A stretch of 64,000 bases of DNA from Arthrobacter sp. H35-D1 (GTDB lineage: Bacteria; Actinomycetota; Actinomycetes; Actinomycetales; Micrococcaceae). Location of the stretch: positions 1-64,000 of the forward strand of contig NZ_JASISP010000015.1 in the NCBI RefSeq assembly GCF_030063185.1. Direction: 5' to 3'. Shown here in pieces: positions 1 to 64,000 of this stretch (the stretch's first letter is position 1; each line of letters starts with the position of its first letter). The notes under the pieces are model-generated. The model worked only from the letters and a program-made list of their open reading frames with translations, searched no databases and was not told the DNA's origin. The translations under genes were made by a program, and so were the position numbers.

Positions 1-5
1 CATAG

Positions 6-61
6 TGGCTCCCGTTGGAGTAGATCAGTCTTGGTGGACCGAACTACTCAAACAGGAGCCA
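6..61. terminator. 18-bp inverted repeat at left edge
   Basis: The arms at 6-23 and 44-61 can pair over 18 bp with two mismatches, around a 20-nt loop. It could be a bidirectional terminator or the end of a mobile element whose body lies left of the window. No transposase is visible to decide between these. No T-run follows on the plus strand. Confidence 0.4.
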
Positions 62-580
62 CACCTCATTCCGCACTAGACACGCCGACTTGACATCAAA
101 CACCACGGCCTAACCGAACGGCATTGCTGTTAGGGGGCGGTCACGGCTCCGCAAGCTCCGCCGCGCCCACCCCTGTTTTCTACGCTGCGCATTTTTTGGT
201 TGCTGTCCTTCGGATTTTACGTGTCCGCTCCACCCTGTCTAGCCCCTCCTTCGTCGGGGCCTGCACCAGGAAAAGCATGTTCCGGCGCTCGTTCCTCGCT
301 TATTTCCACCACACGCTTTTTCCTGTCTTGCCGTAAAGGCCCAGTGCTCCTGTAACTGCCGTGGGGGCAATGAAGTGAGAACTTCCCCTGGTTTTAGGGG
401 ATTTCTCTGGCCTGGCGTTGTGTCAAGTTGGGTTCTTAGGCTCATGGGCTTCGGTGTCCAGAAAACGAGATATGGAGTCTAATCTGACAGATTCTGGTCC
501 CATATTGGACGTCTGACTCGGCTACACCCCAACCAGACGCGCGATTGCCCCTGACGACGCGCTCAGGAGTACTGGGCCTT
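62..580. other. no recognisable gene
   Basis: Short open frames exist on both strands, but none has a convincing ribosome-binding site, codon pattern or recognisable domain. The stretch has lower GC and more T-runs than the chromosomal genes to the right, fitting worn accessory DNA. Confidence 0.5.
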
Positions 581-904
581 TTACGTGCGGCTGTGCCAGT
601 CGGGAAAGGCTGCATCTAGAGCTTGGAGTCTCCATGGTAGGAGTGTGTTCTCGGCTCTTTTTTGGTGTTGGACGTGGAGCCAGACACAGAGAGTGTGTTC
701 GTGCTCGGTTTCGTAATTTTTGTATCTGGGTAGCTGACCATGGGCTGCCAGGTAGTCCTTGAATTGGGTGAGCCGGATGAGCCATTGGTGGTCGAGTTCC
801 GGCTGCCGGTTGGAGGTGTCCCAGCCGGGGAGGCCGCCTAGGAGCACGATTTTGGGTGTTGACAGAGTGAGACACATTTTTGAGACTTTCCAGAGTTGAC
901 CCAA
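581..904 (-). pseudogene. helicase-associated (HA) domain remnant, copy 1
   Basis: The frame encodes one HA repeat: a conserved tryptophan, then FKDYLAAHGQLP, a VWLHVQHQKR motif and a terminal W. It ends HSRT followed by a stop. HA domains normally occur in tandem at the C terminus of large helicase-like proteins, so about 100 residues is only a tail. A second diverged copy with the same C-terminal HSRT-stop lies at 4483-4902. Similarity runs about 280 bp at the nucleotide level (roughly 584-860 against 4484-4765). Nothing resembling a helicase core is nearby. The start is not credible: the ATG at 904 opens into sequence unrelated to copy 2. I read it as a gene fragment that is no longer expressed. 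Confidence 0.55.
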
Positions 905-1431
905 GTTGCGTAGATTCGGCGATTTAGGTCGTGAGCTGTAGGTATGGGGGAAGGGTGGGTGGTTGTCTTATCAATGGAACCATTATTGAGGTTGAGCTGT
1001 CTCGCACTCGTCATCGGTGGTTGCCGGCGCGGCGTCTTGAGACGCATGCGATGGAAGACAACTCGGAGCGCTGAACTCCACAGATCGTGTTATCAAGCGA
1101 TGACAGAATGTCACTGTGCACTGCCAGACTCTGTGATTGTGGGATCGTCTGCTGTTATTTTCTGCCATGGTCCGTTTCTATAGGGCCACTGCTGCGTCTT
1201 GCGTCGGTGCGAGGGATTCATAGTACCCATTCGGTGGCGGTGGCGGTGCCGGTGCCGGTGGCGGCTCGGGTGCGGTGGGTCGGCTAGATGCAGGGCCTGG
1301 TGGGGAAGCGCAAACGTTATTTCAAATTGTGGGCGGTGTTGGGTTGTAGTTCACTGAGGCGGTGGTTGGATGGGGGTAGATGAGAGGGATGGGGCAGCCG
1401 CCGCATCCTGCACCCGACTATTAAGGCAGTT
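905..1431. other. intergenic stretch with a GC-rich microsatellite and a short repeated block
   Basis: No gene is supported. At about 963-1010 there is a block similar to 4284-4330. Read on the minus strand both would encode LNNGSIDK/LNNGTIDK, with differences at codon-third and conservative positions, suggesting a shared lost coding piece. At 1231-1281 there is an imperfect run of GGTGGC/GGTGCC hexamers. The last 90 bp hold the upstream region of the phosphoesterase gene, with a weak AAGG about 9 nt before its ATG. Confidence 0.4.
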
Positions 1432-2373
1432 ATGGATTTTTTCGAGGCGGAGCATCCCCGGCCGCGCCACTTCCTGCTTCATCTGAGCGACACCCACCTG
1501 CTGGGTGGGCTGGGTCCCCTTTATGGGGCTGTGGACAGTGAGGAGCGGTTGCGTCAAGTCTTTGCTGAGATCGCGATGTCGGGCGCCCGGCCGGAGGCGG
1601 TGATCTTTACCGGCGATCTCACCGACAAGGGCGAGCCCGAGGCGTACGCGAAGTTGCGCCGGATCGTGGAGCCGGTCTGCAAGGACATGGGTGCCGAGGT
1701 GATCTGGGCCATGGGGAACCATGACCATCGCGGGAACTTTCGTGCTGGTCTGCTGGGGGAGCCAGCGAACAATGCGCCGGTAGACCATAGCCATTTCCTG
1801 AACGGGCTGCGGGTTATCACCTTGGACACTTCGGTGCCGGGTTTCCACCACGGTGAGCTCGGTGCGGACCAGCTGGAGTGGCTGGCTGGTGAACTCGCCA
1901 CACCTGCCCCTGACGGCACCATCTTGGCACTCCACCATCCACCGGTGCCCAGCGTGCTGGATCTGTCCGTGCTCGTCGAGTTGCGCCAGCAGTCCGAGCT
2001 GGCTGCTGTGGTGCGCGGCTCCGACGTACGCACCATCCTGGCCGGGCACTTGCATTACTCGAGCACCGCCATGTTTGCCGGGATACCGGTGTCTGTCGCC
2101 TCCGCCACGTGTTACACCCAGGATCTGAACGTGCCGGTGGGCGGGACCCGCGGCCGCGACGGCGGGCAGGCCTTCAACTTGGTCCATGTGTACGAGCACA
2201 CCATTGTCCACTCAACCGTTCCGCTGGGCACTGGCCTGTCCGTTGGGGAGCAGGTCAGTGCCGAGCAGACGCAGGATCGTCTGGCTGCTGCTGGGGTGCG
2301 CATCCCGGATCACGCGCTGCGCACCACGGGCCTTCCTAGCCAGGCGCGACGGCGCGAGCTGCCTCCGCGCTAA
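1432..2373 (+). CDS. CpdA/Icc-like metallophosphoesterase
   Basis: Predicted cytosolic phosphodiesterase of the calcineurin-like superfamily, 313 aa. All five metal-site blocks are in order: LSDTHLLGG near residue 19, GDLTDKGE near 62, GNHDHR near 95, LHHPPVP near 165 and GHLHYS near 205. This set is typical of class III cyclic-nucleotide phosphodiesterases (CpdA, Rv0805), so hydrolysis of 3',5'-cAMP or a related phosphodiester with a two-metal centre is the best guess. The family also includes enzymes acting on other phosphodiesters. A class III nucleotide cyclase lies 5 kb to the right (7079-8158), but the two genes do not form an operon. The gene is convergent with the Stealth gene, separated by a shared hairpin. 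The ATG at 1432 begins a stretch that is conserved-looking from about residue 8 onward. Confidence 0.85.
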
Positions 2374-2401
2374 AGGTCGGGACCTTTGTGGGTCGGCGGA
2401 G
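2363..2401. terminator. bidirectional hairpin between convergent genes
   Basis: The inner stem AAAGGTC/GACCTTT (2372-2378 with 2381-2387) is enclosed by a second pairing, CTCCGC with GCGGAG (2363-2368 with 2396-2401). It lies exactly between the ends of the phosphoesterase (plus) and Stealth (minus) genes. No long T-tract is present, as is common in actinobacterial terminators. Confidence 0.5.
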
Positions 2402-2409
2402 TGGGCGGG

Positions 2410-3858
2410 CTACTGTTCCCAAGGGGCCGTGATCGGGAAATACTTTTGCAGGAATCCGGTCACCAATTCGGCACGTTCAGCGGCGGGGACCTCCGGGAAG
2501 CTGCCGTCGTTAAGGCAGAAGAAGTCCATGTTGCGCTTGGTTAGCAGTTTCGGCAGGTACTTCAAACCCGCTCGTGCCGTTGTGTCGACATACCCTACCT
2601 TGGCGTCAGTCTGGACTGCGGCCTTGCCTGTGAGCAGCCCGTAGTAGTGATACAGCGAGTTGGTGACGGAAATATTCTCCGCCGATCGAAAGGTGCTGGC
2701 CGCGGTGGCCTTGAATTCCGCTGGGAATTCCCGCTCCATTTCCGCCATGACACTGCGGCGCAGGGGAACGGGGGCATGTTCGAGATGTCGGGTGGTGATG
2801 CGTCCGAACCGGTCCCACAGTAGCTTCCGGTTCACCCGGGCCGCGTTCTCAAAGCCGCTGCGCTCGATGTCGCTTTCACCCAGACCTATCCTGGTCTCCG
2901 CTTCGATGAACTTCGTGATTCCCCCGGGTGTGAAGAACATGTCCGGGCTCACGGGACGGCCGAAGAACATGTCGTCATTGGAGTACAGAAAATGTTCTGA
3001 CAAGTCGTCAATGTGGTGCAGTTGGCACTCCACGGCCTGTGAATTGTGAGTGGGCAGCACCGATGGGTCGGCGAAGAATTCCTCACTGCGCACCACCGTC
3101 ACCGATGGGTGATCGGCGAGCCAGGACGGAGCGGGGGAGTCTGTGGCGATAAAGATACGTCGAATCCATGGCGCAAACGTGTAGACGGAGCGCAGCGCAT
3201 ACTTGAGCTCGTCGATCTGCCGGAACCGAGCCTCATGATCGTCACCCTCGCCCACTACGACACCCTTCATCCGGGCGCGCCTGGCGGCAATATATTCCGG
3301 TGAGCTGCCGTCAACCCAGGAAAAGACCAGGTCAATGTCGAAGCCGATGTCGGAGGCGTGGTCGGCGAACATGTTCTCAATGGTCGGCCAGATGTGCCCA
3401 TACCTTTCCACCGTTCCACGCACGGCGTCCTGTGCCAACAGTGTGCGCCGGGTCAGTGAATTCTCGACGGGCAGCACCAGCTGCTCGCCCTCAAAGCTCC
3501 ACAGCTCAATCTGCACCCCCAACGACGCCCCGTAGCTCAGCCCGCCGCCGGGCTCCCACCGTGGACGGTACAGGCGCAGAATCCGGGACCTGCTGTTCCT
3601 GGTCAGTGCACCGTCGGCTACCAGCAACGCAGACTTCGTGCGGGTATCCACCGTCAAGGCATAAAACGGTTCGTTGGCACATGCTTCAACAAGTGCCTTG
3701 CACAGCATCGCCCGGTTCTTCCAGTCGACAGAGATCACCGGCCGTTCGTCGTTGCCACGCACCAGTAGGTACTCCAGCCGGGCCGCTTCCAAGGCACCGC
3801 GGATGAACAACAGGTCATCGACCATGGCCTCATTCGGTGTGCGGTCCCGGTTGACCAA
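2410..3858 (-). CDS. Stealth-family sugar-phosphate transferase, 5' end lost
   Basis: Stealth proteins transfer hexose-1-phosphate units, as in capsule or exopolysaccharide phosphotransferases. CR1 is visible as DIDLVFSWVDGSSPEY near residue 175. CR2 contains DELKYALRSV and YSNDDMFFGRP, CR3 contains RTTRHLEHAP-like sequence and a TNSLYHYY block, and CR4 contains FFCLNDG near the C terminus. The stated start is a TTG at 3858, but coding-like sequence in the same frame continues upstream (RPDVVRHGGRYVLVN and about 35 residues more) to a TGA at 4024-4026 with no ATG/GTG start in between. The 5' end therefore seems to have been replaced at about 4025 by AT-richer DNA. An ATG at residue 12 might still allow expression. 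No other polysaccharide genes are adjacent. The family call is firm; whether it is active is doubtful. Confidence 0.8.
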   Translation of the reverse strand: MVNRDRTPNEAMVDDLLFIRGALEAARLEYLLVRGNDERPVISVDWKNRAMLCKALVEACANEPFYALTVDTRTKSALLVADGALTRNSRSRILRLYRPRWEPGGGLSYGASLGVQIELWSFEGEQLVLPVENSLTRRTLLAQDAVRGTVERYGHIWPTIENMFADHASDIGFDIDLVFSWVDGSSPEYIAARRARMKGVVVGEGDDHEARFRQIDELKYALRSVYTFAPWIRRIFIATDSPAPSWLADHPSVTVVRSEEFFADPSVLPTHNSQAVECQLHHIDDLSEHFLYSNDDMFFGRPVSPDMFFTPGGITKFIEAETRIGLGESDIERSGFENAARVNRKLLWDRFGRITTRHLEHAPVPLRRSVMAEMEREFPAEFKATAASTFRSAENISVTNSLYHYYGLLTGKAAVQTDAKVGYVDTTARAGLKYLPKLLTKRNMDFFCLNDGSFPEVPAAERAELVTGFLQKYFPITAPWEQ

Positions 3859-4023
3859 GACGTACCTGCCGCCGTGACGGACGACGTCCGGCCTGTCCTT
3901 GAAGCGGATGGCAGCGGACGGCGGGGTCAGCTCAATAAGCTCAAGGTCCTCGTCGGTTGCAGGATTGCCATAGTAGACATCATGCGCGGCGGTTACATCT
4001 GTAATGGGGGCTCCAATGCTGTG

Positions 4024-4482
4024 TCAAATAATGCTGGAGGGGAGAGAGTAGGTTGTCTTTCTTGAATAATAGTCCGTAGACGGTATACCGCGGACCAAAA
4101 CAGCAGGATAATACCGGGCAGGCCACTCAGGTCGTAGAAACACACCCAAAAACGGGCATTTTGTGGTTAAACCACCGCTCACACAAGAACTTTCATCGAT
4201 GAACGAGGTAAACACGCAGCAACTATTTTCCTTCAGACGTACAAGATGAGCCAAACAGCGATCTGTGTAGGGGATTGGCCGGGAATCATCTTGTCAATGG
4301 TTCCATTATTGAGACTGAACGGTCTGGCACGGGCGCTGGTTTTCTGGCCGTGTTGAATGTCCGACACTGTCCGCAGACTCTGCCTAATCGACCGTCGTTG
4401 GAAGGCCCGAGCACCACGAGGTTACAAGCCCCGATAGAATCTTGCCGACAGTATCGAGCAGTGCGATGTTGACGCATCATTT
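4024..4482. other. AT-richer gap with a short repeated block
   Basis: No gene is supported. Base composition is clearly lower in GC than in flanking genes, which suggests acquired or rearranged DNA right where the Stealth reading frame is cut. A block at 4284-4330 resembles 963-1010 (minus-strand reading LNNGTIDK). Relative to the HA fragments the two blocks are on opposite sides, so this is not one simple direct duplication. Confidence 0.4.
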
Positions 4483-4902
4483 TTATGTTCGGCTGTGCCA
4501 GCCGGGATGGGTGGAGTTCAGTGCTTCCAGCCTCCATGGGTGGAGTGTTTTTTCTGCCCTTTTTTGGTGTTGGACGTGGAGCCAAACACCCAGAGTGTGC
4601 TCGTGCTCCGTTTCATAGTTCTTGTAACTGGGTAGGTGGTTGGTGGCTGCGATGTAGTCCTTGAACTGGCTGAGCCGGGTGAGCCATTGTTCATCGAGTT
4701 CGAATTGCCGGCTGGATGTTTCCCAGCCGGGAAGGCTGCCCAAGAGGACGATTTTCGGTCTTGAGAGTGTTCCTCGGTTTTGGGCGCGTCGTTGGGCAAT
4801 GATCCAGGTGTGGAGGGGTGCCTCGACCGGCAGGTCAGAAAATGAGCGAGTCACACCCGGCCGGAGTAGCACCAGTCTGCCAGCCAGCCCCGGGCCAGCC
4901 AA
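4483..4902 (-). pseudogene. helicase-associated (HA) domain remnant, copy 2
   Basis: Here the HA similarity covers the second half of one repeat (LHTWIIAQRRAQNRG, then PKIVLLGSLPGW) and one complete repeat (FKDYIAATNHLP, LGVWLHVQHQKR, a final GW), then HSRT and a stop. About 120 of the 139 codons look genuine. The first 20 residues overlap a different degenerate frame, so the ATG is probably fortuitous. It is the more complete of the two copies and could be the tail of a larger HA-repeat protein. No ATPase motifs are present. A small DNA-binding product cannot be excluded. Confidence 0.55.
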
Positions 4903-5138
4903 TATCCATTAGAGAAAATGACAGCGACCCGTGCCATTGTCAGGAAATCCATTGCCATGCAAGCGATCGCACCACACCCCAAAAGGGGCCTTTGTGCTAA
5001 CTGCTGTTCAGTTCCTACTCCACCCCCAGGAGGACAACACCATGAACCACCTGAGTGGTTACCCTCAGTGTTGCCGCTAGCGAGGAGCTCACGCGCTTCC
5101 TCGGGGGTGGGCTTGGTCCAAGATTCTCCTGTTTCCAT
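4851..5138 (-). pseudogene. possible degenerate small membrane-protein gene
   Basis: The frame starts METGESWTKPTPEEARELLAS, which reads like a real N terminus. It then passes through low-quality glycine- and cysteine-rich sequence to a hydrophobic stretch (MDFLTMARVAVIF, then NGYWLARGWLAD). I do not recognise the family. The pattern fits a small integral membrane protein damaged by frameshifts. The start codon lies inside the palindrome at 5131-5174. Confidence 0.25.
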
Positions 5139-5174
5139 GTAGGCAACACCAGCACGTGTTGCCTACGTGGAAAC
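5131..5174. repeat. 19-bp inverted repeat with 6-nt loop
   Basis: The arms at 5131-5149 and 5156-5174 pair with one mismatch around CAGCAC. The left arm contains, on the minus strand, the ATG of the frame at 4851-5138. The right arm opens a plus-strand frame that also begins Met-Glu-Thr. It could be an operator, a terminator or the scar of an inverted duplication. Confidence 0.6.
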
Positions 5175-5510
5175 ATCCCTCTTCCAGTACGTTGAGAACG
5201 AATTCCCGGAAATTGCGGCAAGTGTCCCGCATACCGGTCCATCACTAGCGCAAGCGACCCCCAATATCCGCAAGACCACTCTCATCGCGTTTCCACCACC
5301 GGCCGATTCCCTTATGCCCCGCCCGCAAAGAAGCCCTGGGCGCTATGCGGGACAAGGCATGGAGCAGCCCAGACGTGATCGAGTCGCGTTCCCATGGTCC
5401 AGGTGTAGTGAGATGGGTCCACTTTGGATGAGACAGGACGGCCGTTCCAGCCGCGTGGCGGATAGCCCGGCTGCGGACGACGGGAACGCGGTGCCACGGC
5501 CGATAAGCTT
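5175..5510. promoter_or_regulatory. upstream region of birA
   Basis: No gene is convincing here. Just before the GTG at 5511 stands GATAAGCTT. This spacing resembles an actinobacterial -10 element placed so that transcription starts at the initiation codon, giving a leaderless mRNA. No Shine-Dalgarno sequence is present. This is inference from spacing only. Confidence 0.3.
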
Positions 5511-6503
5511 GTGTCCATGACCGTTGTCCCGCCTTCGCCCGAGCCGCCCGCACTGAAGACTTCCCTCCTGCGGACTGCCTTGATGCAACCCCAAGGCTGC
5601 TTTGGGCGGGTGGAGGTGGTGGGCGCAACCGGCTCAACCAATGCGGATTTGGCCGCCAACGCCGCCGCACCGGGGGAGCACTGGCCCGACTTGAGCGTGC
5701 TGATTGCAGATGCCCAGGAAGCCGGGCAGGGCAGGATGGGCCGGTCCTGGGAGGTCCCTGCAGGGGCTGCCATGATTTCCAGCGTGTTCCTGCGCCCCGG
5801 GGAACAGTCCCTGCAGTCCGGCGGGAGCCCGGACTTTGCTGCACCGGCCACTGCTGCACCGGCCATTGCCGCACCAGCCTTTGCCGCTACTGGCTATGGA
5901 TGGCTGTCCGTGCTGGCAGGGTTGGCACTGTGCGGTGCCGTACGCACCTGCACAGGTGTTCCGGCCGAACTGAAATGGCCCAACGACGTGGTGGTGCGCG
6001 GGCGCAAGCTCGCAGGGATACTCGCCCAGGTGGTCCCGGCCCGCAGCGTGCAGGGAGGCTCCAGCGCTGCGCCGGGGCCCGGCGTCGTGGTGGGGGTGGG
6101 CGTCAATGTCTCTGCCCGAGCCCATGAGCTCCCCGGAGACAAGGCGACGTCGTTGCTGTTGGAAGACGCAGCGGAATTGGACAGGAATGTGCTGCTGCCG
6201 GCGTATCTGTTGAAGTTTGCGGACCTTTACCGGGAGTTCGTCGCGGTGGGCGGGGATGCCATCCGGCCGCTCACCGGCGGGTCCAGTGTGCTGGAACTGG
6301 CGCAGGCGTCGATGGGCACCTTGGGCCAGAAGGTGCGGGCCGAACTGCCCGGCGGGGCCATGCTGTACGGCACGGCCACGGCCCTGGCCAACGACGGGTC
6401 GCTGTTGCTGCGCGATGCCGCTGGAGCGGTTCATGCTGTCAATGCCGGGGATGTGATCCATTTGCGCAGGACAGGAACCGACGGTTCGGTGAACTATGCG
6501 TAG
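5511..6503 (+). CDS. birA: biotin--[acetyl-CoA carboxylase] ligase
   Basis: Activates biotin with ATP to biotinyl-5'-AMP and transfers it to the lysine of biotin carboxyl carrier domains. The catalytic domain shows GQGRMGRSW near residue 80 (biotinyl-AMP loop), WPNDVVVRGRKLAGIL near 155 (biotin site, with the conserved KLAGIL lysine) and GVGVNV near 200. A C-terminal SH3-like domain (TLGQKVRAELPGG to GDVIHLR) completes a monofunctional ligase. There is no N-terminal HTH, so it is not an E. coli-type repressor. An Ala/Pro-rich insertion built of short repeats lies at about residues 108-128. The start may be GTG 5511 or ATG 5517. The next gene overlaps its 3' end by 8 bp, indicating translational coupling. 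Confidence 0.93.
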   Translation: MSMTVVPPSPEPPALKTSLLRTALMQPQGCFGRVEVVGATGSTNADLAANAAAPGEHWPDLSVLIADAQEAGQGRMGRSWEVPAGAAMISSVFLRPGEQSLQSGGSPDFAAPATAAPAIAAPAFAATGYGWLSVLAGLALCGAVRTCTGVPAELKWPNDVVVRGRKLAGILAQVVPARSVQGGSSAAPGPGVVVGVGVNVSARAHELPGDKATSLLLEDAAELDRNVLLPAYLLKFADLYREFVAVGGDAIRPLTGGSSVLELAQASMGTLGQKVRAELPGGAMLYGTATALANDGSLLLRDAAGAVHAVNAGDVIHLRRTGTDGSVNYA

Positions 6504-7095
6504 CTGGCTGCAAGAGGGGGAACAGGTTGAAATTCGTTGCCGGCAACATGCGCGCATCCTGATCTGGCCTGTCACGGTGGCCTTGGTGCTGGTCTTTGCC
6601 GCTGCCGCAGGGCTGGCCAAGCTGCAGCCGGTGCCCTTTTCCCAATGGGCGTACGGCGCCGGGGAGTGGCGGGAGCCGGCCGTGGTGGTGCTGTTCGCCG
6701 TCGGCGTTTTCCTGCTGCTGGCCTATCCTGTCCGGCGCGTGCTGCGCTGGGTCAATACCCGCTACGTGTTGACGAACCAGCGGCTGCTGGTGCGGCGCGG
6801 GCTGTTTGGCCGGATCACCGAGGTCCATGTGCTGGAACAGGTTCGCCAAGTGCTCCCCCACCAGAAGTGGCGGCAGAAAATGGCCGGCTCCGGGGACATC
6901 CAGCTGCACATGCTGGCCGGATACGTGCGCACGGTGGTCGAGGTGCCCGAGCTGAAACGCTTCAATGAAGAAATTCAAAAAGCATGGACCGCGGCTTTCC
7001 GTGCGGCCATTCAGCAAACACCCCCTGAAGGGGACTACGCTAGTGAAGTTGGAATGAACGAGAAGGAGCTGCGCAAGCTTGGAAGAGACCAATGA
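6496..7095 (+). CDS. bacterial PH-domain (bPH2/DUF304) membrane protein
   Basis: 199 aa. Two hydrophobic helices at about residues 20-42 and 60-80 are followed by a bPH2 domain: VNTRYVLTNQRLLVRRGLFGRITEVHVL, given here only in outline, spans residues 90-117, and a GSGDIQLHM-type strand follows. Proteins of this kind sit in the cytoplasmic membrane with the PH domain inside; their ligands are unknown. The ATG at 6496 overlaps the end of birA and the gene's TGA overlaps the cyclase start. The operon order birA, bPH2, cyclase is therefore co-translated. A role in envelope sensing linked to the cyclase is only a guess. Confidence 0.8.
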   Translation: MRSWLQEGEQVEIRCRQHARILIWPVTVALVLVFAAAAGLAKLQPVPFSQWAYGAGEWREPAVVVLFAVGVFLLLAYPVRRVLRWVNTRYVLTNQRLLVRRGLFGRITEVHVLEQVRQVLPHQKWRQKMAGSGDIQLHMLAGYVRTVVEVPELKRFNEEIQKAWTAAFRAAIQQTPPEGDYASEVGMNEKELRKLGRDQ

Positions 7096-8158
7096 TCCAC
7101 CCGAGCCGATGCTGCCTCCTGCAACACGAAATCAAACACGGGACTTGGAAACGCAACTTTTAGGCGGCGAGCGGACGCTCAAACGCCGCGACGTGGCCGC
7201 CGGGGCCGGTGTCTCGCTGCTTTCCGCACGCAAAATTTGGCGCGCCATGGGCTTCCCCAACTTGGGCGACGACGACGTAGCCTTCACCGAACGCGACCAG
7301 GACGCACTGAAAACCGTTGTCACCATGGTCAGGGAAGGGCTCCTGACGGAGGAAACAGCAATCTCCGTGACCCGATCCATCGGCCAAATGACCGACAGGA
7401 TGGCTGTCTGGCAGATCGAGGCCCTGGTGGAGGACCTCGTGGCGGAGCACGGAATCAGCGACGCCGAAGCGCGCCGTGCCGTGGTGTCCGAGCTGCCCAA
7501 CTTGATTGCCCCGCTGGAAGAACTCTTGGTCTATTCCTACCGGCGCCAGCTCAATGCCGGAATCCAGCGTCTTGCCGTGCGGGCCGAGGAAGGCCTGGCC
7601 TCCAGTGAACTGGGACGCGGCGGCGACGAGGACGACGCACCTCTGCCCCTCGCCCGGGCCGTGGGCTTTGCCGACCTTGTCAGCTACACCTCCCTGTCCC
7701 GGCGCATGAATGAAAAAACGCTGGCCCGCCTGGTGCAGCGCTTTGAAAATGTTTGTTCGGACATCATCAGTGTTGGCGGCGGTCGGCTGGTGAAGACCAT
7801 TGGCGATGAAGTCCTCTTCAACTGTGAAACGCCCGTGGCGGGAGCCCAGATTTCGCTGGCCCTGGCGGAAGCGATGGCGGCGGACGACTTCCTGCCCGAA
7901 GCCCGGGTGGCCATGGTGTGGGGCCGGGTCCTCTCGCGCTTGGGCGACATTTACGGCCCCACGGTGAACCTCGCTGCCCGGCTGACCTCGCTGGCGCAAC
8001 CGGGCACCGTGCTGGTTGACTCCGTGACGGCCTCGGCGTTAACCAACGACGACAGGTTCGTGCTGACACAGCTGCCGGTTGAAAACGTGCGCGGATTTGG
8101 CGAGATTGCCCCCGTGCTGCTGGGACGCGGCACGGGCAAGGGCATCGTCGTCGACTGA
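7079..8158 (+). CDS. class III adenylate/guanylate cyclase with N-terminal regulatory domain
   Basis: 359 aa, probably cytosolic, making cAMP from ATP. Residues 1-185 resemble the helical regulatory segment of Rv1264-type actinobacterial cyclases (LKRRDVAAGAGVSLLSAR near 28). The catalytic domain follows: FADLVSYTSLSRRM with the first metal Asp near residue 203, GGRLVKTIGDEVLF with the substrate-contacting Lys and second metal Asp near 240, and GDIYGPTVNLAARL with the Asn/Arg transition-state pair near 295. All key residues are present, so it should be active. By analogy with Rv1264 the N-terminal part may inhibit at neutral pH. The start is TTG 7079, overlapping the previous stop. ATG alternatives lie later and would cut the regulatory part. 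A CpdA-like phosphodiesterase lies at 1432-2373. Confidence 0.88.
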   Translation: MEETNDPPEPMLPPATRNQTRDLETQLLGGERTLKRRDVAAGAGVSLLSARKIWRAMGFPNLGDDDVAFTERDQDALKTVVTMVREGLLTEETAISVTRSIGQMTDRMAVWQIEALVEDLVAEHGISDAEARRAVVSELPNLIAPLEELLVYSYRRQLNAGIQRLAVRAEEGLASSELGRGGDEDDAPLPLARAVGFADLVSYTSLSRRMNEKTLARLVQRFENVCSDIISVGGGRLVKTIGDEVLFNCETPVAGAQISLALAEAMAADDFLPEARVAMVWGRVLSRLGDIYGPTVNLAARLTSLAQPGTVLVDSVTASALTNDDRFVLTQLPVENVRGFGEIAPVLLGRGTGKGIVVD

Positions 8159-8180
8159 CCCCTTTGGGTACTGCGCCAGG

Positions 8181-11095
8181 TCAACGTTGGGGCCGGGTCG
8201 CGTGCCGGGAAAGATCTAGGCGGTTGGCGGCACCGCTCTTGCGCTAAAGGTGTGAGATGTGAGTGCTGACTGTTTTCTCGCTGATCACCAACGACGCGGC
8301 GATTTCAGCGTAAGTGCGTCCTGCAACAACAAATTCGAGAATTTCCCGCTCACGGGGAGTGAGCCCGGTCAGCTCCACTTGGTTCGGTTCCGGACTGGGG
8401 GCTGCTGGCTTGTCAACGGTGATTCGGGCACCCATGGAGAGTTTGCGCAAACATTCCTGGAGGGGACCGGCGTGGAGTTCTTCGGCGAGAGCGACTCCCC
8501 GACGCAGCACGGTGGATGCCAACGCCCGCTGCGAGTGGCCATGCAGCAGCAGTGATTCCGCGGCCCGCCAACAGGAGTAAGCCTCCTCCCAGGGCAAGGT
8601 CGCCGCCTGACAGGCATCGGCTGCCTGAATCCACTGGTGTGCGTTCCCTGCACTCTGGAAGGCCCGGCCCACCTCGGCACCGTAGAGCCTGGTGAACGCT
8701 TCAACGTGCCGGTCATAGTGTTCGGTGTGAGTACCAGGTTCGCGCAGCACGGAGGGAAAGTTGGCTACCAACGACTCGGTACGCGCGAGCAGATCTGTGC
8801 TGGGACACTTCTGATCCCGCGAGATCTGGAGCAGGTCTGCCAAGGCGCGTGCGGCCAGCGGGGCCAGCCATTCGCACATGGTGGGTGGCTGCCCGTCGGC
8901 GCTGAGCCCGGTCATGGCAGCACCATAGGCGGCTTCCGCATTGCCAGCGGCCAGCTTCACTTCGGCGCGGACGGCGTCGAAATCGAGGTTGTGGAAATCT
9001 GAGGCCTTGGTGAAAAGTTCCTCGGCGCGGGCGAGGTGAGCCTCCGCCTCCGACTGCCTGCCCTGCCACGACGCCAACCTGGCTGCCGTCAGTCTTGCCG
9101 CCACGTCGCCAATAGCTCCGGGGTCGGATCCCAGTGCCACGCGAAGCGCCTGCTGGCACTGTTGCCAGCGGCCCACGGCCAAATAGCCACTGGCTTCGTC
9201 GGCAGCCGCCTTGGCAAGGTAGGTATGCGGGGATCCAAGCCTGGCCAACCGTTCCCTTCCGACACGCTTCAGATCGGCGAAGGCTAAACTACTCCACGTC
9301 TCCGTCGCGTTGGCCTGCCAACTGGTTGCGTGCAGTAGCGCCCAAGGATCCCGGGCCTGTTCAGCCGCGCTTGCCGCGTGGCTCGCCAAGACCCTGGCTT
9401 GGGCAGGCTGTCCAGCAAAGAGTGCCGCCATGGAGTTGGCCGTCAGGGCATAGGAGAGAGCCTTGGGGTTGCCTGCTTTCCTTGCCACTGCGAGGGCCTG
9501 CGCAGCCCGACCCGGAGACTTGGGGTCGTTTTCCCATAGCCCGATGTGGCCAAGTTGGCCAACGAGTAGGCGTACTGCCAGCTGTGCGGGACTGCACTGG
9601 CGAGCTGGACTGCGCGCCGCAACTGACTAGGGGAGAAGAACTCCCGGCCCGTGACAAAACGCAGCATGGTGCGGCGCACCAGCAGCTCGGCAACGTCCAG
9701 CGGCCGTTCCCTGCTGTCCGTCCCCGCCAGCAACGCTTCGACCGCTTCCAACTCACCTTCCTGGGCGCCCGTCTGCTCTGCAGCGCTCCGCAGCTTGGAC
9801 CACAACTCGTTCAGGCTCTCCTCCGCGTGGGGAAGCCCGCTGTGCAACGCCAATGCGCGCCGCAGCAAGCGGAGTATCTCGGCCGCACCGCCTGCACGAC
9901 CGGCAGCAGCTGCTGCACGCAAGGCCCAGCGATAGGCCTCGGCCGTGTGACCGGCATGAAAATGGTGGTCCGCCAGTGACACCAGGGAACCAAAATCGGG
10001 GTCGTCCTGGACTCCCAACAGCTCTTCCCCATGGGCTGCAAAGCGGGCGTGCAAATACTTCCGCTCATCAGCATCCAACCTCTGTTGCAGGACCTCGGCG
10101 ATCAGTGGATGGCGGAACCACCAGCGGGTTCCGTCCGTACTGCGCTCGAGAATGCCAGCATCGGCAGCTTCATGCAGCAGCACCAAGATGCTGTCGGTGC
10201 TGCTGGGGCCGTGGTCCAGCCGTGCCACGGCGTCCAGATTAACGGGTTGCAGGGGCTGGCCGCCCACAGCCATGAGCGTGGCCAGCCGCCGTGCCTCGTC
10301 GGACAGACCGCGCCATGAACGCAGCACCGTCCCCTTCAAATCGGCTGGCAGCTCATCCGGCAGATGCCGCGACTGCGGATCCAACCCTGCAACGACCAAC
10401 CGGTTGAGATAGGCATTTCCAGCGGTTTGGGCAAAGACTTCCTGCAGTAGCGACTGGTGCGGGGGAGCGCCCAACAACTGCGTCAATTGAGCATCCGTGG
10501 CCAGTCGGTCCAGGGGCCCAAGTTCCATCCAGTCGATCCGCGGCATGCGGCGGATATCGGCCAGCCAGCGCTGCAGTGGATGGTCCTCGCTAACTTCACC
10601 ATTGCGCAGCGTGGCAATGATGGCCAGCCGCCTGTCGGCCGGGCCGGCAATCAAGTACATCAACACATCCAAGGTGCTTTGATCCGCCCACTGCAGGTCG
10701 TCAATGACCAGGACCACCGGCCGGCGCTTGCAGAGCTGGTCAAGCCAGGCATCAATCGCCAACGGCACATCGTAGGCCAGTGCCCCCGCCGCCGGCAGTG
10801 TGGGGCGCGCATCGCCGTCGAACGTGGGAGCGGCACGGAATGCTGAACGCAGCGCCAGGAACGGGATCGTGGTGGTTGTCATCGGCAGGGCGGCGCCGCT
10901 GAAGATCCAGCCGGTGAATTCCGCAGTTGCGCAGGAATGCTGAACCAACGCAGTTTTCCCCACCCCCGCGTCGCCGGCGACCACCAGCGTGCCGGACATG
11001 CCCGCAGTGGCACCGGCCAAGAACGCGCCTAGGAACTGCAGTTCCGTTGCCCGTCCCACGATGTCGGCGCCATGGACGCCCGCATGCTCGACCAC
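8181..11095 (-). pseudogene. LAL-type LuxR regulator with AAA ATPase domain, doubly disrupted
   Basis: An intact protein would have about 970 aa. It would comprise an N-terminal STAND-type ATPase (P-loop GDAGVGKTALV near residue 43, Walker B VVLVIDDLQWAD near 130), a TPR-like middle and a C-terminal LuxR HTH (LTPREREILEFVVAG, then EKTVSTHISHL). Two lesions are visible. Near 9546-9552 one base is missing: restoring it joins YAYSLANL directly to HIGLWENDPKSPG and the downstream frame. At 8244-8246 an in-frame TAG replaces an expected Leu codon inside the HTH recognition region. Reading through gives RKSGAANRLDLSRHATRPQR and then a natural stop at 8181. Upstream and downstream parts remain open as frames 9443-11095 and 8244-9488. 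The target genes are unknown; the divergent neighbour at 11245 could be one. Confidence 0.8.
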
Positions 11096-11244
11096 CCTTC
11101 AAGTTTCCCACCACGACGGCCAGAAGGGCAGCGTGAAAAATATCAGGGTCTTGCCCGACTTTCTCAGGTGCCGCTCCCGATGTTTGGCACGGCGCCAGGG
11201 AGGAGCGTGGAGGTTCAGAAGCGCAGTCGAAGAAAGGCAAGAAA

Positions 11245-11493
11245 GTGTTGACATCACGTTTTACATCACGGAGAGCATCACGGTGGACGTGCTCGGCAGC
11301 AGCCGTACTGTTTTTGGCTGTTTTCATCCCGTCACCGGCCGTCGCGTACCAGGATCCCGGCACGTTGGAGGGAATGGTGGACAGCCCCGCCAGCCAACAC
11401 TGTCCGCTGAGAAGAATCGGCGCGCAATTTGTTCGCTGCGACGCACTCACAGGAGCCGGGGCAGCTGCACCATGCTGGGTGCTGGAGGACTGA
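11245..11493 (+). CDS. small secreted protein of unknown function
   Basis: 82 aa from GTG 11245, with AAAGG about 8 nt upstream. A signal peptide is clear: positive RRASRW, a hydrophobic core AAAVLFLAVF and an Ala-X-Ala-type site before YQDPG near residue 34. The mature part is about 48 aa with three cysteines (QHCP, VRCD, PCWV), enough for one disulphide plus a free thiol. I recognise no family. It lies between the divergent broken LuxR gene and the first giant surface protein, 124 bp upstream of the latter, and could be its operon partner. A fortuitous frame is possible but less likely given the signal peptide and ribosome-binding site. Confidence 0.5.
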   Translation: MLTSRFTSRRASRWTCSAAAVLFLAVFIPSPAVAYQDPGTLEGMVDSPASQHCPLRRIGAQFVRCDALTGAGAAAPCWVLED

Positions 11494-11616
11494 GGGGAGT
11501 GCGGATTAATCCATTCGACGTATAATGGCGTGGGGCGCCATGCATATTGGCCGCGCCACAACAGGGGGAGCAACAGGAATACTTCCCCTGCGGAGACAGG
11601 TATTGGGAGTTAGTAC

Positions 11617-14600
11617 ATGGCATTGCAGGCGCTCACAGGAAGATCCTTGCGCAAAAAAGACATTTTCGGGATCTCCGGAACGTTTCTTGTTGCAGCTTCG
11701 CTGGTGACCGGCGCCGTGGTGTATCCCGGCTTTGCCACGGCAGACGTGGACCTCAACGACGGCAGCGTCTGGGTGACAAACCGCGCCGACGGCCTGGTGG
11801 GCCACCTGAACGACCAATCAAAAGTGCTTGACGGCGGATTCAGCGCCACCACCACCGGCTTTGACGTGGTGCAAAACGGCGGCGACGTGTTCATGAGCGG
11901 AGACGGCGGCAATCTCCTGAACCCCGTCAACGTCCCCATGATGTCCATGGCCTCGGAAACGGATCTTGGCGGCGGCAAGGCCACGTCCCAGGGCAGCAAC
12001 TTTGTGGCACTGACGGATGCAGGCATGGGCAAGGTGTGGGCCATGCCGAGCGCCGAGGTGCCCGGATTCAACGACAAAACCTCCGTCCCGATCCTCAGCG
12101 GCCTCGACAACCCCGTCTCCGCCACGGCCCCCGACGACACCATTTTCACGGTGGCAACCAAATCCTCCGAACTCATCACCACGCTCATGAACGACGCCGG
12201 CAAGGTCGCCTCCCAGGAGCGGACCAAGGTTGAGGGGCTGGCCGGGTTGAACGACGTCCAGCTCACAGTGGCCGGCGGCAAGCCCGTCGCGTTTTCACCC
12301 GAGGCGGGAAAGCTGTTCCTGCCGGACGGGAAGAGCGTCACTGTCCCCGATGCCCAAGGCGCGCTTTTGGCCCAGCCCACCGCCGAAGGCAACTTCGTGG
12401 CAGTGGAGACGGCCACGGCGCTCGTCACCCAACCCCTCGACGGATCCGCGGCGAAGGTCCTGCAATTGGGCAGCACCGGCAAGGCTGTGGCCCCGGTGGT
12501 GCAAAACGGCTGCGTCCACGCGGCCTGGTCCGGCGCCAACAAGTACGCCCTTTCCTGCGAGGGTGGCGGCGAACTCGTGGACATCCCCAAGGCCGGGGGC
12601 AACTCGGAGTTTGTGTTCCGCAAGAACCGAGAGGTGGTGGTGCTCAACGACATCAACTCCGGCAACGTGTGGCTTGTCAACCAAAACATGCTGCTCGTGA
12701 ACAACTGGGACGACCTCAAAACTGATTTGAAAAAAGCCGACAACGCCGACAAGGATTCCGCGGACCCCAATGTGGTCAGCACCCTGCCGGACAGGACAAA
12801 GCCCAACCGCCAGCCGGAAGCCCTTCCGGACGAATTCGGCGTCCGGGCAGGGAAAACAACCATCCTGCCGGTGCTGTTCAACGACTCCGATCCGGACGGC
12901 GACGTGCTCACGGTGGAGCCTCCCGCCGTCGAACCTGCCCTGGGTGCGGTGCAATCCATCTACGGTGGCACCGGGTTGCAGATCAACGTCCCCGAAGGCA
13001 CCAAGGGTGCCGCGCAATTTGGCTACGTCGCCAATGACGGCCGTAGCGGCACGGACGGTGCCACAGTGGATGTGCGGGTGGTGCCGGAAAGCGAAAACTC
13101 CCCTCCGCGGGCACTGCGCGACGCCACCCTGGTGGTGGAGCAGGGCCAAACCATGGTGCAAAACATGCTGGCGGACTGGATCGACCCCGAGGGCGACGAC
13201 ATCTTTTTGACGGATGCCGTCTCCGATGATGAAACCGCCGTCATTAAAACCAGCCCCGACGGCGAATTGAAGTACACCGACGACGGTGAAGAAGCCGGCA
13301 TGAAGTCCATGACCATCACCGTTTCCGACGGCGTGGACAGCACCGAACGCAAGATCAAGGTCAACGTCAAGCCCGGCGGCACCGTGCCTCCCGTGGCCAA
13401 TGCCGACTTCTTCCGGGCCGTGGTGGGCCAGCCGATAGCGCTGTCGCCGCTGAAAAATGATCAGGATCCCTCCGGCGGAAAACTGCGCCTGGCCAGCGTC
13501 TCCAAGCCGCCCAATGCCACAGTCTCCAAAATTGCGGACAACGGCACCGTCACGTTTACCGCCAGCAGCCCCGGCCCCGTGTACCTGGAATACCAGGTGA
13601 CCAACGGACCCATGAGCGCCACCGGCCTGATCCGCGTGGACGTGGTGGCCGCGGACACCAAGGGGCTGCCGGTCGCCGTGAAGGACCTGGCCATGCTGCC
13701 CTCCGGCGGCTCCGTCCTGGTGGACGTGCTGGGCAATGACATGGACCCGGCCGGCGGCGTGCTCGTGATCCAGTCGGTGGACGTGCCCGGCGGCTCGCCC
13801 GTCACCGCCACCATCCTTGAACGCAACGTGCTCAAGCTCACCGACGTGCGCGGCCTCACCGGCAACATGAGCATCAAATACACCATTTCCAACGGCGAAG
13901 GCAGCGCCGTGGGCGAGATTTCCATCATCCGGATTCCGGCCCCCGACAAGCTGCTGCCACCGCGCGTTGAGCCCGACACTGCCGTGGTTCGAGTGGGAGA
14001 TATTGTCACCATTCCGGTCCTGGCGAACGACGTCGACCCCAACGGGGAGGTGCTGAAGGCACCTGTGGTGGTGGAGACGGGGGACCCGGAGGCAGGCAAG
14101 CTCTTTGCCGACCAAAACCAGCTGCGCTACATCGCCGGCCAGACAGCGAAGAAGGTCACGGGCGTCTACAAGGTGGCCAACAGTTCGGGGCAGTTCGCCT
14201 CGGCCAAGGTGGACATCACCATCATTGCCGCCGACCCCGAACACAACCTGCCGCCGGCGCCCAAGAACCTGACCGGACGCGTCATTGCCGGGGATCAGCT
14301 GAGGATCCCCGTGCCGCTGAACGGCATCGATCCCGAGGGCGACTCCGTGGAGCTCGTGGGCATTGACAAGGCACCTTCGCTGGGTACAGCCGAAACCGGC
14401 AACGGCTATATTTTCTACACCGCCGGCGGCAGCTCCGCAGGCACCGATACCTTCAGTTACCGGGTGCGGGACCGCCTCGGCGCCGAGGCCATTGCCCGCG
14501 TGGACGTGGGCGTTGCCCCTCCGCTGAACATGAACCACCCGCCTGTCACCGAGGACGACTTCATCACCATCCGGCCGGACCGCAAGGTGGCGCTGGATGT

Positions 14601-17600
14601 GTTGCTCAATGACTCTGATCCCGACGGTGGCCAGCTGGGCCTCGTCAAGGACGGCTTCAAGGGTCCCGAGACCATGGCACCCTCGGTCACCGACAAGGGG
14701 AAAGTGGTGGTGACCTCGCCGCTGGAGCCGGGCATCGCCACCATGTTGTACACGGTGGTGGACAAGTTCGGCGCCCGCGCCACCGGCAATATCCGCATGA
14801 CTGTCACCCCGGACGCACCGCTGAAGGCACCCATCGCCCGCGACGACCGTGTCACCGTGAAGCAAATGCTGGGCAAGAACACCGTCGACGTTCCGGTGCT
14901 GGAAAATGACGCCGATCCCGACGGCGTGACGGAAGCCTTGAAGGTGGCCGTCCAGTCGGCGCCGGGCAAGCCGGCAACAAGCGCCTCGGTGCTTTCCTCC
15001 GGCGCCGTGCGCGTGGTGCTCGAAGCCGGGGAGCAGATGGTTCCCTACACCATTAGGGACCAGGACGGATTGAGCGCAACGGCCGTGATTTGGGTCCCGG
15101 GCCTGGACAAGCAATACCCCGTGCTCAAAAGCAACAAGGTGATCCGGTTGACGGCGGGGGAGTCGGCCACCATGAACCTTGCCGACTATGTGCAGGTGCG
15201 CGAAGGGCGCAAACCTCGCCTGACCGAGGCGGCCAAGATTTCCCTGTTGGGCGCCTCCAACGAGGACGTCATTGTCGGAGACGGTGCTGGGATCAAGTAC
15301 AACGCGGACATCAAGTTCTACGGCCCCGGCTCCATCACTTTTGAAGTCACCGACGGTTCCGGCCCCGATGATCCGGACGGCTTGAAGTCGACCCTGACAG
15401 TCATGACACTCGTGGACCCGGCCCCCGTCGAGGAAAAGGCGAAGGACCCGGAAAAGAAGGAAAAGAAGAAGGAAGAAAAGAAGAACACCCCTCCCACGTT
15501 CACCGGTTCCACCCTTGATGTCCCACAGCAGGAAACCGTCACCTTGGATGTTGGCCCGCTGGCCTTTGACATCGATCCGGGCGACAAAGAGAAGTTCACG
15601 TTCTCCCTGGCCGGTGGCGCACCGGACGGTTTCACCGTTGATTTCAAGGGCACTGTGCTGACCGTTTCGCTCAAGGACGGCGCCACAGTGGGCACCGCAG
15701 GCACCCTCCAGGTGCAGGTCGACGACGGCAGCAACGATCCCGTGGTGGCCAGCGTCGCCCTAAAGGCCATCTCCTCCTCGGAGCCGCTGGCCGTGGCGAA
15801 CGAGGACATTGTCAAGGATGGCCATGCCGGACGTGCGGAGGTGGTCAAGGTGCTGGGCAATGACGTGAACCCGTTCCCGGACACCCCCTTGAAGGTGGTG
15901 GACACCGACGTCGAAACCGGCAACGAGGGCATCATTGTCACGCATGTGAACGACGCCGTCACCGTCAACACCGATCCCGACTACAAGGGCACCGTGGTGG
16001 TCCGCTACACCGTGGAGGACAAGACCAAGGACAAGGACAGGTACGCCAACGGCCGTATCCGCATCACTGTCAAGGGCAAGCCGGAGGCCCCGGCCAAACC
16101 GCAGATCGACGAGGAAAAAGACAAGGCGGTCCTGCTCACCTGGGCTCCGCCGGCTGACAACGGTTCTCCCATCAAGAAGTACACGGTGGAGTGGGCGGGC
16201 GGCTCGCAGGATTGTGGCACCAACACCTGCACCATCACCGGGTTGAAGAATGCCAAACCGTACAAGTTCAAGGTCACTGCCACGAACGACGTCGGCACTT
16301 CCGCTGCGTCGTCGTCGTCTGTCACTGCCACGCCGGACCGCGTCCCGGACGCACCGGCCGCCCCGAAGGTCACCTTTGGCGACAAGAAGGTGGAGCTGAA
16401 ATGGGTCACCCCGGTGGGCGAATTCTCCGCCGTCAAAAAATTCAACGTGGAGATTTCCCCGGCTCCGCCAGGACAAAATGGCCAAAAACCCAATATCACC
16501 GGGAACACCCTGAGCTGGCCGGGGCTGGTCAACGGCACCGATTACCAGTTCCGGGTTCAGGCCGTCAACAACGCGCCCAACCCGTCCGATTGGGGCGCCT
16601 ATTCCGAGACGGTGACCCCGGCTGGCCCGCCGTCGGCTCCCGCCGCACCCACCGTGAGCACGGCGCCGGCTGTGGGCTCCAACAGCCAGGTCAATGTCAG
16701 CTGGGCAGTGCCGTTCATCAACGGCGCGCCCGTCACGAAGTATGAGGTGGAGCGCAGCGGCGGCGGCAAGGCAGCCATCTCCCAAGTGAAGAGTGGGACC
16801 AGCGCCACGTTCTCGGTGGGGACTTCCACCGTGGGCTACCAGTACCGGGTCAAGGCCACCAACAAGGCCGGGACAAGCGCCTACGGACCCAAGTCCGCAC
16901 CACAGCGTGCCGTGGGCAAGGTGGCGCCGATGGCGGCACCTGTCATCAAGCTGGTGGGCACCACTGGTGCCGGCGGGGCGGTCAAGGTGACGTACACGCC
17001 GCTGAGCGCCGCACAGCGCAACGGCTATTCCGCCGGTGAAGTGCAGTACTGCGTCAAGCTGTCCACTGCCGCGGAAAAGTGCGGCGTGGCCTCCGGCGCC
17101 CAATACAGCTCGCCGAACGGGAGCAACGTGTTTGCCACCGTGCGGGCCAGGGCCGCTACCGGATCCTCGTCCTCCGTGGGGGACGCCTCCGGCGCCTCGG
17201 CTACTGTGAGGCCCTATGGCACGCCCGGCAAGCCATCGATCAGCGGCACCAACGGCGCACAAGACTCAACCCGCATTTCCTATAGCTGGAGCGTCCCCGG
17301 CGGTGCAGTGGATGTGGCCAAAATGCAAATCAAGCTGCCCGGAGGCTCCTGGTCCACGCGAGCCGCCAGCGGCACGGCCACCTACAACACAGGCGGCTAC
17401 AGCAAGTCAGTCACCATTAAAGCCAGGACGCTGAACTCGGTGGGCGCCCCCGGAGATGTCGCTGAAGTCACCAAAAGCAGTGGTGCCAAGACCCCGCCGC
17501 CTCCGCCGCCGAAGGTTACTGAAGTCATTGTTGAATCCGGCACCTGGCACTCGTGCACGCAGGGGCCAGGGGAGGGAGACAACTTCACCAGCTCGCCTGC

Positions 17601-17814
17601 AACCTGCGATGGCAACGTTTCACCCGGCGGAGATGTGAACCTGGGTGGAAAGTGGCTTGACCGGGCCGATGGCTGGGTCAAGGTTTCCAAATGTGGTGCC
17701 GGCTATTACAGCGATTGGTACGTCATATCCAGTGGACAGCAGGCCGGCCGTTGGGTCCGTGGCGACACAGTGGACGTGCGGGACCGCGACGGCGGCAATA
17801 TCCGCTGCAGGTAA
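11617..17814 (+). CDS. giant Ig-like/fibronectin type III surface protein A
   Basis: 2065 aa, anchored by one N-terminal helix (about residues 18-40) with the bulk predicted outside. Residues 45-390 form a beta-rich, propeller-like domain starting DLNDGSVWVTNR. About ten cadherin/Big-type Ig-like repeats follow (residues 400-1480), each marked by an ND-DPDGD-like calcium-binding-style motif (for example NDSDPDGD, NDVDPNGE, NDADPDGV). A lysine/glutamate-rich linker lies near 1272-1290. FN3-type domains span about 1488-1765, then a polyproline linker near 1958 and a C-terminal domain with four cysteines. There is no LPXTG or C-terminal anchor. A paralogue of the same architecture follows, then the MoxR operon. 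GGAG lies about 7 nt before the ATG. Adhesion or a structural part of an envelope complex is likely; the biochemical role is unknown. Confidence 0.8.
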   Translation: MALQALTGRSLRKKDIFGISGTFLVAASLVTGAVVYPGFATADVDLNDGSVWVTNRADGLVGHLNDQSKVLDGGFSATTTGFDVVQNGGDVFMSGDGGNLLNPVNVPMMSMASETDLGGGKATSQGSNFVALTDAGMGKVWAMPSAEVPGFNDKTSVPILSGLDNPVSATAPDDTIFTVATKSSELITTLMNDAGKVASQERTKVEGLAGLNDVQLTVAGGKPVAFSPEAGKLFLPDGKSVTVPDAQGALLAQPTAEGNFVAVETATALVTQPLDGSAAKVLQLGSTGKAVAPVVQNGCVHAAWSGANKYALSCEGGGELVDIPKAGGNSEFVFRKNREVVVLNDINSGNVWLVNQNMLLVNNWDDLKTDLKKADNADKDSADPNVVSTLPDRTKPNRQPEALPDEFGVRAGKTTILPVLFNDSDPDGDVLTVEPPAVEPALGAVQSIYGGTGLQINVPEGTKGAAQFGYVANDGRSGTDGATVDVRVVPESENSPPRALRDATLVVEQGQTMVQNMLADWIDPEGDDIFLTDAVSDDETAVIKTSPDGELKYTDDGEEAGMKSMTITVSDGVDSTERKIKVNVKPGGTVPPVANADFFRAVVGQPIALSPLKNDQDPSGGKLRLASVSKPPNATVSKIADNGTVTFTASSPGPVYLEYQVTNGPMSATGLIRVDVVAADTKGLPVAVKDLAMLPSGGSVLVDVLGNDMDPAGGVLVIQSVDVPGGSPVTATILERNVLKLTDVRGLTGNMSIKYTISNGEGSAVGEISIIRIPAPDKLLPPRVEPDTAVVRVGDIVTIPVLANDVDPNGEVLKAPVVVETGDPEAGKLFADQNQLRYIAGQTAKKVTGVYKVANSSGQFASAKVDITIIAADPEHNLPPAPKNLTGRVIAGDQLRIPVPLNGIDPEGDSVELVGIDKAPSLGTAETGNGYIFYTAGGSSAGTDTFSYRVRDRLGAEAIARVDVGVAPPLNMNHPPVTEDDFITIRPDRKVALDVLLNDSDPDGGQLGLVKDGFKGPETMAPSVTDKGKVVVTSPLEPGIATMLYTVVDKFGARATGNIRMTVTPDAPLKAPIARDDRVTVKQMLGKNTVDVPVLENDADPDGVTEALKVAVQSAPGKPATSASVLSSGAVRVVLEAGEQMVPYTIRDQDGLSATAVIWVPGLDKQYPVLKSNKVIRLTAGESATMNLADYVQVREGRKPRLTEAAKISLLGASNEDVIVGDGAGIKYNADIKFYGPGSITFEVTDGSGPDDPDGLKSTLTVMTLVDPAPVEEKAKDPEKKEKKKEEKKNTPPTFTGSTLDVPQQETVTLDVGPLAFDIDPGDKEKFTFSLAGGAPDGFTVDFKGTVLTVSLKDGATVGTAGTLQVQVDDGSNDPVVASVALKAISSSEPLAVANEDIVKDGHAGRAEVVKVLGNDVNPFPDTPLKVVDTDVETGNEGIIVTHVNDAVTVNTDPDYKGTVVVRYTVEDKTKDKDRYANGRIRITVKGKPEAPAKPQIDEEKDKAVLLTWAPPADNGSPIKKYTVEWAGGSQDCGTNTCTITGLKNAKPYKFKVTATNDVGTSAASSSSVTATPDRVPDAPAAPKVTFGDKKVELKWVTPVGEFSAVKKFNVEISPAPPGQNGQKPNITGNTLSWPGLVNGTDYQFRVQAVNNAPNPSDWGAYSETVTPAGPPSAPAAPTVSTAPAVGSNSQVNVSWAVPFINGAPVTKYEVERSGGGKAAISQVKSGTSATFSVGTSTVGYQYRVKATNKAGTSAYGPKSAPQRAVGKVAPMAAPVIKLVGTTGAGGAVKVTYTPLSAAQRNGYSAGEVQYCVKLSTAAEKCGVASGAQYSSPNGSNVFATVRARAATGSSSSVGDASGASATVRPYGTPGKPSISGTNGAQDSTRISYSWSVPGGAVDVAKMQIKLPGGSWSTRAASGTATYNTGGYSKSVTIKARTLNSVGAPGDVAEVTKSSGAKTPPPPPPKVTEVIVESGTWHSCTQGPGEGDNFTSSPATCDGNVSPGGDVNLGGKWLDRADGWVKVSKCGAGYYSDWYVISSGQQAGRWVRGDTVDVRDRDGGNIRCR

Positions 17815-17843
17815 TGGGCGCCATTTGATCCGGACCGACGCCG

Positions 17844-17887
17844 CCGCAATGGGGAGTTGTCCCGCAGGGCACAACTCCCCATTGCGG
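17844..17887. terminator. perfect 17-bp hairpin between the giant genes
   Basis: The arms at 17844-17860 and 17871-17887 are fully complementary around a 10-nt loop that can itself fold (CCC/GGG). It lies 30 bp after the stop of protein A. It should end most transcription, which makes the paralogues separately tunable. Confidence 0.75.
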
Positions 17888-18026
17888 TGTTTGGCGGCAT
17901 CGGGAAAACTGGCAGTGGCCCGAGGGTCGAATGCTGCGCCGCCGGCACCACAACTTAGACAGCACAACAGTTTTACAAGTTTCATCCAGCCGCTTCCAAC
18001 CAACCGGCTGAGCTAAGGGTTTTTTC

Positions 18027-21000
18027 ATGGCTTTAAACGTTTTCGCCCACCAGAACACGCGCAAACGGCTCTTTTCCGTTTCCGCCGCGGCGTTGATGGG
18101 CGCAGCCGTCGTCGCCGGCGCGCTGGTTTACCCTGGCTTCAGCACCGCCGATGTGGACCTGAACGACGGCAGCGTGTGGGTGACGAACCGCAACATCAAC
18201 ATGGTGGGCCACCTCAACGTCCCCTCCAAGGTCCTCGACGGCGGGTTCACCGCTACCACCGGCGGCTTCGACGTGCTCCAGGACGCCGGCACGGTGTTCA
18301 TGGACAACGACTCCGGCACCCTGCTGAACCAGGTGGACGTGCCGGCCATGACGCTGACCCAGGACACAGCCTTGGGCGGGGCAAAGGCACTCTCCCTCGG
18401 CAGCGCCATCACCGTGGTCACCGACCCGGCCGCCGGCAAGGTCTGGGCCGTTCCCACCTCCGAGGCCGGCTCGTTCGATGAGAAAACCAGCAAACCCATC
18501 CTGGCGAAAATCAGCAACGCACGGGCCGCCGTCGCACTTTCAACGCACGACGGCGCCAGTCAAGTCTTCGTGCTCAACCCCCGCACCGCCGTGCTCACGC
18601 AGTCGACGGTGGGCGGCGACGGCAAGGTGGTCGAGGCCAAGGAAGACGCGGTGGACGGCTTGCCCGATTCCGGCAAGCTCGCCATGACGGTGGTGGGGGA
18701 GGAAGCCGTGGTGCTGGATCCCGACACCGGCACGCTGTTCCTGCCCGGCAACAAGCGCGTTGAAATCCCGGCCGCCAAGGGAGCGAAGCTGCAGCAACGC
18801 AGCGAAAAGAGCGACTTCGTGGCGCTGGAAACCGGCAACGCACTGGTGCTGCAGCCACTGGACGGCGGGCAGGCAACCACCCTGGACATCGGTTCGCTGG
18901 GCCAGCCCATTGCCCCGGTGCAGCAGGACGGCTGCGTCCACGGCGCCTGGAACGGCTCCAACCAATACCTCTTCCACTGCCCGGGCGGCGACTCCAAGCC
19001 CGTCGGCATTCCCAAGGCCACGGCGGCGTCGGAGCTTGTGTTCCGCAAGAACCGCGACGTGGTGGTGCTCAACGACATGGCCGGCGGCGACGTGTGGCTG
19101 GTCAACCAAAACTTGATGCTGGTGAACAATTGGGATGATCTCACAGTTGATGAGAAGAACGCCGACAACGCCGACAAGGACTCCTCCGACCCCAACGTGG
19201 TGAACACGCTGCCGGACCGGACCAAGCCCAACCGGCCGCCGCTGGCCGAACCGGACCGGTTTGGGGTCCGGGCCGGCAGCACCACCTTGCTGCCGGTGCT
19301 CTACAACGACTCCGACCCTGACGGCGACGTGCTGACAGTGCGGGACAGCGCCAGCGAGATCAAGGCCGGCGCCCTGCAAACCGTGTACGGCGGGACGGGA
19401 CTGCAACTGGTGGTGCCCGCCGACGCTGCTGCCGGCACGGAAACGTTCAGCTACACCAACGACGACGGCCGCGGCGGCACCGCCACAGGCAACGTCAGCG
19501 TGCGCGTGGTGCCTGAGGCGGAAAACTCGGAGCCCGTTTCCATGCGCGCCACCACCATGGTGGTGGCGCAGGGTCAAACCATCAGCCAAAACGTGTTGGC
19601 CGACATGATCGACCCCGACGGCGACAGCATCTTCCTGGTCGGTGCCAGCACGGCGGAAGAAACCGGACAGGTGAAATTCACCCCCGACGGCGAGCTGAGC
19701 TACACCGACGACGGCTCCTCCAACGGCCTGCGCACCGTGACCATCAAGGTCTCGGACACCCGCTCCATCGTGGAAAAGAAGATCAAGATCAACGTCTTGC
19801 CTGCCGGCGGAGTGCCGCCGGTGGCCAACGCCGACTATGTGCGCGTGGTGGTGGGCCAAAGCGCCATCGTGGAGCCGCTGAAGAACGACCAGGATCCGCT
19901 CGGCGGGGAACTGCGCTTGGCCAGCGTGGACAAGCCGGACACCGGAACAGCATCCCCCATTGCCGACAACGGCACGTTCACCTTCACCTCGGACACGCTC
20001 GGCGCCAGCTACCTGAGCTACCAGGTCACCAACGGGCCGCAAAGCGCCACCGGCCTCATCCGCGTCGACGTGGTCCCGTCACAGGAAGACCTTGCCCCCA
20101 TCGCCGTGAAAGACATGGCGCTGCTGCCGGTGGGTGGCACCGTCGTGGTGGATGTGCTGGGCAACGACACCGACCCAGCCGGCGGCGTGCTCGTGGCGCG
20201 TGGAGTGGACGTTCCTGAAAATGCCGGTGTCTCGGTGACGGTGCTTGAACACAACGTGGTGAAGATTACCGACATCCGCGACCCCGGCCTGCCTGTCACC
20301 GTCGGCTACACAGTCTCCAACGGCCAAGGTACCTCCACCGGTGCCATCTCCGTGGTTCGCATTCCCTCCGCGTCCACCCTGCAACCGCCCGTGGCGCGCC
20401 CCGACGTGGTCGATGTCCGTGCCGGGGACGTGGTGCGCATCCCCGTGCTTGACAACGATTTCGACCCCAACGGTGAAAAGCTCAAACGCCCCGAGATAGT
20501 TGATGCGCCCACTGCCGAGACCGGCAAGCTGTGGGTGGACCAGAACTCGCTGCGCTTTCTGGCCGGCGACACCGCCGGATCGGCAACGGCCATTTACCAG
20601 GTCACCAATGACTCGGGACAATCCGATTCGGCCTCCGTGACCATTAACATCGTTGCCGCAGACCCCGAGCGGAATCTGCCGCCGGCCCCGAAGAACGTTG
20701 AAGGCCGGGCGATCGCGGGCGGCCGGGCCAAGATCCAGATCCCGTTGGACGGCATTGACCCAGACGGCGATTCGGTCCAGCTTGCCGGGATCGACATTGC
20801 CCCCACACTCGGCACGGCCGTGGCAGGCAAGGGCTTTATTGTGTACACGGCGGCGGGGAACTCCGCCGGCACCGACAAATTCACCTACAAGGTCAGGGAC
20901 CGCTTGGGCGCCGAAGCCATTGGCACGGTGGAGGTGGGCATTGCCCCGGAAGACTCCAGCAACCGCCCGCCCGCGGCCGACGACGACTTTATTTCCATGC

Positions 21001-24000
21001 GCCCCGGCCGCCAGGTGGCCCTTGACGTGGTGCTCAATGACTCCGATCCCGACGGCGACGCGCTGTTCGTGGTCAAGGACGGCTTCACCGGGCCCGAGGA
21101 GATGGCGCCTTCAGTAACGGAGCTGGGCCGGGTGCTGCTGACAAGTCCTGCCGCTCCCGGGATTGCCACCATGGGCTACACCGCGGGCGATCCAACGGGA
21201 GCCACTGCCACGGCGAACATCCGCATGACGGTCACCCCCGACGCGCCGCTGCGTGCTCCCATCGCCCGCGACGACGAAGTGACCATCTCGGAAGCGTTGG
21301 GGAAGAACACCGTGGACGTGCCGGTGTTGAAGAACGACGAGGACCCCGACGGCGTTGCCGAACAGCTCAAGGTGACGCTGGGGCTGCCCAACCCGAACGC
21401 GTCGGTGAATTCCGACGGGACGCTGCGCATCGCGCTGACGGCGGAATCCCAGATGGTGCCGTACACGGTCACCGACCAAGACGATCTCGCCTCCACCGCC
21501 ATCGTCTGGGTGCCCGGTTTGGACGCCCAATACCCGGTGTTGGCCAGCAACGAGGTCATCAAGGTCCAGGCGGGGGAATCCGCCGTCGCCAAACTTTCCA
21601 AGTACGTCAAGGTGCGTGCCGGCCGGACGCCGCGGATCACCCAGGCGGACAAGGTGAAAATGATTGGTGCCGACGCCGCCAAGGCCGTCACGGCCGACGG
21701 CGCCGGGCTGAAATATGCTGCCAAGCTCGACTTTTATGGCCCCGGATCCATCACCTTCGAGGTCACCGACGGCACCGGCCCGGACGATCCCGACGGGCTC
21801 AAGTCCACGCTGACCATCATGACCGAGGTTGCTCCTGCCCCGGCGAAGAACCTGCCGCCGAAGCTGCAGGGCACTTCCCTTGCCGTGGCGCAGCTGGAAT
21901 CCGGCACCGTGAACCTTGGGCTGCTGGCCAGCGACCCCGAGAAGGACGCGCTGAAATTTGCCCTGACCGGCGCCACGCCTGCGGGCCTTTCCGCCAAGCT
22001 CGACGGCGAAACCCTCACCGTGGAAGCGGGCAAGGATGCGGCGTTCGGCTCGGTGTCCACCGTGGGGATTTCGGTGGAGGACGGGCACAACCCGCCCGTG
22101 GAGGCGGCGGTGGGCGTGAACGTCACGTCGTCCACCAAGCCCAAGGCCGTGGCGAATGACGACTCGGTCCCGGACGCCCACGCCGGTCGGCTGGAAACAG
22201 TGCCGGTGCTGGTCAATGACGTCAACCCCTTCCCGGACACGCCCTTGAAGATTGTCAATGCCAAACTGACCACAGGCGCGCCCGGCACCCAAGTGGCCGT
22301 CGTGGGGGACCAAGTCAGCGTCCAAGCGCCGGAGGACTTTACCGGCAACGTGGTGGTGGGTTACACCGTGGAGGACAAGACGGGGGACCACGACCGCTGG
22401 GTTGAGGGCCGGGTCACCATGAAGGTGAAGGGCAAGCCGGCGGTTCCTTCGGTGGCGCTGGTGCAGGAGGTCAAGAATAAATCAGTGCTGTTGAAGTGGA
22501 ACACGCCCGTTGACAACGGCTCGCCGCTGACCGGCTACACGGTCAAGCGCAGCGACGGAGTCACCCAGGAATGTGCCACCAACACCTGCCTGATTACCGG
22601 CTTGAAGAACGCCAAGCCGTACACCTTCAGCGTGAATGCGAAGAATGCGGTGGGGGAGTCCGCCTTCTCCAAGCCGTCCGCTTCGGCCACCCCGGACCAG
22701 CAGCCGGACAAGCCAGCGGCGCCCACCATTGCGCGCGGCGACACGCAGCTTGATGTCAGCTGGAGCACTCCCGTCGGGGAATACTCCCCGGTGAAGAAAT
22801 TCAACGTTCAGATCTCCCCGGTGCCCGCCGGGCAGAACCCGCAGCGGACGGTTGGCCAGGTCAGCAAGCTCACCTGGAAGGGACTGACAAACGGCACCGA
22901 ATACACCTTCCGTGTGCAGGCGGTGAACAACGCGCCCAAACCGTCGGCATGGAGCGAATACGCAGCCAGGCCCGGCAAGCCCGCCGGGAAGCCCTTTGCT
23001 CCGGCAGCACCCACCACCACCTTGCTTGACACAGTGGGAAACCAGAACCAGGTGCGGGTTAACTGGACCCAACCCAAGCTCAACGGCGGAGAGTTGAAGA
23101 AGTACACGTTGACCACCTACCTGGACGGTGCGGCGCAAAAGTCCACTACAACCACCACACGCAGCGCCACGGTCAGTTTGCCCAACGGCACCGGAAGCTA
23201 CAGTTTCCGTGTGGCTGTTGCCACTGAAGTGGCGGCCTCGGACCGCAGCGCCCCGTCGGCCGGGCGGCGGTCGGTGAGCAAACCGGGAACGGTGGGCAGG
23301 GCGACCATCGCGCCGGCCAACACGGGAGCGGCCGGTGGCAGAATCACCGTCAACTTCACCCGGCTCAGCGGGCCCGGCTTGGGCGGATCCACGGCGGGGG
23401 AGATGAGCTATTACGCCAATGTGACCCCGGGCGGGAACAACATTCCCATTACGCCAGGGGGAAGCGTGTCTGCCAGCAACGGCAAGAACACCACGGTGAC
23501 CGTCTACGCGAAGTCATCGGCTTTTGCTTCGGCAGGGAATGCCTCCACGCCCTCCAATGCAGTGAAGCCCTACGGGACGGCCGGTGCGGCGGGGCTCAGC
23601 GGAACGGACGGAAAAAAGGACAGCAAGAACGTCAGCTACGCATGGAGCATTCCCGGCGGCGCCGTGGACTCGGTGCGGGTCGAGGTTCGCATCAACCGCG
23701 GTGCCTGGTCCGCCAAGACCAGCAACGGCAGCGCCACCTTCAACACTGGAGGGTACGGCAAGACGGCCACGATTGAGGCACGGTCGGTGAACTCCATTGG
23801 CAAGTTCGGCCCCGTGAAAACGGTGAAGCCAAAGAGCGGAGCCAAAACTCCGCCACCGCCACCGAAGCCCACGTCCTGGACAGTGGAGGCGACGCCAAAC
23901 CGAAGCTGCTTGGAGAAGGCATCCGGCAGCGGAGACCATTACACACCCGGCAGCCCCGCCAACTGCTCATCGCAGTGGCTGGAGGCCAAAACGCCGGTGC

Positions 24001-24146
24001 AGGTGAATTGCTACAAATATTGGGGCAGTGCAACCCAAGATCACAAGTGGTACCACATCACCACACCCGGTTACAGCGACTGGGGGTTTGTGAAGGCCCT
24101 GTCCACCAACCTGACAGCCGTGCCAGGCATGCCGGAGTGCAAGTGA
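18027..24146 (+). CDS. giant Ig-like/fibronectin type III surface protein B (tandem paralogue)
   Basis: 2039 aa with the same order as protein A: N-terminal helix at about 17-40, propeller-like domain beginning with the same DLNDGSVWVTNR block, about ten Ig-like repeats with DPDGD-type motifs, FN3 domains from about residue 1471, a polyproline linker near 1940 and a four-cysteine C-terminal domain. The lysine/glutamate-rich linker of protein A is absent here. The Ig-like part is closely alignable with A by eye. The final 90-100 residues are not: A ends in a GGNIRCR tail, B in a VPGMPECK tail, although both keep four cysteines. This pattern suggests a conserved stalk with a changed tip. AAGGG lies 8-9 nt before the ATG. 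The duplication is old enough for substantial divergence. Confidence 0.8.
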   Translation: MALNVFAHQNTRKRLFSVSAAALMGAAVVAGALVYPGFSTADVDLNDGSVWVTNRNINMVGHLNVPSKVLDGGFTATTGGFDVLQDAGTVFMDNDSGTLLNQVDVPAMTLTQDTALGGAKALSLGSAITVVTDPAAGKVWAVPTSEAGSFDEKTSKPILAKISNARAAVALSTHDGASQVFVLNPRTAVLTQSTVGGDGKVVEAKEDAVDGLPDSGKLAMTVVGEEAVVLDPDTGTLFLPGNKRVEIPAAKGAKLQQRSEKSDFVALETGNALVLQPLDGGQATTLDIGSLGQPIAPVQQDGCVHGAWNGSNQYLFHCPGGDSKPVGIPKATAASELVFRKNRDVVVLNDMAGGDVWLVNQNLMLVNNWDDLTVDEKNADNADKDSSDPNVVNTLPDRTKPNRPPLAEPDRFGVRAGSTTLLPVLYNDSDPDGDVLTVRDSASEIKAGALQTVYGGTGLQLVVPADAAAGTETFSYTNDDGRGGTATGNVSVRVVPEAENSEPVSMRATTMVVAQGQTISQNVLADMIDPDGDSIFLVGASTAEETGQVKFTPDGELSYTDDGSSNGLRTVTIKVSDTRSIVEKKIKINVLPAGGVPPVANADYVRVVVGQSAIVEPLKNDQDPLGGELRLASVDKPDTGTASPIADNGTFTFTSDTLGASYLSYQVTNGPQSATGLIRVDVVPSQEDLAPIAVKDMALLPVGGTVVVDVLGNDTDPAGGVLVARGVDVPENAGVSVTVLEHNVVKITDIRDPGLPVTVGYTVSNGQGTSTGAISVVRIPSASTLQPPVARPDVVDVRAGDVVRIPVLDNDFDPNGEKLKRPEIVDAPTAETGKLWVDQNSLRFLAGDTAGSATAIYQVTNDSGQSDSASVTINIVAADPERNLPPAPKNVEGRAIAGGRAKIQIPLDGIDPDGDSVQLAGIDIAPTLGTAVAGKGFIVYTAAGNSAGTDKFTYKVRDRLGAEAIGTVEVGIAPEDSSNRPPAADDDFISMRPGRQVALDVVLNDSDPDGDALFVVKDGFTGPEEMAPSVTELGRVLLTSPAAPGIATMGYTAGDPTGATATANIRMTVTPDAPLRAPIARDDEVTISEALGKNTVDVPVLKNDEDPDGVAEQLKVTLGLPNPNASVNSDGTLRIALTAESQMVPYTVTDQDDLASTAIVWVPGLDAQYPVLASNEVIKVQAGESAVAKLSKYVKVRAGRTPRITQADKVKMIGADAAKAVTADGAGLKYAAKLDFYGPGSITFEVTDGTGPDDPDGLKSTLTIMTEVAPAPAKNLPPKLQGTSLAVAQLESGTVNLGLLASDPEKDALKFALTGATPAGLSAKLDGETLTVEAGKDAAFGSVSTVGISVEDGHNPPVEAAVGVNVTSSTKPKAVANDDSVPDAHAGRLETVPVLVNDVNPFPDTPLKIVNAKLTTGAPGTQVAVVGDQVSVQAPEDFTGNVVVGYTVEDKTGDHDRWVEGRVTMKVKGKPAVPSVALVQEVKNKSVLLKWNTPVDNGSPLTGYTVKRSDGVTQECATNTCLITGLKNAKPYTFSVNAKNAVGESAFSKPSASATPDQQPDKPAAPTIARGDTQLDVSWSTPVGEYSPVKKFNVQISPVPAGQNPQRTVGQVSKLTWKGLTNGTEYTFRVQAVNNAPKPSAWSEYAARPGKPAGKPFAPAAPTTTLLDTVGNQNQVRVNWTQPKLNGGELKKYTLTTYLDGAAQKSTTTTTRSATVSLPNGTGSYSFRVAVATEVAASDRSAPSAGRRSVSKPGTVGRATIAPANTGAAGGRITVNFTRLSGPGLGGSTAGEMSYYANVTPGGNNIPITPGGSVSASNGKNTTVTVYAKSSAFASAGNASTPSNAVKPYGTAGAAGLSGTDGKKDSKNVSYAWSIPGGAVDSVRVEVRINRGAWSAKTSNGSATFNTGGYGKTATIEARSVNSIGKFGPVKTVKPKSGAKTPPPPPKPTSWTVEATPNRSCLEKASGSGDHYTPGSPANCSSQWLEAKTPVQVNCYKYWGSATQDHKWYHITTPGYSDWGFVKALSTNLTAVPGMPECK

Positions 24147-24176
24147 TGCCGGAGAGCCGCGGCCCGCAACTTTGGT

Positions 24177-24212
24177 CGCCGAGAACGGTGTGTTGTGACG
24201 CCGTTCTCGGCG
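24177..24212. terminator. perfect 12-bp hairpin after protein B
   Basis: The arms at 24177-24188 and 24201-24212 are perfectly complementary, with a 12-nt loop, 31 bp after the stop codon. It separates the giant genes from the MoxR operon transcriptionally. Confidence 0.7.
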
Positions 24213-24301
24213 GACGCAAGGCCTCGACAACGGGTTGTTCGTGCAGCGGGCGGATGAGATGGCCTGTGGCATCGTCGGCTGGCAGCGTTCGCGCCCCCTA
24301 A

Positions 24302-24365
24302 TGGCAAGTAACACCAACTACTGGATAAACTAATGCAGGTTTGCCGTGTGCGGTGCACACGGCAA
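24302..24365 (+). promoter_or_regulatory. candidate promoter and 5' hairpin of the MoxR-EssC operon
   Basis: TGGCAA (24302-24307) and TAAACT (24326-24331), 18 bp apart, make a fair sigma-70-type promoter. Just after the expected start site is a perfect 11-bp stem with a 3-nt loop (24341-24351 with 24355-24365), ending 22 nt before the MoxR ATG and just ahead of its AGAGGA ribosome-binding site. It may protect the 5' end or act as an operator. The promoter call is weak; the hairpin is exact. Confidence 0.4.
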
Positions 24366-24387
24366 CACGACTGAAAGAGGATGAACT

Positions 24388-25359
24388 ATGTCCATGACGC
24401 CGGAACAGGCCACGTGGTTTGCAGGAACGTTTGAAAAACTGGTGGCCAACGTGGGCCAGGCGATCTTGGGCAAATCCCACGTCATCAGCCTGACGCTGTC
24501 CGCCATGCTTGCCGAAGGCCATGTCCTGTTTGAGGATGCTCCCGGCACGGGCAAGACCATGCTGGCCAGGGCGATTTCGGCGACGGTCAAGGGCACCAAC
24601 TCGCGCATCCAGTTCACCCCCGACCTGTTGCCCTCCGACGTCACCGGCGTCATGATCTACGACCAGAAATCCCAGGAATTCGAATTCCACAAGGGACCCA
24701 TCTTCGCAACCATCGTGTTGGCGGATGAGATCAACCGGGCCTCGCCCAAGACCCAGTCCGCACTGCTGGAAGTCATGGAAGAATCCCGGGTGACCATGGA
24801 CGGCACCACGTATGAGACGGGCCGCCCGTTCATGGTGCTGGCCACCCAGAACCCCATTGAACAGGCCGGCACCTACCGCCTCCCGGAAGCCCAGCTGGAC
24901 CGCTTCCTTGTCAAGACCTCCATTGGCTACCCGGACCACGCCTCCACCGTGCAGCTGCTCTCCGGTGCCAGCCAGCGTGACAGGACCTCGACGCTGCAGG
25001 CGATCATCACACCCCAGGCAGTCTCCGAGATGGCCGACCTTGCCGCCACCACGCACACCGATGCGGCCGTGCTGGAGTACATTTCCCGCCTGTGCGAAGA
25101 AACCCGCAGCGCTTCGGAAACCCGCTTGGGCGTTTCCGTCCGCGGTGCCATCGCCATGGTGCGCCTCGCCAAGGTCTGGGCCGCATCGAAGGGACGCAAC
25201 TACGTCCTGCCCGACGACGTGAAAGAGCTCGCGCCCTACGTGTGGACGCACCGTTTCGTCATGGATCCGGAAGCTGAATTCGCCGGCGCCACCCCCGAGG
25301 TGGTCCTGGCACGCGTCTTGGCCGAAGTGGCAGCACCCCAGCAGCGGGCCTCTGTTTAG
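24388..25359 (+). CDS. MoxR-family AAA+ ATPase
   Basis: 323 aa cytosolic ATPase. Walker A is APGTGKTML near residue 51, Walker B is IVLADEINRASPKTQ near 112 and sensor 1 is ATQNPIEQ near 152; an arginine-rich lid domain follows. MoxR proteins act as chaperone-like ATPases on membrane or metal-binding partners. They are typically encoded next to DUF58 and transglutaminase-like genes, exactly as here. AGAGGA precedes the ATG by about 8 nt. It is first of a run of co-directional genes reaching to 41639. A 108-bp gap to the DUF58 gene carries no visible terminator. Confidence 0.93.
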   Translation: MSMTPEQATWFAGTFEKLVANVGQAILGKSHVISLTLSAMLAEGHVLFEDAPGTGKTMLARAISATVKGTNSRIQFTPDLLPSDVTGVMIYDQKSQEFEFHKGPIFATIVLADEINRASPKTQSALLEVMEESRVTMDGTTYETGRPFMVLATQNPIEQAGTYRLPEAQLDRFLVKTSIGYPDHASTVQLLSGASQRDRTSTLQAIITPQAVSEMADLAATTHTDAAVLEYISRLCEETRSASETRLGVSVRGAIAMVRLAKVWAASKGRNYVLPDDVKELAPYVWTHRFVMDPEAEFAGATPEVVLARVLAEVAAPQQRASV

Positions 25360-25467
25360 GCGTCACTGCAAGGTCTAGGCGTCACCGCACGGTGGTTTAG
25401 GCACGGCAGCACGGCAGCACGGCAAAAACGCCAGTTCGGCAACAGCACATTCAGGCAAAGGTTTAGC

Positions 25468-26799
25468 ATGAGCATCAAATCCAGCGCGGAAAAGGTCGGG
25501 AACGTCCTCTCCCGGCCCTTCCACCGCGAAGGAACACCCACACGCCTGCACCCCGCGTCCTTGTGGCGTGAAGCGGGTGCGGTCGCCAAAATTTATGTGG
25601 GGCCCGTGTGGTCCAAAGTCACGGCTTGGTGCCGCCGCTACATTGCGCCCGGCCTGGCAACCATCAGCACCCTGGGCTTCGTGGTCCTTGGCGCGGCGCT
25701 GGTGCTGTGGATCCTGGGTGTCGCCTTTGGCTGGCAGGAAGCCAAGGTGGCAGGCCTGCTGGCCGTGGTGCTGTTGCTGATTGCCATCGCCTTCATCCTG
25801 GGCAAGTCCATGTATGCGGTGAAGCTGGATCTTGCCCGCACCCGCGTCGCCGTGGGCGACAACGCCGTGGGCAGCATCGCCGTCGCCAACACCTCCGCAC
25901 GCACCGTGCTGCCGGCCGCCGTCGAACTTCCCGTGGGCCAGGCCACTGCGCTGTTTCACCTGCCGCGCATGAAGACCGGCGAAATTCACGAGGATCTTTT
26001 CACCATCCCCACCACCCGCCGCGCCGTCATCACCGTGGGCCCCGTGCGTTCCGTGCGCGCGGACCCCCTGCACTTGCTGCGCCGCCAGCTGTTGTGGACC
26101 GATCCCACCGATCTTTATGTGCACCCCCGCACCACCTCCCTTGACGGGCCCGCCGCAGGATTCCTGAAGGACCTCGAGGGCCTGACCACCCGTGACCTGT
26201 CCAGCTCGGACATCGCCTTCCATGCCTTGCGCGACTATGTTCCGGGCGACGACCGCCGCCACATCCACTGGAAAACCACCGCACGCACCGGCAAGCTCAT
26301 GGTGCGCCAATTCGACGAGACGCGCCGCTCCCACATGGCTGTCGCCCTGTCGATCAACACCGATGAATACGAGCACGACGACGATTTCGAGTTGGCGATT
26401 TCGGCCGCGGCCTCGCTGGGCCGCCAGGCCATCAAGGAAAACCGCGAGCTGAGCGTCCTGACCCAGCGCGGGCCCATGCACTGTGAAACAGGCAAGAACC
26501 TCCTCGACGACATGACCCGAGTGCAGGGCTTCAACCGCCGCGGCACCACCGTTGACTTGGCCCGCACCCTCTCCGACGCCGTCCCCAACGCCTCGGTGGT
26601 GTTCCTTGTGGTCGGTTCGAAGGTGACACCGGCCCAGCTGCGCAGTGCGGCCGCCGCGGTGCCGCCTGGCGTCCGCGCCTTTGCCGTGCGTTGCTACACG
26701 GGGGCGCACGCGGGACGTGCCAACATTGCCGATCTGACCGTCCTGACGCTGGGCGACCTTGATGATCTGGCCCTCGTACTGAGAAAGGCTGTCGCATGA
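25468..26799 (+). CDS. DUF58 domain membrane protein
   Basis: 443 aa. Two hydrophobic segments lie at about residues 62-112, followed by a cytosolic or surface domain with the DUF58 signature GDDRRHIHWKTTARTGKL near residue 255 and a von Willebrand A-like remainder. DUF58 proteins partner MoxR ATPases; their molecular role is undefined. The stop overlaps the next gene's ATG by 4 bp (ATGA), so the transglutaminase-like protein is co-translated. The first 50 residues are basic and probably cytosolic. Confidence 0.88.
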   Translation: MSIKSSAEKVGNVLSRPFHREGTPTRLHPASLWREAGAVAKIYVGPVWSKVTAWCRRYIAPGLATISTLGFVVLGAALVLWILGVAFGWQEAKVAGLLAVVLLLIAIAFILGKSMYAVKLDLARTRVAVGDNAVGSIAVANTSARTVLPAAVELPVGQATALFHLPRMKTGEIHEDLFTIPTTRRAVITVGPVRSVRADPLHLLRRQLLWTDPTDLYVHPRTTSLDGPAAGFLKDLEGLTTRDLSSSDIAFHALRDYVPGDDRRHIHWKTTARTGKLMVRQFDETRRSHMAVALSINTDEYEHDDDFELAISAAASLGRQAIKENRELSVLTQRGPMHCETGKNLLDDMTRVQGFNRRGTTVDLARTLSDAVPNASVVFLVVGSKVTPAQLRSAAAAVPPGVRAFAVRCYTGAHAGRANIADLTVLTLGDLDDLALVLRKAVA

Positions 26800-29324
26800 G
26801 CGCCCGCAGGAGCGCGGCAGCACAGCCGCAGGAAAAGTCCGCCGCAGCACCGCGCGGCCCTTCCGCCTTCAGCGGCGGACGCCTCTGGTGGCACTTCTTG
26901 ATTGACGCCGGTGTGCTGGCCGTCCTGCTCGGCATCGGCGTCCTGGGGTTTGGCCCCACTTTCGGCCACGACCCCCTCTACCTGGTGGCCGGCTTTGGCG
27001 GCATTGTGCTGGGCCTTGGCGTGGCGGCCTTGGGTGCGCACTGGCGGCTGGGCCTCATCACCATGGTGGGGCTGGCCTTCATGGTGTACATGCTCTTTGG
27101 CAGCGCCTTGGCCGCAAGCCACGAGGCCATCCTTGGGTTTATCCCCGGCCTGTCCTCCCTGCGCGGCTTGCTGCTGGGCATCATGCTGTCCTGGAAGCAG
27201 ATATTGACCCTTGCCGCACCGGTGGGGACAAGTGTTGATGTCCTTGTGGTTCCGTATCTTGCCGCCTTCCTGGCGGCCGTGGGTGCCGGTACCTTGGCAT
27301 GGCGGCTGCGCAGCGCGTATTGGGCAGTGCTTCCGGTGGTGGCCTTCTTCGCCACGGCCATCCTTTTTGGCACGGCCGAGCTCTTCCTGCCCGTCCTGCG
27401 CGGATCGCTGCTGGCAATTGTCGCCATCGCGTGGCTGGCCTACCGGCATGAACTGCTGCGCCGGGAAATGGCAGGCGCCATTTCCGCCAATCAGCAGGTT
27501 CAGGACAAGGACAGTGCACGGACAGCTTTTCTGCGCCGGATCGGGATGGCCGCCGGGGTCATTCTGGTGGCCGGCGCCGTCACCATGGCGGCCGCGCCCG
27601 TCTTGACCTCAAGTGCGAGTCGCGAGGTGCTGCGCGACACCGTGATTCCGCCCCCGGATTTGCATGAACTCCCGTCGCCGCTGACCAAGTTCCGGGATTA
27701 CGTCAAGAATGAAAAGGACACCGTCCTCTTCGACGTTTCGGGCCTGCCCAAGAACGGCCGCGTGCGCGTGGCGGCCATGGACAACTACGACGGCGTCGTG
27801 TTCAACGTGGACCCCAACAGCTCGGCCTCCTTCGCACCGATCGGCGATCCCAAGTCGCTGAACCAGGGCGGGGAGGGCGCCGGGTCCGACGTCGGGCTGG
27901 TCATCGACGGCTACACGGGCGTCTGGATTCCCAGCCTCTCCGTGGCGCACAGCCTTAGCTATGAAAGCGCCCAGGGGGAGACCCCGACGCTGTACCTGAA
28001 CACGGAATCCGGCACGGCGCTGAATCTTGAAAGCGTGGCCAAGGGCGATTCGTACTCCATGGACGTGCAGTTCCCCACCGTTGAGGCAAACAAGTTGGCC
28101 GGCTCCGACTTTGGCTCCGTGCGCCTGCCCAAGCTGGATAATGTGCCGCAGGTTGTTGCCACCAAGGCCAACGAGATTGTGGGCGAGGCGGACACCCCGC
28201 TGAAGAAGGTCCAGGCGTTGGAGGGGGCACTGCAGCGCGAAGGCAAGTTCAGCAACGGTCTTGACGGGCAGACGCCCTCCAACTCGGGCCACAGTGCCGC
28301 GCGCATCACCAAGCTGCTCAGCGGCAAGGAGATGGTGGGCGACGACGAGCAGTACGCCACCGCCATGGTGCTGATGGCCCGCCACCTGGGTATTCCCGCA
28401 CGCGTGGTCATGGGCTTCTACCTTGATGAGAAGGACCCTGCCAATGGTGCGCAGGACGTGAAAATCAAGGGAGCGGACGTCCATGCCTGGGTTGAAGTGA
28501 ACTTCGCCGGACAGGGTTGGGTTCCGTTCTTCCCGACGCCGGACAAGGACCATGTGCCGAACCCGCCTGAGCCGCAAAATGCGTCAAAGCCGAAACCGCA
28601 GGTCCTCCAGCCTCCGCCCCCGCCGCAGGAACCGGCCGAACTGCCCCCGGACAGTGCACCCGACGCCCTCGACACTGACGGCAAAAAGGACGAGCAGGCC
28701 GGCATCTTTGGCACCATCTTGATGATCGTGGGAGTGGCAGCCATTCCGATCCTTATTATCGCCCTGCCGTTGATCCTCGTGGTGGTGCTGAAAACACGTC
28801 GGCGGAAGAGGCGCCTTACCACGGGTATGCCCAGCGACCGGGTGGGCGGCGGTTGGTCCGAGGTGCTTAGCCTGGCCACGGACCTCGGCGCCGGCGTCGA
28901 CGGCAAGGGGACCCGGAGGGAGAGTGCCGTTTCGCTCACCAGCGCCTTCCCCGCCAGCCAAAGCACGACGGTGTTGCTCGCCGAGCGCGCCGACGCCGCC
29001 ATCTTCGGCCCCGGCCAACCCAGCGAAGAGGACGTTGCCAGTTATTGGGAAAACGTGGACCAATCCGTCAAGGGCATGGGCGATTCGGTAGGATTCTGGA
29101 AGCGGCAGCGGGCAAAGTTCTCCCCGAGGTCGCTGCTGGCAGACATGAAGGCGCGGGCCCGGACCAAGGCTCGCGACCGCAATTTGCGGGCCGGCGACCA
29201 AGCGAACAGCAGTGCAGGAAATACCGGTGCAGGAAATACTGGTGCAGGCAACGCCGGTGCCGGCAATGAACCGGGCGGAATGGCGATACGCGCCAAACTG
29301 ACCCGGATGATGAAGAAGTCCTAA
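26796..29324 (+). CDS. TgpA-like transglutaminase-fold membrane protein, catalytic residues missing
   Basis: 842 aa. Six or so hydrophobic helices occupy residues 25-240, followed by an extracytoplasmic region with a transglutaminase-like core at about 440-590. A proline-rich linker, a further membrane helix near 640-665 and a basic cytosolic tail then follow, the tail ending in near-repeats of Gly-Asn-Thr-Gly-Ala. Transglutaminase-like enzymes use Cys-His-Asp. Here the usual Gly-X-Cys-Glu position reads GDDEQYA near 516, so Cys is replaced by Asp. The His is kept in ADVHAWVEV near 562. The usual PFDPTP reads PFFPTP near 577, so Asp is replaced by Phe. It is probably a binding or scaffold protein rather than an active cross-linking enzyme. 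It is the third member of the MoxR/DUF58/transglutaminase set. Confidence 0.85.
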   Translation: MSARRSAAAQPQEKSAAAPRGPSAFSGGRLWWHFLIDAGVLAVLLGIGVLGFGPTFGHDPLYLVAGFGGIVLGLGVAALGAHWRLGLITMVGLAFMVYMLFGSALAASHEAILGFIPGLSSLRGLLLGIMLSWKQILTLAAPVGTSVDVLVVPYLAAFLAAVGAGTLAWRLRSAYWAVLPVVAFFATAILFGTAELFLPVLRGSLLAIVAIAWLAYRHELLRREMAGAISANQQVQDKDSARTAFLRRIGMAAGVILVAGAVTMAAAPVLTSSASREVLRDTVIPPPDLHELPSPLTKFRDYVKNEKDTVLFDVSGLPKNGRVRVAAMDNYDGVVFNVDPNSSASFAPIGDPKSLNQGGEGAGSDVGLVIDGYTGVWIPSLSVAHSLSYESAQGETPTLYLNTESGTALNLESVAKGDSYSMDVQFPTVEANKLAGSDFGSVRLPKLDNVPQVVATKANEIVGEADTPLKKVQALEGALQREGKFSNGLDGQTPSNSGHSAARITKLLSGKEMVGDDEQYATAMVLMARHLGIPARVVMGFYLDEKDPANGAQDVKIKGADVHAWVEVNFAGQGWVPFFPTPDKDHVPNPPEPQNASKPKPQVLQPPPPPQEPAELPPDSAPDALDTDGKKDEQAGIFGTILMIVGVAAIPILIIALPLILVVVLKTRRRKRRLTTGMPSDRVGGGWSEVLSLATDLGAGVDGKGTRRESAVSLTSAFPASQSTTVLLAERADAAIFGPGQPSEEDVASYWENVDQSVKGMGDSVGFWKRQRAKFSPRSLLADMKARARTKARDRNLRAGDQANSSAGNTGAGNTGAGNAGAGNEPGGMAIRAKLTRMMKKS

Positions 29325-29340
29325 GAAGGGTACTAAGCAA

Positions 29341-31236
29341 ATGGCGCAAAAAGTGGCGGATCCCTGCCGGAACTGCGGGGCGGCACTGGCACAGGGTGCT
29401 GCCTTCTGCACTTTGTGCGGGACCACGGTGACAAACCGCGCGGCGTCCCCGGCGGCTGCTTCGGTGCCTTTGGGAAACTCTGCACCTTCGGGGAGCCATG
29501 CGGTTTCCGGGAGCTCCGCGGGCACTTCTTCCGGTCGCCCGGGTGGAGGCCACGGATCCCTTCCAGGCATCGTTTCCGTGGGCACCTCGTCTACCCAACC
29601 ATTGGTGGCGCCGCGCCAAATGGGTGTTGACCCGAGGATCGCCGCCGCAACGGCCTTGGCCCCTGGAGGGGCCGGTCGCCGGCTTGCCGCCAAGATCATC
29701 GACGGCGTTCTGCCCGCTATTTTGTATGGTGTGGCCGCTGGAATCGGTGCGAGCCTCATCAGGGTCACCCAGGTGGGGGAGTTTGCCCAAGTGGACTTTT
29801 CCTGGCTGCTGATCCTGTTGGGCATTGCCAGCGTCTTGTCCCTCGGTTACGCCATTTGGCTGTGGCTGTGGGAGGCAAAGTCGGGGAAAACTCCCGGCAA
29901 TCTCATGGTTGGGCTGCGCACCACCAACATGGAGGGGCATCCGGCCGGTGTGGTGGCCATCTTCCTGCGTCAGTTGATTATTGTTGTCAGCTCCATTGTT
30001 CCCATCATCGGCCCCGTGCTGGTGACCATTTCCAACACCTGGGATGCGAATGAGAAGAAGCAGGGCTGGCACGACAAAGTCGCCAACACGCTCGTCTTTA
30101 ACATAAAAGCCGGCCGCAATCCCTTGGAAACCGGCGGCATCGCCGAGCGGGCCGACTTCGTTCCGGCAGCGGTGCCCACCATTTCAGAGGTGCGCTCGCC
30201 ACTCGCCCGTCCAGCACAGGGAAGTCAAACTCAGGGCGGTCAGTGGCAGGGGGGTCAAACTCAGGGCGGTCAGTGGCAGGGGGGTCAAACTCAGGGCGGT
30301 CAGTGGCAGGGAGGTCAAACACAGGGCGGTCAAAATCCGGGAGAAGCAGCCCCGGCAGCCCCGCCTGCTCGCGGCGGACGACGGAAGCGAAAGGCTGCCG
30401 CGGATCCCTTTGCGCCAGCGGTGGTGCAGTTCCACGGCCAGCAGGGACAGCCCGGCCAGCCGACGCCCTGCCAGCAGGAGCAAACCGGCCGGACAGCTCC
30501 CGCCCAAACGTTCCCGACCCAACCGATGCCCGACGAGCAAGGCCAGCAAGGCCAGCATGGCCGGCCGGGCCCTGCCCAGCCGATGCAACAGGGCAATCCT
30601 TTCGCGCCGCCGTCGTCGCCCCAGGCAGGGAACCCCCAGGCAGGGAACCCACAGCCGCTGAGCCCGGTGGATCAGGGCCCCATTACCGCGGTGCCGGGCT
30701 TTTCCCGCGCTGCCCAGCCTGCTCCTGCCCAACCCGCTCATCCCCAGCCTCAGCCCCACAGCCAGCAGTTCCGGCAGGACCAGCCGCCTGCCGGACAGCC
30801 GCCTGCCGGACAGACTTACAGTCAGCAACAGGCACCGCCGATACCCCAAGCAGCCCATGACGACGACGCCGCAGGGGAGACCCGGATACGTCCTGTGGGC
30901 GTGCAGTCGGTCCTGCGCCTGAACTTTGACGACGGCCACTTCGAGGACGTCGGCACGGTGGCACTGATCGGACGCAACCCTGCCGGATACGATGGTGAGA
31001 TGATTTCCCGTCTTATCTCCGTTCAGGACTCCAGCCGATCCGTGTCCAAGACACATTTGCATGTGCGCATCGGCGCTGAAGGCTTGTGGGTGACTGACCG
31101 GAATTCCACCAACGGCAGTTCCCTCAGCGATGCCAATGGCATGGAAACTGCGCTGGTTGGCGGTACGCCCGCCCTCGCCGAAATCGGCTCCCGCGTCCAC
31201 TTCGGGGACCGCTCGTTTGTGGTGGGCCACCCGTGA
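29341..31236 (+). CDS. zinc-ribbon/RDD/FHA membrane protein
   Basis: 631 aa. A zinc ribbon with two CxxC pairs (CRNCG, CTLCG) lies at residues 11-30. An RDD membrane domain with three or so helices spans about 110-255. A long Gln/Pro/Gly-rich cytosolic linker follows (about 295-515), which begins with an exact decapeptide repeat GGQWQGGQTQ. A C-terminal FHA domain at about 525-631 has GRNPAGYD, SVSKTHLHV and RNSTNGSSL, the residues needed for phosphothreonine binding. It should dock phosphorylated partners, plausibly substrates of the kinase at 34551, at the membrane. The linker is the most variable part. The stop overlaps the GTG of the phosphatase gene by 4 bp. Confidence 0.87.
   Translation: MAQKVADPCRNCGAALAQGAAFCTLCGTTVTNRAASPAAASVPLGNSAPSGSHAVSGSSAGTSSGRPGGGHGSLPGIVSVGTSSTQPLVAPRQMGVDPRIAAATALAPGGAGRRLAAKIIDGVLPAILYGVAAGIGASLIRVTQVGEFAQVDFSWLLILLGIASVLSLGYAIWLWLWEAKSGKTPGNLMVGLRTTNMEGHPAGVVAIFLRQLIIVVSSIVPIIGPVLVTISNTWDANEKKQGWHDKVANTLVFNIKAGRNPLETGGIAERADFVPAAVPTISEVRSPLARPAQGSQTQGGQWQGGQTQGGQWQGGQTQGGQWQGGQTQGGQNPGEAAPAAPPARGGRRKRKAAADPFAPAVVQFHGQQGQPGQPTPCQQEQTGRTAPAQTFPTQPMPDEQGQQGQHGRPGPAQPMQQGNPFAPPSSPQAGNPQAGNPQPLSPVDQGPITAVPGFSRAAQPAPAQPAHPQPQPHSQQFRQDQPPAGQPPAGQTYSQQQAPPIPQAAHDDDAAGETRIRPVGVQSVLRLNFDDGHFEDVGTVALIGRNPAGYDGEMISRLISVQDSSRSVSKTHLHVRIGAEGLWVTDRNSTNGSSLSDANGMETALVGGTPALAEIGSRVHFGDRSFVVGHP
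30224..30331 (+). repeat. 30-bp in-frame tandem repeat
   Basis: About 3.6 nearly identical 30-bp units inside the linker of the RDD/FHA protein. The unit encodes ten residues rich in Gln and Gly. Because the period is a multiple of three, copy changes alter linker length without breaking the frame. Confidence 0.85.
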
Positions 31237-32333
31237 CCCCGGTAGAAAGCGGCCCGGTAGAAAGCGGACCGGGTGAAAGCGGGCCGGGTGAAAACGGCCC
31301 GGTAGAAAACGGCCCGGGTGAAACTGCTTCCGGCGAACGGCACTCGGGTGTCACGCTCAGTATCGGCTTTGGCACCGACCGGGGCCTGCGCCGGGAACTC
31401 AACGAGGATTCCTTCATTGCCGCCGACCCGCTCTTCAGCGTCGCCGACGGCATGGGCGGCCACGAGGCAGGCGAGGTTGCCAGCCGCGAGTGCATCAGTG
31501 TCTTGAGCACCCAGAGCTTTCTGAGCGCAGGCTCCCGGGAGGCAACGGCGTCGGACTTGCAACAGGCCCTGCGCCAAGCCGATGCCCGAATCCGTGAAAT
31601 CTCCAACGCCCGCGCCGGCACCACAGTCACCGGAGTGGTCTTGGTGGAGGAACGCGGCGTGCCGTACTGGCTCGTTTTCAACGTGGGCGACTCGCGCACC
31701 TACCGGCTGAGCCAAGGCAAGCTTTCCCAGGTCAGCGTGGACCATTCCGAAGTGCAGGAGATGGTGGACAACGGTCTCATCAGCGCCGAGGAAGCGTTGA
31801 CCCATCCGCGGCGCCATGTGGTGACGCGCGCACTGGGTGCAGGCTCGGACACGGAACCGGACTTTTGGCTGGTACCGGTGGAAGAGGGCGACAGGATGCT
31901 TGTGTGCTCCGACGGTCTCTCCGGCGAGCTGGGCGACAGCGCGATCCACCGGGTATTGGGCACCCTGCGGCACCCCCAGGATGCGGTGGATGCGCTCATT
32001 CAGGCGGCCTTGCGCTCCGGCGGGCGGGACAACATCACGGTGTTGGTGGTCGATGCCAACAATGTCAGCGGCGGGGTGGGGGAGGATACCCTCAGCAACG
32101 AAGAGTCGGCCCCGTCCGCCGAAGAGAACACGCTGCCGCGCATGCTGGCGGCGGAGGAAACCCCCAGCCGGCAGCCGCTGGAACCGGCCCGGGAAGATGT
32201 TCTTGAAGGCATCCCCGAAGCTGTCCGGAACCCTGCAACCAGCAGCCCCGAAGCATCCACGCCCCCGTCCGCTCCATCTGCTGCCGAGCACCACACACCC
32301 GCAGACCCCTTGCACCAGGAGAATCATGGTTAG
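31233..32333 (+). CDS. PP2C-family Ser/Thr protein phosphatase
   Basis: 366 aa, cytosolic, lacking the transmembrane tail of PstP. Metal-site motifs are all present: LRRELNEDSF near residue 53, VADGMGGHEAGE near 71, FNVGDSRTYRL near 151, CSDGLSGELGD near 225 and GGRDNITVLVVDA near 258. It should remove phosphates from Ser/Thr on FHA-docked partners and on the kinase at 34551. The N terminus (residues 3-30) is a pentapeptide repeat (VESGP/GENGP) and the last 90 residues are acidic and proline-rich. The start GTG 31233 overlaps the previous TGA, and the next gene's ATG lies inside its 3' end. Confidence 0.92.
   Translation: MTPVESGPVESGPGESGPGENGPVENGPGETASGERHSGVTLSIGFGTDRGLRRELNEDSFIAADPLFSVADGMGGHEAGEVASRECISVLSTQSFLSAGSREATASDLQQALRQADARIREISNARAGTTVTGVVLVEERGVPYWLVFNVGDSRTYRLSQGKLSQVSVDHSEVQEMVDNGLISAEEALTHPRRHVVTRALGAGSDTEPDFWLVPVEEGDRMLVCSDGLSGELGDSAIHRVLGTLRHPQDAVDALIQAALRSGGRDNITVLVVDANNVSGGVGEDTLSNEESAPSAEENTLPRMLAAEETPSRQPLEPAREDVLEGIPEAVRNPATSSPEASTPPSAPSAAEHHTPADPLHQENHG
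31239..31325 (+). repeat. 15-bp in-frame repeat in phosphatase N terminus
   Basis: Nearly six diverged copies of a 15-bp unit encode alternating VESGP, GESGP, GENGP and VENGP. It lies directly after the start codon, outside the catalytic fold. Confidence 0.8.
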
Positions 32334-34554
32334 CACCACGTACAGAACAGGTTCCTGGCTGGGAATCGTACGCAACGGATCCGTCATTGTCCTGGAAGGG
32401 CAGACCGACCCGGCCATTGTCCACCACCTGTGGGATTTCCTTGGCCGGCAGCCCACCATCCACGGCGTCCTGAACGAGGTCACGGAGAAATTCGGCACCG
32501 GGCTCACCGGCCTGCCCGACTTTGCCATTGTGGTCCAAAGCGACCGCCTGCACGCGATTTTGCGCGGCGACATCACACTGCTGGCCCGCACTGGGGACGC
32601 TGAGGACATGGTCTCCGGACGCGATGTCACCACCTGGAGCGAGCGCTCGCTGTCGCTGCCCGAGACGTTCGTGCTGACCCTGGCCGAGCCCGAGGCCGGC
32701 GAGTCCCTCCTGCTGCCAGTCGGCGAGGCGGTAGTGCCGTTGCAGTTGTTGAGCATGGACATCGAGGTTCCTGCCGGACCTTCCACGCACGACGGCGGGC
32801 AGCTTGCGTCCGCTACCATCGCGCCGGCCGCCGCGCCAACAGCAGGCAACGGCGATTTTGCCCACGACGGCATTTCCCTGCACCAGGGCGAGGGGCGGGA
32901 GACTGCCATCTTCGCGCCGGCCGACAGCCGGCTTGACGGGGATCAAACTGCAGGGGTTCAGGTCGGCGCGGACCGGGCCGATGCGAAAGAGCCTGCCGGC
33001 CAGGATTTGACTGGGCAGGATTTTGCCGAGCAAGATTTGGCTGGGCAGGATTTGGCCGAGCAAGATTTGGCCGAGCAAGATTTGGCCGATGCGAAAGAGC
33101 CTGCCGGCCAGAATTTGGCTGGGCAGGATTTTGCGGGGCAGCAGCCTGGCGAGGAGGCGGACGATGAAGAGTACGCCGGTTTCGCCATGGCTGCGGCGGC
33201 TGCCGATGCCGAATGGAACGCCCAGCTGGCCCCCGTGGGTGTTTCCGCCGGAGCTGAAACCGACCTGAACCTGACCATCCGCCCCGAGAACGCAGACGAC
33301 GAACAGGCAGACGACGAGGAACAGCCCGTCGCAGCGGACCCCGTGGATCTGGATCCTGACAACCCGGAATCAGCAGAGGCGGCCCCTGAAGGCCTGGCTG
33401 TTGATGGCGTGGCTGCTGAAGACTTGGAACGGGACGAAGCGGAACTGCACGCGCGGGAACAGGACGAGCAGGGACAGGCAGAACAGCCAGCCCATCCGGC
33501 CCCGCATGTGTCCGAAGCAGCGCTGGAAACTGCCGAAGAAGGGTTCACCACCAACTACGACTATCTTTTCGGTGCCACCATCGCCAAGAGTGTTGAAGAC
33601 GCGGCCGTGCGCCTTGACGAAGACGGCCAGCCCGTCCAGCCGAGTGCCGACCCCGTCATGCCACCGCTGCCGCCCCTGCCGCCGGTTGCCGGCAACAGCG
33701 CAGGGCATCCCCAGGATTCCGGTGCACCTGCCGCACAGGATACGGCGCAGCACCCGGAACAACCCGTCGGGGAGCAAGCAGTCGCAGCCCATGGGGATGG
33801 CTGGGAGCCTGCGGGCCTGCTGATCGACTCCGTCCCGTGGGGGAAAACCGCAGCAGCCGCAGTGCCGGCCCCGGCGTCTGCCGACGCGTTGGAATCACCG
33901 GCCAGCGTGTCCGCGCCGCCGGCCAATGGGTCCTTCGCACCAACGAATGAGCGTTCATCGGAGTCCAACGACCCCGACCATTTCGAGCCGGCCCATTTCG
34001 ATCCCGACCATGACGGCAACACGCTCATGCGCAGCGATGTCACTGACCCGCAGTCCCAAGCTGCCGAGGAGCCATTGGAATCGCGTCCTCCCACCGGTCC
34101 CATGGTTTTGGCACGCATGTGCCCCCACGGACATGCCAACCCGCCCAGCCGTTCGCAATGCTCGGACTGCGGTGCCTCCATCAACTCCGAACCGCGTGAA
34201 GTGGGCCGCCCGCGGCTGGGCAGCATGCATATTTCAAGCGGTGAAGTGGTTGAACTCGACCACTCGCTCGTCATTGGCCGCCAGCCTTCCGTGTCCCGCG
34301 TCATGGGTGGTGCCATGCCCCGGCTGGTCCAGGTCAAGAGCGGAAACGACGATATTTCACGCTCGCACGTGGAAGTTCGCCTCGACGGCTGGGATGTGCT
34401 GTTGGTGGATCTCAAGGCCACCAACGGCACAGTGCTGGTCCGCGAGGGCCAGGCACCGCGACGCTTGAGCCAGGGAGAGGAAGCGATTTTGCTCAACGGG
34501 GACATTGCCGAACTGGGCGACGGTGTGTCGCTGCTCTTCGACGGTCTGCTGTGA
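32326..34554 (+). CDS. FHA-domain protein with acidic repeat linker and zinc ribbon
   Basis: 742 aa from ATG 32326. The frame is open further upstream, but only as a shadow of the phosphatase gene, and this ATG overlaps the phosphatase stop. Residues 1-150 form a compact conserved-looking domain I do not recognise. The middle (about 210-560) is acidic and Ala/Gln-rich, with pentapeptide GQDLA/EQDLA repeats near 215-270. Near 600 a zinc ribbon reads CPHGHAN, then CSDCG. The C-terminal FHA domain (about 625-742) has IGRQPSVSR, ISRSHVEV and KATNGT, so phosphothreonine binding is likely. It is soluble, with no membrane helix. It is probably an adaptor between the kinase just downstream and the export ATPase. 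Confidence 0.85.
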   Translation: MVSTTYRTGSWLGIVRNGSVIVLEGQTDPAIVHHLWDFLGRQPTIHGVLNEVTEKFGTGLTGLPDFAIVVQSDRLHAILRGDITLLARTGDAEDMVSGRDVTTWSERSLSLPETFVLTLAEPEAGESLLLPVGEAVVPLQLLSMDIEVPAGPSTHDGGQLASATIAPAAAPTAGNGDFAHDGISLHQGEGRETAIFAPADSRLDGDQTAGVQVGADRADAKEPAGQDLTGQDFAEQDLAGQDLAEQDLAEQDLADAKEPAGQNLAGQDFAGQQPGEEADDEEYAGFAMAAAAADAEWNAQLAPVGVSAGAETDLNLTIRPENADDEQADDEEQPVAADPVDLDPDNPESAEAAPEGLAVDGVAAEDLERDEAELHAREQDEQGQAEQPAHPAPHVSEAALETAEEGFTTNYDYLFGATIAKSVEDAAVRLDEDGQPVQPSADPVMPPLPPLPPVAGNSAGHPQDSGAPAAQDTAQHPEQPVGEQAVAAHGDGWEPAGLLIDSVPWGKTAAAAVPAPASADALESPASVSAPPANGSFAPTNERSSESNDPDHFEPAHFDPDHDGNTLMRSDVTDPQSQAAEEPLESRPPTGPMVLARMCPHGHANPPSRSQCSDCGASINSEPREVGRPRLGSMHISSGEVVELDHSLVIGRQPSVSRVMGGAMPRLVQVKSGNDDISRSHVEVRLDGWDVLLVDLKATNGTVLVREGQAPRRLSQGEEAILLNGDIAELGDGVSLLFDGLL
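32985..33140 (+). repeat. 15-bp in-frame repeats in FHA protein linker
   Basis: Eight to ten 15-bp units encode GQDLA, EQDLA or GQDFA, split by two copies of a longer block encoding AKEPAGQ. The array looks recently expanded because several units are identical at the base level. Confidence 0.8.
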
Positions 34555-36452
34555 GTGCCAGGCGTGCGCCGGCAGCACCCCCTCCGCTGCCGGGCTACAG
34601 GTTTGTCTCAGTGCTGGGTTCGGGCGGTTTTTCCGATGTCTACCTGTACGAACAGGACAGGCCGCGGCGCAAGGTAGCGGTCAAGGTGCTCACGGCAGAC
34701 CTCAAGACCGAGGGCGCACGGGCCAGCTTCGAGTCCGAGGCCAACCTCATGGCACAGTTGTCGGCCCACCCCTACATCGTCACCATTTTCGAAGCCGAAA
34801 TCACCGACTCGGGGCACTCCTACCTGGCCATGGAATACTGCTCCCGGCCAAGCCTTGACATGCAGTACCGGCAGGGCAGGTTCAGTGCCGACAAAGCCTT
34901 GGAGATTGGTATTCAGGTGGCCTCCGCCGTGGAAACGGCGCATCGGGCCGGCATTGCACACCGGGACATCAAGCCTGCCAACGTGCTTGTCACCGACTAC
35001 AACCGTCCGGCCCTGACCGACTTTGGCATCTCCGGCACCGTGGACTCCGCACAAAACGACGGCGGTGGAATGTCCATTCCGTGGTCGCCGCCGGAATCAT
35101 TTGCAGCTGGTGCCACCGACGGCGTCAAGGTCGATATTTGGGCCTTGGGCGCCACCATCTACACCCTGCTGGCCGGACATTCGCCGTTTGTCATTCCCGG
35201 TGCCGACAACTCGCAGCGCCAGTTGACGGACAGGATCGGCTCTGCGGCGCTGCCGCGGTTGGGCCGGGCCGATGTTCCGGAGGCGCTGGAACTTGTTTTG
35301 GCCACGGCCATGGCCAAATCGCCCAATTCCCGCTATCGCACGGCCAAGGACTTTGCCCGTGCGTTGATGCGCGTGCAGGCCGACTTGAACTTGTCCGTCA
35401 CGCCCTTTGAGGTGCAGGAAGAAGTGGTTGCCCACGCACCGCGGACCGGAGACACCAGCACCGAAGACACCAGTGAAGCCACCCGGGTGCGCAGCATTGT
35501 CTCCATTGATCCCGAAGCCGGCAACTCAAACGCGAGCTTTCCGACCCACTCCGGAACCGGGAAAACAAGCTCGGGACAGCCAAGTCCAAGAAAGCCCGGT
35601 ACGGGGGCGCCCGCTGCCGGCAGTGCAAACACTGGGACCGGCAACGGGGGTGCACCCTTCTCCGGCCCGCCGCAGGTCAACACGGTTCCCGGCGTTGCAG
35701 GGTCCACCACGAGTCTTACCCGGAACGGTCAAACGGTGCCGTCTGCATCGCCCGGCACACCGAATCCGGCCGCTGGCAATGGCCCCGGCTCCTCCGCCAA
35801 CGGCTTCACGGAGAACGATTCCACCGGCAACGGTTCCACCGATACGGCGGGCGGGCCCACCGTTGGCAAAAGCCATTCACAGGTAGCTTCGCCCACCGAA
35901 TGGAACGACTCCGCTGCCCGCCGACCGGAGACCCGTTCCCACGACTTTGTGTTGGACTCCACTGTCCAACGCGGGGAACTGCTTCAGCCGGTGCCGGCCG
36001 GACGGGAATCGGCAGGGCCCGATCAAGGTGCGCCTGCGGGGAAGAAACGCTTGTGGCTGGGACTGGGCTCGGGGCTGGTGCTCGCGGCCGCCGTCGTGGT
36101 TGGCCTTGTGGTGTTCATCAATGTCGGTGCCCCGGACAAGGCGGAAACCGTGGCGGAACAGACAGCAACGCCACCGCCGGCGCTTGTCATCGGCGCGGAG
36201 GTGCCGCCGGTCACCGAGCTGACGGCGGCGCCGAAGAACGGCGGTTCCGAATGGTCCTGGACCAACCCGGACCCGGAAGCCGGCGACAAATACCTCTGGG
36301 CCTCCGTCAGCGCCGTTGATTCGGGCGTGCCGAAACCGACCACCGACACCAGGGTTTTTGTTGTCAACGGGCCCAACGAACAGTCCTGCATCTCAGTGAA
36401 ACTAGTGCGCAAGAACGGCCAGACTTCGCCGGAGCTGAAGAAGTGCTCGTAA
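34551..36452 (+). CDS. membrane Ser/Thr protein kinase (PknB type)
   Basis: 633 aa. The kinase domain spans about residues 10-285: glycine loop LGSGGFSDVYL near 21, VAVKVL lysine near 43, HRDIKPANVL catalytic loop near 141 and DFGIS near 161. The activation segment GGGMSIPWSPPE is short. A Ser/Thr/Pro/Gly-rich linker (290-495) leads to one transmembrane helix at about 500-522 and a 110-residue exterior domain of FN3-like character with one cysteine pair. It lacks PASTA repeats, so it is not a typical PknB muropeptide sensor. It likely phosphorylates the FHA partners and the ATPase encoded around it. The start GTG 34551 overlaps the preceding TGA (GTGA). Confidence 0.92.
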   Translation: MSARRAPAAPPPLPGYRFVSVLGSGGFSDVYLYEQDRPRRKVAVKVLTADLKTEGARASFESEANLMAQLSAHPYIVTIFEAEITDSGHSYLAMEYCSRPSLDMQYRQGRFSADKALEIGIQVASAVETAHRAGIAHRDIKPANVLVTDYNRPALTDFGISGTVDSAQNDGGGMSIPWSPPESFAAGATDGVKVDIWALGATIYTLLAGHSPFVIPGADNSQRQLTDRIGSAALPRLGRADVPEALELVLATAMAKSPNSRYRTAKDFARALMRVQADLNLSVTPFEVQEEVVAHAPRTGDTSTEDTSEATRVRSIVSIDPEAGNSNASFPTHSGTGKTSSGQPSPRKPGTGAPAAGSANTGTGNGGAPFSGPPQVNTVPGVAGSTTSLTRNGQTVPSASPGTPNPAAGNGPGSSANGFTENDSTGNGSTDTAGGPTVGKSHSQVASPTEWNDSAARRPETRSHDFVLDSTVQRGELLQPVPAGRESAGPDQGAPAGKKRLWLGLGSGLVLAAAVVVGLVVFINVGAPDKAETVAEQTATPPPALVIGAEVPPVTELTAAPKNGGSEWSWTNPDPEAGDKYLWASVSAVDSGVPKPTTDTRVFVVNGPNEQSCISVKLVRKNGQTSPELKKCS

Positions 36453-36501
36453 GGACCACCGAAACCACCGGAAACAGCATGCAAACAAGGGGGCTGCCGC
36501 C

Positions 36502-37206
36502 ATGGCTGAACTGACCATTGATTTTTGTGGCGAATGGTACGAACCGTCGCCGGAGGCCATCTTTAGCATTGGCCGCGAAGGCGACATAGAGGTTGACGAC
36601 AACCCCTATCTGCACAGGAAATTCCTTGAAGTGAGCAAGTACGACGGTATTTGGTGGTTGACGAATGCCGGCACCATGCTCTCTGCCACCATCGCCGACG
36701 CTGCCGGGGGCATGCAGGCGTGGATGGCGCCCGGTGCCCGCATTCCGTTGGTGTTCAGCCAGACAAACGTGATTTTCACGGCCGGTCCCACCACGTACGA
36801 ATTCTCGGTCCACGTGGCCGCGCCGTCGTTCATGTCCCAAAGCAGGGAAGACGACTCCGCCGGCTCAACCACCATTGGGCCAGTGGTTTTCACCCCGTCG
36901 CAGAAGGCGCTCATTGTGGCCCTGTCGGAGCCCATGCTGCGCCGCGGCGGGACTGGATTTAGTTCCATTCCGTCCTCTGCGCAGGCAGCCAAGCGCCTTG
37001 GCTGGGCGCTCACGCGTTTCAACCGCAAGCTCGACAACGTGTGCGACAAACTCGACCGGGTGGGCGTGGTTGGCCTGCGCGGCGGCGGTGGCAAGCTCGC
37101 CACGAACCGGCGTGCCCGCCTCGTGGAGCACTCCGTCACCTCCCACCTTGTCACCCCCGACGACCTGCCCCTGCTGGACTCGCAACGCGGAACGGACCAT
37201 GAATGA
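36502..37206 (+). CDS. FHA-like/winged-helix protein
   Basis: 234 aa. The N-terminal 105 residues look like an FHA fold (FSIGREGDIEVDD near 22, NPYLHRKFLEV near 35, TNAGTMLS near 57). The Ser-X-X-His motif is replaced by LHRKF, so phosphothreonine binding is uncertain. The C-terminal half (about 130-225) reads as a winged helix (FTPSQKALIVALSEPML, then RLGWALTRFNRKLDNVCDKL). This pairing of FHA and helix-turn-helix-like parts recurs in actinobacterial kinase/FtsK loci. AAGGGGG lies about 8 nt before the ATG. The gene ends in ATGA, shared with the ATPase gene, so the two are made together. Confidence 0.75.
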   Translation: MAELTIDFCGEWYEPSPEAIFSIGREGDIEVDDNPYLHRKFLEVSKYDGIWWLTNAGTMLSATIADAAGGMQAWMAPGARIPLVFSQTNVIFTAGPTTYEFSVHVAAPSFMSQSREDDSAGSTTIGPVVFTPSQKALIVALSEPMLRRGGTGFSSIPSSAQAAKRLGWALTRFNRKLDNVCDKLDRVGVVGLRGGGGKLATNRRARLVEHSVTSHLVTPDDLPLLDSQRGTDHE

Positions 37207-40200
37207 GGATCAGGCTGACGCTCAGGCGTGAACCGCAGGAGGACAAGGACCTGGCCGTCACAGTGGACGGACTGGCCTCGGTGGGGGACATCGCCACGGA
37301 GCTGTACCTTGCCGATCCCTCCCGCAAGGGGGCCCAAGCACCCGCGAACCTCTCGCTGCTGGTGGAGGAATCCATGGTGGGTGGCGTGCGCGGACGCACC
37401 CTCCCGCCGGAGGGCAACCTGCTGGAATCGGGGCTGCGTCCCGGGGCCACCGTCTCGTTGACCCAGGTCAGCGACTCCTTCGCCGTGCCGCACCAGGACC
37501 GCGGGCCGGCTGCCGCGACAGTGCGCGTCGTTGCCGGCCCGGACACGGGCCAGGAATTCGCGCTGCCACAGGGCACCAGCTATGTGGGCCGCGACTTTGA
37601 CGTGGACGTGCGCCTCAGCGACCCCATGACCTCCAAGCGCCATGCCCGCATCACCGTCGGGGACACCATCGAAATCGCGGACACTGGTTCCGCCAACGGC
37701 CTCATGATGGAGGGCACCCAAATCTCCCGCGCCGTCCTGGGCTCCTACGACGAGGTGACCCTGGGCGAAACCACGCTTTCCATTGTGAGCCTGGGCCGCG
37801 GGGCGCAGTCCGGACCCAGCAGCCCGCTGGTGGAATTCAACCGTTCCCCACGTGTGGTGCCGCATTTCAAGGTGGAGGAACAAACCCTTCCCTCCGGCCC
37901 GCAGCGACCGCGGCGCGAACGCTTCCCGTTGCTGATGCTGGTTGCCCCGATCCTCATGGGCGCCGTCATGTTCGCCGTCACCAAGAGTCTTTTCAGCGTC
38001 GTCTTCATGGCCATGATGCCGTTGATGATGATCGGCAGCTACATGGACCAAAAAGCCAATATCAAGCGCGACACCAGGGACGCCATTGTCCAGTTCCGCG
38101 GTGCGATGGTGGAATTCCGTCGCCAAATGACGGCCCGCCAGCAGGTGGAACGGGCCGTGCGGCTGGCCGAGAGCCCGTCCACGGCCGAAACAGTGGACGC
38201 CATCTACAAGCTCGGCCCGCTGATGTGGACGCACCGGCCCGAACACAAGTCATTTTTGTCCCTGCGGCTGGGCGTGGGCCGCCAACCCTCGCGCACCCCC
38301 GTCAAGGCGCCCAATGACAACAACACGCTGCCCGAGTACATGGCCGAGATCCAGGACATCAAGGCCGAATTCGCCGACATTGACGCCGTGCCCGTTGTGG
38401 CGCAGTTCCGCACCAGCGGTGCCCTCGGCGTGGCCGGTCCGCGCGGGGTGGTCGACGACGTGGCACGCGCCCTGGTGCTGCAGGCGGCGGGGCTGCATTC
38501 CCCTGCCGAGTTGGCCGTCGCCGCCATCACCTCCGCCGAGTCCAAGGAACGCTGGGAGTGGCTGCAATGGCTTCCGCACGTGGGCTCGGTGCACTCCCCG
38601 CTGCCCGGTGACCATCTGGCTTCCGGCCACGGGGCAGGAGGCGTGCTGCTGGCGGCGTTGGAGGAATTGCTGCTGTCCCGCGGCGCCACCATGGTGGCCC
38701 ATGGAGCAGCCCATCGCGGCGCACTCGACCCGGACAAGCACGACATCCCGCAACCGGCCACGCCCGCCCTGCTCGTCATCATTGAAGACGACGTCAAAGT
38801 TGACCGGGCCAGGCTGACCCGGCTGGTTGAACACGGGGCCGACGTGGGCGTGCACATCCTGTGGGTGGCCGGCTCCATTGAGGCACTGCCGGCCCCTTGC
38901 CGCGACTTTGTCCACGTGGCTGAAACCGCCACCACCGGCCAGGTCCGGCTGGGCCAGCTGACCTACCCCGTCAGCTGCGAGAGCGTCAGCGCCGAACTGG
39001 CCGCCCAACTTGCCCGCATGCTGGCCCCCGTGGTGGACGCCGGCAAGCCGGTGGACGACGACTCCGACCTTCCTCGCAGCGTCTCCTATGTGGCCCTGGC
39101 CGGGCACGACCTGGTGGAGAGCACCACCGGCATCGCGGACCGCTGGCTTGAAAACAACTCCGTCTCCTCCCGCGCCGTGAAGAATCGCAAGCACCAAGGA
39201 TCCCTGCGCGCCCTTGTCGGTTCCAAGGGCGTAGAGCCCATGTACCTCGACTTGAAAACCGAAGGCCCGCACGCCCTGGTCGGTGGCACCACCGGTGCCG
39301 GCAAGTCCGAGTTCCTGCAAGCCTGGGTGCTGGGCATGGCCGCCGCCTACAGCCCGGACAGGCTCTCCTTCCTGTTCGTGGACTACAAGGGCGGCGCCGC
39401 CTTTGCCGACTGCGTCCAGCTCCCGCACACCGTGGGACTGGTGACGGACCTGTCCCCGCATCTCGTGCGCCGGGCACTGACGTCGCTGCGTGCGGAACTG
39501 CACCACCGCGAGCACCTGCTCAACCGCAAAAAAGCCAAGGACCTGCTCGCCATGGAGCGGGAAGCGGATCCCGAGGCCCCGCCGTCGTTGATCATTGTGG
39601 TGGACGAGTTTGCCGCCCTCGCCAAGGAAGTGCCGGAGTTTGTGGACGGCGTGGTGGACATTGCCGCCCGCGGCCGCTCCCTGGGACTGCATTTGATCCT
39701 TGCCACCCAGCGTCCCTCGGGCGTCATCAAGGACAGCCTGCGCGCCAACACCAACATGCGCATCGCCTTGCGCATGGCCGACGTCGACGACTCCCGGGAC
39801 ATTCTCGGCGAAGACACCGCGGCGTACTTCAGCCCCTCCATTCCCGGACGCGGGGCGGCCAAAACCGGCCCAGGGCGCATCCAGGGCTTCCAGACCGGCT
39901 ACGCCGGCGGCTGGACCAGCCGCACGCCGCAGCGCCCCCGCATCGACATCGTGGAAATGGACTTTGGCTCCGGGACACCGTGGGAGCAGGAACTGACGGC
40001 GGCACCGGTGGAGGATTCGGCCGGCCCCAACGACATCTCCCGGGTGGTGGGCAACATTTCCCTGGCTGCCGTGGAACTGGGCGTCAAACCGCCCCGCAAG
40101 CCGTGGCTGAGCGAGCTGTCCGAGATCTACGATTTCTCCAAGCTGCCCGGACAACGCACGGACGAGCAACTGCTGCTGGGCGTCATGGACGACCCCGAGC

Positions 40201-41639
40201 ACCAGGCCCAGCCCACCGTGTTCTTCGAGCCGGACAAGGACGGCAACATGGCCATCCTGGGCGCCAGCGGTTCGGGCAAGTCCGCGGCGCTGCGCACCAT
40301 CGCCATCGCCGCGGCCATCACCCCGCGCGGCGGGCCCGTGCAGGTGTACGGCATCGACGCTGCCTCCAACGGGCTACAGATGCTCGAGGCGCTGCCGCAC
40401 GTTGGCGGCATCATCAACGCCGAAGACAGCGAACGCGTGGGCCGGCTGCTGCGCTACGTCCGCGGGATCATTGAAGAACGGGCCGAGAGTTTTGCCCAGG
40501 TCAAGGCCGGCACCATTGCCGAATATCGTCGCCTGGCCGACAAGCCCTACGAGCCGCGCATCATCGTCATGGTGGACGGGCTGGCCACATTCCGCGAACT
40601 GTACGAATTCCGCACCGGCATGAACCAGTTCGAAACACTGCAGCAGATCGCCACCGACGGCCGTCCCATGGGCGTGCACATTGTCATTGCCGGCGACAGC
40701 CCGAAGTCGCTTCCGGCGTCGTTGGCGTCCTCGGTGCAGCGCCTGCTCGTGTTCCGGCTGGCCACCTCCGACGACTACTCCAACCTGGGACTGCCCCGCG
40801 ACGTGCTGACCCCGGCATCCCCGCCCGGCCGCGGCATGATCGACGGCGGCGAAGTCCAGATCGCCGTTTTTGGCGGCACCTCGAACCTGGCGTTGCAGGC
40901 CCGGCAGGTGGAAAGCCTGGCCGAGTCGCTGCGGCGCCAAGGCATCAAGGCGGCCCCGCAGATTGAATCGCTGCCTGAAAACCTGGACCTGAACGTGCTG
41001 CCCGCGGCCTCCAGCGGCAACGTGGTCATCGGCGTGGACGACTTCAACCTGGAACCGGCAGGGCTGAACGCCACGGGCGCGCTCATGCTCACCGGGCCGC
41101 CGTCGTCCGGACGCACCACCGCCCTGGTCACGCTGGCCGAAGCACTGAAACGCTCGACGCCGGGCACCCGGCGCGTATACTTCGGCTCGCGCCGCTCGGC
41201 CATCGCGAACCTGAACGTGTGGGATGAATCCATTGTGACGGCCGGAGCGCTGGAGCCTGAACTGCAGCGCTTCATCGAGCTGGTGGAGAGCGAGAGCCAG
41301 CCCGTTGCCTTCTTCATCGAGGGAGTCACCGAGTTCGCCGACTCGGAGGCGGAAATGGATCTGGTTGAGCTGATCAAGGCGGCCGTCAAGGCCAACTTGT
41401 TCGTGGTGGGCGAGGGCGAAACCTCCACCTGGTCCGGGGCATGGAGCATCGCCGGGCTGTTCAAGGCAGGCCGCCGCGGCCTGCTCATGAACCCGGGCGA
41501 CATTGAGGGCGACACCTTGATGAACACGTCGCTGGGCCGGGTGAGCAACAACAAGTTCATCCCGGGCAGGGGCTACGTGGTGGGTCGGGGCAAGGCGTTC
41601 AAGCTGCAAGTGGCAAGCACCATGGACCACGAACGGTAG
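37203..41639 (+). CDS. EssC/EccC-type FtsK/SpoIIIE ATPase with N-terminal ubiquitin-like and FHA domains
   Basis: 1478 aa motor of a type VII-like secretion system. Residues 1-90 look like a YukD/EsaB-type ubiquitin-like fold. Residues 100-195 are an FHA domain (YVGRDFDVDVRLSD, TSKRHARI, TGSANGL). Two membrane helices lie at about 240-282. Three FtsK-type ATPase domains follow. The first has intact Walker A GGTTGAGKS near 695 and Walker B IIVVDEFAAL. The second has GASGSGKS near 1018 with a weaker Walker B (MVDGLA). The third has GPPSSGRT near 1297, with Lys replaced by Arg, so it is probably inactive in hydrolysis. Domain order matches Firmicutes EssC more than mycobacterial EccC, which lacks FHA domains. 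The WXG100 gene lies 201 bp downstream. Confidence 0.92.
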   Translation: MRIRLTLRREPQEDKDLAVTVDGLASVGDIATELYLADPSRKGAQAPANLSLLVEESMVGGVRGRTLPPEGNLLESGLRPGATVSLTQVSDSFAVPHQDRGPAAATVRVVAGPDTGQEFALPQGTSYVGRDFDVDVRLSDPMTSKRHARITVGDTIEIADTGSANGLMMEGTQISRAVLGSYDEVTLGETTLSIVSLGRGAQSGPSSPLVEFNRSPRVVPHFKVEEQTLPSGPQRPRRERFPLLMLVAPILMGAVMFAVTKSLFSVVFMAMMPLMMIGSYMDQKANIKRDTRDAIVQFRGAMVEFRRQMTARQQVERAVRLAESPSTAETVDAIYKLGPLMWTHRPEHKSFLSLRLGVGRQPSRTPVKAPNDNNTLPEYMAEIQDIKAEFADIDAVPVVAQFRTSGALGVAGPRGVVDDVARALVLQAAGLHSPAELAVAAITSAESKERWEWLQWLPHVGSVHSPLPGDHLASGHGAGGVLLAALEELLLSRGATMVAHGAAHRGALDPDKHDIPQPATPALLVIIEDDVKVDRARLTRLVEHGADVGVHILWVAGSIEALPAPCRDFVHVAETATTGQVRLGQLTYPVSCESVSAELAAQLARMLAPVVDAGKPVDDDSDLPRSVSYVALAGHDLVESTTGIADRWLENNSVSSRAVKNRKHQGSLRALVGSKGVEPMYLDLKTEGPHALVGGTTGAGKSEFLQAWVLGMAAAYSPDRLSFLFVDYKGGAAFADCVQLPHTVGLVTDLSPHLVRRALTSLRAELHHREHLLNRKKAKDLLAMEREADPEAPPSLIIVVDEFAALAKEVPEFVDGVVDIAARGRSLGLHLILATQRPSGVIKDSLRANTNMRIALRMADVDDSRDILGEDTAAYFSPSIPGRGAAKTGPGRIQGFQTGYAGGWTSRTPQRPRIDIVEMDFGSGTPWEQELTAAPVEDSAGPNDISRVVGNISLAAVELGVKPPRKPWLSELSEIYDFSKLPGQRTDEQLLLGVMDDPEHQAQPTVFFEPDKDGNMAILGASGSGKSAALRTIAIAAAITPRGGPVQVYGIDAASNGLQMLEALPHVGGIINAEDSERVGRLLRYVRGIIEERAESFAQVKAGTIAEYRRLADKPYEPRIIVMVDGLATFRELYEFRTGMNQFETLQQIATDGRPMGVHIVIAGDSPKSLPASLASSVQRLLVFRLATSDDYSNLGLPRDVLTPASPPGRGMIDGGEVQIAVFGGTSNLALQARQVESLAESLRRQGIKAAPQIESLPENLDLNVLPAASSGNVVIGVDDFNLEPAGLNATGALMLTGPPSSGRTTALVTLAEALKRSTPGTRRVYFGSRRSAIANLNVWDESIVTAGALEPELQRFIELVESESQPVAFFIEGVTEFADSEAEMDLVELIKAAVKANLFVVGEGETSTWSGAWSIAGLFKAGRRGLLMNPGDIEGDTLMNTSLGRVSNNKFIPGRGYVVGRGKAFKLQVASTMDHER

Positions 41640-41688
41640 GCGAGCCGGCTCTACGGAGTCGACGCACCAAATCGACCGCGTCACAATT

Positions 41689-41711
41689 CGATGGGGGAGT
41701 TGTCCCCATCG
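41689..41711. terminator. hairpin after the ATPase gene
   Basis: Perfect 8-bp stem (41689-41696 with 41704-41711) and a 7-nt loop, 49 bp beyond the ATPase stop. A weaker hairpin (GCGGG/CCCGC, 41787-41800) follows before the WXG100 gene. Together they suggest that WXG100 has its own promoter in 41711-41830, where a TAGATT-type -10 near 41734 is possible. Confidence 0.45.
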
Positions 41712-41840
41712 ACGGTGGTGGCGGGGTCGGGATAGATTCATATCAATCGCTTGGCCGGAACCCTCCGGACACGGTGAAACAAAAAAGCGGGATGGCCCGC
41801 AAATTTTGAACAAGCAAATTTCTAGCAAAGGATGTGCATC

Positions 41841-44640
<2,800 letters not shown>

Positions 44641-44660
44641 TCCCCAAGCAAAGGAACACT

Positions 44661-45503
44661 ATGACCCCCGCTGTTGCCACCGTCAATGAACTGCTCGAAG
44701 TCGCCCTGCGGGCTGCTGCCGCAGGGGCCGCCGTGCTGGCTTCCCGGGACCCGGGCCAGTTTGGTGCCACGGAGAAATCCTCGGACGCCGATTGGGTCAC
44801 GGAGTTTGACGTGGCTGCCGAGAACGCCGTCCGTGCCGTGATTGGCGAGGCCCGCCCCCACGATGTGATCACGGGGGAGGAGCTTGCCCCTGCGCTGCCC
44901 GCGGAGCCTTCGGGGTACCGGTGGAGCATCGACCCGCTCGACGGCACCATGAACTTCATCCGCAACATCGCCTACTACGGCACGTCGGTTGCCGTGTGCG
45001 GACCTGACGGCCAATGGCTGGCCGGTGTGGTCAACGCACCGGCGCTGCGGAGAGTCTACTTCGCCTCCCACGGTGCCGGCGCCTGGTTGGATGAAATCCG
45101 TGCCGACGGAGTCCAATCCATGCGCGCACTGCACGGGCCCACCGAAGCCCGGGGCGGGACGCTGCTGTCCACGGCGTTGACGTACGACGCACCGGTCCGG
45201 CGTCGTCTGGTGTCCGAACTGAACGGACGCATGGACAACTTTGGCGACTTCCGGCGCCTGGGGTCGGCTGCGCTAGAACTGTGCGCCGTGGCCGAAGGCT
45301 CCGTGGATGCGTACCTGGAATACGGTTTGTTCGAGCACGACTTTGCCGCCGGCGGGTTGATTGCCGCGGAAGCCGGTGCCTGGGTGCACAGGCCCGAACT
45401 CAGCCCGGCCGTGAACGGACTGCCGACTCGGGAAGAGGTACTTTCAGTCTGGACGGCCGCCTGCGTTCCCGGGCTGGAAGGCAGCTTCGCTCCGGCTGAA
45501 TAG
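44661..45503 (+). CDS. inositol monophosphatase-family protein
   Basis: 280 aa. Metal-binding motifs are present: VITGEEL near residue 74, DPLDGTMNFIRN near 93 and a terminal EHDFAAGGLIAAEAG near 229 in place of the usual WDxAAG. The Trp-to-Glu/His change in the last motif may shift substrate preference. The family removes phosphate from inositol-1-phosphate, histidinol-phosphate, fructose-1,6-bisphosphate or PAP, and I cannot choose among these. It follows ligA by 20 bp with AAAGGA before the ATG, so it is probably in one transcript. Nothing recognisable follows on this strand. Confidence 0.88.
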   Translation: MTPAVATVNELLEVALRAAAAGAAVLASRDPGQFGATEKSSDADWVTEFDVAAENAVRAVIGEARPHDVITGEELAPALPAEPSGYRWSIDPLDGTMNFIRNIAYYGTSVAVCGPDGQWLAGVVNAPALRRVYFASHGAGAWLDEIRADGVQSMRALHGPTEARGGTLLSTALTYDAPVRRRLVSELNGRMDNFGDFRRLGSAALELCAVAEGSVDAYLEYGLFEHDFAAGGLIAAEAGAWVHRPELSPAVNGLPTREEVLSVWTAACVPGLEGSFAPAE

Positions 45504-45589
45504 GGCCGGGTTCGCAGCCGCGTAGGCCCGGATTCGCAGCCGGCGGATTGGCGGCGGGCTCGGCAGGGGCCCGGCGACTGTGCGGTTCC

Positions 45590-45715
45590 GTGCGAATGTA
45601 GGGTTCGGTGCTGTGCGACTGCTCGGTTCGGTGCGGGGTGACCGCTCGGTTCGGTGCGACTGTGGGGTTTGGTGCTGTGCGACTGTGGGGTTTGGTGCTG
45701 TGCGACCGTTTAGTT
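45590..45715. repeat. degenerate 23-bp tandem repeat
   Basis: About five diverged units of GGTTTGGTGCTGTGCGACTG followed by TGG, some shortened to 18 bp. No protein-coding frame is convincing across it. It directly precedes array A of the 41-bp family but shares no sequence with it. Confidence 0.7.
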
Positions 45716-45728
45716 CTCTGCCAGGCTG

Positions 45729-45910
45729 CTCATCCCACAGCTCCTGTGGGTTGTCCGCCGCACCGGACCTTCATACTGCAGCTCCGGCGGGTGTTTGGCG
45801 CCCTGACCCGCAGGAGCTGCTGTATGAATGCGGCGGCGACACCCTGACCCGCAGGAGCTGCTGTATGAATGGTGCTGCTGTGCCGTGAACCCGCAGGAGC
45901 TGCTGATCAT
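45729..45910. repeat. 41-bp-period inverted repeat array A
   Basis: Two units in one orientation (CATACTGCAGCTCC-type cores starting at 45731 and 45772) face three in the other (AGGAGCTGC cores at 45812, 45853 and 45895). Spacing is 41, 41 and 42 bp. It fills the gap between the convergent inositol-phosphatase and DUF559 genes. Arrays B and C belong to the same family. Confidence 0.85.
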
Positions 45911-45917
45911 TTGCCGG

Positions 45918-46868
45918 TCAATTGTCCAGTTCTTGCTTCGGCCGCCATCCTTGTTGCCGAAGGGCCGTCTCAAACATGGCCACGATGTGGGTGTGCCCGC
46001 GTTTCATGTCGGCGTGGTAGACCTTGACCCGCACCCAACCACGGGTGCGGGTTCGCTCGTCCCGAGTGCGGTCGTGGAGCTGTTTCTCGGTGTTTTGGTG
46101 GATTTCACCTTCGTATTCGCTGCACACCTTGTATTCCTTGCAGGCCAGGTCGGGGCCGACGTCGAATTCCCCCGGCCCTCCGGAGATCTTGCAGTTCGGC
46201 ACAAACTCCGGCAGTCCTGCACGCTGGAGAATCAATCGGAGCCGCGTTTCAGGAGGTGAGTCCACCCCAACCCGCATGAGGTCCAGCGCCTTTTTGGCCT
46301 TTGCCAGTCCGGGCACATGGTGGAAGCCGGCAATGTAGGCCCGCAGCTGCTCCTCGTGAATGATGGCACGTTTGGGAGGCTCAAAGTGCCGGTCATGCTC
46401 GCAAATCAAGTAGTCCGCCACTGCGACCAAGTCGTCGAGGCTCAGCACGCTCGCCAAATCCAGGAATGTTCGTGCCGGTGTTGTCACGGGCACTCCCTGG
46501 ATCCTCAAGATGTCGGTGCTTGTCAGATTGATGCAATGGCCCGCCACACCGCGGCGCCGGGGTTGGGCACTGCCGGGCGTGCGGGACAAGTGGAGGATCC
46601 TGATGTCCTCGTCAAACCACGGCAGCGGCATTCCATGGATTTGCGCGGCAGTCACATGGGAGACGCAATTCTCCACGCCAAGGCTGGTATACGGCCGCAC
46701 CCGCTCAAGCAGGGGTTGGTGGTTTCTCTGGGGCACCCGTATCTCCCTGCTTGGAGCCGTCAGGTCGCTTGCCCGCATTCGGCTCACCGAGGCGCCCGCC
46801 AAGAGCCCCTCACGATAGGTGAAGGATAGCTGTGATAGTTTCCCCGGAAGCCTTGATCGAGCCGTCAT
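45918..46868 (-). CDS. DUF559-type nuclease-like protein (AbiEi/Vsr-like architecture)
   Basis: 316 aa. The C-terminal 100 residues carry a PD-(D/E)XK/Vsr-like endonuclease fold of the DUF559 kind: GEFDVGPDLACKEYK near 230, SEYEGEIHQNTEKQ near 247, DRTRDERTRTRGW near 264. The first 200 residues resemble the helical part of AbiEi-like proteins (TPARTFLDLASVLSLDDLV near 130). Such genes are abundant and often multicopy in Micrococcales. A role in toxin-antitoxin or mobile DNA is suspected but not shown. A clear N-terminal winged helix is not visible. It is bracketed by array A (3') and array B (5'), and its upstream 80 bp are part of the duplicated block. A remnant of a second copy lies at 47682-47980. 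Confidence 0.75.
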   Translation of the reverse strand: MTARSRLPGKLSQLSFTYREGLLAGASVSRMRASDLTAPSREIRVPQRNHQPLLERVRPYTSLGVENCVSHVTAAQIHGMPLPWFDEDIRILHLSRTPGSAQPRRRGVAGHCINLTSTDILRIQGVPVTTPARTFLDLASVLSLDDLVAVADYLICEHDRHFEPPKRAIIHEEQLRAYIAGFHHVPGLAKAKKALDLMRVGVDSPPETRLRLILQRAGLPEFVPNCKISGGPGEFDVGPDLACKEYKVCSEYEGEIHQNTEKQLHDRTRDERTRTRGWVRVKVYHADMKRGHTHIVAMFETALRQQGWRPKQELDN

Positions 46869-46872
46869 GAAA

Positions 46873-47302
46873 GAAGTCTGGTGCAGAAATCAGAATCCTG
46901 CCTGGAGATATCCACAGCAAGGAGTTGTCCACAGGTTTGTGCTGCTTCATACTGCAGCTCCTGCGGGTTCCGTGCCCGCCGGGAACGTTCATACTGCAGC
47001 TGATGCGGGTCTGCTGCCAAGCAAATATTTCATTCTGCAGCTCCTGTGGGTGTTGTCGCGCAACACTCACAGGAGCTGCAGTATGAGCAGGCAGCAGCCG
47101 CGGACACCCGCAGGAGCTGCAGTATGAGCAGGCAGCAGCTGGGAACACCCGCAGGAGCGGCAGTATGAGCGGGCAGCAGCTGGGAACACCCGCAGGAGCT
47201 GCAGAATGAGCGGGCAGCAGCCGCGGGCACCCGCAGGAGCTGCAGCATGGACCGCAGAGAGTACCGAGGGGCCGGAAATCTCCATGGATGCAAGAAGTTT
47301 GG
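46873..47302. repeat. duplicated element with 41-bp-period inverted array B
   Basis: The first 79 bp (46873-46951) are nearly identical to 63132-63210. Three forward units follow (CAT at 46948, 46990, 47031), then a near-palindromic centre around 47045-47075. Five reverse units complete it (AGGAG at 47071, 47112, 47153, 47194, 47235), exactly 41 bp apart. The right end (about 47275-47302) again matches the end of array C near 63500-63519. It starts 5 bp upstream of the DUF559 start codon. Confidence 0.88.
46909..46933. promoter_or_regulatory. DnaA-box-like pair in element B
   Basis: TATCCACAG (46909-46917) and TTGTCCACA (46925-46933) stand in the same orientation, 16 bp start to start. TTGTCCACA is the usual DnaA box form in high-GC actinobacteria. 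They lie about 40-65 bp upstream of the DUF559 start. Two boxes are too few for an origin. Confidence 0.4.
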
Positions 47303-47309
47303 CGGCGAA

Positions 47310-47645
47310 TAACCATTCCCGCTTCTTGTCCGGGCCCTTGACCAGTCCACCGGCTATCCGTGTGCGGCGGCGGCCGCCGTCGATGCGTGGCGGGAACGCC
47401 TTGGCGGCACGGTCCGCAACGCCCGGTTTTCGTTGCCGCGGACGGCTTCGAAATTGATGAAAAGGCTACCCCGGATTCCGTGGCGTCGAAGCCGCTGGCC
47501 ACTTCCGTCCACTGGCTGGCGGAAGAGACGGCGTGGGGGGCCGGGCGGAGGCTGTCGTCCGCCGTCGAGGTTGGTGGCTTTGACCCAGCCACCGGCACCG
47601 GGCCAGTGGGTTCGGCTCGGCACCGGCGCGTTGGCAATGAGTGCC
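47310..47645 (+). pseudogene. C-terminal remnant of a CaiB/BaiF-type CoA-transferase
   Basis: Two frames joined by a frameshift near 47430 recover family features. The first reads DQSTGYPCAAAAAVDAWRERL and then ARFSLPRTAS, like the TGY..AAA and SLARTA segments of actinobacterial CoA-transferases. The second reads HWLAEETAWGAGRRL and GGFDPATGTGPVGSA, like the usual W-EETPWG and GPLGSD ending. All N-terminal coding is missing. An intact start of a gene of this family stands right after array C at 63539. The family call comes from memory of conserved ends. Confidence 0.5.
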
Positions 47646-47681
47646 GAGGCAGTGCGGGTCCCCACGTGCGGCGCCACCGAT

Positions 47682-47980
47682 GCTGAATGAGCGCCTTTTG
47701 AGCATGTCCGCTACATCGGCATCACTGTGCCGCAGGTCCGCCCTGCACACGTTGACCTGCAGCCAGCCGCGCGCAGCCGTCCGCTCACGGCGAGTGCGGT
47801 CCCGGGGCTGCTGGTGATCGATGCCGAAGCGTTTGGCCATGGGATGCAAGGACTTGCGCTGCCCCTCCAGCATCAACCCCTGCGGGTGCAAATTCGATTT
47901 GTCCCGCCGCTCCCGGCTCGCCGGCACGGCGAAGATCTCGTCGACGCAGCCGTCAATCCCACCTCGCAAGGCGTGCTCTG
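47682..47980 (-). pseudogene. DUF559 nuclease remnant
   Basis: The minus-strand frame includes LEGQRKSLHPM, then DRTRRERTAARGWLQVNV and DVADMLKRR, matching the C-terminal block of the intact gene at 45918-46868 (DRTRDERTRTRGWVRVKV). The flanking reading is degenerate, the N-terminal two thirds are absent and no start is credible. It probably derives from an older second copy. Confidence 0.6.
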
Positions 47981-48122
47981 ATCTTCCTTCAGCACACAAA
48001 ATTAACAGAGCCCGCACAAGACTAAAAGATCCACCATCAAACCCCAACAAAGTAACAACTTCGGCTCTGCGCCCATTCAATCTCTTGCCGCCGCTGCCCG
48101 CCGACCGTTTTCCTCCAACGCT

Positions 48123-48878
48123 TCAACTGCCTTGGAATACTTCCCGGATGTCCATTTCCCTGATGGCAGGTTGGCCTGACGTCGCAAGTGCTGCGGCGTG
48201 GTTGTCACCCGCCGGCACCCAGGCGATCTCCATTCCGTGGGTTTCCCCAAGAAGCGGTGAGTCGACGACGGCGGCCCAGCAGCTCGCTGTTGTTCCGTGA
48301 GGTGCGGGGGGCGGCAGCCCACCAAGGCACAGCGCGTCCGGCTCGACAGCCAAGCCGTGTCCTGTCGCCTTGAGCGCGGCCTCCTTGGCCACCCATAGCC
48401 GTATGCGGGACTCGACATCGGTGTGTGACAGTGCCTCCCGTTCCACGGGGGACAGCGCGAAAGCGTCGAAACCGGAATGCAGCTGTCGCGGAAAGGCTTC
48501 CAGATCTGCCCCGAGGGGCTGGCCGGTGGCGGCGGAGGCAACCAGCACCATGTCCCTGACACGGGACAGGCTCAGGTTGGAGCCTTCGATCACGGGCTTG
48601 CCGTGTGGTCCTCCGCAGCTGCGGCACAGCCTGTGGGCGGCCAAGCCGCGTACATTCCGCAGGTTGCCGCCCAACGCCCGTGCGGCCATGACGCGGAAAA
48701 CGATGTGGGCTGCGGCGTACCCCAGGCCGTCCGCCGGGTTTCTGAAACGTTCCGAAGCGGCCATTTCCGGCTGGCTCAGCAGTTCCCGTGGCCCTCCAAA
48801 GCGGGCTGCCTGGGCGAGAACCTTCTGCGCACTTGTGATGACGTATTCCACTGGACCCGCCGTGTTGGCCGGGATCAC
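48123..48878 (-). CDS. Sfp-type 4'-phosphopantetheinyl transferase
   Basis: 251 aa. Loads the phosphopantetheine arm from CoA onto carrier domains, here most likely the three thiolation domains of the synthetase at 50980-61575. Motifs: CRSCGGPHGKPVI near residue 88, PLGADLEAFP near 124 (metal-binding Asp and Glu) and RLWVAKEAALKATGHGL near 165 (catalytic Glu/Lys). The start GTG 48878 overlaps the exporter stop by 4 bp (GTGA). A longer frame to 49067 would lie wholly inside the exporter gene and is rejected. It is the last gene of the nonribosomal peptide operon. Confidence 0.9.
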   Translation of the reverse strand: MIPANTAGPVEYVITSAQKVLAQAARFGGPRELLSQPEMAASERFRNPADGLGYAAAHIVFRVMAARALGGNLRNVRGLAAHRLCRSCGGPHGKPVIEGSNLSLSRVRDMVLVASAATGQPLGADLEAFPRQLHSGFDAFALSPVEREALSHTDVESRIRLWVAKEAALKATGHGLAVEPDALCLGGLPPPAPHGTTASCWAAVVDSPLLGETHGMEIAWVPAGDNHAAALATSGQPAIREMDIREVFQGS

Positions 48879-49675
48879 CGCTTGCTGATCCGCACGTACT
48901 GTGAAATAGCCAGCGGGGCAAAAACCGCTATGATGGCCGCGCAGCACAGTGCCGCGTAGAGCAGGGCATTGTCTGCCGGCCAGCCGCTGGGAGCTGCAAA
49001 GCCTTGGGGTGCTGCGTTGCCGAACAGCTCTCGCACAGCCGTGGCGACAGCTGTCACGGGGTTCCACTCGGCGAAAGCCCGCAGCGGACCGGGCATGGAC
49101 TGCACCGAGACGAAGGCACCGGAAATGAAAGTTACCGGGAAAAGCCAGATCAAGCCCAGGCTTTGGGCCACTTCAACGCTGCGCGCCGTCAAGGCGATCA
49201 CGGCGCCCACCCAGGACACTGCAAACGTGAACAGCAGCAGCAGTCCCAAGGCCAGCAAGGCCGGACCCAAGCCGTTGTTGATTCGCCAGCCGATGGCAAG
49301 GCCGCACATGAGGGTGACGGCAATGGACAGCAGACTGGTGACCAAATCCGCCGTTGATCGGCCCAAGATGACTGCCCCGCGGGACATGGGCAGGGACCGG
49401 AACCTGTCAATGAGCCCCAGTTGCAGGTCCTTGGCGAGGTAGACGGCAGTAAAGGAGGCATTAAACGTCAGGGTCTGGGCCAGGATGCCGCCAATGAGGA
49501 ACGTGCGGTACTGGTCCCCGCCCAGGGTGCCGCCAAAGACGAAGGCGAGCAACAGGACGAACATGACGGGCTGAGCCACGCTGGTCACCATGGCGCCGGG
49601 GGTGCGGATGACATTGCGCAAGTTGCGCTCGGCAATCACCGAGCTGTCACGGATGGCGGCGTTGAGACTGCTCAT
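48875..49675 (-). CDS. ABC-2 type transporter permease (DrrB-like)
   Basis: 266 aa with six predicted helices (first block VTSVAQPVMFVLLLAFVFGG near 31; SWVGAVIALTAR near 155; a final helix near 235-258). The ABC-2 signature region PVTFISGAFVSVQSMPGPLR near 182 is typical of daunorubicin-type exporters. It forms the membrane half of an exporter with the ATPase encoded just upstream; ATGA overlaps tie it to both neighbours. It is likely to export the product of the synthetase or confer self-resistance. Confidence 0.9.
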   Translation of the reverse strand: MSSLNAAIRDSSVIAERNLRNVIRTPGAMVTSVAQPVMFVLLLAFVFGGTLGGDQYRTFLIGGILAQTLTFNASFTAVYLAKDLQLGLIDRFRSLPMSRGAVILGRSTADLVTSLLSIAVTLMCGLAIGWRINNGLGPALLALGLLLLFTFAVSWVGAVIALTARSVEVAQSLGLIWLFPVTFISGAFVSVQSMPGPLRAFAEWNPVTAVATAVRELFGNAAPQGFAAPSGWPADNALLYAALCCAAIIAVFAPLAISQYVRISKR

Positions 49676-50676
49676 GCTTTTAGTACCTCGTGGTCCTGGC
49701 TTGTTCCGGTTGCTGTTGCATTGCTGGGGGCGGGCGCGGCCTGCTCCTGCGCCCGTTGTCCTGTCAGCTGCAGGAAGACATCGTCCAAGGTGGGGCGGCG
49801 CAGAGTCGCCTCGACCACTTGGACGCCTTCGTGTTCGAGCTCGCCCAGGGCCCGCACCAGCATGTGATGCCCGTCGGGGGCGGCGACACTGACTTTGCGT
49901 GCCGACCGGTCAATCTCGGGTGCGCCGGAGGCGATCCGGGCCAAGATCGCCGCGGCACGGTCCACGCCTTCCGACTGGGCTGCGACGACGTCTATCCGTT
50001 CGGAGCCGACCCGGGACTTGAGCTCATCGGCGGTGCCCTCCGCTATGACGCGTCCGGAGTCGATCACCGCGATGTTGTCTGCCAGCTGGTCCGCCTCCTC
50101 GAGGTATTGGGTGGTCAGCAGCACGGTGGTTCCGGCGCCGACCAGTGAGGAGATCACGGCCCAAGTGTCCAGCCGTCCCCGCGGATCCAGCCCCGTAGTA
50201 GGTTCATCGAGCACCACCACCTCAGGCCGCGCGACGATGGCACCGGCAAGGTCCAGCCGGCGCCGCATCCCGCCCGAATAGGCCCCTGCGCGTTTGCCCG
50301 CAACGTCGGAGAGCCGGAATTCGTCCAAGAGCTCAACAGCACGAGCCGCCGATGACTTCCGGTTCATCCCGTAAAGCCGACCCACCATGACCAGATTCTC
50401 GTAGCCCGTCAGCTTTTCGTCAACGGCCGCGTACTGCCCGGACAAGCCAATGGAGAGGCGCACGCTTTCTGGATCCGTGCGGACACTGTGGCCGGCCACG
50501 GTGACCTCGCCGGCGTCCGGTGCCAGCAGCGTGGTGAGCACCCTTACGGTAGTGGTCTTTCCGGCGCCATTGGGGCCCAGAAGCCCCAACACTTGCCCGG
50601 GCTCCACATCCAGATTCAAGTCGTCAAGTGCGCGGAAACCGCCGAAATTCTTGCACAGTCCCCGTACCCGGATCAT
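49672..50676 (-). CDS. ABC transporter ATP-binding protein (DrrA-like)
   Basis: 334 aa. Walker A GPNGAGKTTT near residue 41, Q-loop near 88, signature YSGGMRRRLDLA near 139, Walker B VVVLDEPTTGLDP near 160 and H-loop TTQYLEEAD near 193. The C-terminal 90 residues form the accessory domain usual in DrrA-type ATPases. The ATG at 50676 is preferred because it overlaps the TAA of mbtH (TAATG). A longer frame to 50814 would run through mbtH. It powers the permease encoded by the following gene. Confidence 0.92.
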   Translation of the reverse strand: MIRVRGLCKNFGGFRALDDLNLDVEPGQVLGLLGPNGAGKTTTVRVLTTLLAPDAGEVTVAGHSVRTDPESVRLSIGLSGQYAAVDEKLTGYENLVMVGRLYGMNRKSSAARAVELLDEFRLSDVAGKRAGAYSGGMRRRLDLAGAIVARPEVVVLDEPTTGLDPRGRLDTWAVISSLVGAGTTVLLTTQYLEEADQLADNIAVIDSGRVIAEGTADELKSRVGSERIDVVAAQSEGVDRAAAILARIASGAPEIDRSARKVSVAAPDGHHMLVRALGELEHEGVQVVEATLRRPTLDDVFLQLTGQRAQEQAAPAPSNATATGTSQDHEVLKA

Positions 50677-50885
50677 TAGGAAGCCGCTAGTGCGGCCACG
50701 GTGCGCGGCGTCATGTCCGTCCAGCTCCGGGATACGAAGTCCAGGCATTCCTGCCGACCCCCTGGGCCGTACATCACCATCCAGCCGTTGGGAACATCGG
50801 CAAAGGTGGGCCACAGTGAGTGTTGCTGCAGATCGTTCACCAATACTCGGAAGGTTGCGTTCGTGTCATCAAATGGGTTCGTCAC
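50676..50885 (-). CDS. MbtH-like protein
   Basis: 69 aa chaperone that binds and activates adenylation domains of nonribosomal peptide synthetases. All hallmarks are present: NPFDD at residue 3, SLWPTFADVPNGW near 23 and SRSWTDMTP near 53, giving the three invariant tryptophans. I chose GTG 50885 over TTG 50924 because it gives the canonical MTNPFDD start and has GAGGA about 8 nt upstream; the longer frame lacks a ribosome-binding site. It lies 94 bp after the synthetase gene in the same operon. Confidence 0.93.
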   Translation of the reverse strand: MTNPFDDTNATFRVLVNDLQQHSLWPTFADVPNGWMVMYGPGGRQECLDFVSRSWTDMTPRTVAALAAS

Positions 50886-50979
50886 GTAATTTTCCTCAGT
50901 TTCCTCGGTGGATTCTTCTGACAAGCGAAAGGCCGGAAACGGTGCCGAAACAACCGTGCAGCGACACCGCCGTCGTCAG

Positions 50980-53900
50980 CTATTCGGTGCCCTGGCCCAG
51001 CTGGATTGCCAGCATCGGCAGGATGTGATCGAGGGCACTTTCACTGAGCATCGCCGAGTGCCGTGCCGGAACGGTTGTCTCGGAAATGGGGCCGTTCACG
51101 AACGGCTCCCAGGAGGACGACGTCGGCGCGCCGGCTGGGACGTCCTCGGTGGCACGGAAGACGTGCATCCCGCCGTCGAACACGCCGACAGCGTTCTCGC
51201 GGATCATGCCGGCCAGCACCGAGAAGTTCGCCACCATGGCGTTCAGGGACTCGAGCGGGATACTGCCCAATGGATTGTGGTTTTCCTGCAGGACCTCCAG
51301 CACGCGTGCGCCGTCCAGGCTTGCCGCCTCGTGGGCCGGAACGGGAAAGCCGGCCGCATGAAGGTAGTTCGCCCACAGGGCAGGGCCCGTGCCGATGTCG
51401 GCATTGGAGTCCTGCCTCGTGGGGAACGCATCCAAGATCCCCAGGAAGGCCACTTGGTGCCCCAATTCCTGGAGCCGGGTGGCCAGCCGGTGTGCAAGGT
51501 TGCCGCCGAAGGACCAGCCAAGCAGGTGGTAGGGGCCCTCGGGCTGCACCTCTTGGAGCTGGCCAATGTAGTCGTCGGCCAGCTCAGTCAGTGTTTGTGC
51601 CCGGAGCCCTTGATCGCGACCTGGAAGCATGCCTGGCATCTGCAGCCCGATCAGCGGCCGTGCCTTGTCCAGCCGGCGCAGCATCGCCGCGTAGCCCCAG
51701 CTCACGCCGGTGGCCGGGTGCACGGCAAAGAGGGGCGCCTTGCTTCCGGTGGTGCGCAACGGCAGCAGCTGCCGCAGGCTGTCCGCAACGTTCTCCTGCT
51801 TGCCCTTGGAAGCCTCGGCCAGCAGCTGTTCCACACTGGGGGAGCGGAACAGGGCCTGCACGGGAAGGTCGGTGCCCAGGGCGTCATTGACTTTGGAGAT
51901 GAGCGGTTGCGCCAGAAAGGAATGCCCGCCCAGTTCAAAGAACGACTCGTCGATCCCAACCCTCGGGAGGGAAAGAACGTCCTCGAAGATCTGCGCCACG
52001 GCCTTCTCCCTGGGGGTCCGGGGGGCCAGCCCGGCACTGCGGTCCTGGCCGGCAGGATCGGGCAGCGCCGCGGCGTCCACCTTTCCATTGAGCGTTAGTG
52101 GTATGCGTTCAACAACCACCACGGCGGCGGGAACCATGTAGCCCGGCAGCATCGAACGCAGCTGCGAACGGGCCTGCCCTGCAAGTTCCTGGACCGCCAG
52201 TGGGGCCGCATCTGCGGAGTCCGCCCGGTGGCCCGGTTCCGGCACCACATAGGCCACCAGCCTTGCAGTGTCCGGAAGGCCGGTTCCCCCGCCGGCGTCG
52301 CCGCCCCGCACCAAGGCCGCGGCGGCGGCGACCCCTGGCACGGCACGCAGCGCCTGCTCCACTTCGCCAAGCTCCACCCTGAAGCCGCGGATCTTGACCT
52401 GGTGGTCGTTGCGTCCCTGAAAGACGAGCTCGCCACCGGCACTTCTGGTCACCAGGTCGCCGGTGCGATACATCCGGTCCCCGGCTGCAGCGAAGGGGTC
52501 CGCGACAAACCGTTCGGAAGTGAGGTCCGGCCTGCCCCTGTAACCGCGGGCCAGTTGCGGCCCGGACAAGTAAAGTTCGCCGCCAACGCCTGCGGGCACG
52601 TGCTGCAAATAGCCATCCAAGATGTAGGCGCGGGAATTCCGGGTGGGGATGCCGAGCACGGGTTGTCCGGTGCTCGGAGCTGTTCGGGAATCTGCGGCAC
52701 GCGGCACGCTGGCGACCAGCGAGTCAACTGTCGACTCGGTGGGTCCGTAGAGGTTCCAGGCGCGCAACGAACTGCGGGAGGCAAGCTCGTCCCACAGGGC
52801 GGTGTCAAAAGCTTCCCCGCCCAAGGCCAGCCGAAGCGGGGGACGGCCGTTGGCGGCGCGTTCGTCCAACATCGTGGAAAAGGCCGGTTCTGCGAGCAGT
52901 TGGCGAACATAGCCCGGGGTGGTTTCCCACGCCCCGATGCCGTGCTCGGCAAAGTATCCGGCGAGCCGTTGGGGATCCAGCCGCACCTCGTCGGTGACCA
53001 GGTGCAGTTCATGCCCGTCTACCATCCACAACATCGGATCCCAGGAGGCGTCAAAACCGACACCGGTGGTGTGTGCCACCCGCACCGGACCTTGGACAGT
53101 GCGTTCCACGGCAGGGGGGAACAGTGTTCCTCGGTGTGATGCCAGCAAGTTGGCGAGGGCGCCGAGACTGATCTCCACGCCCTTGGGCCGGCCCGTGGAA
53201 CCCGAAGTGAACATGACATAGGCCAGCTCGTCCGCCCCCCGGAGTGCCTGTTCACCCTGCTGGGCGGGGTGCTGGTCTGCCGGACTTGGGGCCGGAAGGT
53301 CCTCCATTTGAAGCACGGTGGTGCCCACCATGCCGGCGGTTGCGAGCCCGGAGTTGAGGGCCGGCTCCAGGGCTTCGGTGCTGATGACAGCGACCGCGCC
53401 TGCATCTTCCAGGATCGCCGCCACCCGGTCGGCGGGGTAGTCGGCGTCGATGGGATTGTAGACCGCTCCGGCCCGCAGCACGCCCAGGGCCGCCACCACC
53501 GTGTGCAGCGACCGTGGCAAGTACACCGAGACCAGCTCCCCGGCCTGTATTCCCGAGCCAAGTAGCGCGCCCGCCACTTGTGATGTGGCCGCATCCAAGG
53601 CCGCAAACGAGAGCGACTGGCTGCCGCAAACCACGGCCGTGTCATCCGGTTGACGGGCGACTGTCTCGGCGAGGACCTCCAAAAGCGGCGGGGCCGGGGT
53701 GAGGACGACAGGGCCGGTCGTGGCAGCGACCAGTGCGTCGATTTCGTCCGCCGAGAGGATGTCGAGAGTGGAAATGGCGTGGTCCGGTTCCTGCACAGCC
53801 AGGGCCGCAAATGCCTCGAACCGTTCGATCAAGGCCCCGACGGCGTGGCTGCTGAACATGGCAGCGTTGTAGTCAAGCGTGGCGGCCAGGCCCTGCTCAG

Positions 53901-56900
53901 GGCCCAGCTCCCGGAAGGTGAATGACAGATCGAACTTTGCTTCTCCCGTAGCCGATTCAGGCTCGGCCACTGCGTGCACGCCGGGAAGTTCGACGGTGGC
54001 ACGGGCGCTGGTTTCCACCGCCAGCATGGTCTGGAAGAGCGGATGCCGGCCCAGCTCACGGTGCGGGTTGAGCGCCTCAACCAGGCGCTCAAAGGGGACG
54101 TCGTCATGGTCGAAGGCGTCGAGCACGCTGCGCCGGGCGGTGCCAAGCAGTTCACGGAAGCTGGGATTCCCTGCCACATCCAACCGGATCGGTACGGTGT
54201 TGACGAAGAAGCCGATGAGTTCCGTCAGGGCCGGATCGCTCCGTCCCGCAGTCGGGGAGCCGATCACCAGGTCACTGCCGGCACCAACGCGCGAGAGAAA
54301 TCCGCCGAGTGTGGCGTGCAACGCCATGAAGAGGCTGGCACGCTCCGAGGAAGCAAGCCGGACCAATGCGGCCGTTGTCTCCTTGCCGAGCGTAAAGGAT
54401 TGTTGGCCGCCCGGCTGGCGTGCCCCCGGATCACGTGTCCCGTCCGTGGGCAGCGCCAACTCCGGGGGAGCCCCTGCCAGGGTTTCCTTCCAGCTGGTGA
54501 GCTTGGCGTGCAAGGCTGGTTCGACCGTGGGGTCGCCGGCGGACCCGTTCTCGGCGGACCCGTTCTCCGCGGACCCGCCTGCTGCGGAACCGGACTGCGG
54601 CATGCCTTCCAGCACTTGACGCTGCCACAGCGCGAAGTCCGCGTACTGCAGTCCCAAGGCCCGTTGCAGGGGGCGGGCACCGCTGCAGCGGGCCGAATAG
54701 GCGGTGGAGATATCCCGGGCCAAGGGGGCCAGGGAGGCTCCGTCGCTGGCAATGTGGTGGACCACGAGCTGGAGCACCCATTCGTCGTCGTCGATCCCGA
54801 AGAGGGTGGCGCGCAGGGGAAGCTCCAGGGCGACATCGAAACCGCGGGCGGCCTGGTCGGAGAGCAGACGTGCCAACTGTTCCTGGGACGTGACGTCCTG
54901 GAAGGACAGCAGCCCGGTGACGCCGGATGCCGGGTGGATCAGCTGTTCCGGTGTGCCACCCTGTGCGGGGTAGGTGGTGCGCAGGACCTCATGGCGCGCC
55001 ACAAGGTCATCGAGGGCGTGCGCCAGGGCTTCCGGGTTGAGTTCCCCGGTGAGCCGGACGGCCAAGGCGATGTTGTAATCGGAGGAGCCCGGGTCAAGCT
55101 GGTTGAGGAACCACAGCCGTGATTGCGCGTAGGAGAGTGGAATCCGGTCGGGACGGTGGTTCTTGTTCACCTTGGCCCAAGCATCGACGGAGGTGCCAGG
55201 CGCCTGGCCCGCAAGGTCTGTGGCCCCGGCTGTGGCCCCGGCGTCGGCTGTGGCGGACAGAAGCTCCAACAGGGCTGCCGGGGTGGGGGACTCAAAAACG
55301 GCCCGCAGCGGCAGTTCCGTGCCGAAGCTTTCGCGCAGCTTGGCGATCAGTGCCACCGCCAGCAGTGAATGGCCGCCGAGTTCAAAGAAGTCATCATCCA
55401 CATGCACCTCGTCAACACCCAGGACGGTGCCGAAGGCCGCGCAGACCTTCACTTCCTGCTCGGTCCGCGGTTCCCTCGATCCCGAGCCGGAGATGGCAGG
55501 GGCGGGGAGTGCGCGTTTGTCCAGTTTGCCATGTGATGTCAACGGAATCTCCGCCAGGGCCACGAGGGCCTTTGGCATCATGTAGTCGGGCAGGCGGCGG
55601 CTGGCGAAGCGCATCAGTTCATCCGAAGAGGCATCTCCGACGTAGTAGCAGATGATGCGTCCGGTCGCACCGGATTCCACCACCACTGCGGCGCGTCGAA
55701 CCTGTTCGTGGGCTGCGATCACGCTTTCAATCTCCCCGGGCTCCACCCGGAAGCCGCGGATCTTCAGCTGCTCATCGGCACGGGCCACGAATTGCAGCTC
55801 CCCGCCGGGGAGCTGGCGCACCAAGTCGCCTGTGCGGTACATCCTGGCACCGTCCAGGTGGGGGTTGGCGACGAAGTGGCTGGCGGTCTCGGCAGTTCGG
55901 TTGACGTACCCGGCGGCCATTCCGGCACCTGCCAGGTACAGCTCGCCGGCAATGCCCTGGGGCACGGCCACGAGGTAGTCGTCAAGGACATGGCTTTCCA
56001 CATTCCGCACAGCCCGGCCGATGTTCGCCACGGGGCCGGTGATGCGTGTCAGCACAGAGTCAACAGTGAATTCGGTGGGCCCATAGAAGTTATAGGCTGC
56101 AACGCCTTCGTTTCCGGCCAGATCATCCCACAGCTCGGCTGGAACGCTCTCGCCGCCCAAGACCAAAACCAGCGGCGCGGACCTCGGGGTGTCCAGCAGC
56201 CCTGACAGCAGCAGCGCGCGCACGTGGGATGGGGTGCTTTCGAGCACGGTGACGGCCTGGGTGGCGCAGAACTCCACCAGTGCCTCCGCATCGGTGCGGA
56301 TGTCGTCGTCGACCATGTGCAAGGTGGCGCCGGCAACCAGCCACAGCATCGGATCCCAGGCCGCATCAAAACCGAGTCCGGCAACGTGGGCCACTGCAGG
56401 GCCACCGCCGTCGTCGGTGTCAAGGGACGCGTTCCCGAAGGTGTCGGCGTAAATGGTGTTTCGGTGCTGGAAATACAGGTTGGCCAGGGCCGCATGGCCG
56501 ACGGCGACCCCTTTGGGGGTGCCGGTGGAACCGGAGGTGTAGACCACGTAGGCTTGGTCGGTGGTTTTGACCGTCAGCTCAGCCAGTGCCGCGGTGGCGG
56601 ATGCCTGCCGTCCTGCGGCTCGGAGAACTTCCAGGTTGCTTGCCGTGATGGTCAGAGCCGGCGCGCTGTCGTCGAGGATCAGGGCTTTCCGTTCGGCGGG
56701 ATAGGTCAGGTCCACGGGAACATGGACCGCACCGGCACGCAACACGGCCAGAGTCGCGCAGACCACGTTGTTCGTGCGAGGCAGTGCGACAGCGACCCGC
56801 TCGCCCGGTTGAACTCCGGAGGCGATCAGGCCTGCTGCGAGCAGTTCGACGGCGTCGAGCAGTTCAGCAAAGGTCAGGGTGGCAGTGCCGTCGCTGACGG

Positions 56901-59900
56901 CCATCCGCGCGGGGTGACGGGCCGCGGTGTCCGCAAATTCATCGAGCACCGTGGACTGGCCGTTCGCTACCACAGGACCTTGGCCCAGGGCTTCGGCGTG
57001 AGCGCTTTCTTCCTCCGTGGCAACCGAAAGCTTGGACAAGGGTCTGTGGGGATTGCCCACAAACTGTTCCACCATGTGCAGGAAACGTTGGGCGATCAGG
57101 GCAGCGGATTCCGGGGCAAAGAGGGCAGGATCGAAACTCAGCGATCCACGCAGGCCCGAGCCTGCGCCCTCCTCGGCGAGGTCCAGCAGCAGGTCGAATT
57201 TTGCACCTCCCGGTTCTGCGGTCCTGTCAGCCGTGGTGACCAGACCGGGCATCGAGAGCTGTTCAGGTGCCGAGTTGGCGAGTGTGAGCATGACCTGGAA
57301 CAAGGGGTGCCGGTCCCGCGAACGGGCTGGCTTGAGTTCTTCAACAACCCGTTGGAACGGCGCGTCCTGGTTGGCATAGGCACGCAAGTTGGCGTATCTG
57401 ACGGTGTCAATGAGTTCACCGGCTGTGGGGTTGTTTGAGGTGTCGGTGCGCAGCACCAGGGTGTTGACAAAAAAGCCGACGAGGTCATCCAGGGCCGTGT
57501 CCGGGCGGCCTGCAACCGGAGTGCCTATCGGGATGTCCGTGCCGGCACCGAGCTTGGTCAACAATGCGGCGAAAGCGGCCTGCAGCACCATGAAGAGGCT
57601 GGCATTGTGCTCCCTGGCCAGGTCCGAGAGCCGTTCGTGAGTTTCGGCACCGATCGACACGGGCACAGCAGCCGAATCCCACGGTGCTGTCCGTGTCCCC
57701 CTGGCATGGTCGAAGGGCAGGGCCAGCTCCTCGGGTGCGCCGTCGAGTTCGGCTTTCCAGAACGCCAGCTGCCGCGAGAGGGGGCTTTCGGAATCGTCTT
57801 CGCTGCCCAGCTCTGCACGCTGCCACAGCGCGTAGTCGGCGTACTGGACAGGCAGCGGTGTGAAGTCCGGACACGTGTTGCCGAGACGAGCGGAGTAGGC
57901 CGTGGACAAGTCCCGTGCCAGCGGTCCAAGCGACCAGCCGTCGGCGGCAATGTGGTGAAGGGTCAACAGCAGGACGTGCTCGCGGGCACTGAGCTGAAAC
58001 AGCGCAGCGCGCAGCGGAAGCTCGGTGGTGACGTCGAAGCCGCGGGCCGACTCGGCACGGACCACGCGGTCCAGGTGCTCCGCCGTGGTTTGCACGGCGG
58101 AGAGAGGAACCCGGGCTTCGCCGACCGGGATGATGTGCTGTTCCGGCTCGCCTCCCGTGAACGCGAACACGGTGTGCAGGCTTTCATGGCGGGCCACAAC
58201 ATCGTTGACGGCATCTTCCAAGGCAGCGACATCCAGCTGTCCGGAAAGCCTGAGCACGATCGGAATATTATAGGCCCCGGACGTGGGGTCGAAGCGGTTG
58301 AGGAACCACAGACGGCGTTGGGCAGGGGAGAGCGGCAGCGGACTGGGGCGCTTTTGTCGGACCAGCGGACGCGGCTCCGCCACGGGTGCGTCAAGGGTCG
58401 CGGCGATGCCGGCGACCGTGGGAAATTCAAAGACCGTGCGCAGTGCCGGTGCAGAACCGAGCTTTGCACGCAACACTGCCACCAGCCTGGTGGCCAGCAG
58501 AGAATGGCCGCCCAGTTCGAAGAAATCGTCGTCGCGCCCCACCCCGTCCAGCCCCAGCACCTCCGAGAAGGCAGCCGCAACAGTACGTTCGGCGTCGTTG
58601 TGCGGTGCAACGGAAATGCTGCTGGTGGTGGGTTCCGGCAGCGCCTTGGTGTCAAGCTTTCCGTTGGCAGTCAGCGGGATCTGCGGGATGCGCACAATGG
58701 CCGACGGGACCATGTAGTCCGGCAGGCTCTGGCGGATGGCGCCGCGGATGGCTGCGACGTCCACCTCGTCCCCACTGGTGATGTAGCCCAGCAGCTGATC
58801 GTAGCCAGCTCGGTTTTTAGACACGACGACGGCGGCACGGTCCACTCCGGGGGTGCCACGGAGTACCTGCTCAATTTCAGAAAGCTCTATCCTGAATCCT
58901 CGGATCTTGACCTGTTGGTCAATACGGCCCAGGAACTCAACCCCGGTGTTGTCCAACCTCCTGACCACGTCGCCGGTGCGGTACATGCGCGAGCCGTCGG
59001 ACGCAAAGGGGTCCGCGATGAAGCGTTCGGAACTGAGTTCGGGCTGGTCAAGGTAGCCTCGTGCCACGTTGTGCCCGGCGACGTAGAGCTCGCCGATGGC
59101 GTTTCCCGGTACGGGGTTCAATCCGGAGTCCAGGATGTAGTGGCGGCTGTTGGCCACCGAGGAACCCAAATGCGGGGCCGTGCCAGGCTCCATGATGGCT
59201 GTCATGCTGTCCACGGTGGTTTCGGTGGGGCCGTAAAAATTGTAGGCCGTGACGCCTGGGATTTGGGCCAGCGCGCCCCAAAGCTCGGGATCCACCGCTT
59301 CCCCGCCCAAGGCCACCACCGAGGGGTGGGCGCCGCCGTCGAACAGTTTTTCCGCCAACAGCGCCTTGGCGAAGGACGGTGTGGTTTCAATGCTGTCGAT
59401 CTGCTGCTCGGCCAAGTATCCGGCCAGGGCCTGCGGGTCCCGTCGGGTAAGGTCGTCGACCAGGTGGAGTTCGTGACCGGCCATGAGCCACAGGATCGGG
59501 TCCCACGAGGCATCGAAGGAGAGTCCTGCCGTGTGTGCAACCCGCAGGGTGCGGCCCAGCCTGGCCTCGGCGGGGCGGAATATGTCTTCACAGTGCGAGG
59601 AATAGAGGTTCAGCAGTGCGCGGTGTTCCACACCGACGGCCTTGGGCCGGCCGGTTGAGCCTGAGGTGAAGATGACGTAGGCGAGGTCGTGCTGGCTGGC
59701 CACGGCGGTCTCCGGCCGGTGCGATGGCAATTCGGCAAGGGTTGCTGCCATGGTGGCGGAATCCAGGGCCACTTCCCGCACATGGCCGGATATGTGGTGT
59801 GTCAACTGCGAGTCGGCATCGTCCGTGGAGGTCAGAAGGAGCAGCGGTGCGGCGTCTTCCAACATGCCCTGGACGCGTCTTTCCGGATAATCGGGGTCGA

Positions 59901-61575
59901 TGGGAACGTAGGCAGCGCCGGACTTGAGTATCGCCAGAATAGCAACGCCCAGGCCTGTGGTCCGTCCCAGGCGCACGGCCACTGATTCGCCGGGACGGGC
60001 GCCCCGACGGCGCAGGTAATGTGCCAGCTGGTTGGACTTTTGGTCGAGTTCGGCAAAGCTTAGTTCTCCATCCGCTGCCACCAAAGCCCTGGCCGTGGGG
60101 TTTGCCGCTGCATGGGCTTCGAATTCCTCGGCGACTGTGTGGGCTGGCAGATCCGTGGACTCCGCACCCCCTTGAGCCAACAGTTCCTGCTCTTCCTCCG
60201 GCGTTGTGAGGGTGAGGGCGGCAACTGTGGTGCCGGGGGCGGAGGTAATCTTTCCGAGCAGACGCGTAAAGCGGTGCAGGTGGTTCATGACGGCTTCGCG
60301 GCTGTACAGCTGGGAGTTTGCCTCGAACTGGATGGTGACAACACCGGCGTCGTCCGCGGTCTCAACGGCGTTCCGCCGACCCGGCTGCAATCCATGGATC
60401 ACCATCGAGAGGTCGTCGATCGGACCGGTGGACAGGATGTTCATGCAACCGGTGGACGGGCCAAAATTGATGCCGTCAACGATCGGGAGGATGTTGATCG
60501 ACGGACCAATATAGCCTGGGCGCGTCGCGAGGCCCTCAGAGCGGAACCGCTGGTGGATCATGGCATTGCGCACGGCGCGGCCCGCGTTGACGATGGTGTC
60601 GCGCACCGTATCCTCGGGCGAGACTTCGAGCCGGACCGGAACAATGTTGGAGAGCATCGACGGAACGGACTTTGCGAGTGCGCCGCGGCGGGCCGTGACG
60701 GGCAGGGCCACGGAAACGTGCCTCTCCGCCGTCATCTTGTGCAGGTAGATGGCCATGGCGGCGACAATGAGCGCTGGTGCACTTGCTGTGCCGGCGTCAA
60801 GCGCGGCCACAATATCCCGGGGCAGCGGTGCTGACAGCCGAACCAGTGCTGTGGCAATGCCGGTGGGGCGCTCGGCCAGCCCGGACGCCGGCTCCGCATC
60901 TGCCAAAGCGTTCTGCCAGAATTCCTTGTCGGATTCGGCATTTCGGGAATCCTCGTAGCCGGCCTCGTCCAACAACAGCGCGTCCAACGACGGGAACGCC
61001 ATCTTTGCTCGCTCCGTCGTGTTGGCGTCGTCGGGCACCCCTGAATCGTTAGCGAGCAGTTCGTTGTAGATCGCTGCGATCCGCTTGAGCACAAGCACGG
61101 CGGAGTAGCCGTCCAGCATCAAGTGGTGCACGCGCTGGTAGAAGTAGTACCTGTGGTCCTCGACCTGAAACAGTTCCACTCGGAGCAGCGGGTCCGTGGC
61201 TACATTGCGCGCCGTGGCGAGATCGTCATCCATCAGTGCCCGTGCTTGCGCCCCTGCCGTGCAGGTATTCTGCTCCAGAGTGCGCAGGTCCGTCACTTCC
61301 AGTTGCACCCTCGAGGGCGAGATCAGTTGGTGCGGGCCGTCGTCGTCCTCGGCAAAGCGCACGTTCAACGCATCCGTCTCAGCGACGGCGGTCTCCACCG
61401 CCCGGCGCATCAGCCCGGCATCAAGGTCGCCCTGGACATCCACAAACTGGGCAATCTGGTACATCGGGTTCTCCGGGTCCAGGTTTTGGGCGTACCAAAC
61501 ACCCCGCTGCGCCGTAGTCAGACTGCGGCGGGCGCCAGTGTGGAACGAAGACATGGAATAAGCGTGCTGGGACAT
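50980..61575 (-). CDS. three-module nonribosomal peptide synthetase (C-A-T-C-A-T-C-A-T-TE)
   Basis: 3531 aa from ATG 61575, with GAGAAGG just upstream. Module 1: C about 12-440 (HHLMLDG), A 478-978, T near 1025 (FFELGGHSLLA). Module 2: C 1080-1510 (HHIAADG), A 1541-2021, T near 2068. Module 3: C 2145-2590 (HHIASDG), A 2631-3168, T near 3213 (LGGHSFLA). Then TE 3271-3531 with GWSFGG near 3356, an Asp in GILDAFP and a His near the end. All catalytic motifs look intact and there is no epimerase or methyltransferase domain. By hand alignment to GrsA the A-domain pockets read DADEAGFVDK, DADEVGFVDK and DADEAGLVDK, almost the same and rich in acid. One, perhaps basic, monomer used three times is possible. 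A starting C domain suggests an acylated N terminus or trans-supplied starter. No aryl-acid genes are in the window. The product is unknown. Confidence 0.93.
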   Translation of the reverse strand: MSQHAYSMSSFHTGARRSLTTAQRGVWYAQNLDPENPMYQIAQFVDVQGDLDAGLMRRAVETAVAETDALNVRFAEDDDGPHQLISPSRVQLEVTDLRTLEQNTCTAGAQARALMDDDLATARNVATDPLLRVELFQVEDHRYYFYQRVHHLMLDGYSAVLVLKRIAAIYNELLANDSGVPDDANTTERAKMAFPSLDALLLDEAGYEDSRNAESDKEFWQNALADAEPASGLAERPTGIATALVRLSAPLPRDIVAALDAGTASAPALIVAAMAIYLHKMTAERHVSVALPVTARRGALAKSVPSMLSNIVPVRLEVSPEDTVRDTIVNAGRAVRNAMIHQRFRSEGLATRPGYIGPSINILPIVDGINFGPSTGCMNILSTGPIDDLSMVIHGLQPGRRNAVETADDAGVVTIQFEANSQLYSREAVMNHLHRFTRLLGKITSAPGTTVAALTLTTPEEEQELLAQGGAESTDLPAHTVAEEFEAHAAANPTARALVAADGELSFAELDQKSNQLAHYLRRRGARPGESVAVRLGRTTGLGVAILAILKSGAAYVPIDPDYPERRVQGMLEDAAPLLLLTSTDDADSQLTHHISGHVREVALDSATMAATLAELPSHRPETAVASQHDLAYVIFTSGSTGRPKAVGVEHRALLNLYSSHCEDIFRPAEARLGRTLRVAHTAGLSFDASWDPILWLMAGHELHLVDDLTRRDPQALAGYLAEQQIDSIETTPSFAKALLAEKLFDGGAHPSVVALGGEAVDPELWGALAQIPGVTAYNFYGPTETTVDSMTAIMEPGTAPHLGSSVANSRHYILDSGLNPVPGNAIGELYVAGHNVARGYLDQPELSSERFIADPFASDGSRMYRTGDVVRRLDNTGVEFLGRIDQQVKIRGFRIELSEIEQVLRGTPGVDRAAVVVSKNRAGYDQLLGYITSGDEVDVAAIRGAIRQSLPDYMVPSAIVRIPQIPLTANGKLDTKALPEPTTSSISVAPHNDAERTVAAAFSEVLGLDGVGRDDDFFELGGHSLLATRLVAVLRAKLGSAPALRTVFEFPTVAGIAATLDAPVAEPRPLVRQKRPSPLPLSPAQRRLWFLNRFDPTSGAYNIPIVLRLSGQLDVAALEDAVNDVVARHESLHTVFAFTGGEPEQHIIPVGEARVPLSAVQTTAEHLDRVVRAESARGFDVTTELPLRAALFQLSAREHVLLLTLHHIAADGWSLGPLARDLSTAYSARLGNTCPDFTPLPVQYADYALWQRAELGSEDDSESPLSRQLAFWKAELDGAPEELALPFDHARGTRTAPWDSAAVPVSIGAETHERLSDLAREHNASLFMVLQAAFAALLTKLGAGTDIPIGTPVAGRPDTALDDLVGFFVNTLVLRTDTSNNPTAGELIDTVRYANLRAYANQDAPFQRVVEELKPARSRDRHPLFQVMLTLANSAPEQLSMPGLVTTADRTAEPGGAKFDLLLDLAEEGAGSGLRGSLSFDPALFAPESAALIAQRFLHMVEQFVGNPHRPLSKLSVATEEESAHAEALGQGPVVANGQSTVLDEFADTAARHPARMAVSDGTATLTFAELLDAVELLAAGLIASGVQPGERVAVALPRTNNVVCATLAVLRAGAVHVPVDLTYPAERKALILDDSAPALTITASNLEVLRAAGRQASATAALAELTVKTTDQAYVVYTSGSTGTPKGVAVGHAALANLYFQHRNTIYADTFGNASLDTDDGGGPAVAHVAGLGFDAAWDPMLWLVAGATLHMVDDDIRTDAEALVEFCATQAVTVLESTPSHVRALLLSGLLDTPRSAPLVLVLGGESVPAELWDDLAGNEGVAAYNFYGPTEFTVDSVLTRITGPVANIGRAVRNVESHVLDDYLVAVPQGIAGELYLAGAGMAAGYVNRTAETASHFVANPHLDGARMYRTGDLVRQLPGGELQFVARADEQLKIRGFRVEPGEIESVIAAHEQVRRAAVVVESGATGRIICYYVGDASSDELMRFASRRLPDYMMPKALVALAEIPLTSHGKLDKRALPAPAISGSGSREPRTEQEVKVCAAFGTVLGVDEVHVDDDFFELGGHSLLAVALIAKLRESFGTELPLRAVFESPTPAALLELLSATADAGATAGATDLAGQAPGTSVDAWAKVNKNHRPDRIPLSYAQSRLWFLNQLDPGSSDYNIALAVRLTGELNPEALAHALDDLVARHEVLRTTYPAQGGTPEQLIHPASGVTGLLSFQDVTSQEQLARLLSDQAARGFDVALELPLRATLFGIDDDEWVLQLVVHHIASDGASLAPLARDISTAYSARCSGARPLQRALGLQYADFALWQRQVLEGMPQSGSAAGGSAENGSAENGSAGDPTVEPALHAKLTSWKETLAGAPPELALPTDGTRDPGARQPGGQQSFTLGKETTAALVRLASSERASLFMALHATLGGFLSRVGAGSDLVIGSPTAGRSDPALTELIGFFVNTVPIRLDVAGNPSFRELLGTARRSVLDAFDHDDVPFERLVEALNPHRELGRHPLFQTMLAVETSARATVELPGVHAVAEPESATGEAKFDLSFTFRELGPEQGLAATLDYNAAMFSSHAVGALIERFEAFAALAVQEPDHAISTLDILSADEIDALVAATTGPVVLTPAPPLLEVLAETVARQPDDTAVVCGSQSLSFAALDAATSQVAGALLGSGIQAGELVSVYLPRSLHTVVAALGVLRAGAVYNPIDADYPADRVAAILEDAGAVAVISTEALEPALNSGLATAGMVGTTVLQMEDLPAPSPADQHPAQQGEQALRGADELAYVMFTSGSTGRPKGVEISLGALANLLASHRGTLFPPAVERTVQGPVRVAHTTGVGFDASWDPMLWMVDGHELHLVTDEVRLDPQRLAGYFAEHGIGAWETTPGYVRQLLAEPAFSTMLDERAANGRPPLRLALGGEAFDTALWDELASRSSLRAWNLYGPTESTVDSLVASVPRAADSRTAPSTGQPVLGIPTRNSRAYILDGYLQHVPAGVGGELYLSGPQLARGYRGRPDLTSERFVADPFAAAGDRMYRTGDLVTRSAGGELVFQGRNDHQVKIRGFRVELGEVEQALRAVPGVAAAAALVRGGDAGGGTGLPDTARLVAYVVPEPGHRADSADAAPLAVQELAGQARSQLRSMLPGYMVPAAVVVVERIPLTLNGKVDAAALPDPAGQDRSAGLAPRTPREKAVAQIFEDVLSLPRVGIDESFFELGGHSFLAQPLISKVNDALGTDLPVQALFRSPSVEQLLAEASKGKQENVADSLRQLLPLRTTGSKAPLFAVHPATGVSWGYAAMLRRLDKARPLIGLQMPGMLPGRDQGLRAQTLTELADDYIGQLQEVQPEGPYHLLGWSFGGNLAHRLATRLQELGHQVAFLGILDAFPTRQDSNADIGTGPALWANYLHAAGFPVPAHEAASLDGARVLEVLQENHNPLGSIPLESLNAMVANFSVLAGMIRENAVGVFDGGMHVFRATEDVPAGAPTSSSWEPFVNGPISETTVPARHSAMLSESALDHILPMLAIQLGQGTE

Positions 61576-61638
61576 GGGCCTTCTCAAGATCGCGGTTGCC
61601 CGGGGAGGTACCCGGGTGGCTTGTTCGTGGGAGTGATG

Positions 61639-61708
61639 AATGGCACCACCGCTCCGTCCCGGGGCAGGCCCAGATCGGTCCTGCCTCGCGCGGAGCGGGG
61701 GTGCCATT
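61639..61708. terminator. long hairpin between the small secreted gene and the synthetase gene
   Basis: 18-bp outer stem (61639-61656 with 61691-61708, one mismatch) encloses an inner GGCAGG/CCTGCC pairing. It lies 64 nt before the synthetase ATG and 15 nt after the small gene's stop. It could attenuate read-through, so that the short gene is made in excess over the synthetase. Confidence 0.6.
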
Positions 61709-61722
61709 GGAGGAAGCGCTGG

Positions 61723-61992
61723 TTACTGGAACTGGCCCAGTTGCAGCGGGCCAATGGGGAGGGACACCAGCGGCCCGTTGATCAGGGGGGCTCCCACAAT
61801 CGGGCCCTGGACAAGAGCGCCGTTTAGGAAGGATCCGCCCAGAATGGAGGTGGATGTCGCAGGGGCAGATTGGCTGGCAGCCGCAGGGGTTGTGGTCGCG
61901 GCGGTCGCCGGACCTGTCATAGCGGCTAGTCCGCCGAAGGCAATGGCTGCTGCGGCGGTGATCGTTCCAATGGTCTTTGCTGACTTTTTCAC
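61723..61992 (-). CDS. small secreted hydrophobic protein upstream of the synthetase
   Basis: 89 aa from GTG 61992, with GGAG 8 nt upstream. A classical signal peptide (KKSAK, then an Ala/Gly/Ile-rich core, cleavage likely after GPATA near residue 31) leads to an Ala/Thr/Ser spacer. A 38-residue tail follows, rich in Gly, Pro, Leu and Ile, where NGALVQGPIVGAPLI and NGPLVSLPIGPLQLG form an imperfect repeat. There are no cysteines and no charged residues in the tail. I do not recognise the family. It shares strand and probably promoter with the synthetase operon, separated from it by the hairpin at 61639-61708. It could be a surface protein, an immunity or carrier protein for the peptide product, or an unrelated neighbour. 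Confidence 0.65.
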   Translation of the reverse strand: MKKSAKTIGTITAAAAIAFGGLAAMTGPATAATTTPAAASQSAPATSTSILGGSFLNGALVQGPIVGAPLINGPLVSLPIGPLQLGQFQ

Positions 61993-62210
61993 TGTTTGTC
62001 TCCTGCTGTTGTCGGTGTGTTTGCACTGTTGCGGGGCATGACCTGCCGGGCAACCTCATGGGACATTCGGAACAAAGCCGGCTGTGGATGGGTAATGCCT
62101 GCCACCTCATGAATTGAGGCTGCGTCGTGGGGGCAATGGCCGTGGGTAACACGGATAGCGCCATGCCGTCCCGTGCGGTTCGGTTCGGGAGACCACAAAC
62201 GGGTCAACAT
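61993..62210 (-). other. upstream region of the small secreted gene, with a doubtful 73-codon frame
   Basis: A frame from ATG 62210 ends in a TGA that overlaps the GTG of the secreted gene by 4 bp (GTGA), which mimics coupling. Its histidine-rich, low-complexity translation has no recognisable domain and no good ribosome-binding site. I read this stretch mainly as leader and promoter DNA. Confidence 0.25.
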
Positions 62211-62607
62211 TTAAAGAAATGCTTGTCTTTGGTCGAGCAATGAAACCCGGATGAGGTCCCCGTCGGGATCGGCGATGACGAAGGTCCGGCCGAAGACGTT
62301 GCCATGCGGCTCTTGAACCACGGTGACTGCCTTGGAGGTCCATTCGCTGCAGCAGTCTTCGACGGCAGCATGAGATCCCGCCAGCATGAGCCTTACCTCG
62401 CTGGCGCGCGGAGTCGTGGCTTCCGCGTTGTCAGGGCTGCCGGGCAGGAGGGCGAAGAGCACACCGGGGCAACCTCGAACGGGATGTAGTGAGGGCCGAC
62501 TGTGACGGGTTCCATGTTGAACAGGTCGCTGTGGAGGCGAGCGGAGCGCTCGACGGCAGTGACGTGGATTCCGGGACGTGGATAAGGAACAGGTTCGGTG
62601 CGGCCAT
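62211..62607 (-). pseudogene. glyoxalase/VOC-family protein, two frameshifts
   Basis: Three frames join to a standard ~130-residue VOC protein: MAAPNLFLIHV from 62607, then IHVTAVERSARLHSDLFNM and PHYIPFEVAP, then GVLFALLPGSPDN to FVIADPDGDLIRV. Single missing bases near 62571 and near 62466 explain both shifts. VOC proteins bind metals in paired beta-alpha-beta-beta-beta units and act as lyases, dioxygenases or resistance proteins. It is divergent from a decayed WYL regulator, a pairing common for such genes. Both shifts lie in short C/G runs, so sequencing error is possible. Confidence 0.7.
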
Positions 62608-62698
62608 TGAGGGGTCTCCCACGTTGGGATTGTCTGATTGCGCCAGCATGGCATCCATACATGACAGCTCTTGACTGATAATGACTGACAAGGGGGCA

Positions 62699-63128
62699 AT
62701 GAAAACTCAGCGTCTGCTCTCGATGCTGTTGCTGCTCCAGACGAGGCGCCGGATGACCGCACCGGAGCGGGCGGACGAGTTGGGTGTCCCGGTGCGGACG
62801 GTGCTACCAGACGTGACAGCGCGGTCGGATGCCGATGTGCCGACTATTGTCGAACGTGGACGCTACGGCCGTGTTGTGCTCCTGCCGGGATCGCAGCTGG
62901 ACGTATCCCGACTAAACTCCGACGGAGATCGAAGCGTTGAAACTACAGGGTCTGGACCCCGGTCAGGCTCAGCAGATCGGGCCTGAGGCGCCGACACGCA
63001 CCGCCGTGCACGAAGTTTCTTGGCGGACGGTGGTCCCGTGCGGTCTTCTCGCGAAAGCGGGCCAGCGTTACTTGGCCTCCGATTCAAACGGGGTACCTCG
63101 GCTCCGCGCGTTGCCGAGGCTGCAGTCG
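62699..63128 (+). pseudogene. YafY/WYL-family transcriptional regulator, decayed
   Basis: ATG 62699 follows AAGGGGG. The N terminus is a DeoR/YafY-type winged helix (MKTQRLLSMLLLLQTRRRM, then a VPVRTV recognition segment). Near 62911-62916 a frameshift interrupts it. The next frame continues TPTEIEALKLQGLDPGQAQQIG and APTRTAVHEV, and then only scraps of the WYL domain (YLASDSNGVPRLRALPR). A large internal part is missing. The repeated element C begins at 63132, where the gene is lost. It probably regulated the adjacent VOC gene. Confidence 0.7.
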
Positions 63129-63131
63129 TGG

Positions 63132-63519
63132 GAAGTCTGGTGCAGAAATCAAAATCCTGCCTGGAGATATCCACAGCAAGGAGTTGTCCACAGGTTTGTG
63201 CTGCTTCATACGGCAGCTCCTGCGGGTTCCGTGCCCGCCGGGAACGTTCATACTGCAGCTCCTGCGGGTTCCACCTTGGCGGGTGCGTTCATACTGCAGC
63301 TCCTGCGGGTCTGCTGCTAAGCAACAACTTCATTCTGCAGCTCCTGTGAGTGTTCCGCGACAACACCCGCAGGAGCTGCTGAATGAGCGGGCACCAACCG
63401 GGAGCACCCGCAGGAGCTGCTGAATGAGCGGGCACCAACCGGGAGCACCCGCAGGAGCTGCTGAATGAATCCCGGTGCGAACCAAAAGGGTGAGAAACCG
63501 CCATGGCTGCAAGGAGTCC
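63132..63519. repeat. duplicated element with 41-bp-period inverted array C
   Basis: The first 79 bp match 46873-46951 nearly exactly. Four forward units follow (TTCAT at 63205, 63247, 63288, 63329), then three reverse units (AGGAG at 63371, 63412, 63453). Steps are 42, 41, 41 and then 41, 41 bp. The right end (about 63500-63519, CCATGGCTGCAAGGAGT) matches the end of element B. A CoA-transferase gene begins 20 bp later. Confidence 0.88.
63168..63192. promoter_or_regulatory. DnaA-box-like pair in element C
   Basis: TATCCACAG (63168-63176) and TTGTCCACA (63184-63192) have the same spacing and orientation as in element B. Both are inside the 79-bp block that is conserved between the elements. 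Confidence 0.4.
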
Positions 63520-63538
63520 GGGAGCGTAGCCTGAGCCC

Positions 63539-64000
63539 ATGACGATGGAAATAGCGCAGGGCGCTTTCACGGAGCCCCAGGGAGTGGCGGTGCAAGGCTA
63601 CGGGACCCTGCCCTCCGCTTTTGACGTCTCGGGATTCGCGGTGTCAGCCATGGCCGAGGCTGCAGGTGCGGTGGCCCGGCTTGCCCGCCACCGGGGCGCC
63701 GGTCCCGACGGAGAGCGCGGGACCACAGAATCCACCGGGGGCATTTCCATCGACAGGGACCTTGCTTCGCTGTGGTTCGGCCTCTCGTTCACGCCCGTCG
63801 GCTGGGAGCTCCCGCCTGTCTGGGACGCCGTCGCCGGGGACTACCGCTGCGCCGACGGCTGGATCAGGCTGCACACCAACGCCTCGCACCACCGAGCGGC
63901 GGCCCTGGCAGTCCTGGGGCTGGGAGCCGGGGCCGACCGCACCGCGGTGGGGCACGCCGTCGAACGTTGGAACGGGGACGAGCTGGAGGCTGCGGTGGTC
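63539..64000 (+). CDS. CaiB/BaiF-family CoA-transferase, partial (runs off right edge)
   Basis: 154 codons are visible and the frame is open to the window end. Residues 30-60 (SGFAVSAMAEAAGAVARLA) and 95-125 (WELPPVWDAVAGDYRCADG, then WIRLHTNASHHRAAAL) match the N-terminal layout of actinobacterial class III CoA-transferases, in which DGWIRLHTN is a characteristic stretch. The family transfers CoA between carboxylic acids such as carnitine, bile acids or formyl/oxalyl units; the substrate is not predictable here. The ATG at 63539 follows array C by 20 bp. A degraded 3' piece of a similar gene follows array B. Confidence 0.7.
   Translation, partial: MTMEIAQGAFTEPQGVAVQGYGTLPSAFDVSGFAVSAMAEAAGAVARLARHRGAGPDGERGTTESTGGISIDRDLASLWFGLSFTPVGWELPPVWDAVAGDYRCADGWIRLHTNASHHRAAALAVLGLGAGADRTAVGHAVERWNGDELEAAVV

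Follow-up and report, generated by a model that had tools for sequence, protein, structure and literature searches.

The window, a stretch of 64,000 nucleotides of Arthrobacter sp. H35-D1 (contig NZ_JASISP010000015.1, positions 1 to 64,000, forward strand), contains three repeat arrays and, as the only gene called between the first two, a gene for a putative nuclease, which arrays 1 and 2 flank and which was overlooked in the initial annotation. Array extents were taken as the outer cores plus 8 bp on each outer side.

45729..45911, no strand: array 1, 2 forward and 3 reverse units of about 23 bp, on the downstream side of the nuclease gene; central dyad 45770-45828
45918..46868, minus strand: gene for a 316-aa protein with an AbiEi-like DNA-binding domain and a Vsr-like (DUF559-type) nuclease domain, as assigned from sequence and predicted structure
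46908-46916 and 46925-46933, plus strand: two DnaA-box-like sites (ATATCCACA and TTGTCCACA, respectively) upstream of the nuclease gene
46946..47251, no strand: array 2, 3 forward and 5 reverse units, on the upstream side of the nuclease gene; central dyad 47029-47087
63132..63204, plus strand: gene-less counterpart of the nuclease-gene leader (46873 onwards), including DnaA-box-like sites, as assigned by alignment
63205..63469, no strand: array 3, 4 forward and 3 reverse units, with a leader but no gene; central dyad 63329-63387

The core GCAGCTCCTGCGGGT was matched (at most 3 mismatches) at 32 places in the window, compared with 5.4 expected and a maximum of 12 in 100 shuffles, and 20 of these matches fell within arrays 1-3; the arrays are therefore real, and the 2+3, 3+5 and 4+3 units of the initial annotation were reproduced, as was its pitch of 41 or 42 bp. 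It had missed the repeat unit of about 23 bp (approximately TTCATWCTGCAGCTSMTGYGGGT; units of this W family begin with roughly TTCAT and finish with GGGT) and the spacing of facing units, which is 28 bp start to start, corresponding to a 13-bp gap across which forward units face reverse units (23-13-23 dyad). Positions 46873-47209 (leader and array 2) aligned with 63132-63468 (leader and array 3) over 344 bp at 81%, which indicates that a leader and its array were copied from one of these places to the other; no homologue of the nuclease gene was listed at the array 3 leader (63132..63204). Neither an Rfam match at gathering score nor a tRNA was found in the window.

Twenty-one arrays were read in the host genome (G000), all built from the same 23-bp unit as the window arrays. 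Same-strand pitch fell into classes of 41/42, 30/31 or 52 bp, which are whole helical turns (n = 86 in 49 arrays: 30 bp, 3; 31 bp, 3; 41 bp, 73; 42 bp, 6; 52 bp, 1), and tandem units adjoining homologous genes had a pitch of 30-33 or 41 bp in 16 of 19 distinct units. A contig collection scanned for two cores 10-40 bp apart yielded 10 stretches, 7 in Arthrobacter records (pitches 41, 42 and 30) and 3 in unrelated organisms (pitches 36-54). The initial annotation would have been refuted by absence of other arrays and of conserved spacing in relatives, but other arrays exist and the pitch is conserved in relatives. Its suggestion of a phased protein-binding platform gains computational support from the pitch tally, the tandem-unit pitch and unit and gap sizes equal to those of a proven AbiEi-family operator, and that of copy-number change from comparison of arrays at orthologous sites. 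Decayed coding repeats, the alternative named at the outset, were ruled out, as a pitch of 41 bp does not divide evenly by three and none of 35 array rows lay inside a called gene (by a simple codon-usage caller, which missed at least the gene of L083, so that two L083 rows were miscalled). A CRISPR, which would have unique spacers between same-strand repeats along with cas genes, was rejected on array layout, because the units face each other and spacers are near-identical within several arms. The proposed very long cruciform gained no support: the arms share 23-bp units, but by eye the spacers look non-complementary, and core types differ between the arms in 11 of 47 central dyads.

Two of these 47 dyads, which were selected at 28 bp and so do not test the gap (other array comparisons do), were perfect 23-bp inverted pairs; nor is it tested by the foreign dyad loci, for which retrieval set the gap at 13 bp. 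The arms of one dyad were alike at 19.26 of 23 positions compared with 17.5 for shuffled arms (47 dyads; 0 of 5000 shuffles), and in host genome dyads alone at 19.14 compared with 18.43 (P 0.004), a likeness that a hairpin, a homodimer site or conversion would explain equally well.

The N-terminal part of the nuclease-like protein was modelled with a pLDDT of 91 and gave as first structural matches AbiEi (6y8q) and Rv2827c (1zel), with a match probability of 1.00 and TM-scores by query of 0.48 and 0.54, respectively; a PADLOC AbiEi model was matched by 75 of 75 family members. The C-terminal part is similar in predicted structure to I-Bth0305I (3r3p; TM 0.73 by target, probability 0.90) and to Vsr (1vsr; TM 0.50, probability 0.97), both being weak Foldseek matches of the 6-sequence model (Vsr, E 0.13, rank 8; 3r3p, E 0.69, rank 15), the top six matches of which were Toxoplasma mitoribosomal proteins (best E 0.014). 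By sequence it matched the endonuclease-like 3hrl (E 0.007), and of the 75 members 48 contained DUF559 and 32 contained MTES_1575. D240, H257 and D266 were invariant and E207 was present in at least 90% of the 75 sequences, an E-D-x-H-D residue order as in EDxHD nucleases. The family is thus predicted to have the catalytic fold and residues of the Vsr-like nuclease superfamily, which makes it a putative nuclease. Values of dN/dS were 0.13-0.32 across 10 pairs. Each genus genome held 3-13 AbiEi-like plus DUF559-type matches at the search cut-off; homologue-bearing records numbered 5 in the plasmid collection and 1 in the phage collection.

Matches in the genus of at least 237 bits numbered 105 among the matches listed (hand count), and 92 distinct loci were retrieved from these, the other 13 being left out; L138 repeats L048 and was excluded from counts of 91 or 92, and L159 is without downstream DNA. 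Bracketing by matching elements, defined as an upstream-downstream similarity of 25 or more, was found at 75 of 91 distinct loci and missed at 16; the same threshold was reached by 2.0% of 2000 mismatched flank pairs (flanks of different genes) and by 0 of 125 control ORFs, which came from stretches at round-number positions in 11 genomes and had flanks unmatched for intergenic status, for which the mismatched-flank control compensates. The rows are not all independent, since G001 and G022 are 99.9% alike over L076/L077. Outside the genus, a similarity of 30 or more was reached in 18 of 26 loci compared with 4.2% of 650 pairs. A forward block - gene - reverse block layout was seen at 22 of 91 loci, and an open frame of 280-340 aa in 90 of 93 rows, a count in which strong matches favour intact genes. 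Five distant paralogues in G000 scored 53 (L055), 47 (L053), 27, 24 and 21. That the AbiEi-like gene is a chance neighbour was first suggested by paralogues that do not adjoin W arrays; this reading was dropped because the paralogues bear their own different repeats.

The host genome has four strong homologues, each with an element different in sequence and geometry; three of the four element families are clearly dispersed there and the fourth (L048) clearly only in relatives. With patterns taken from the host genome and near relatives, own-genome counts compared with a reversed-pattern control were 77 and 6 for the W core, 23 and 0 for the L049 family and 58 and 0 for the L050 family; the L048 family gave 27 and 1 in G022, 27 and 0 in G001 and, in G000, six matches (four adjoining its gene, two away) and one control match. 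The commonest facing distance was 28 (W), 26 (L049), 38 (L048) or 74 (L050). Across 22 genomes, repeat number was only moderately related to cognate-protein identity (Spearman 0.51, 0.49, 0.45 and 0.40; P 0.016, 0.022, 0.036 and 0.063); genomes with 60-70% identical proteins were often without the searched repeat pattern, and in G014 a W dyad is present and a close W gene absent (best 42%). For cross-locus element matches, most target loci had previously been fetched by a similar pattern.

The sites ATATCCACA and TTGTCCACA are each one base off TTATCCACA, the DnaA-box 9-mer, a perfect copy of which lies at most 150 bp upstream at 73 of 92 homologue loci (controls, 0 of 125). It stands 40-49 bp before the predicted start at 54 of the 73 sites and in one orientation at 65 of 73, and given this bias it could alternatively be part of the promoter.

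At one gene pair compared in nine genomes, a W element was found in three, another dyad in three, a whole nuclease unit in one and none in two. The occupant in G007 matches the flank of that genome's own nuclease L151, located on another contig, and that in G002 had no match among the nuclease flanks compared. Neither a target-site duplication nor an exact insertion boundary turned up, and several arrays occupy orthologous positions in at least two genomes, so that any movement would be slow or old.

MITEs are gene-less copies sharing ends with a gene-bearing parent transposon. Here too gene-less copies share ends with the gene-bearing unit, with the blocks facing inwards around the gene at 22 of 91 loci; in contrast, no known transposase and no target-site duplication were found. 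The predicted C-terminal fold and the E-D-x-H-D order are those of Vsr-like homing endonucleases (I-Bth0305I), from which the system differs in that the gene of the putative nuclease lies between repeats and has dispersed cognate dyads. EDxHD appears as a family name in an excerpt of PMC6083498. For Rv2827c, an excerpt of PMC7319586 describes binding to 23-bp inverted repeats with a 13-bp gap; likeness to this AbiEi-type protein (type IV toxin-antitoxin) thus extends from the predicted N-terminal fold to site size and gap, whereas the additional nuclease domain, the genome-wide sites beyond the gene's own promoter and the lack of an AbiEii (DUF1814) toxin gene between arrays 1 and 2 are differences. 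Like REP/REPIN-RAYT systems (REPtrons), the arrays consist of small inverted pairs scattered over intergenic regions, come in several families per genome and go with an enzyme gene that has its own repeats on either side; gene-less sites are dispersed as well and, in the families counted, outnumber the gene. However, the enzyme is AbiEi-like plus Vsr-like and no Y1/HUH transposase, same-strand blocks are helically phased and face each other, most genes have a DnaA-box motif upstream, and W units are without the GTAG or CGTC tag that, in an excerpt of PMC3733652, marks one end of the REP palindrome. The PF01797 (Y1_Tnp) match in G000 (C33:153990) does not adjoin an array, as the enzyme gene of a REPtron would.

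Taken together, we consider it likely that the arrays are dispersed partner sites of the nuclease-like protein encoded between two of them, where binding, cutting and mobility are inferred. The protein would bind its own 23-bp units, both in facing pairs and in phased arrays, and would probably promote their spread, much as in a REP/RAYT pair although with an unrelated enzyme. The AbiEi-like domain would contact the 23-bp unit, two molecules would occupy the 23-13-23 dyad head to head, further molecules would stack along the same helical face of tandem arrays, and the copies beside the gene would provide autoregulation, perhaps timed by DnaA. Less certainly, the Vsr-like domain may nick or cut at or beside the sites, whereupon repair or replication may copy the element to new intergenic sites, mostly as a small gene-less dyad and rarely as a whole element-gene-element unit, and may alter tandem copy number. 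A broader version, to which we give slightly less than an even chance, is a selfish genetic system of a new kind, in which each genome has several AbiEi-Vsr nucleases timed by DnaA. Each nuclease would bind a dyad code of its own on one helical face and, by cutting or nicking, would copy these sites through the genome as gene-less dyads and now and then as a complete unit; site and protein would evolve together, giving rise to new families that exclude one another. No published description of this gene-and-repeat partnership was found in the literature searched; it looks new and may spread itself.

An AbiEi-like regulator or nucleoid-type protein that binds its operators and dispersed arrays for gene regulation or chromosome shaping, and plays no part in spreading them, would account for the helical pitch, the AbiEi operator geometry, the absence of array rows from called genes (0 of 35) and the conserved orthologous positions; it is nevertheless unlikely, given conserved nuclease-type residues, one site holding different families and even a whole gene unit, and the location of 15 of 33 scorable array rows (hand count) between convergent genes, away from promoters. 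That last count, and the two perfect inverted pairs among 47 dyads, would suit tandemly duplicated bidirectional terminators or mRNA-stabilising hairpins, which explain neither the helical pitch nor the bracketing of one gene family, and the arms differ in 11 of 47 dyads, making this reading very improbable.

A restriction-like or addiction function, in which the nuclease attacks DNA unless bound or titrated at dyads and the arrays serve as self-protection or decoys, is improbable: it draws on the AbiEi similarity, the Vsr-like fold and the 3-13 matches per genus genome, but leaves facing pairs and gene bracketing unexplained. Mobilisation as REPINs by a Y1 (HUH) transposase (RAYT) encoded elsewhere is hardly credible although the pairs are small, intergenic and inverted and the host genome has one Y1_Tnp match, for among 23 genus genomes only G000 and G017 have such a match, and G000 alone among the 7 in which W pairs were found.

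On the preferred reading, that of partner sites for the nuclease-like protein, Arthrobacter-type genomes contain several families of short paired DNA sites, of which the arrays represent one, and every family goes with a nuclease-like gene of its own. Actinobacterial genes of the AbiEi-like plus DUF559-type class, which are poorly understood, thereby gain a partner and a role that can be tested, and RAYT would not be the only enzyme with which populations of REP-like repeats arose. Nature supplies protein-site pairs of dissimilar sequence from which a recognition code could be worked out, and what drives the spread of small repeats in bacteria becomes testable in a soil bacterium.

The three arrays lay where the initial annotation had placed them, and the first two bracketed an intact gene (other window genes were named by eye from their translations).

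37203–41639, plus strand, type VII secretion type ATPase
42160–44640, plus strand, DNA ligase
45729–45911, array 1
45918–46868, minus strand, intact gene bracketed by arrays 1 and 2
46946–47251, array 2
50980–61707, minus strand, large nonribosomal peptide synthetase
63205–63469, array 3

Cores with up to three mismatches occurred 32 times in the window (5.4 expected), and cores with at most one mismatch 77 times across the host genome (G000; 4.46 Mb in 86 contigs, the window being part of contig C6) against 6 for a reversed control. Cores that face each other across 13 bp, searched with a degenerate pattern, were found at 20 places in G000 versus none in the control. Array loci in G000 were retrieved by single cores, so that gap length was left free; all 21 arrays read had exactly one inversion centre, 28 bp start to start. 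An additional 15-bp facing pair in array 2 was discarded as a chance core match. Same-strand steps in these arrays (n = 67) were 41 bp (58), 42 bp (5), 31 bp (2), 30 bp (1) and 52 bp (1). The 41-bp spacing, for which the initial annotation had proposed a search in relatives, was recovered there: in 49 arrays, including those of G000, steps were 30 (3), 31 (3), 41 (73), 42 (6) and 52 bp (1), and facing distance was 28 bp in 48 of 50 pairs, with one 27 and one chance 15 remaining. The 23-bp unit approximates TTCATWCTGCAGCTSMTGYGGGT (47 dyads). With gaps of 3–33 bp allowed, a search across the taxonomic family of 395 genomes counted facing pairs in 8 of them, 31 in all; among the 23 listed, the gap was 13 bp in 20, 12 bp in one (G008) and 5 bp in two (G248). 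The latter, L087 and L088, belong to another genus of the family, and their dyads have the core of the window arrays but are centred on 5 bp, not 13. In a scan of named genomes allowing 10–40 bp between same-strand cores, Arthrobacter matches had pitches of 41, 42 and 30 bp. A G008 dyad (L270) orthologous to the G000 array L046 had a 24-bp gap (13 + 11, about one turn extra), as if a short duplication had inserted one more helical turn. In A. silviterrae (L094, L097), three consecutive array copies lay 298 bp apart, GCGACC replaced GCGGGT in the units of one arm, and one arm had a 30/31-bp pitch.

Bracketing was scored as the best local alignment between 300 bp upstream and 300 bp downstream of each gene, using 92 distinct homologue loci out of 105 strong genus matches, with 20 stretches of 12 kb each as controls; mismatched pairs were taken from different genes with protein identity below 60%. 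A score of at least 25 was reached by 75 of 91 distinct loci, versus 2.0% of 2000 mismatched pairs and 0/125 control ORFs; at a score of at least 18 the values were 80/91, 21% and 30%. Outside the genus, matches at E 1e-30 occurred in 8 of 198 phylum genomes including G000 (scored over no more than 11 candidates per listed genome), and 26 loci taken from seven of these 8 reached at least 30 in 18 cases (4.2% of 650 permuted pairs) and at least 25 in 22 (17.5%). Anatomically, 43 of the 91 genus loci had a dyad on either side; in 22 the gene was preceded by a forward block and followed by a reverse block, and 26 fell under neither rule. Of 19 distinct tandem units within the flanks, 11 had a pitch of 30–33 bp and five one of 41 bp (the rest 20, 23 and 47), while 15 of 780 control windows passed the same rule with 13 different pitches, two of the 15 at 30–33 or 41. 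The best palindromes of the flanks spanned 55–65 bp in 72 of 120 cases despite differing sequences; 24 of 880 control windows reached the same score, with scattered spans. Counterparts of the window gene had elements on either side in Arthrobacter sp. E3 (L091), MAG S7A_St_54 (L096), A. silviterrae DSM 27180 (L097), G016 (L083), G008 (L120) and G009 (L119); G001 and G022 showed one only upstream of the gene.

Three more strong homologues in G000 were each flanked by a different element.

L049: CGAAACGGGAGCAGTCGGCAATGTTC
L048: CGAGATGCCACATATGGTG
L050: CGACGCTCCTGCACGTTCGGG, 32-bp tandem

Dispersal of these elements away from the gene was the prediction put to test. The L049 family had 23 sites in G000 (0 control; facing distance mostly 26) and the L050 family 58 (0 control; pitch 32, facing distance often 74). 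The L048 family had six sites (1 control), four of which adjoined its own gene, so that its dispersal in G000 is not clear; in relatives it numbered 27 each in G001 and G022 (0 and 1 control), 14 in G008 and 13 in G009 (1 control each), with a facing distance mostly of 38. The copy-rich genomes were those with the closest protein, the overall correlation being moderate. An L049-type gene in G008 and G009 (L152, L153) was flanked by elements of unlike sequence whose dyads were of similar size.

None of 35 array rows, two of which (L083) were miscalled and two (L076/L077) a single locus, lay within called genes; the 33 rows with genes on either side lay between convergent (15), same-strand (12) or divergent (6) genes, as counted by hand. 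Of 23 genus genomes, 9 had both neighbour genes of the L046 site together on a single locus. Occupants of the window's repeat family were 3+2 units in G000, 1+2 in G008 and 1+1 in G009. By eye, the reverse block of G008 was one 41-bp unit longer than that of G009, and the spacer of this unit resembled the one in G000; the unit was therefore most likely lost in G009. The site in G007 held a dyad that matched, with a score of 43 (runner-up 16), the flank of that genome's nuclease L151, located on a different contig; that in G006 held a complete element–nuclease–element unit (L194), that in G002 a dyad for which no cognate was found and that in G014 a dyad with only weak matches (22–23); 21 bp and 1 bp separated the alignment ends in G020 and G003. 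The G006 contig (C1) carries this gene pair, yet agrees in length and homologue position with PLSDB plasmid NZ_CP012477.1 (Arthrobacter sp. ERGS1:01). The left and right flanks of another G000 array, L039, lie 6.7 kb apart in G008 (L080 and L090, contig C86, 13097 and 19791), and each has a dyad of its own nearby, which implies gain or loss of a segment with an element at either end. When nuclease flanks were compared by BLAST with other sampled DNA of the same genome (8–51 kb each), 20 of 88 genes gave matches, six of them (L117, L118, L129, L139, L153, L194) each representing a single locus sampled twice. Matches at loci sampled for other reasons were L208 (G002 control stretch; cognate L187), L237 (G013; L168), L285 (G021; L192) and L275 (G007; L151).

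A model of residues 1–195 (75 sequences, pLDDT 91) had as top structural matches the AbiEi antitoxin 6y8q (E 4e-4) and Rv2827c 1zel (E 1e-3), each with probability 1.00 and TM near 0.5, and all 75 non-redundant genus members matched a PADLOC AbiEi model. The predicted C-terminal nuclease is less well supported: the full-length model (six sequences, pLDDT 81.6) matched Vsr 1vsr (probability 0.97, E 0.13) and the I-Bth0305I catalytic domain 3r3p (0.90, E 0.69), both ranking below six Toxoplasma mitoribosomal proteins. The family profile matched the endonuclease-like protein 3hrl (E 0.007); DUF559 was found in 48 and REase_MTES_1575 in 32 of 75 members. D240, H257 and D266 were invariant and E207 conserved in at least 90%, a pattern known as EDxHD. 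dN/dS was 0.13–0.32 across 10 pairs, indicating purifying selection on the protein. A faecal phage record (MT837503.1, 6.7 kb) contained a homologue 29% identical over 97% of the query.

Of 92 distinct homologues, 73 had the motif TTATCCACA, the DnaA-box consensus, on either strand in the 150 bp upstream, versus 0/125 control ORFs, and none had it in the 200 bp downstream; outside the genus it occurred at 6/26 loci. It lay 40–49 bp ahead of the predicted start at 54 of the 73 sites, and this fixed place also allows a promoter element instead of a DnaA box.

According to PMC7319586, AbiEi binds two 23-bp inverted repeats spaced 3 bp and Rv2827c binds 23-bp inverted repeats in pairs with a 13-bp gap, the same measures (23-13-23) as the dyads of the window. 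Given these shared measures, the AbiEi fold and the helical pitch, it is natural to suppose that the encoded protein would bind the dyads. Less firmly, the nuclease domain might spread the elements, as suggested by the way they are dispersed, by polymorphism of the sites, by the complete unit that occupies a shared site, by the gene-less counterpart of leader and array (array 3) and by purifying selection on the protein.

The protein shares the AbiEi fold; the interval between arrays 1 and 2, where the partner toxin was looked for, held no AbiEii gene. In the portions of literature searched, with subscription journals mostly outside them, repeats tied to DUF559/AbiEi-like nucleases were not described. 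The system would work like REP/RAYT, but its enzyme is not the one that defines REP/RAYT. Since none of the tested families combines this enzyme with these repeats, the nuclease and repeat system looks new in kind; the logic of a gene with dispersed cognate repeats is already known from RAYT.
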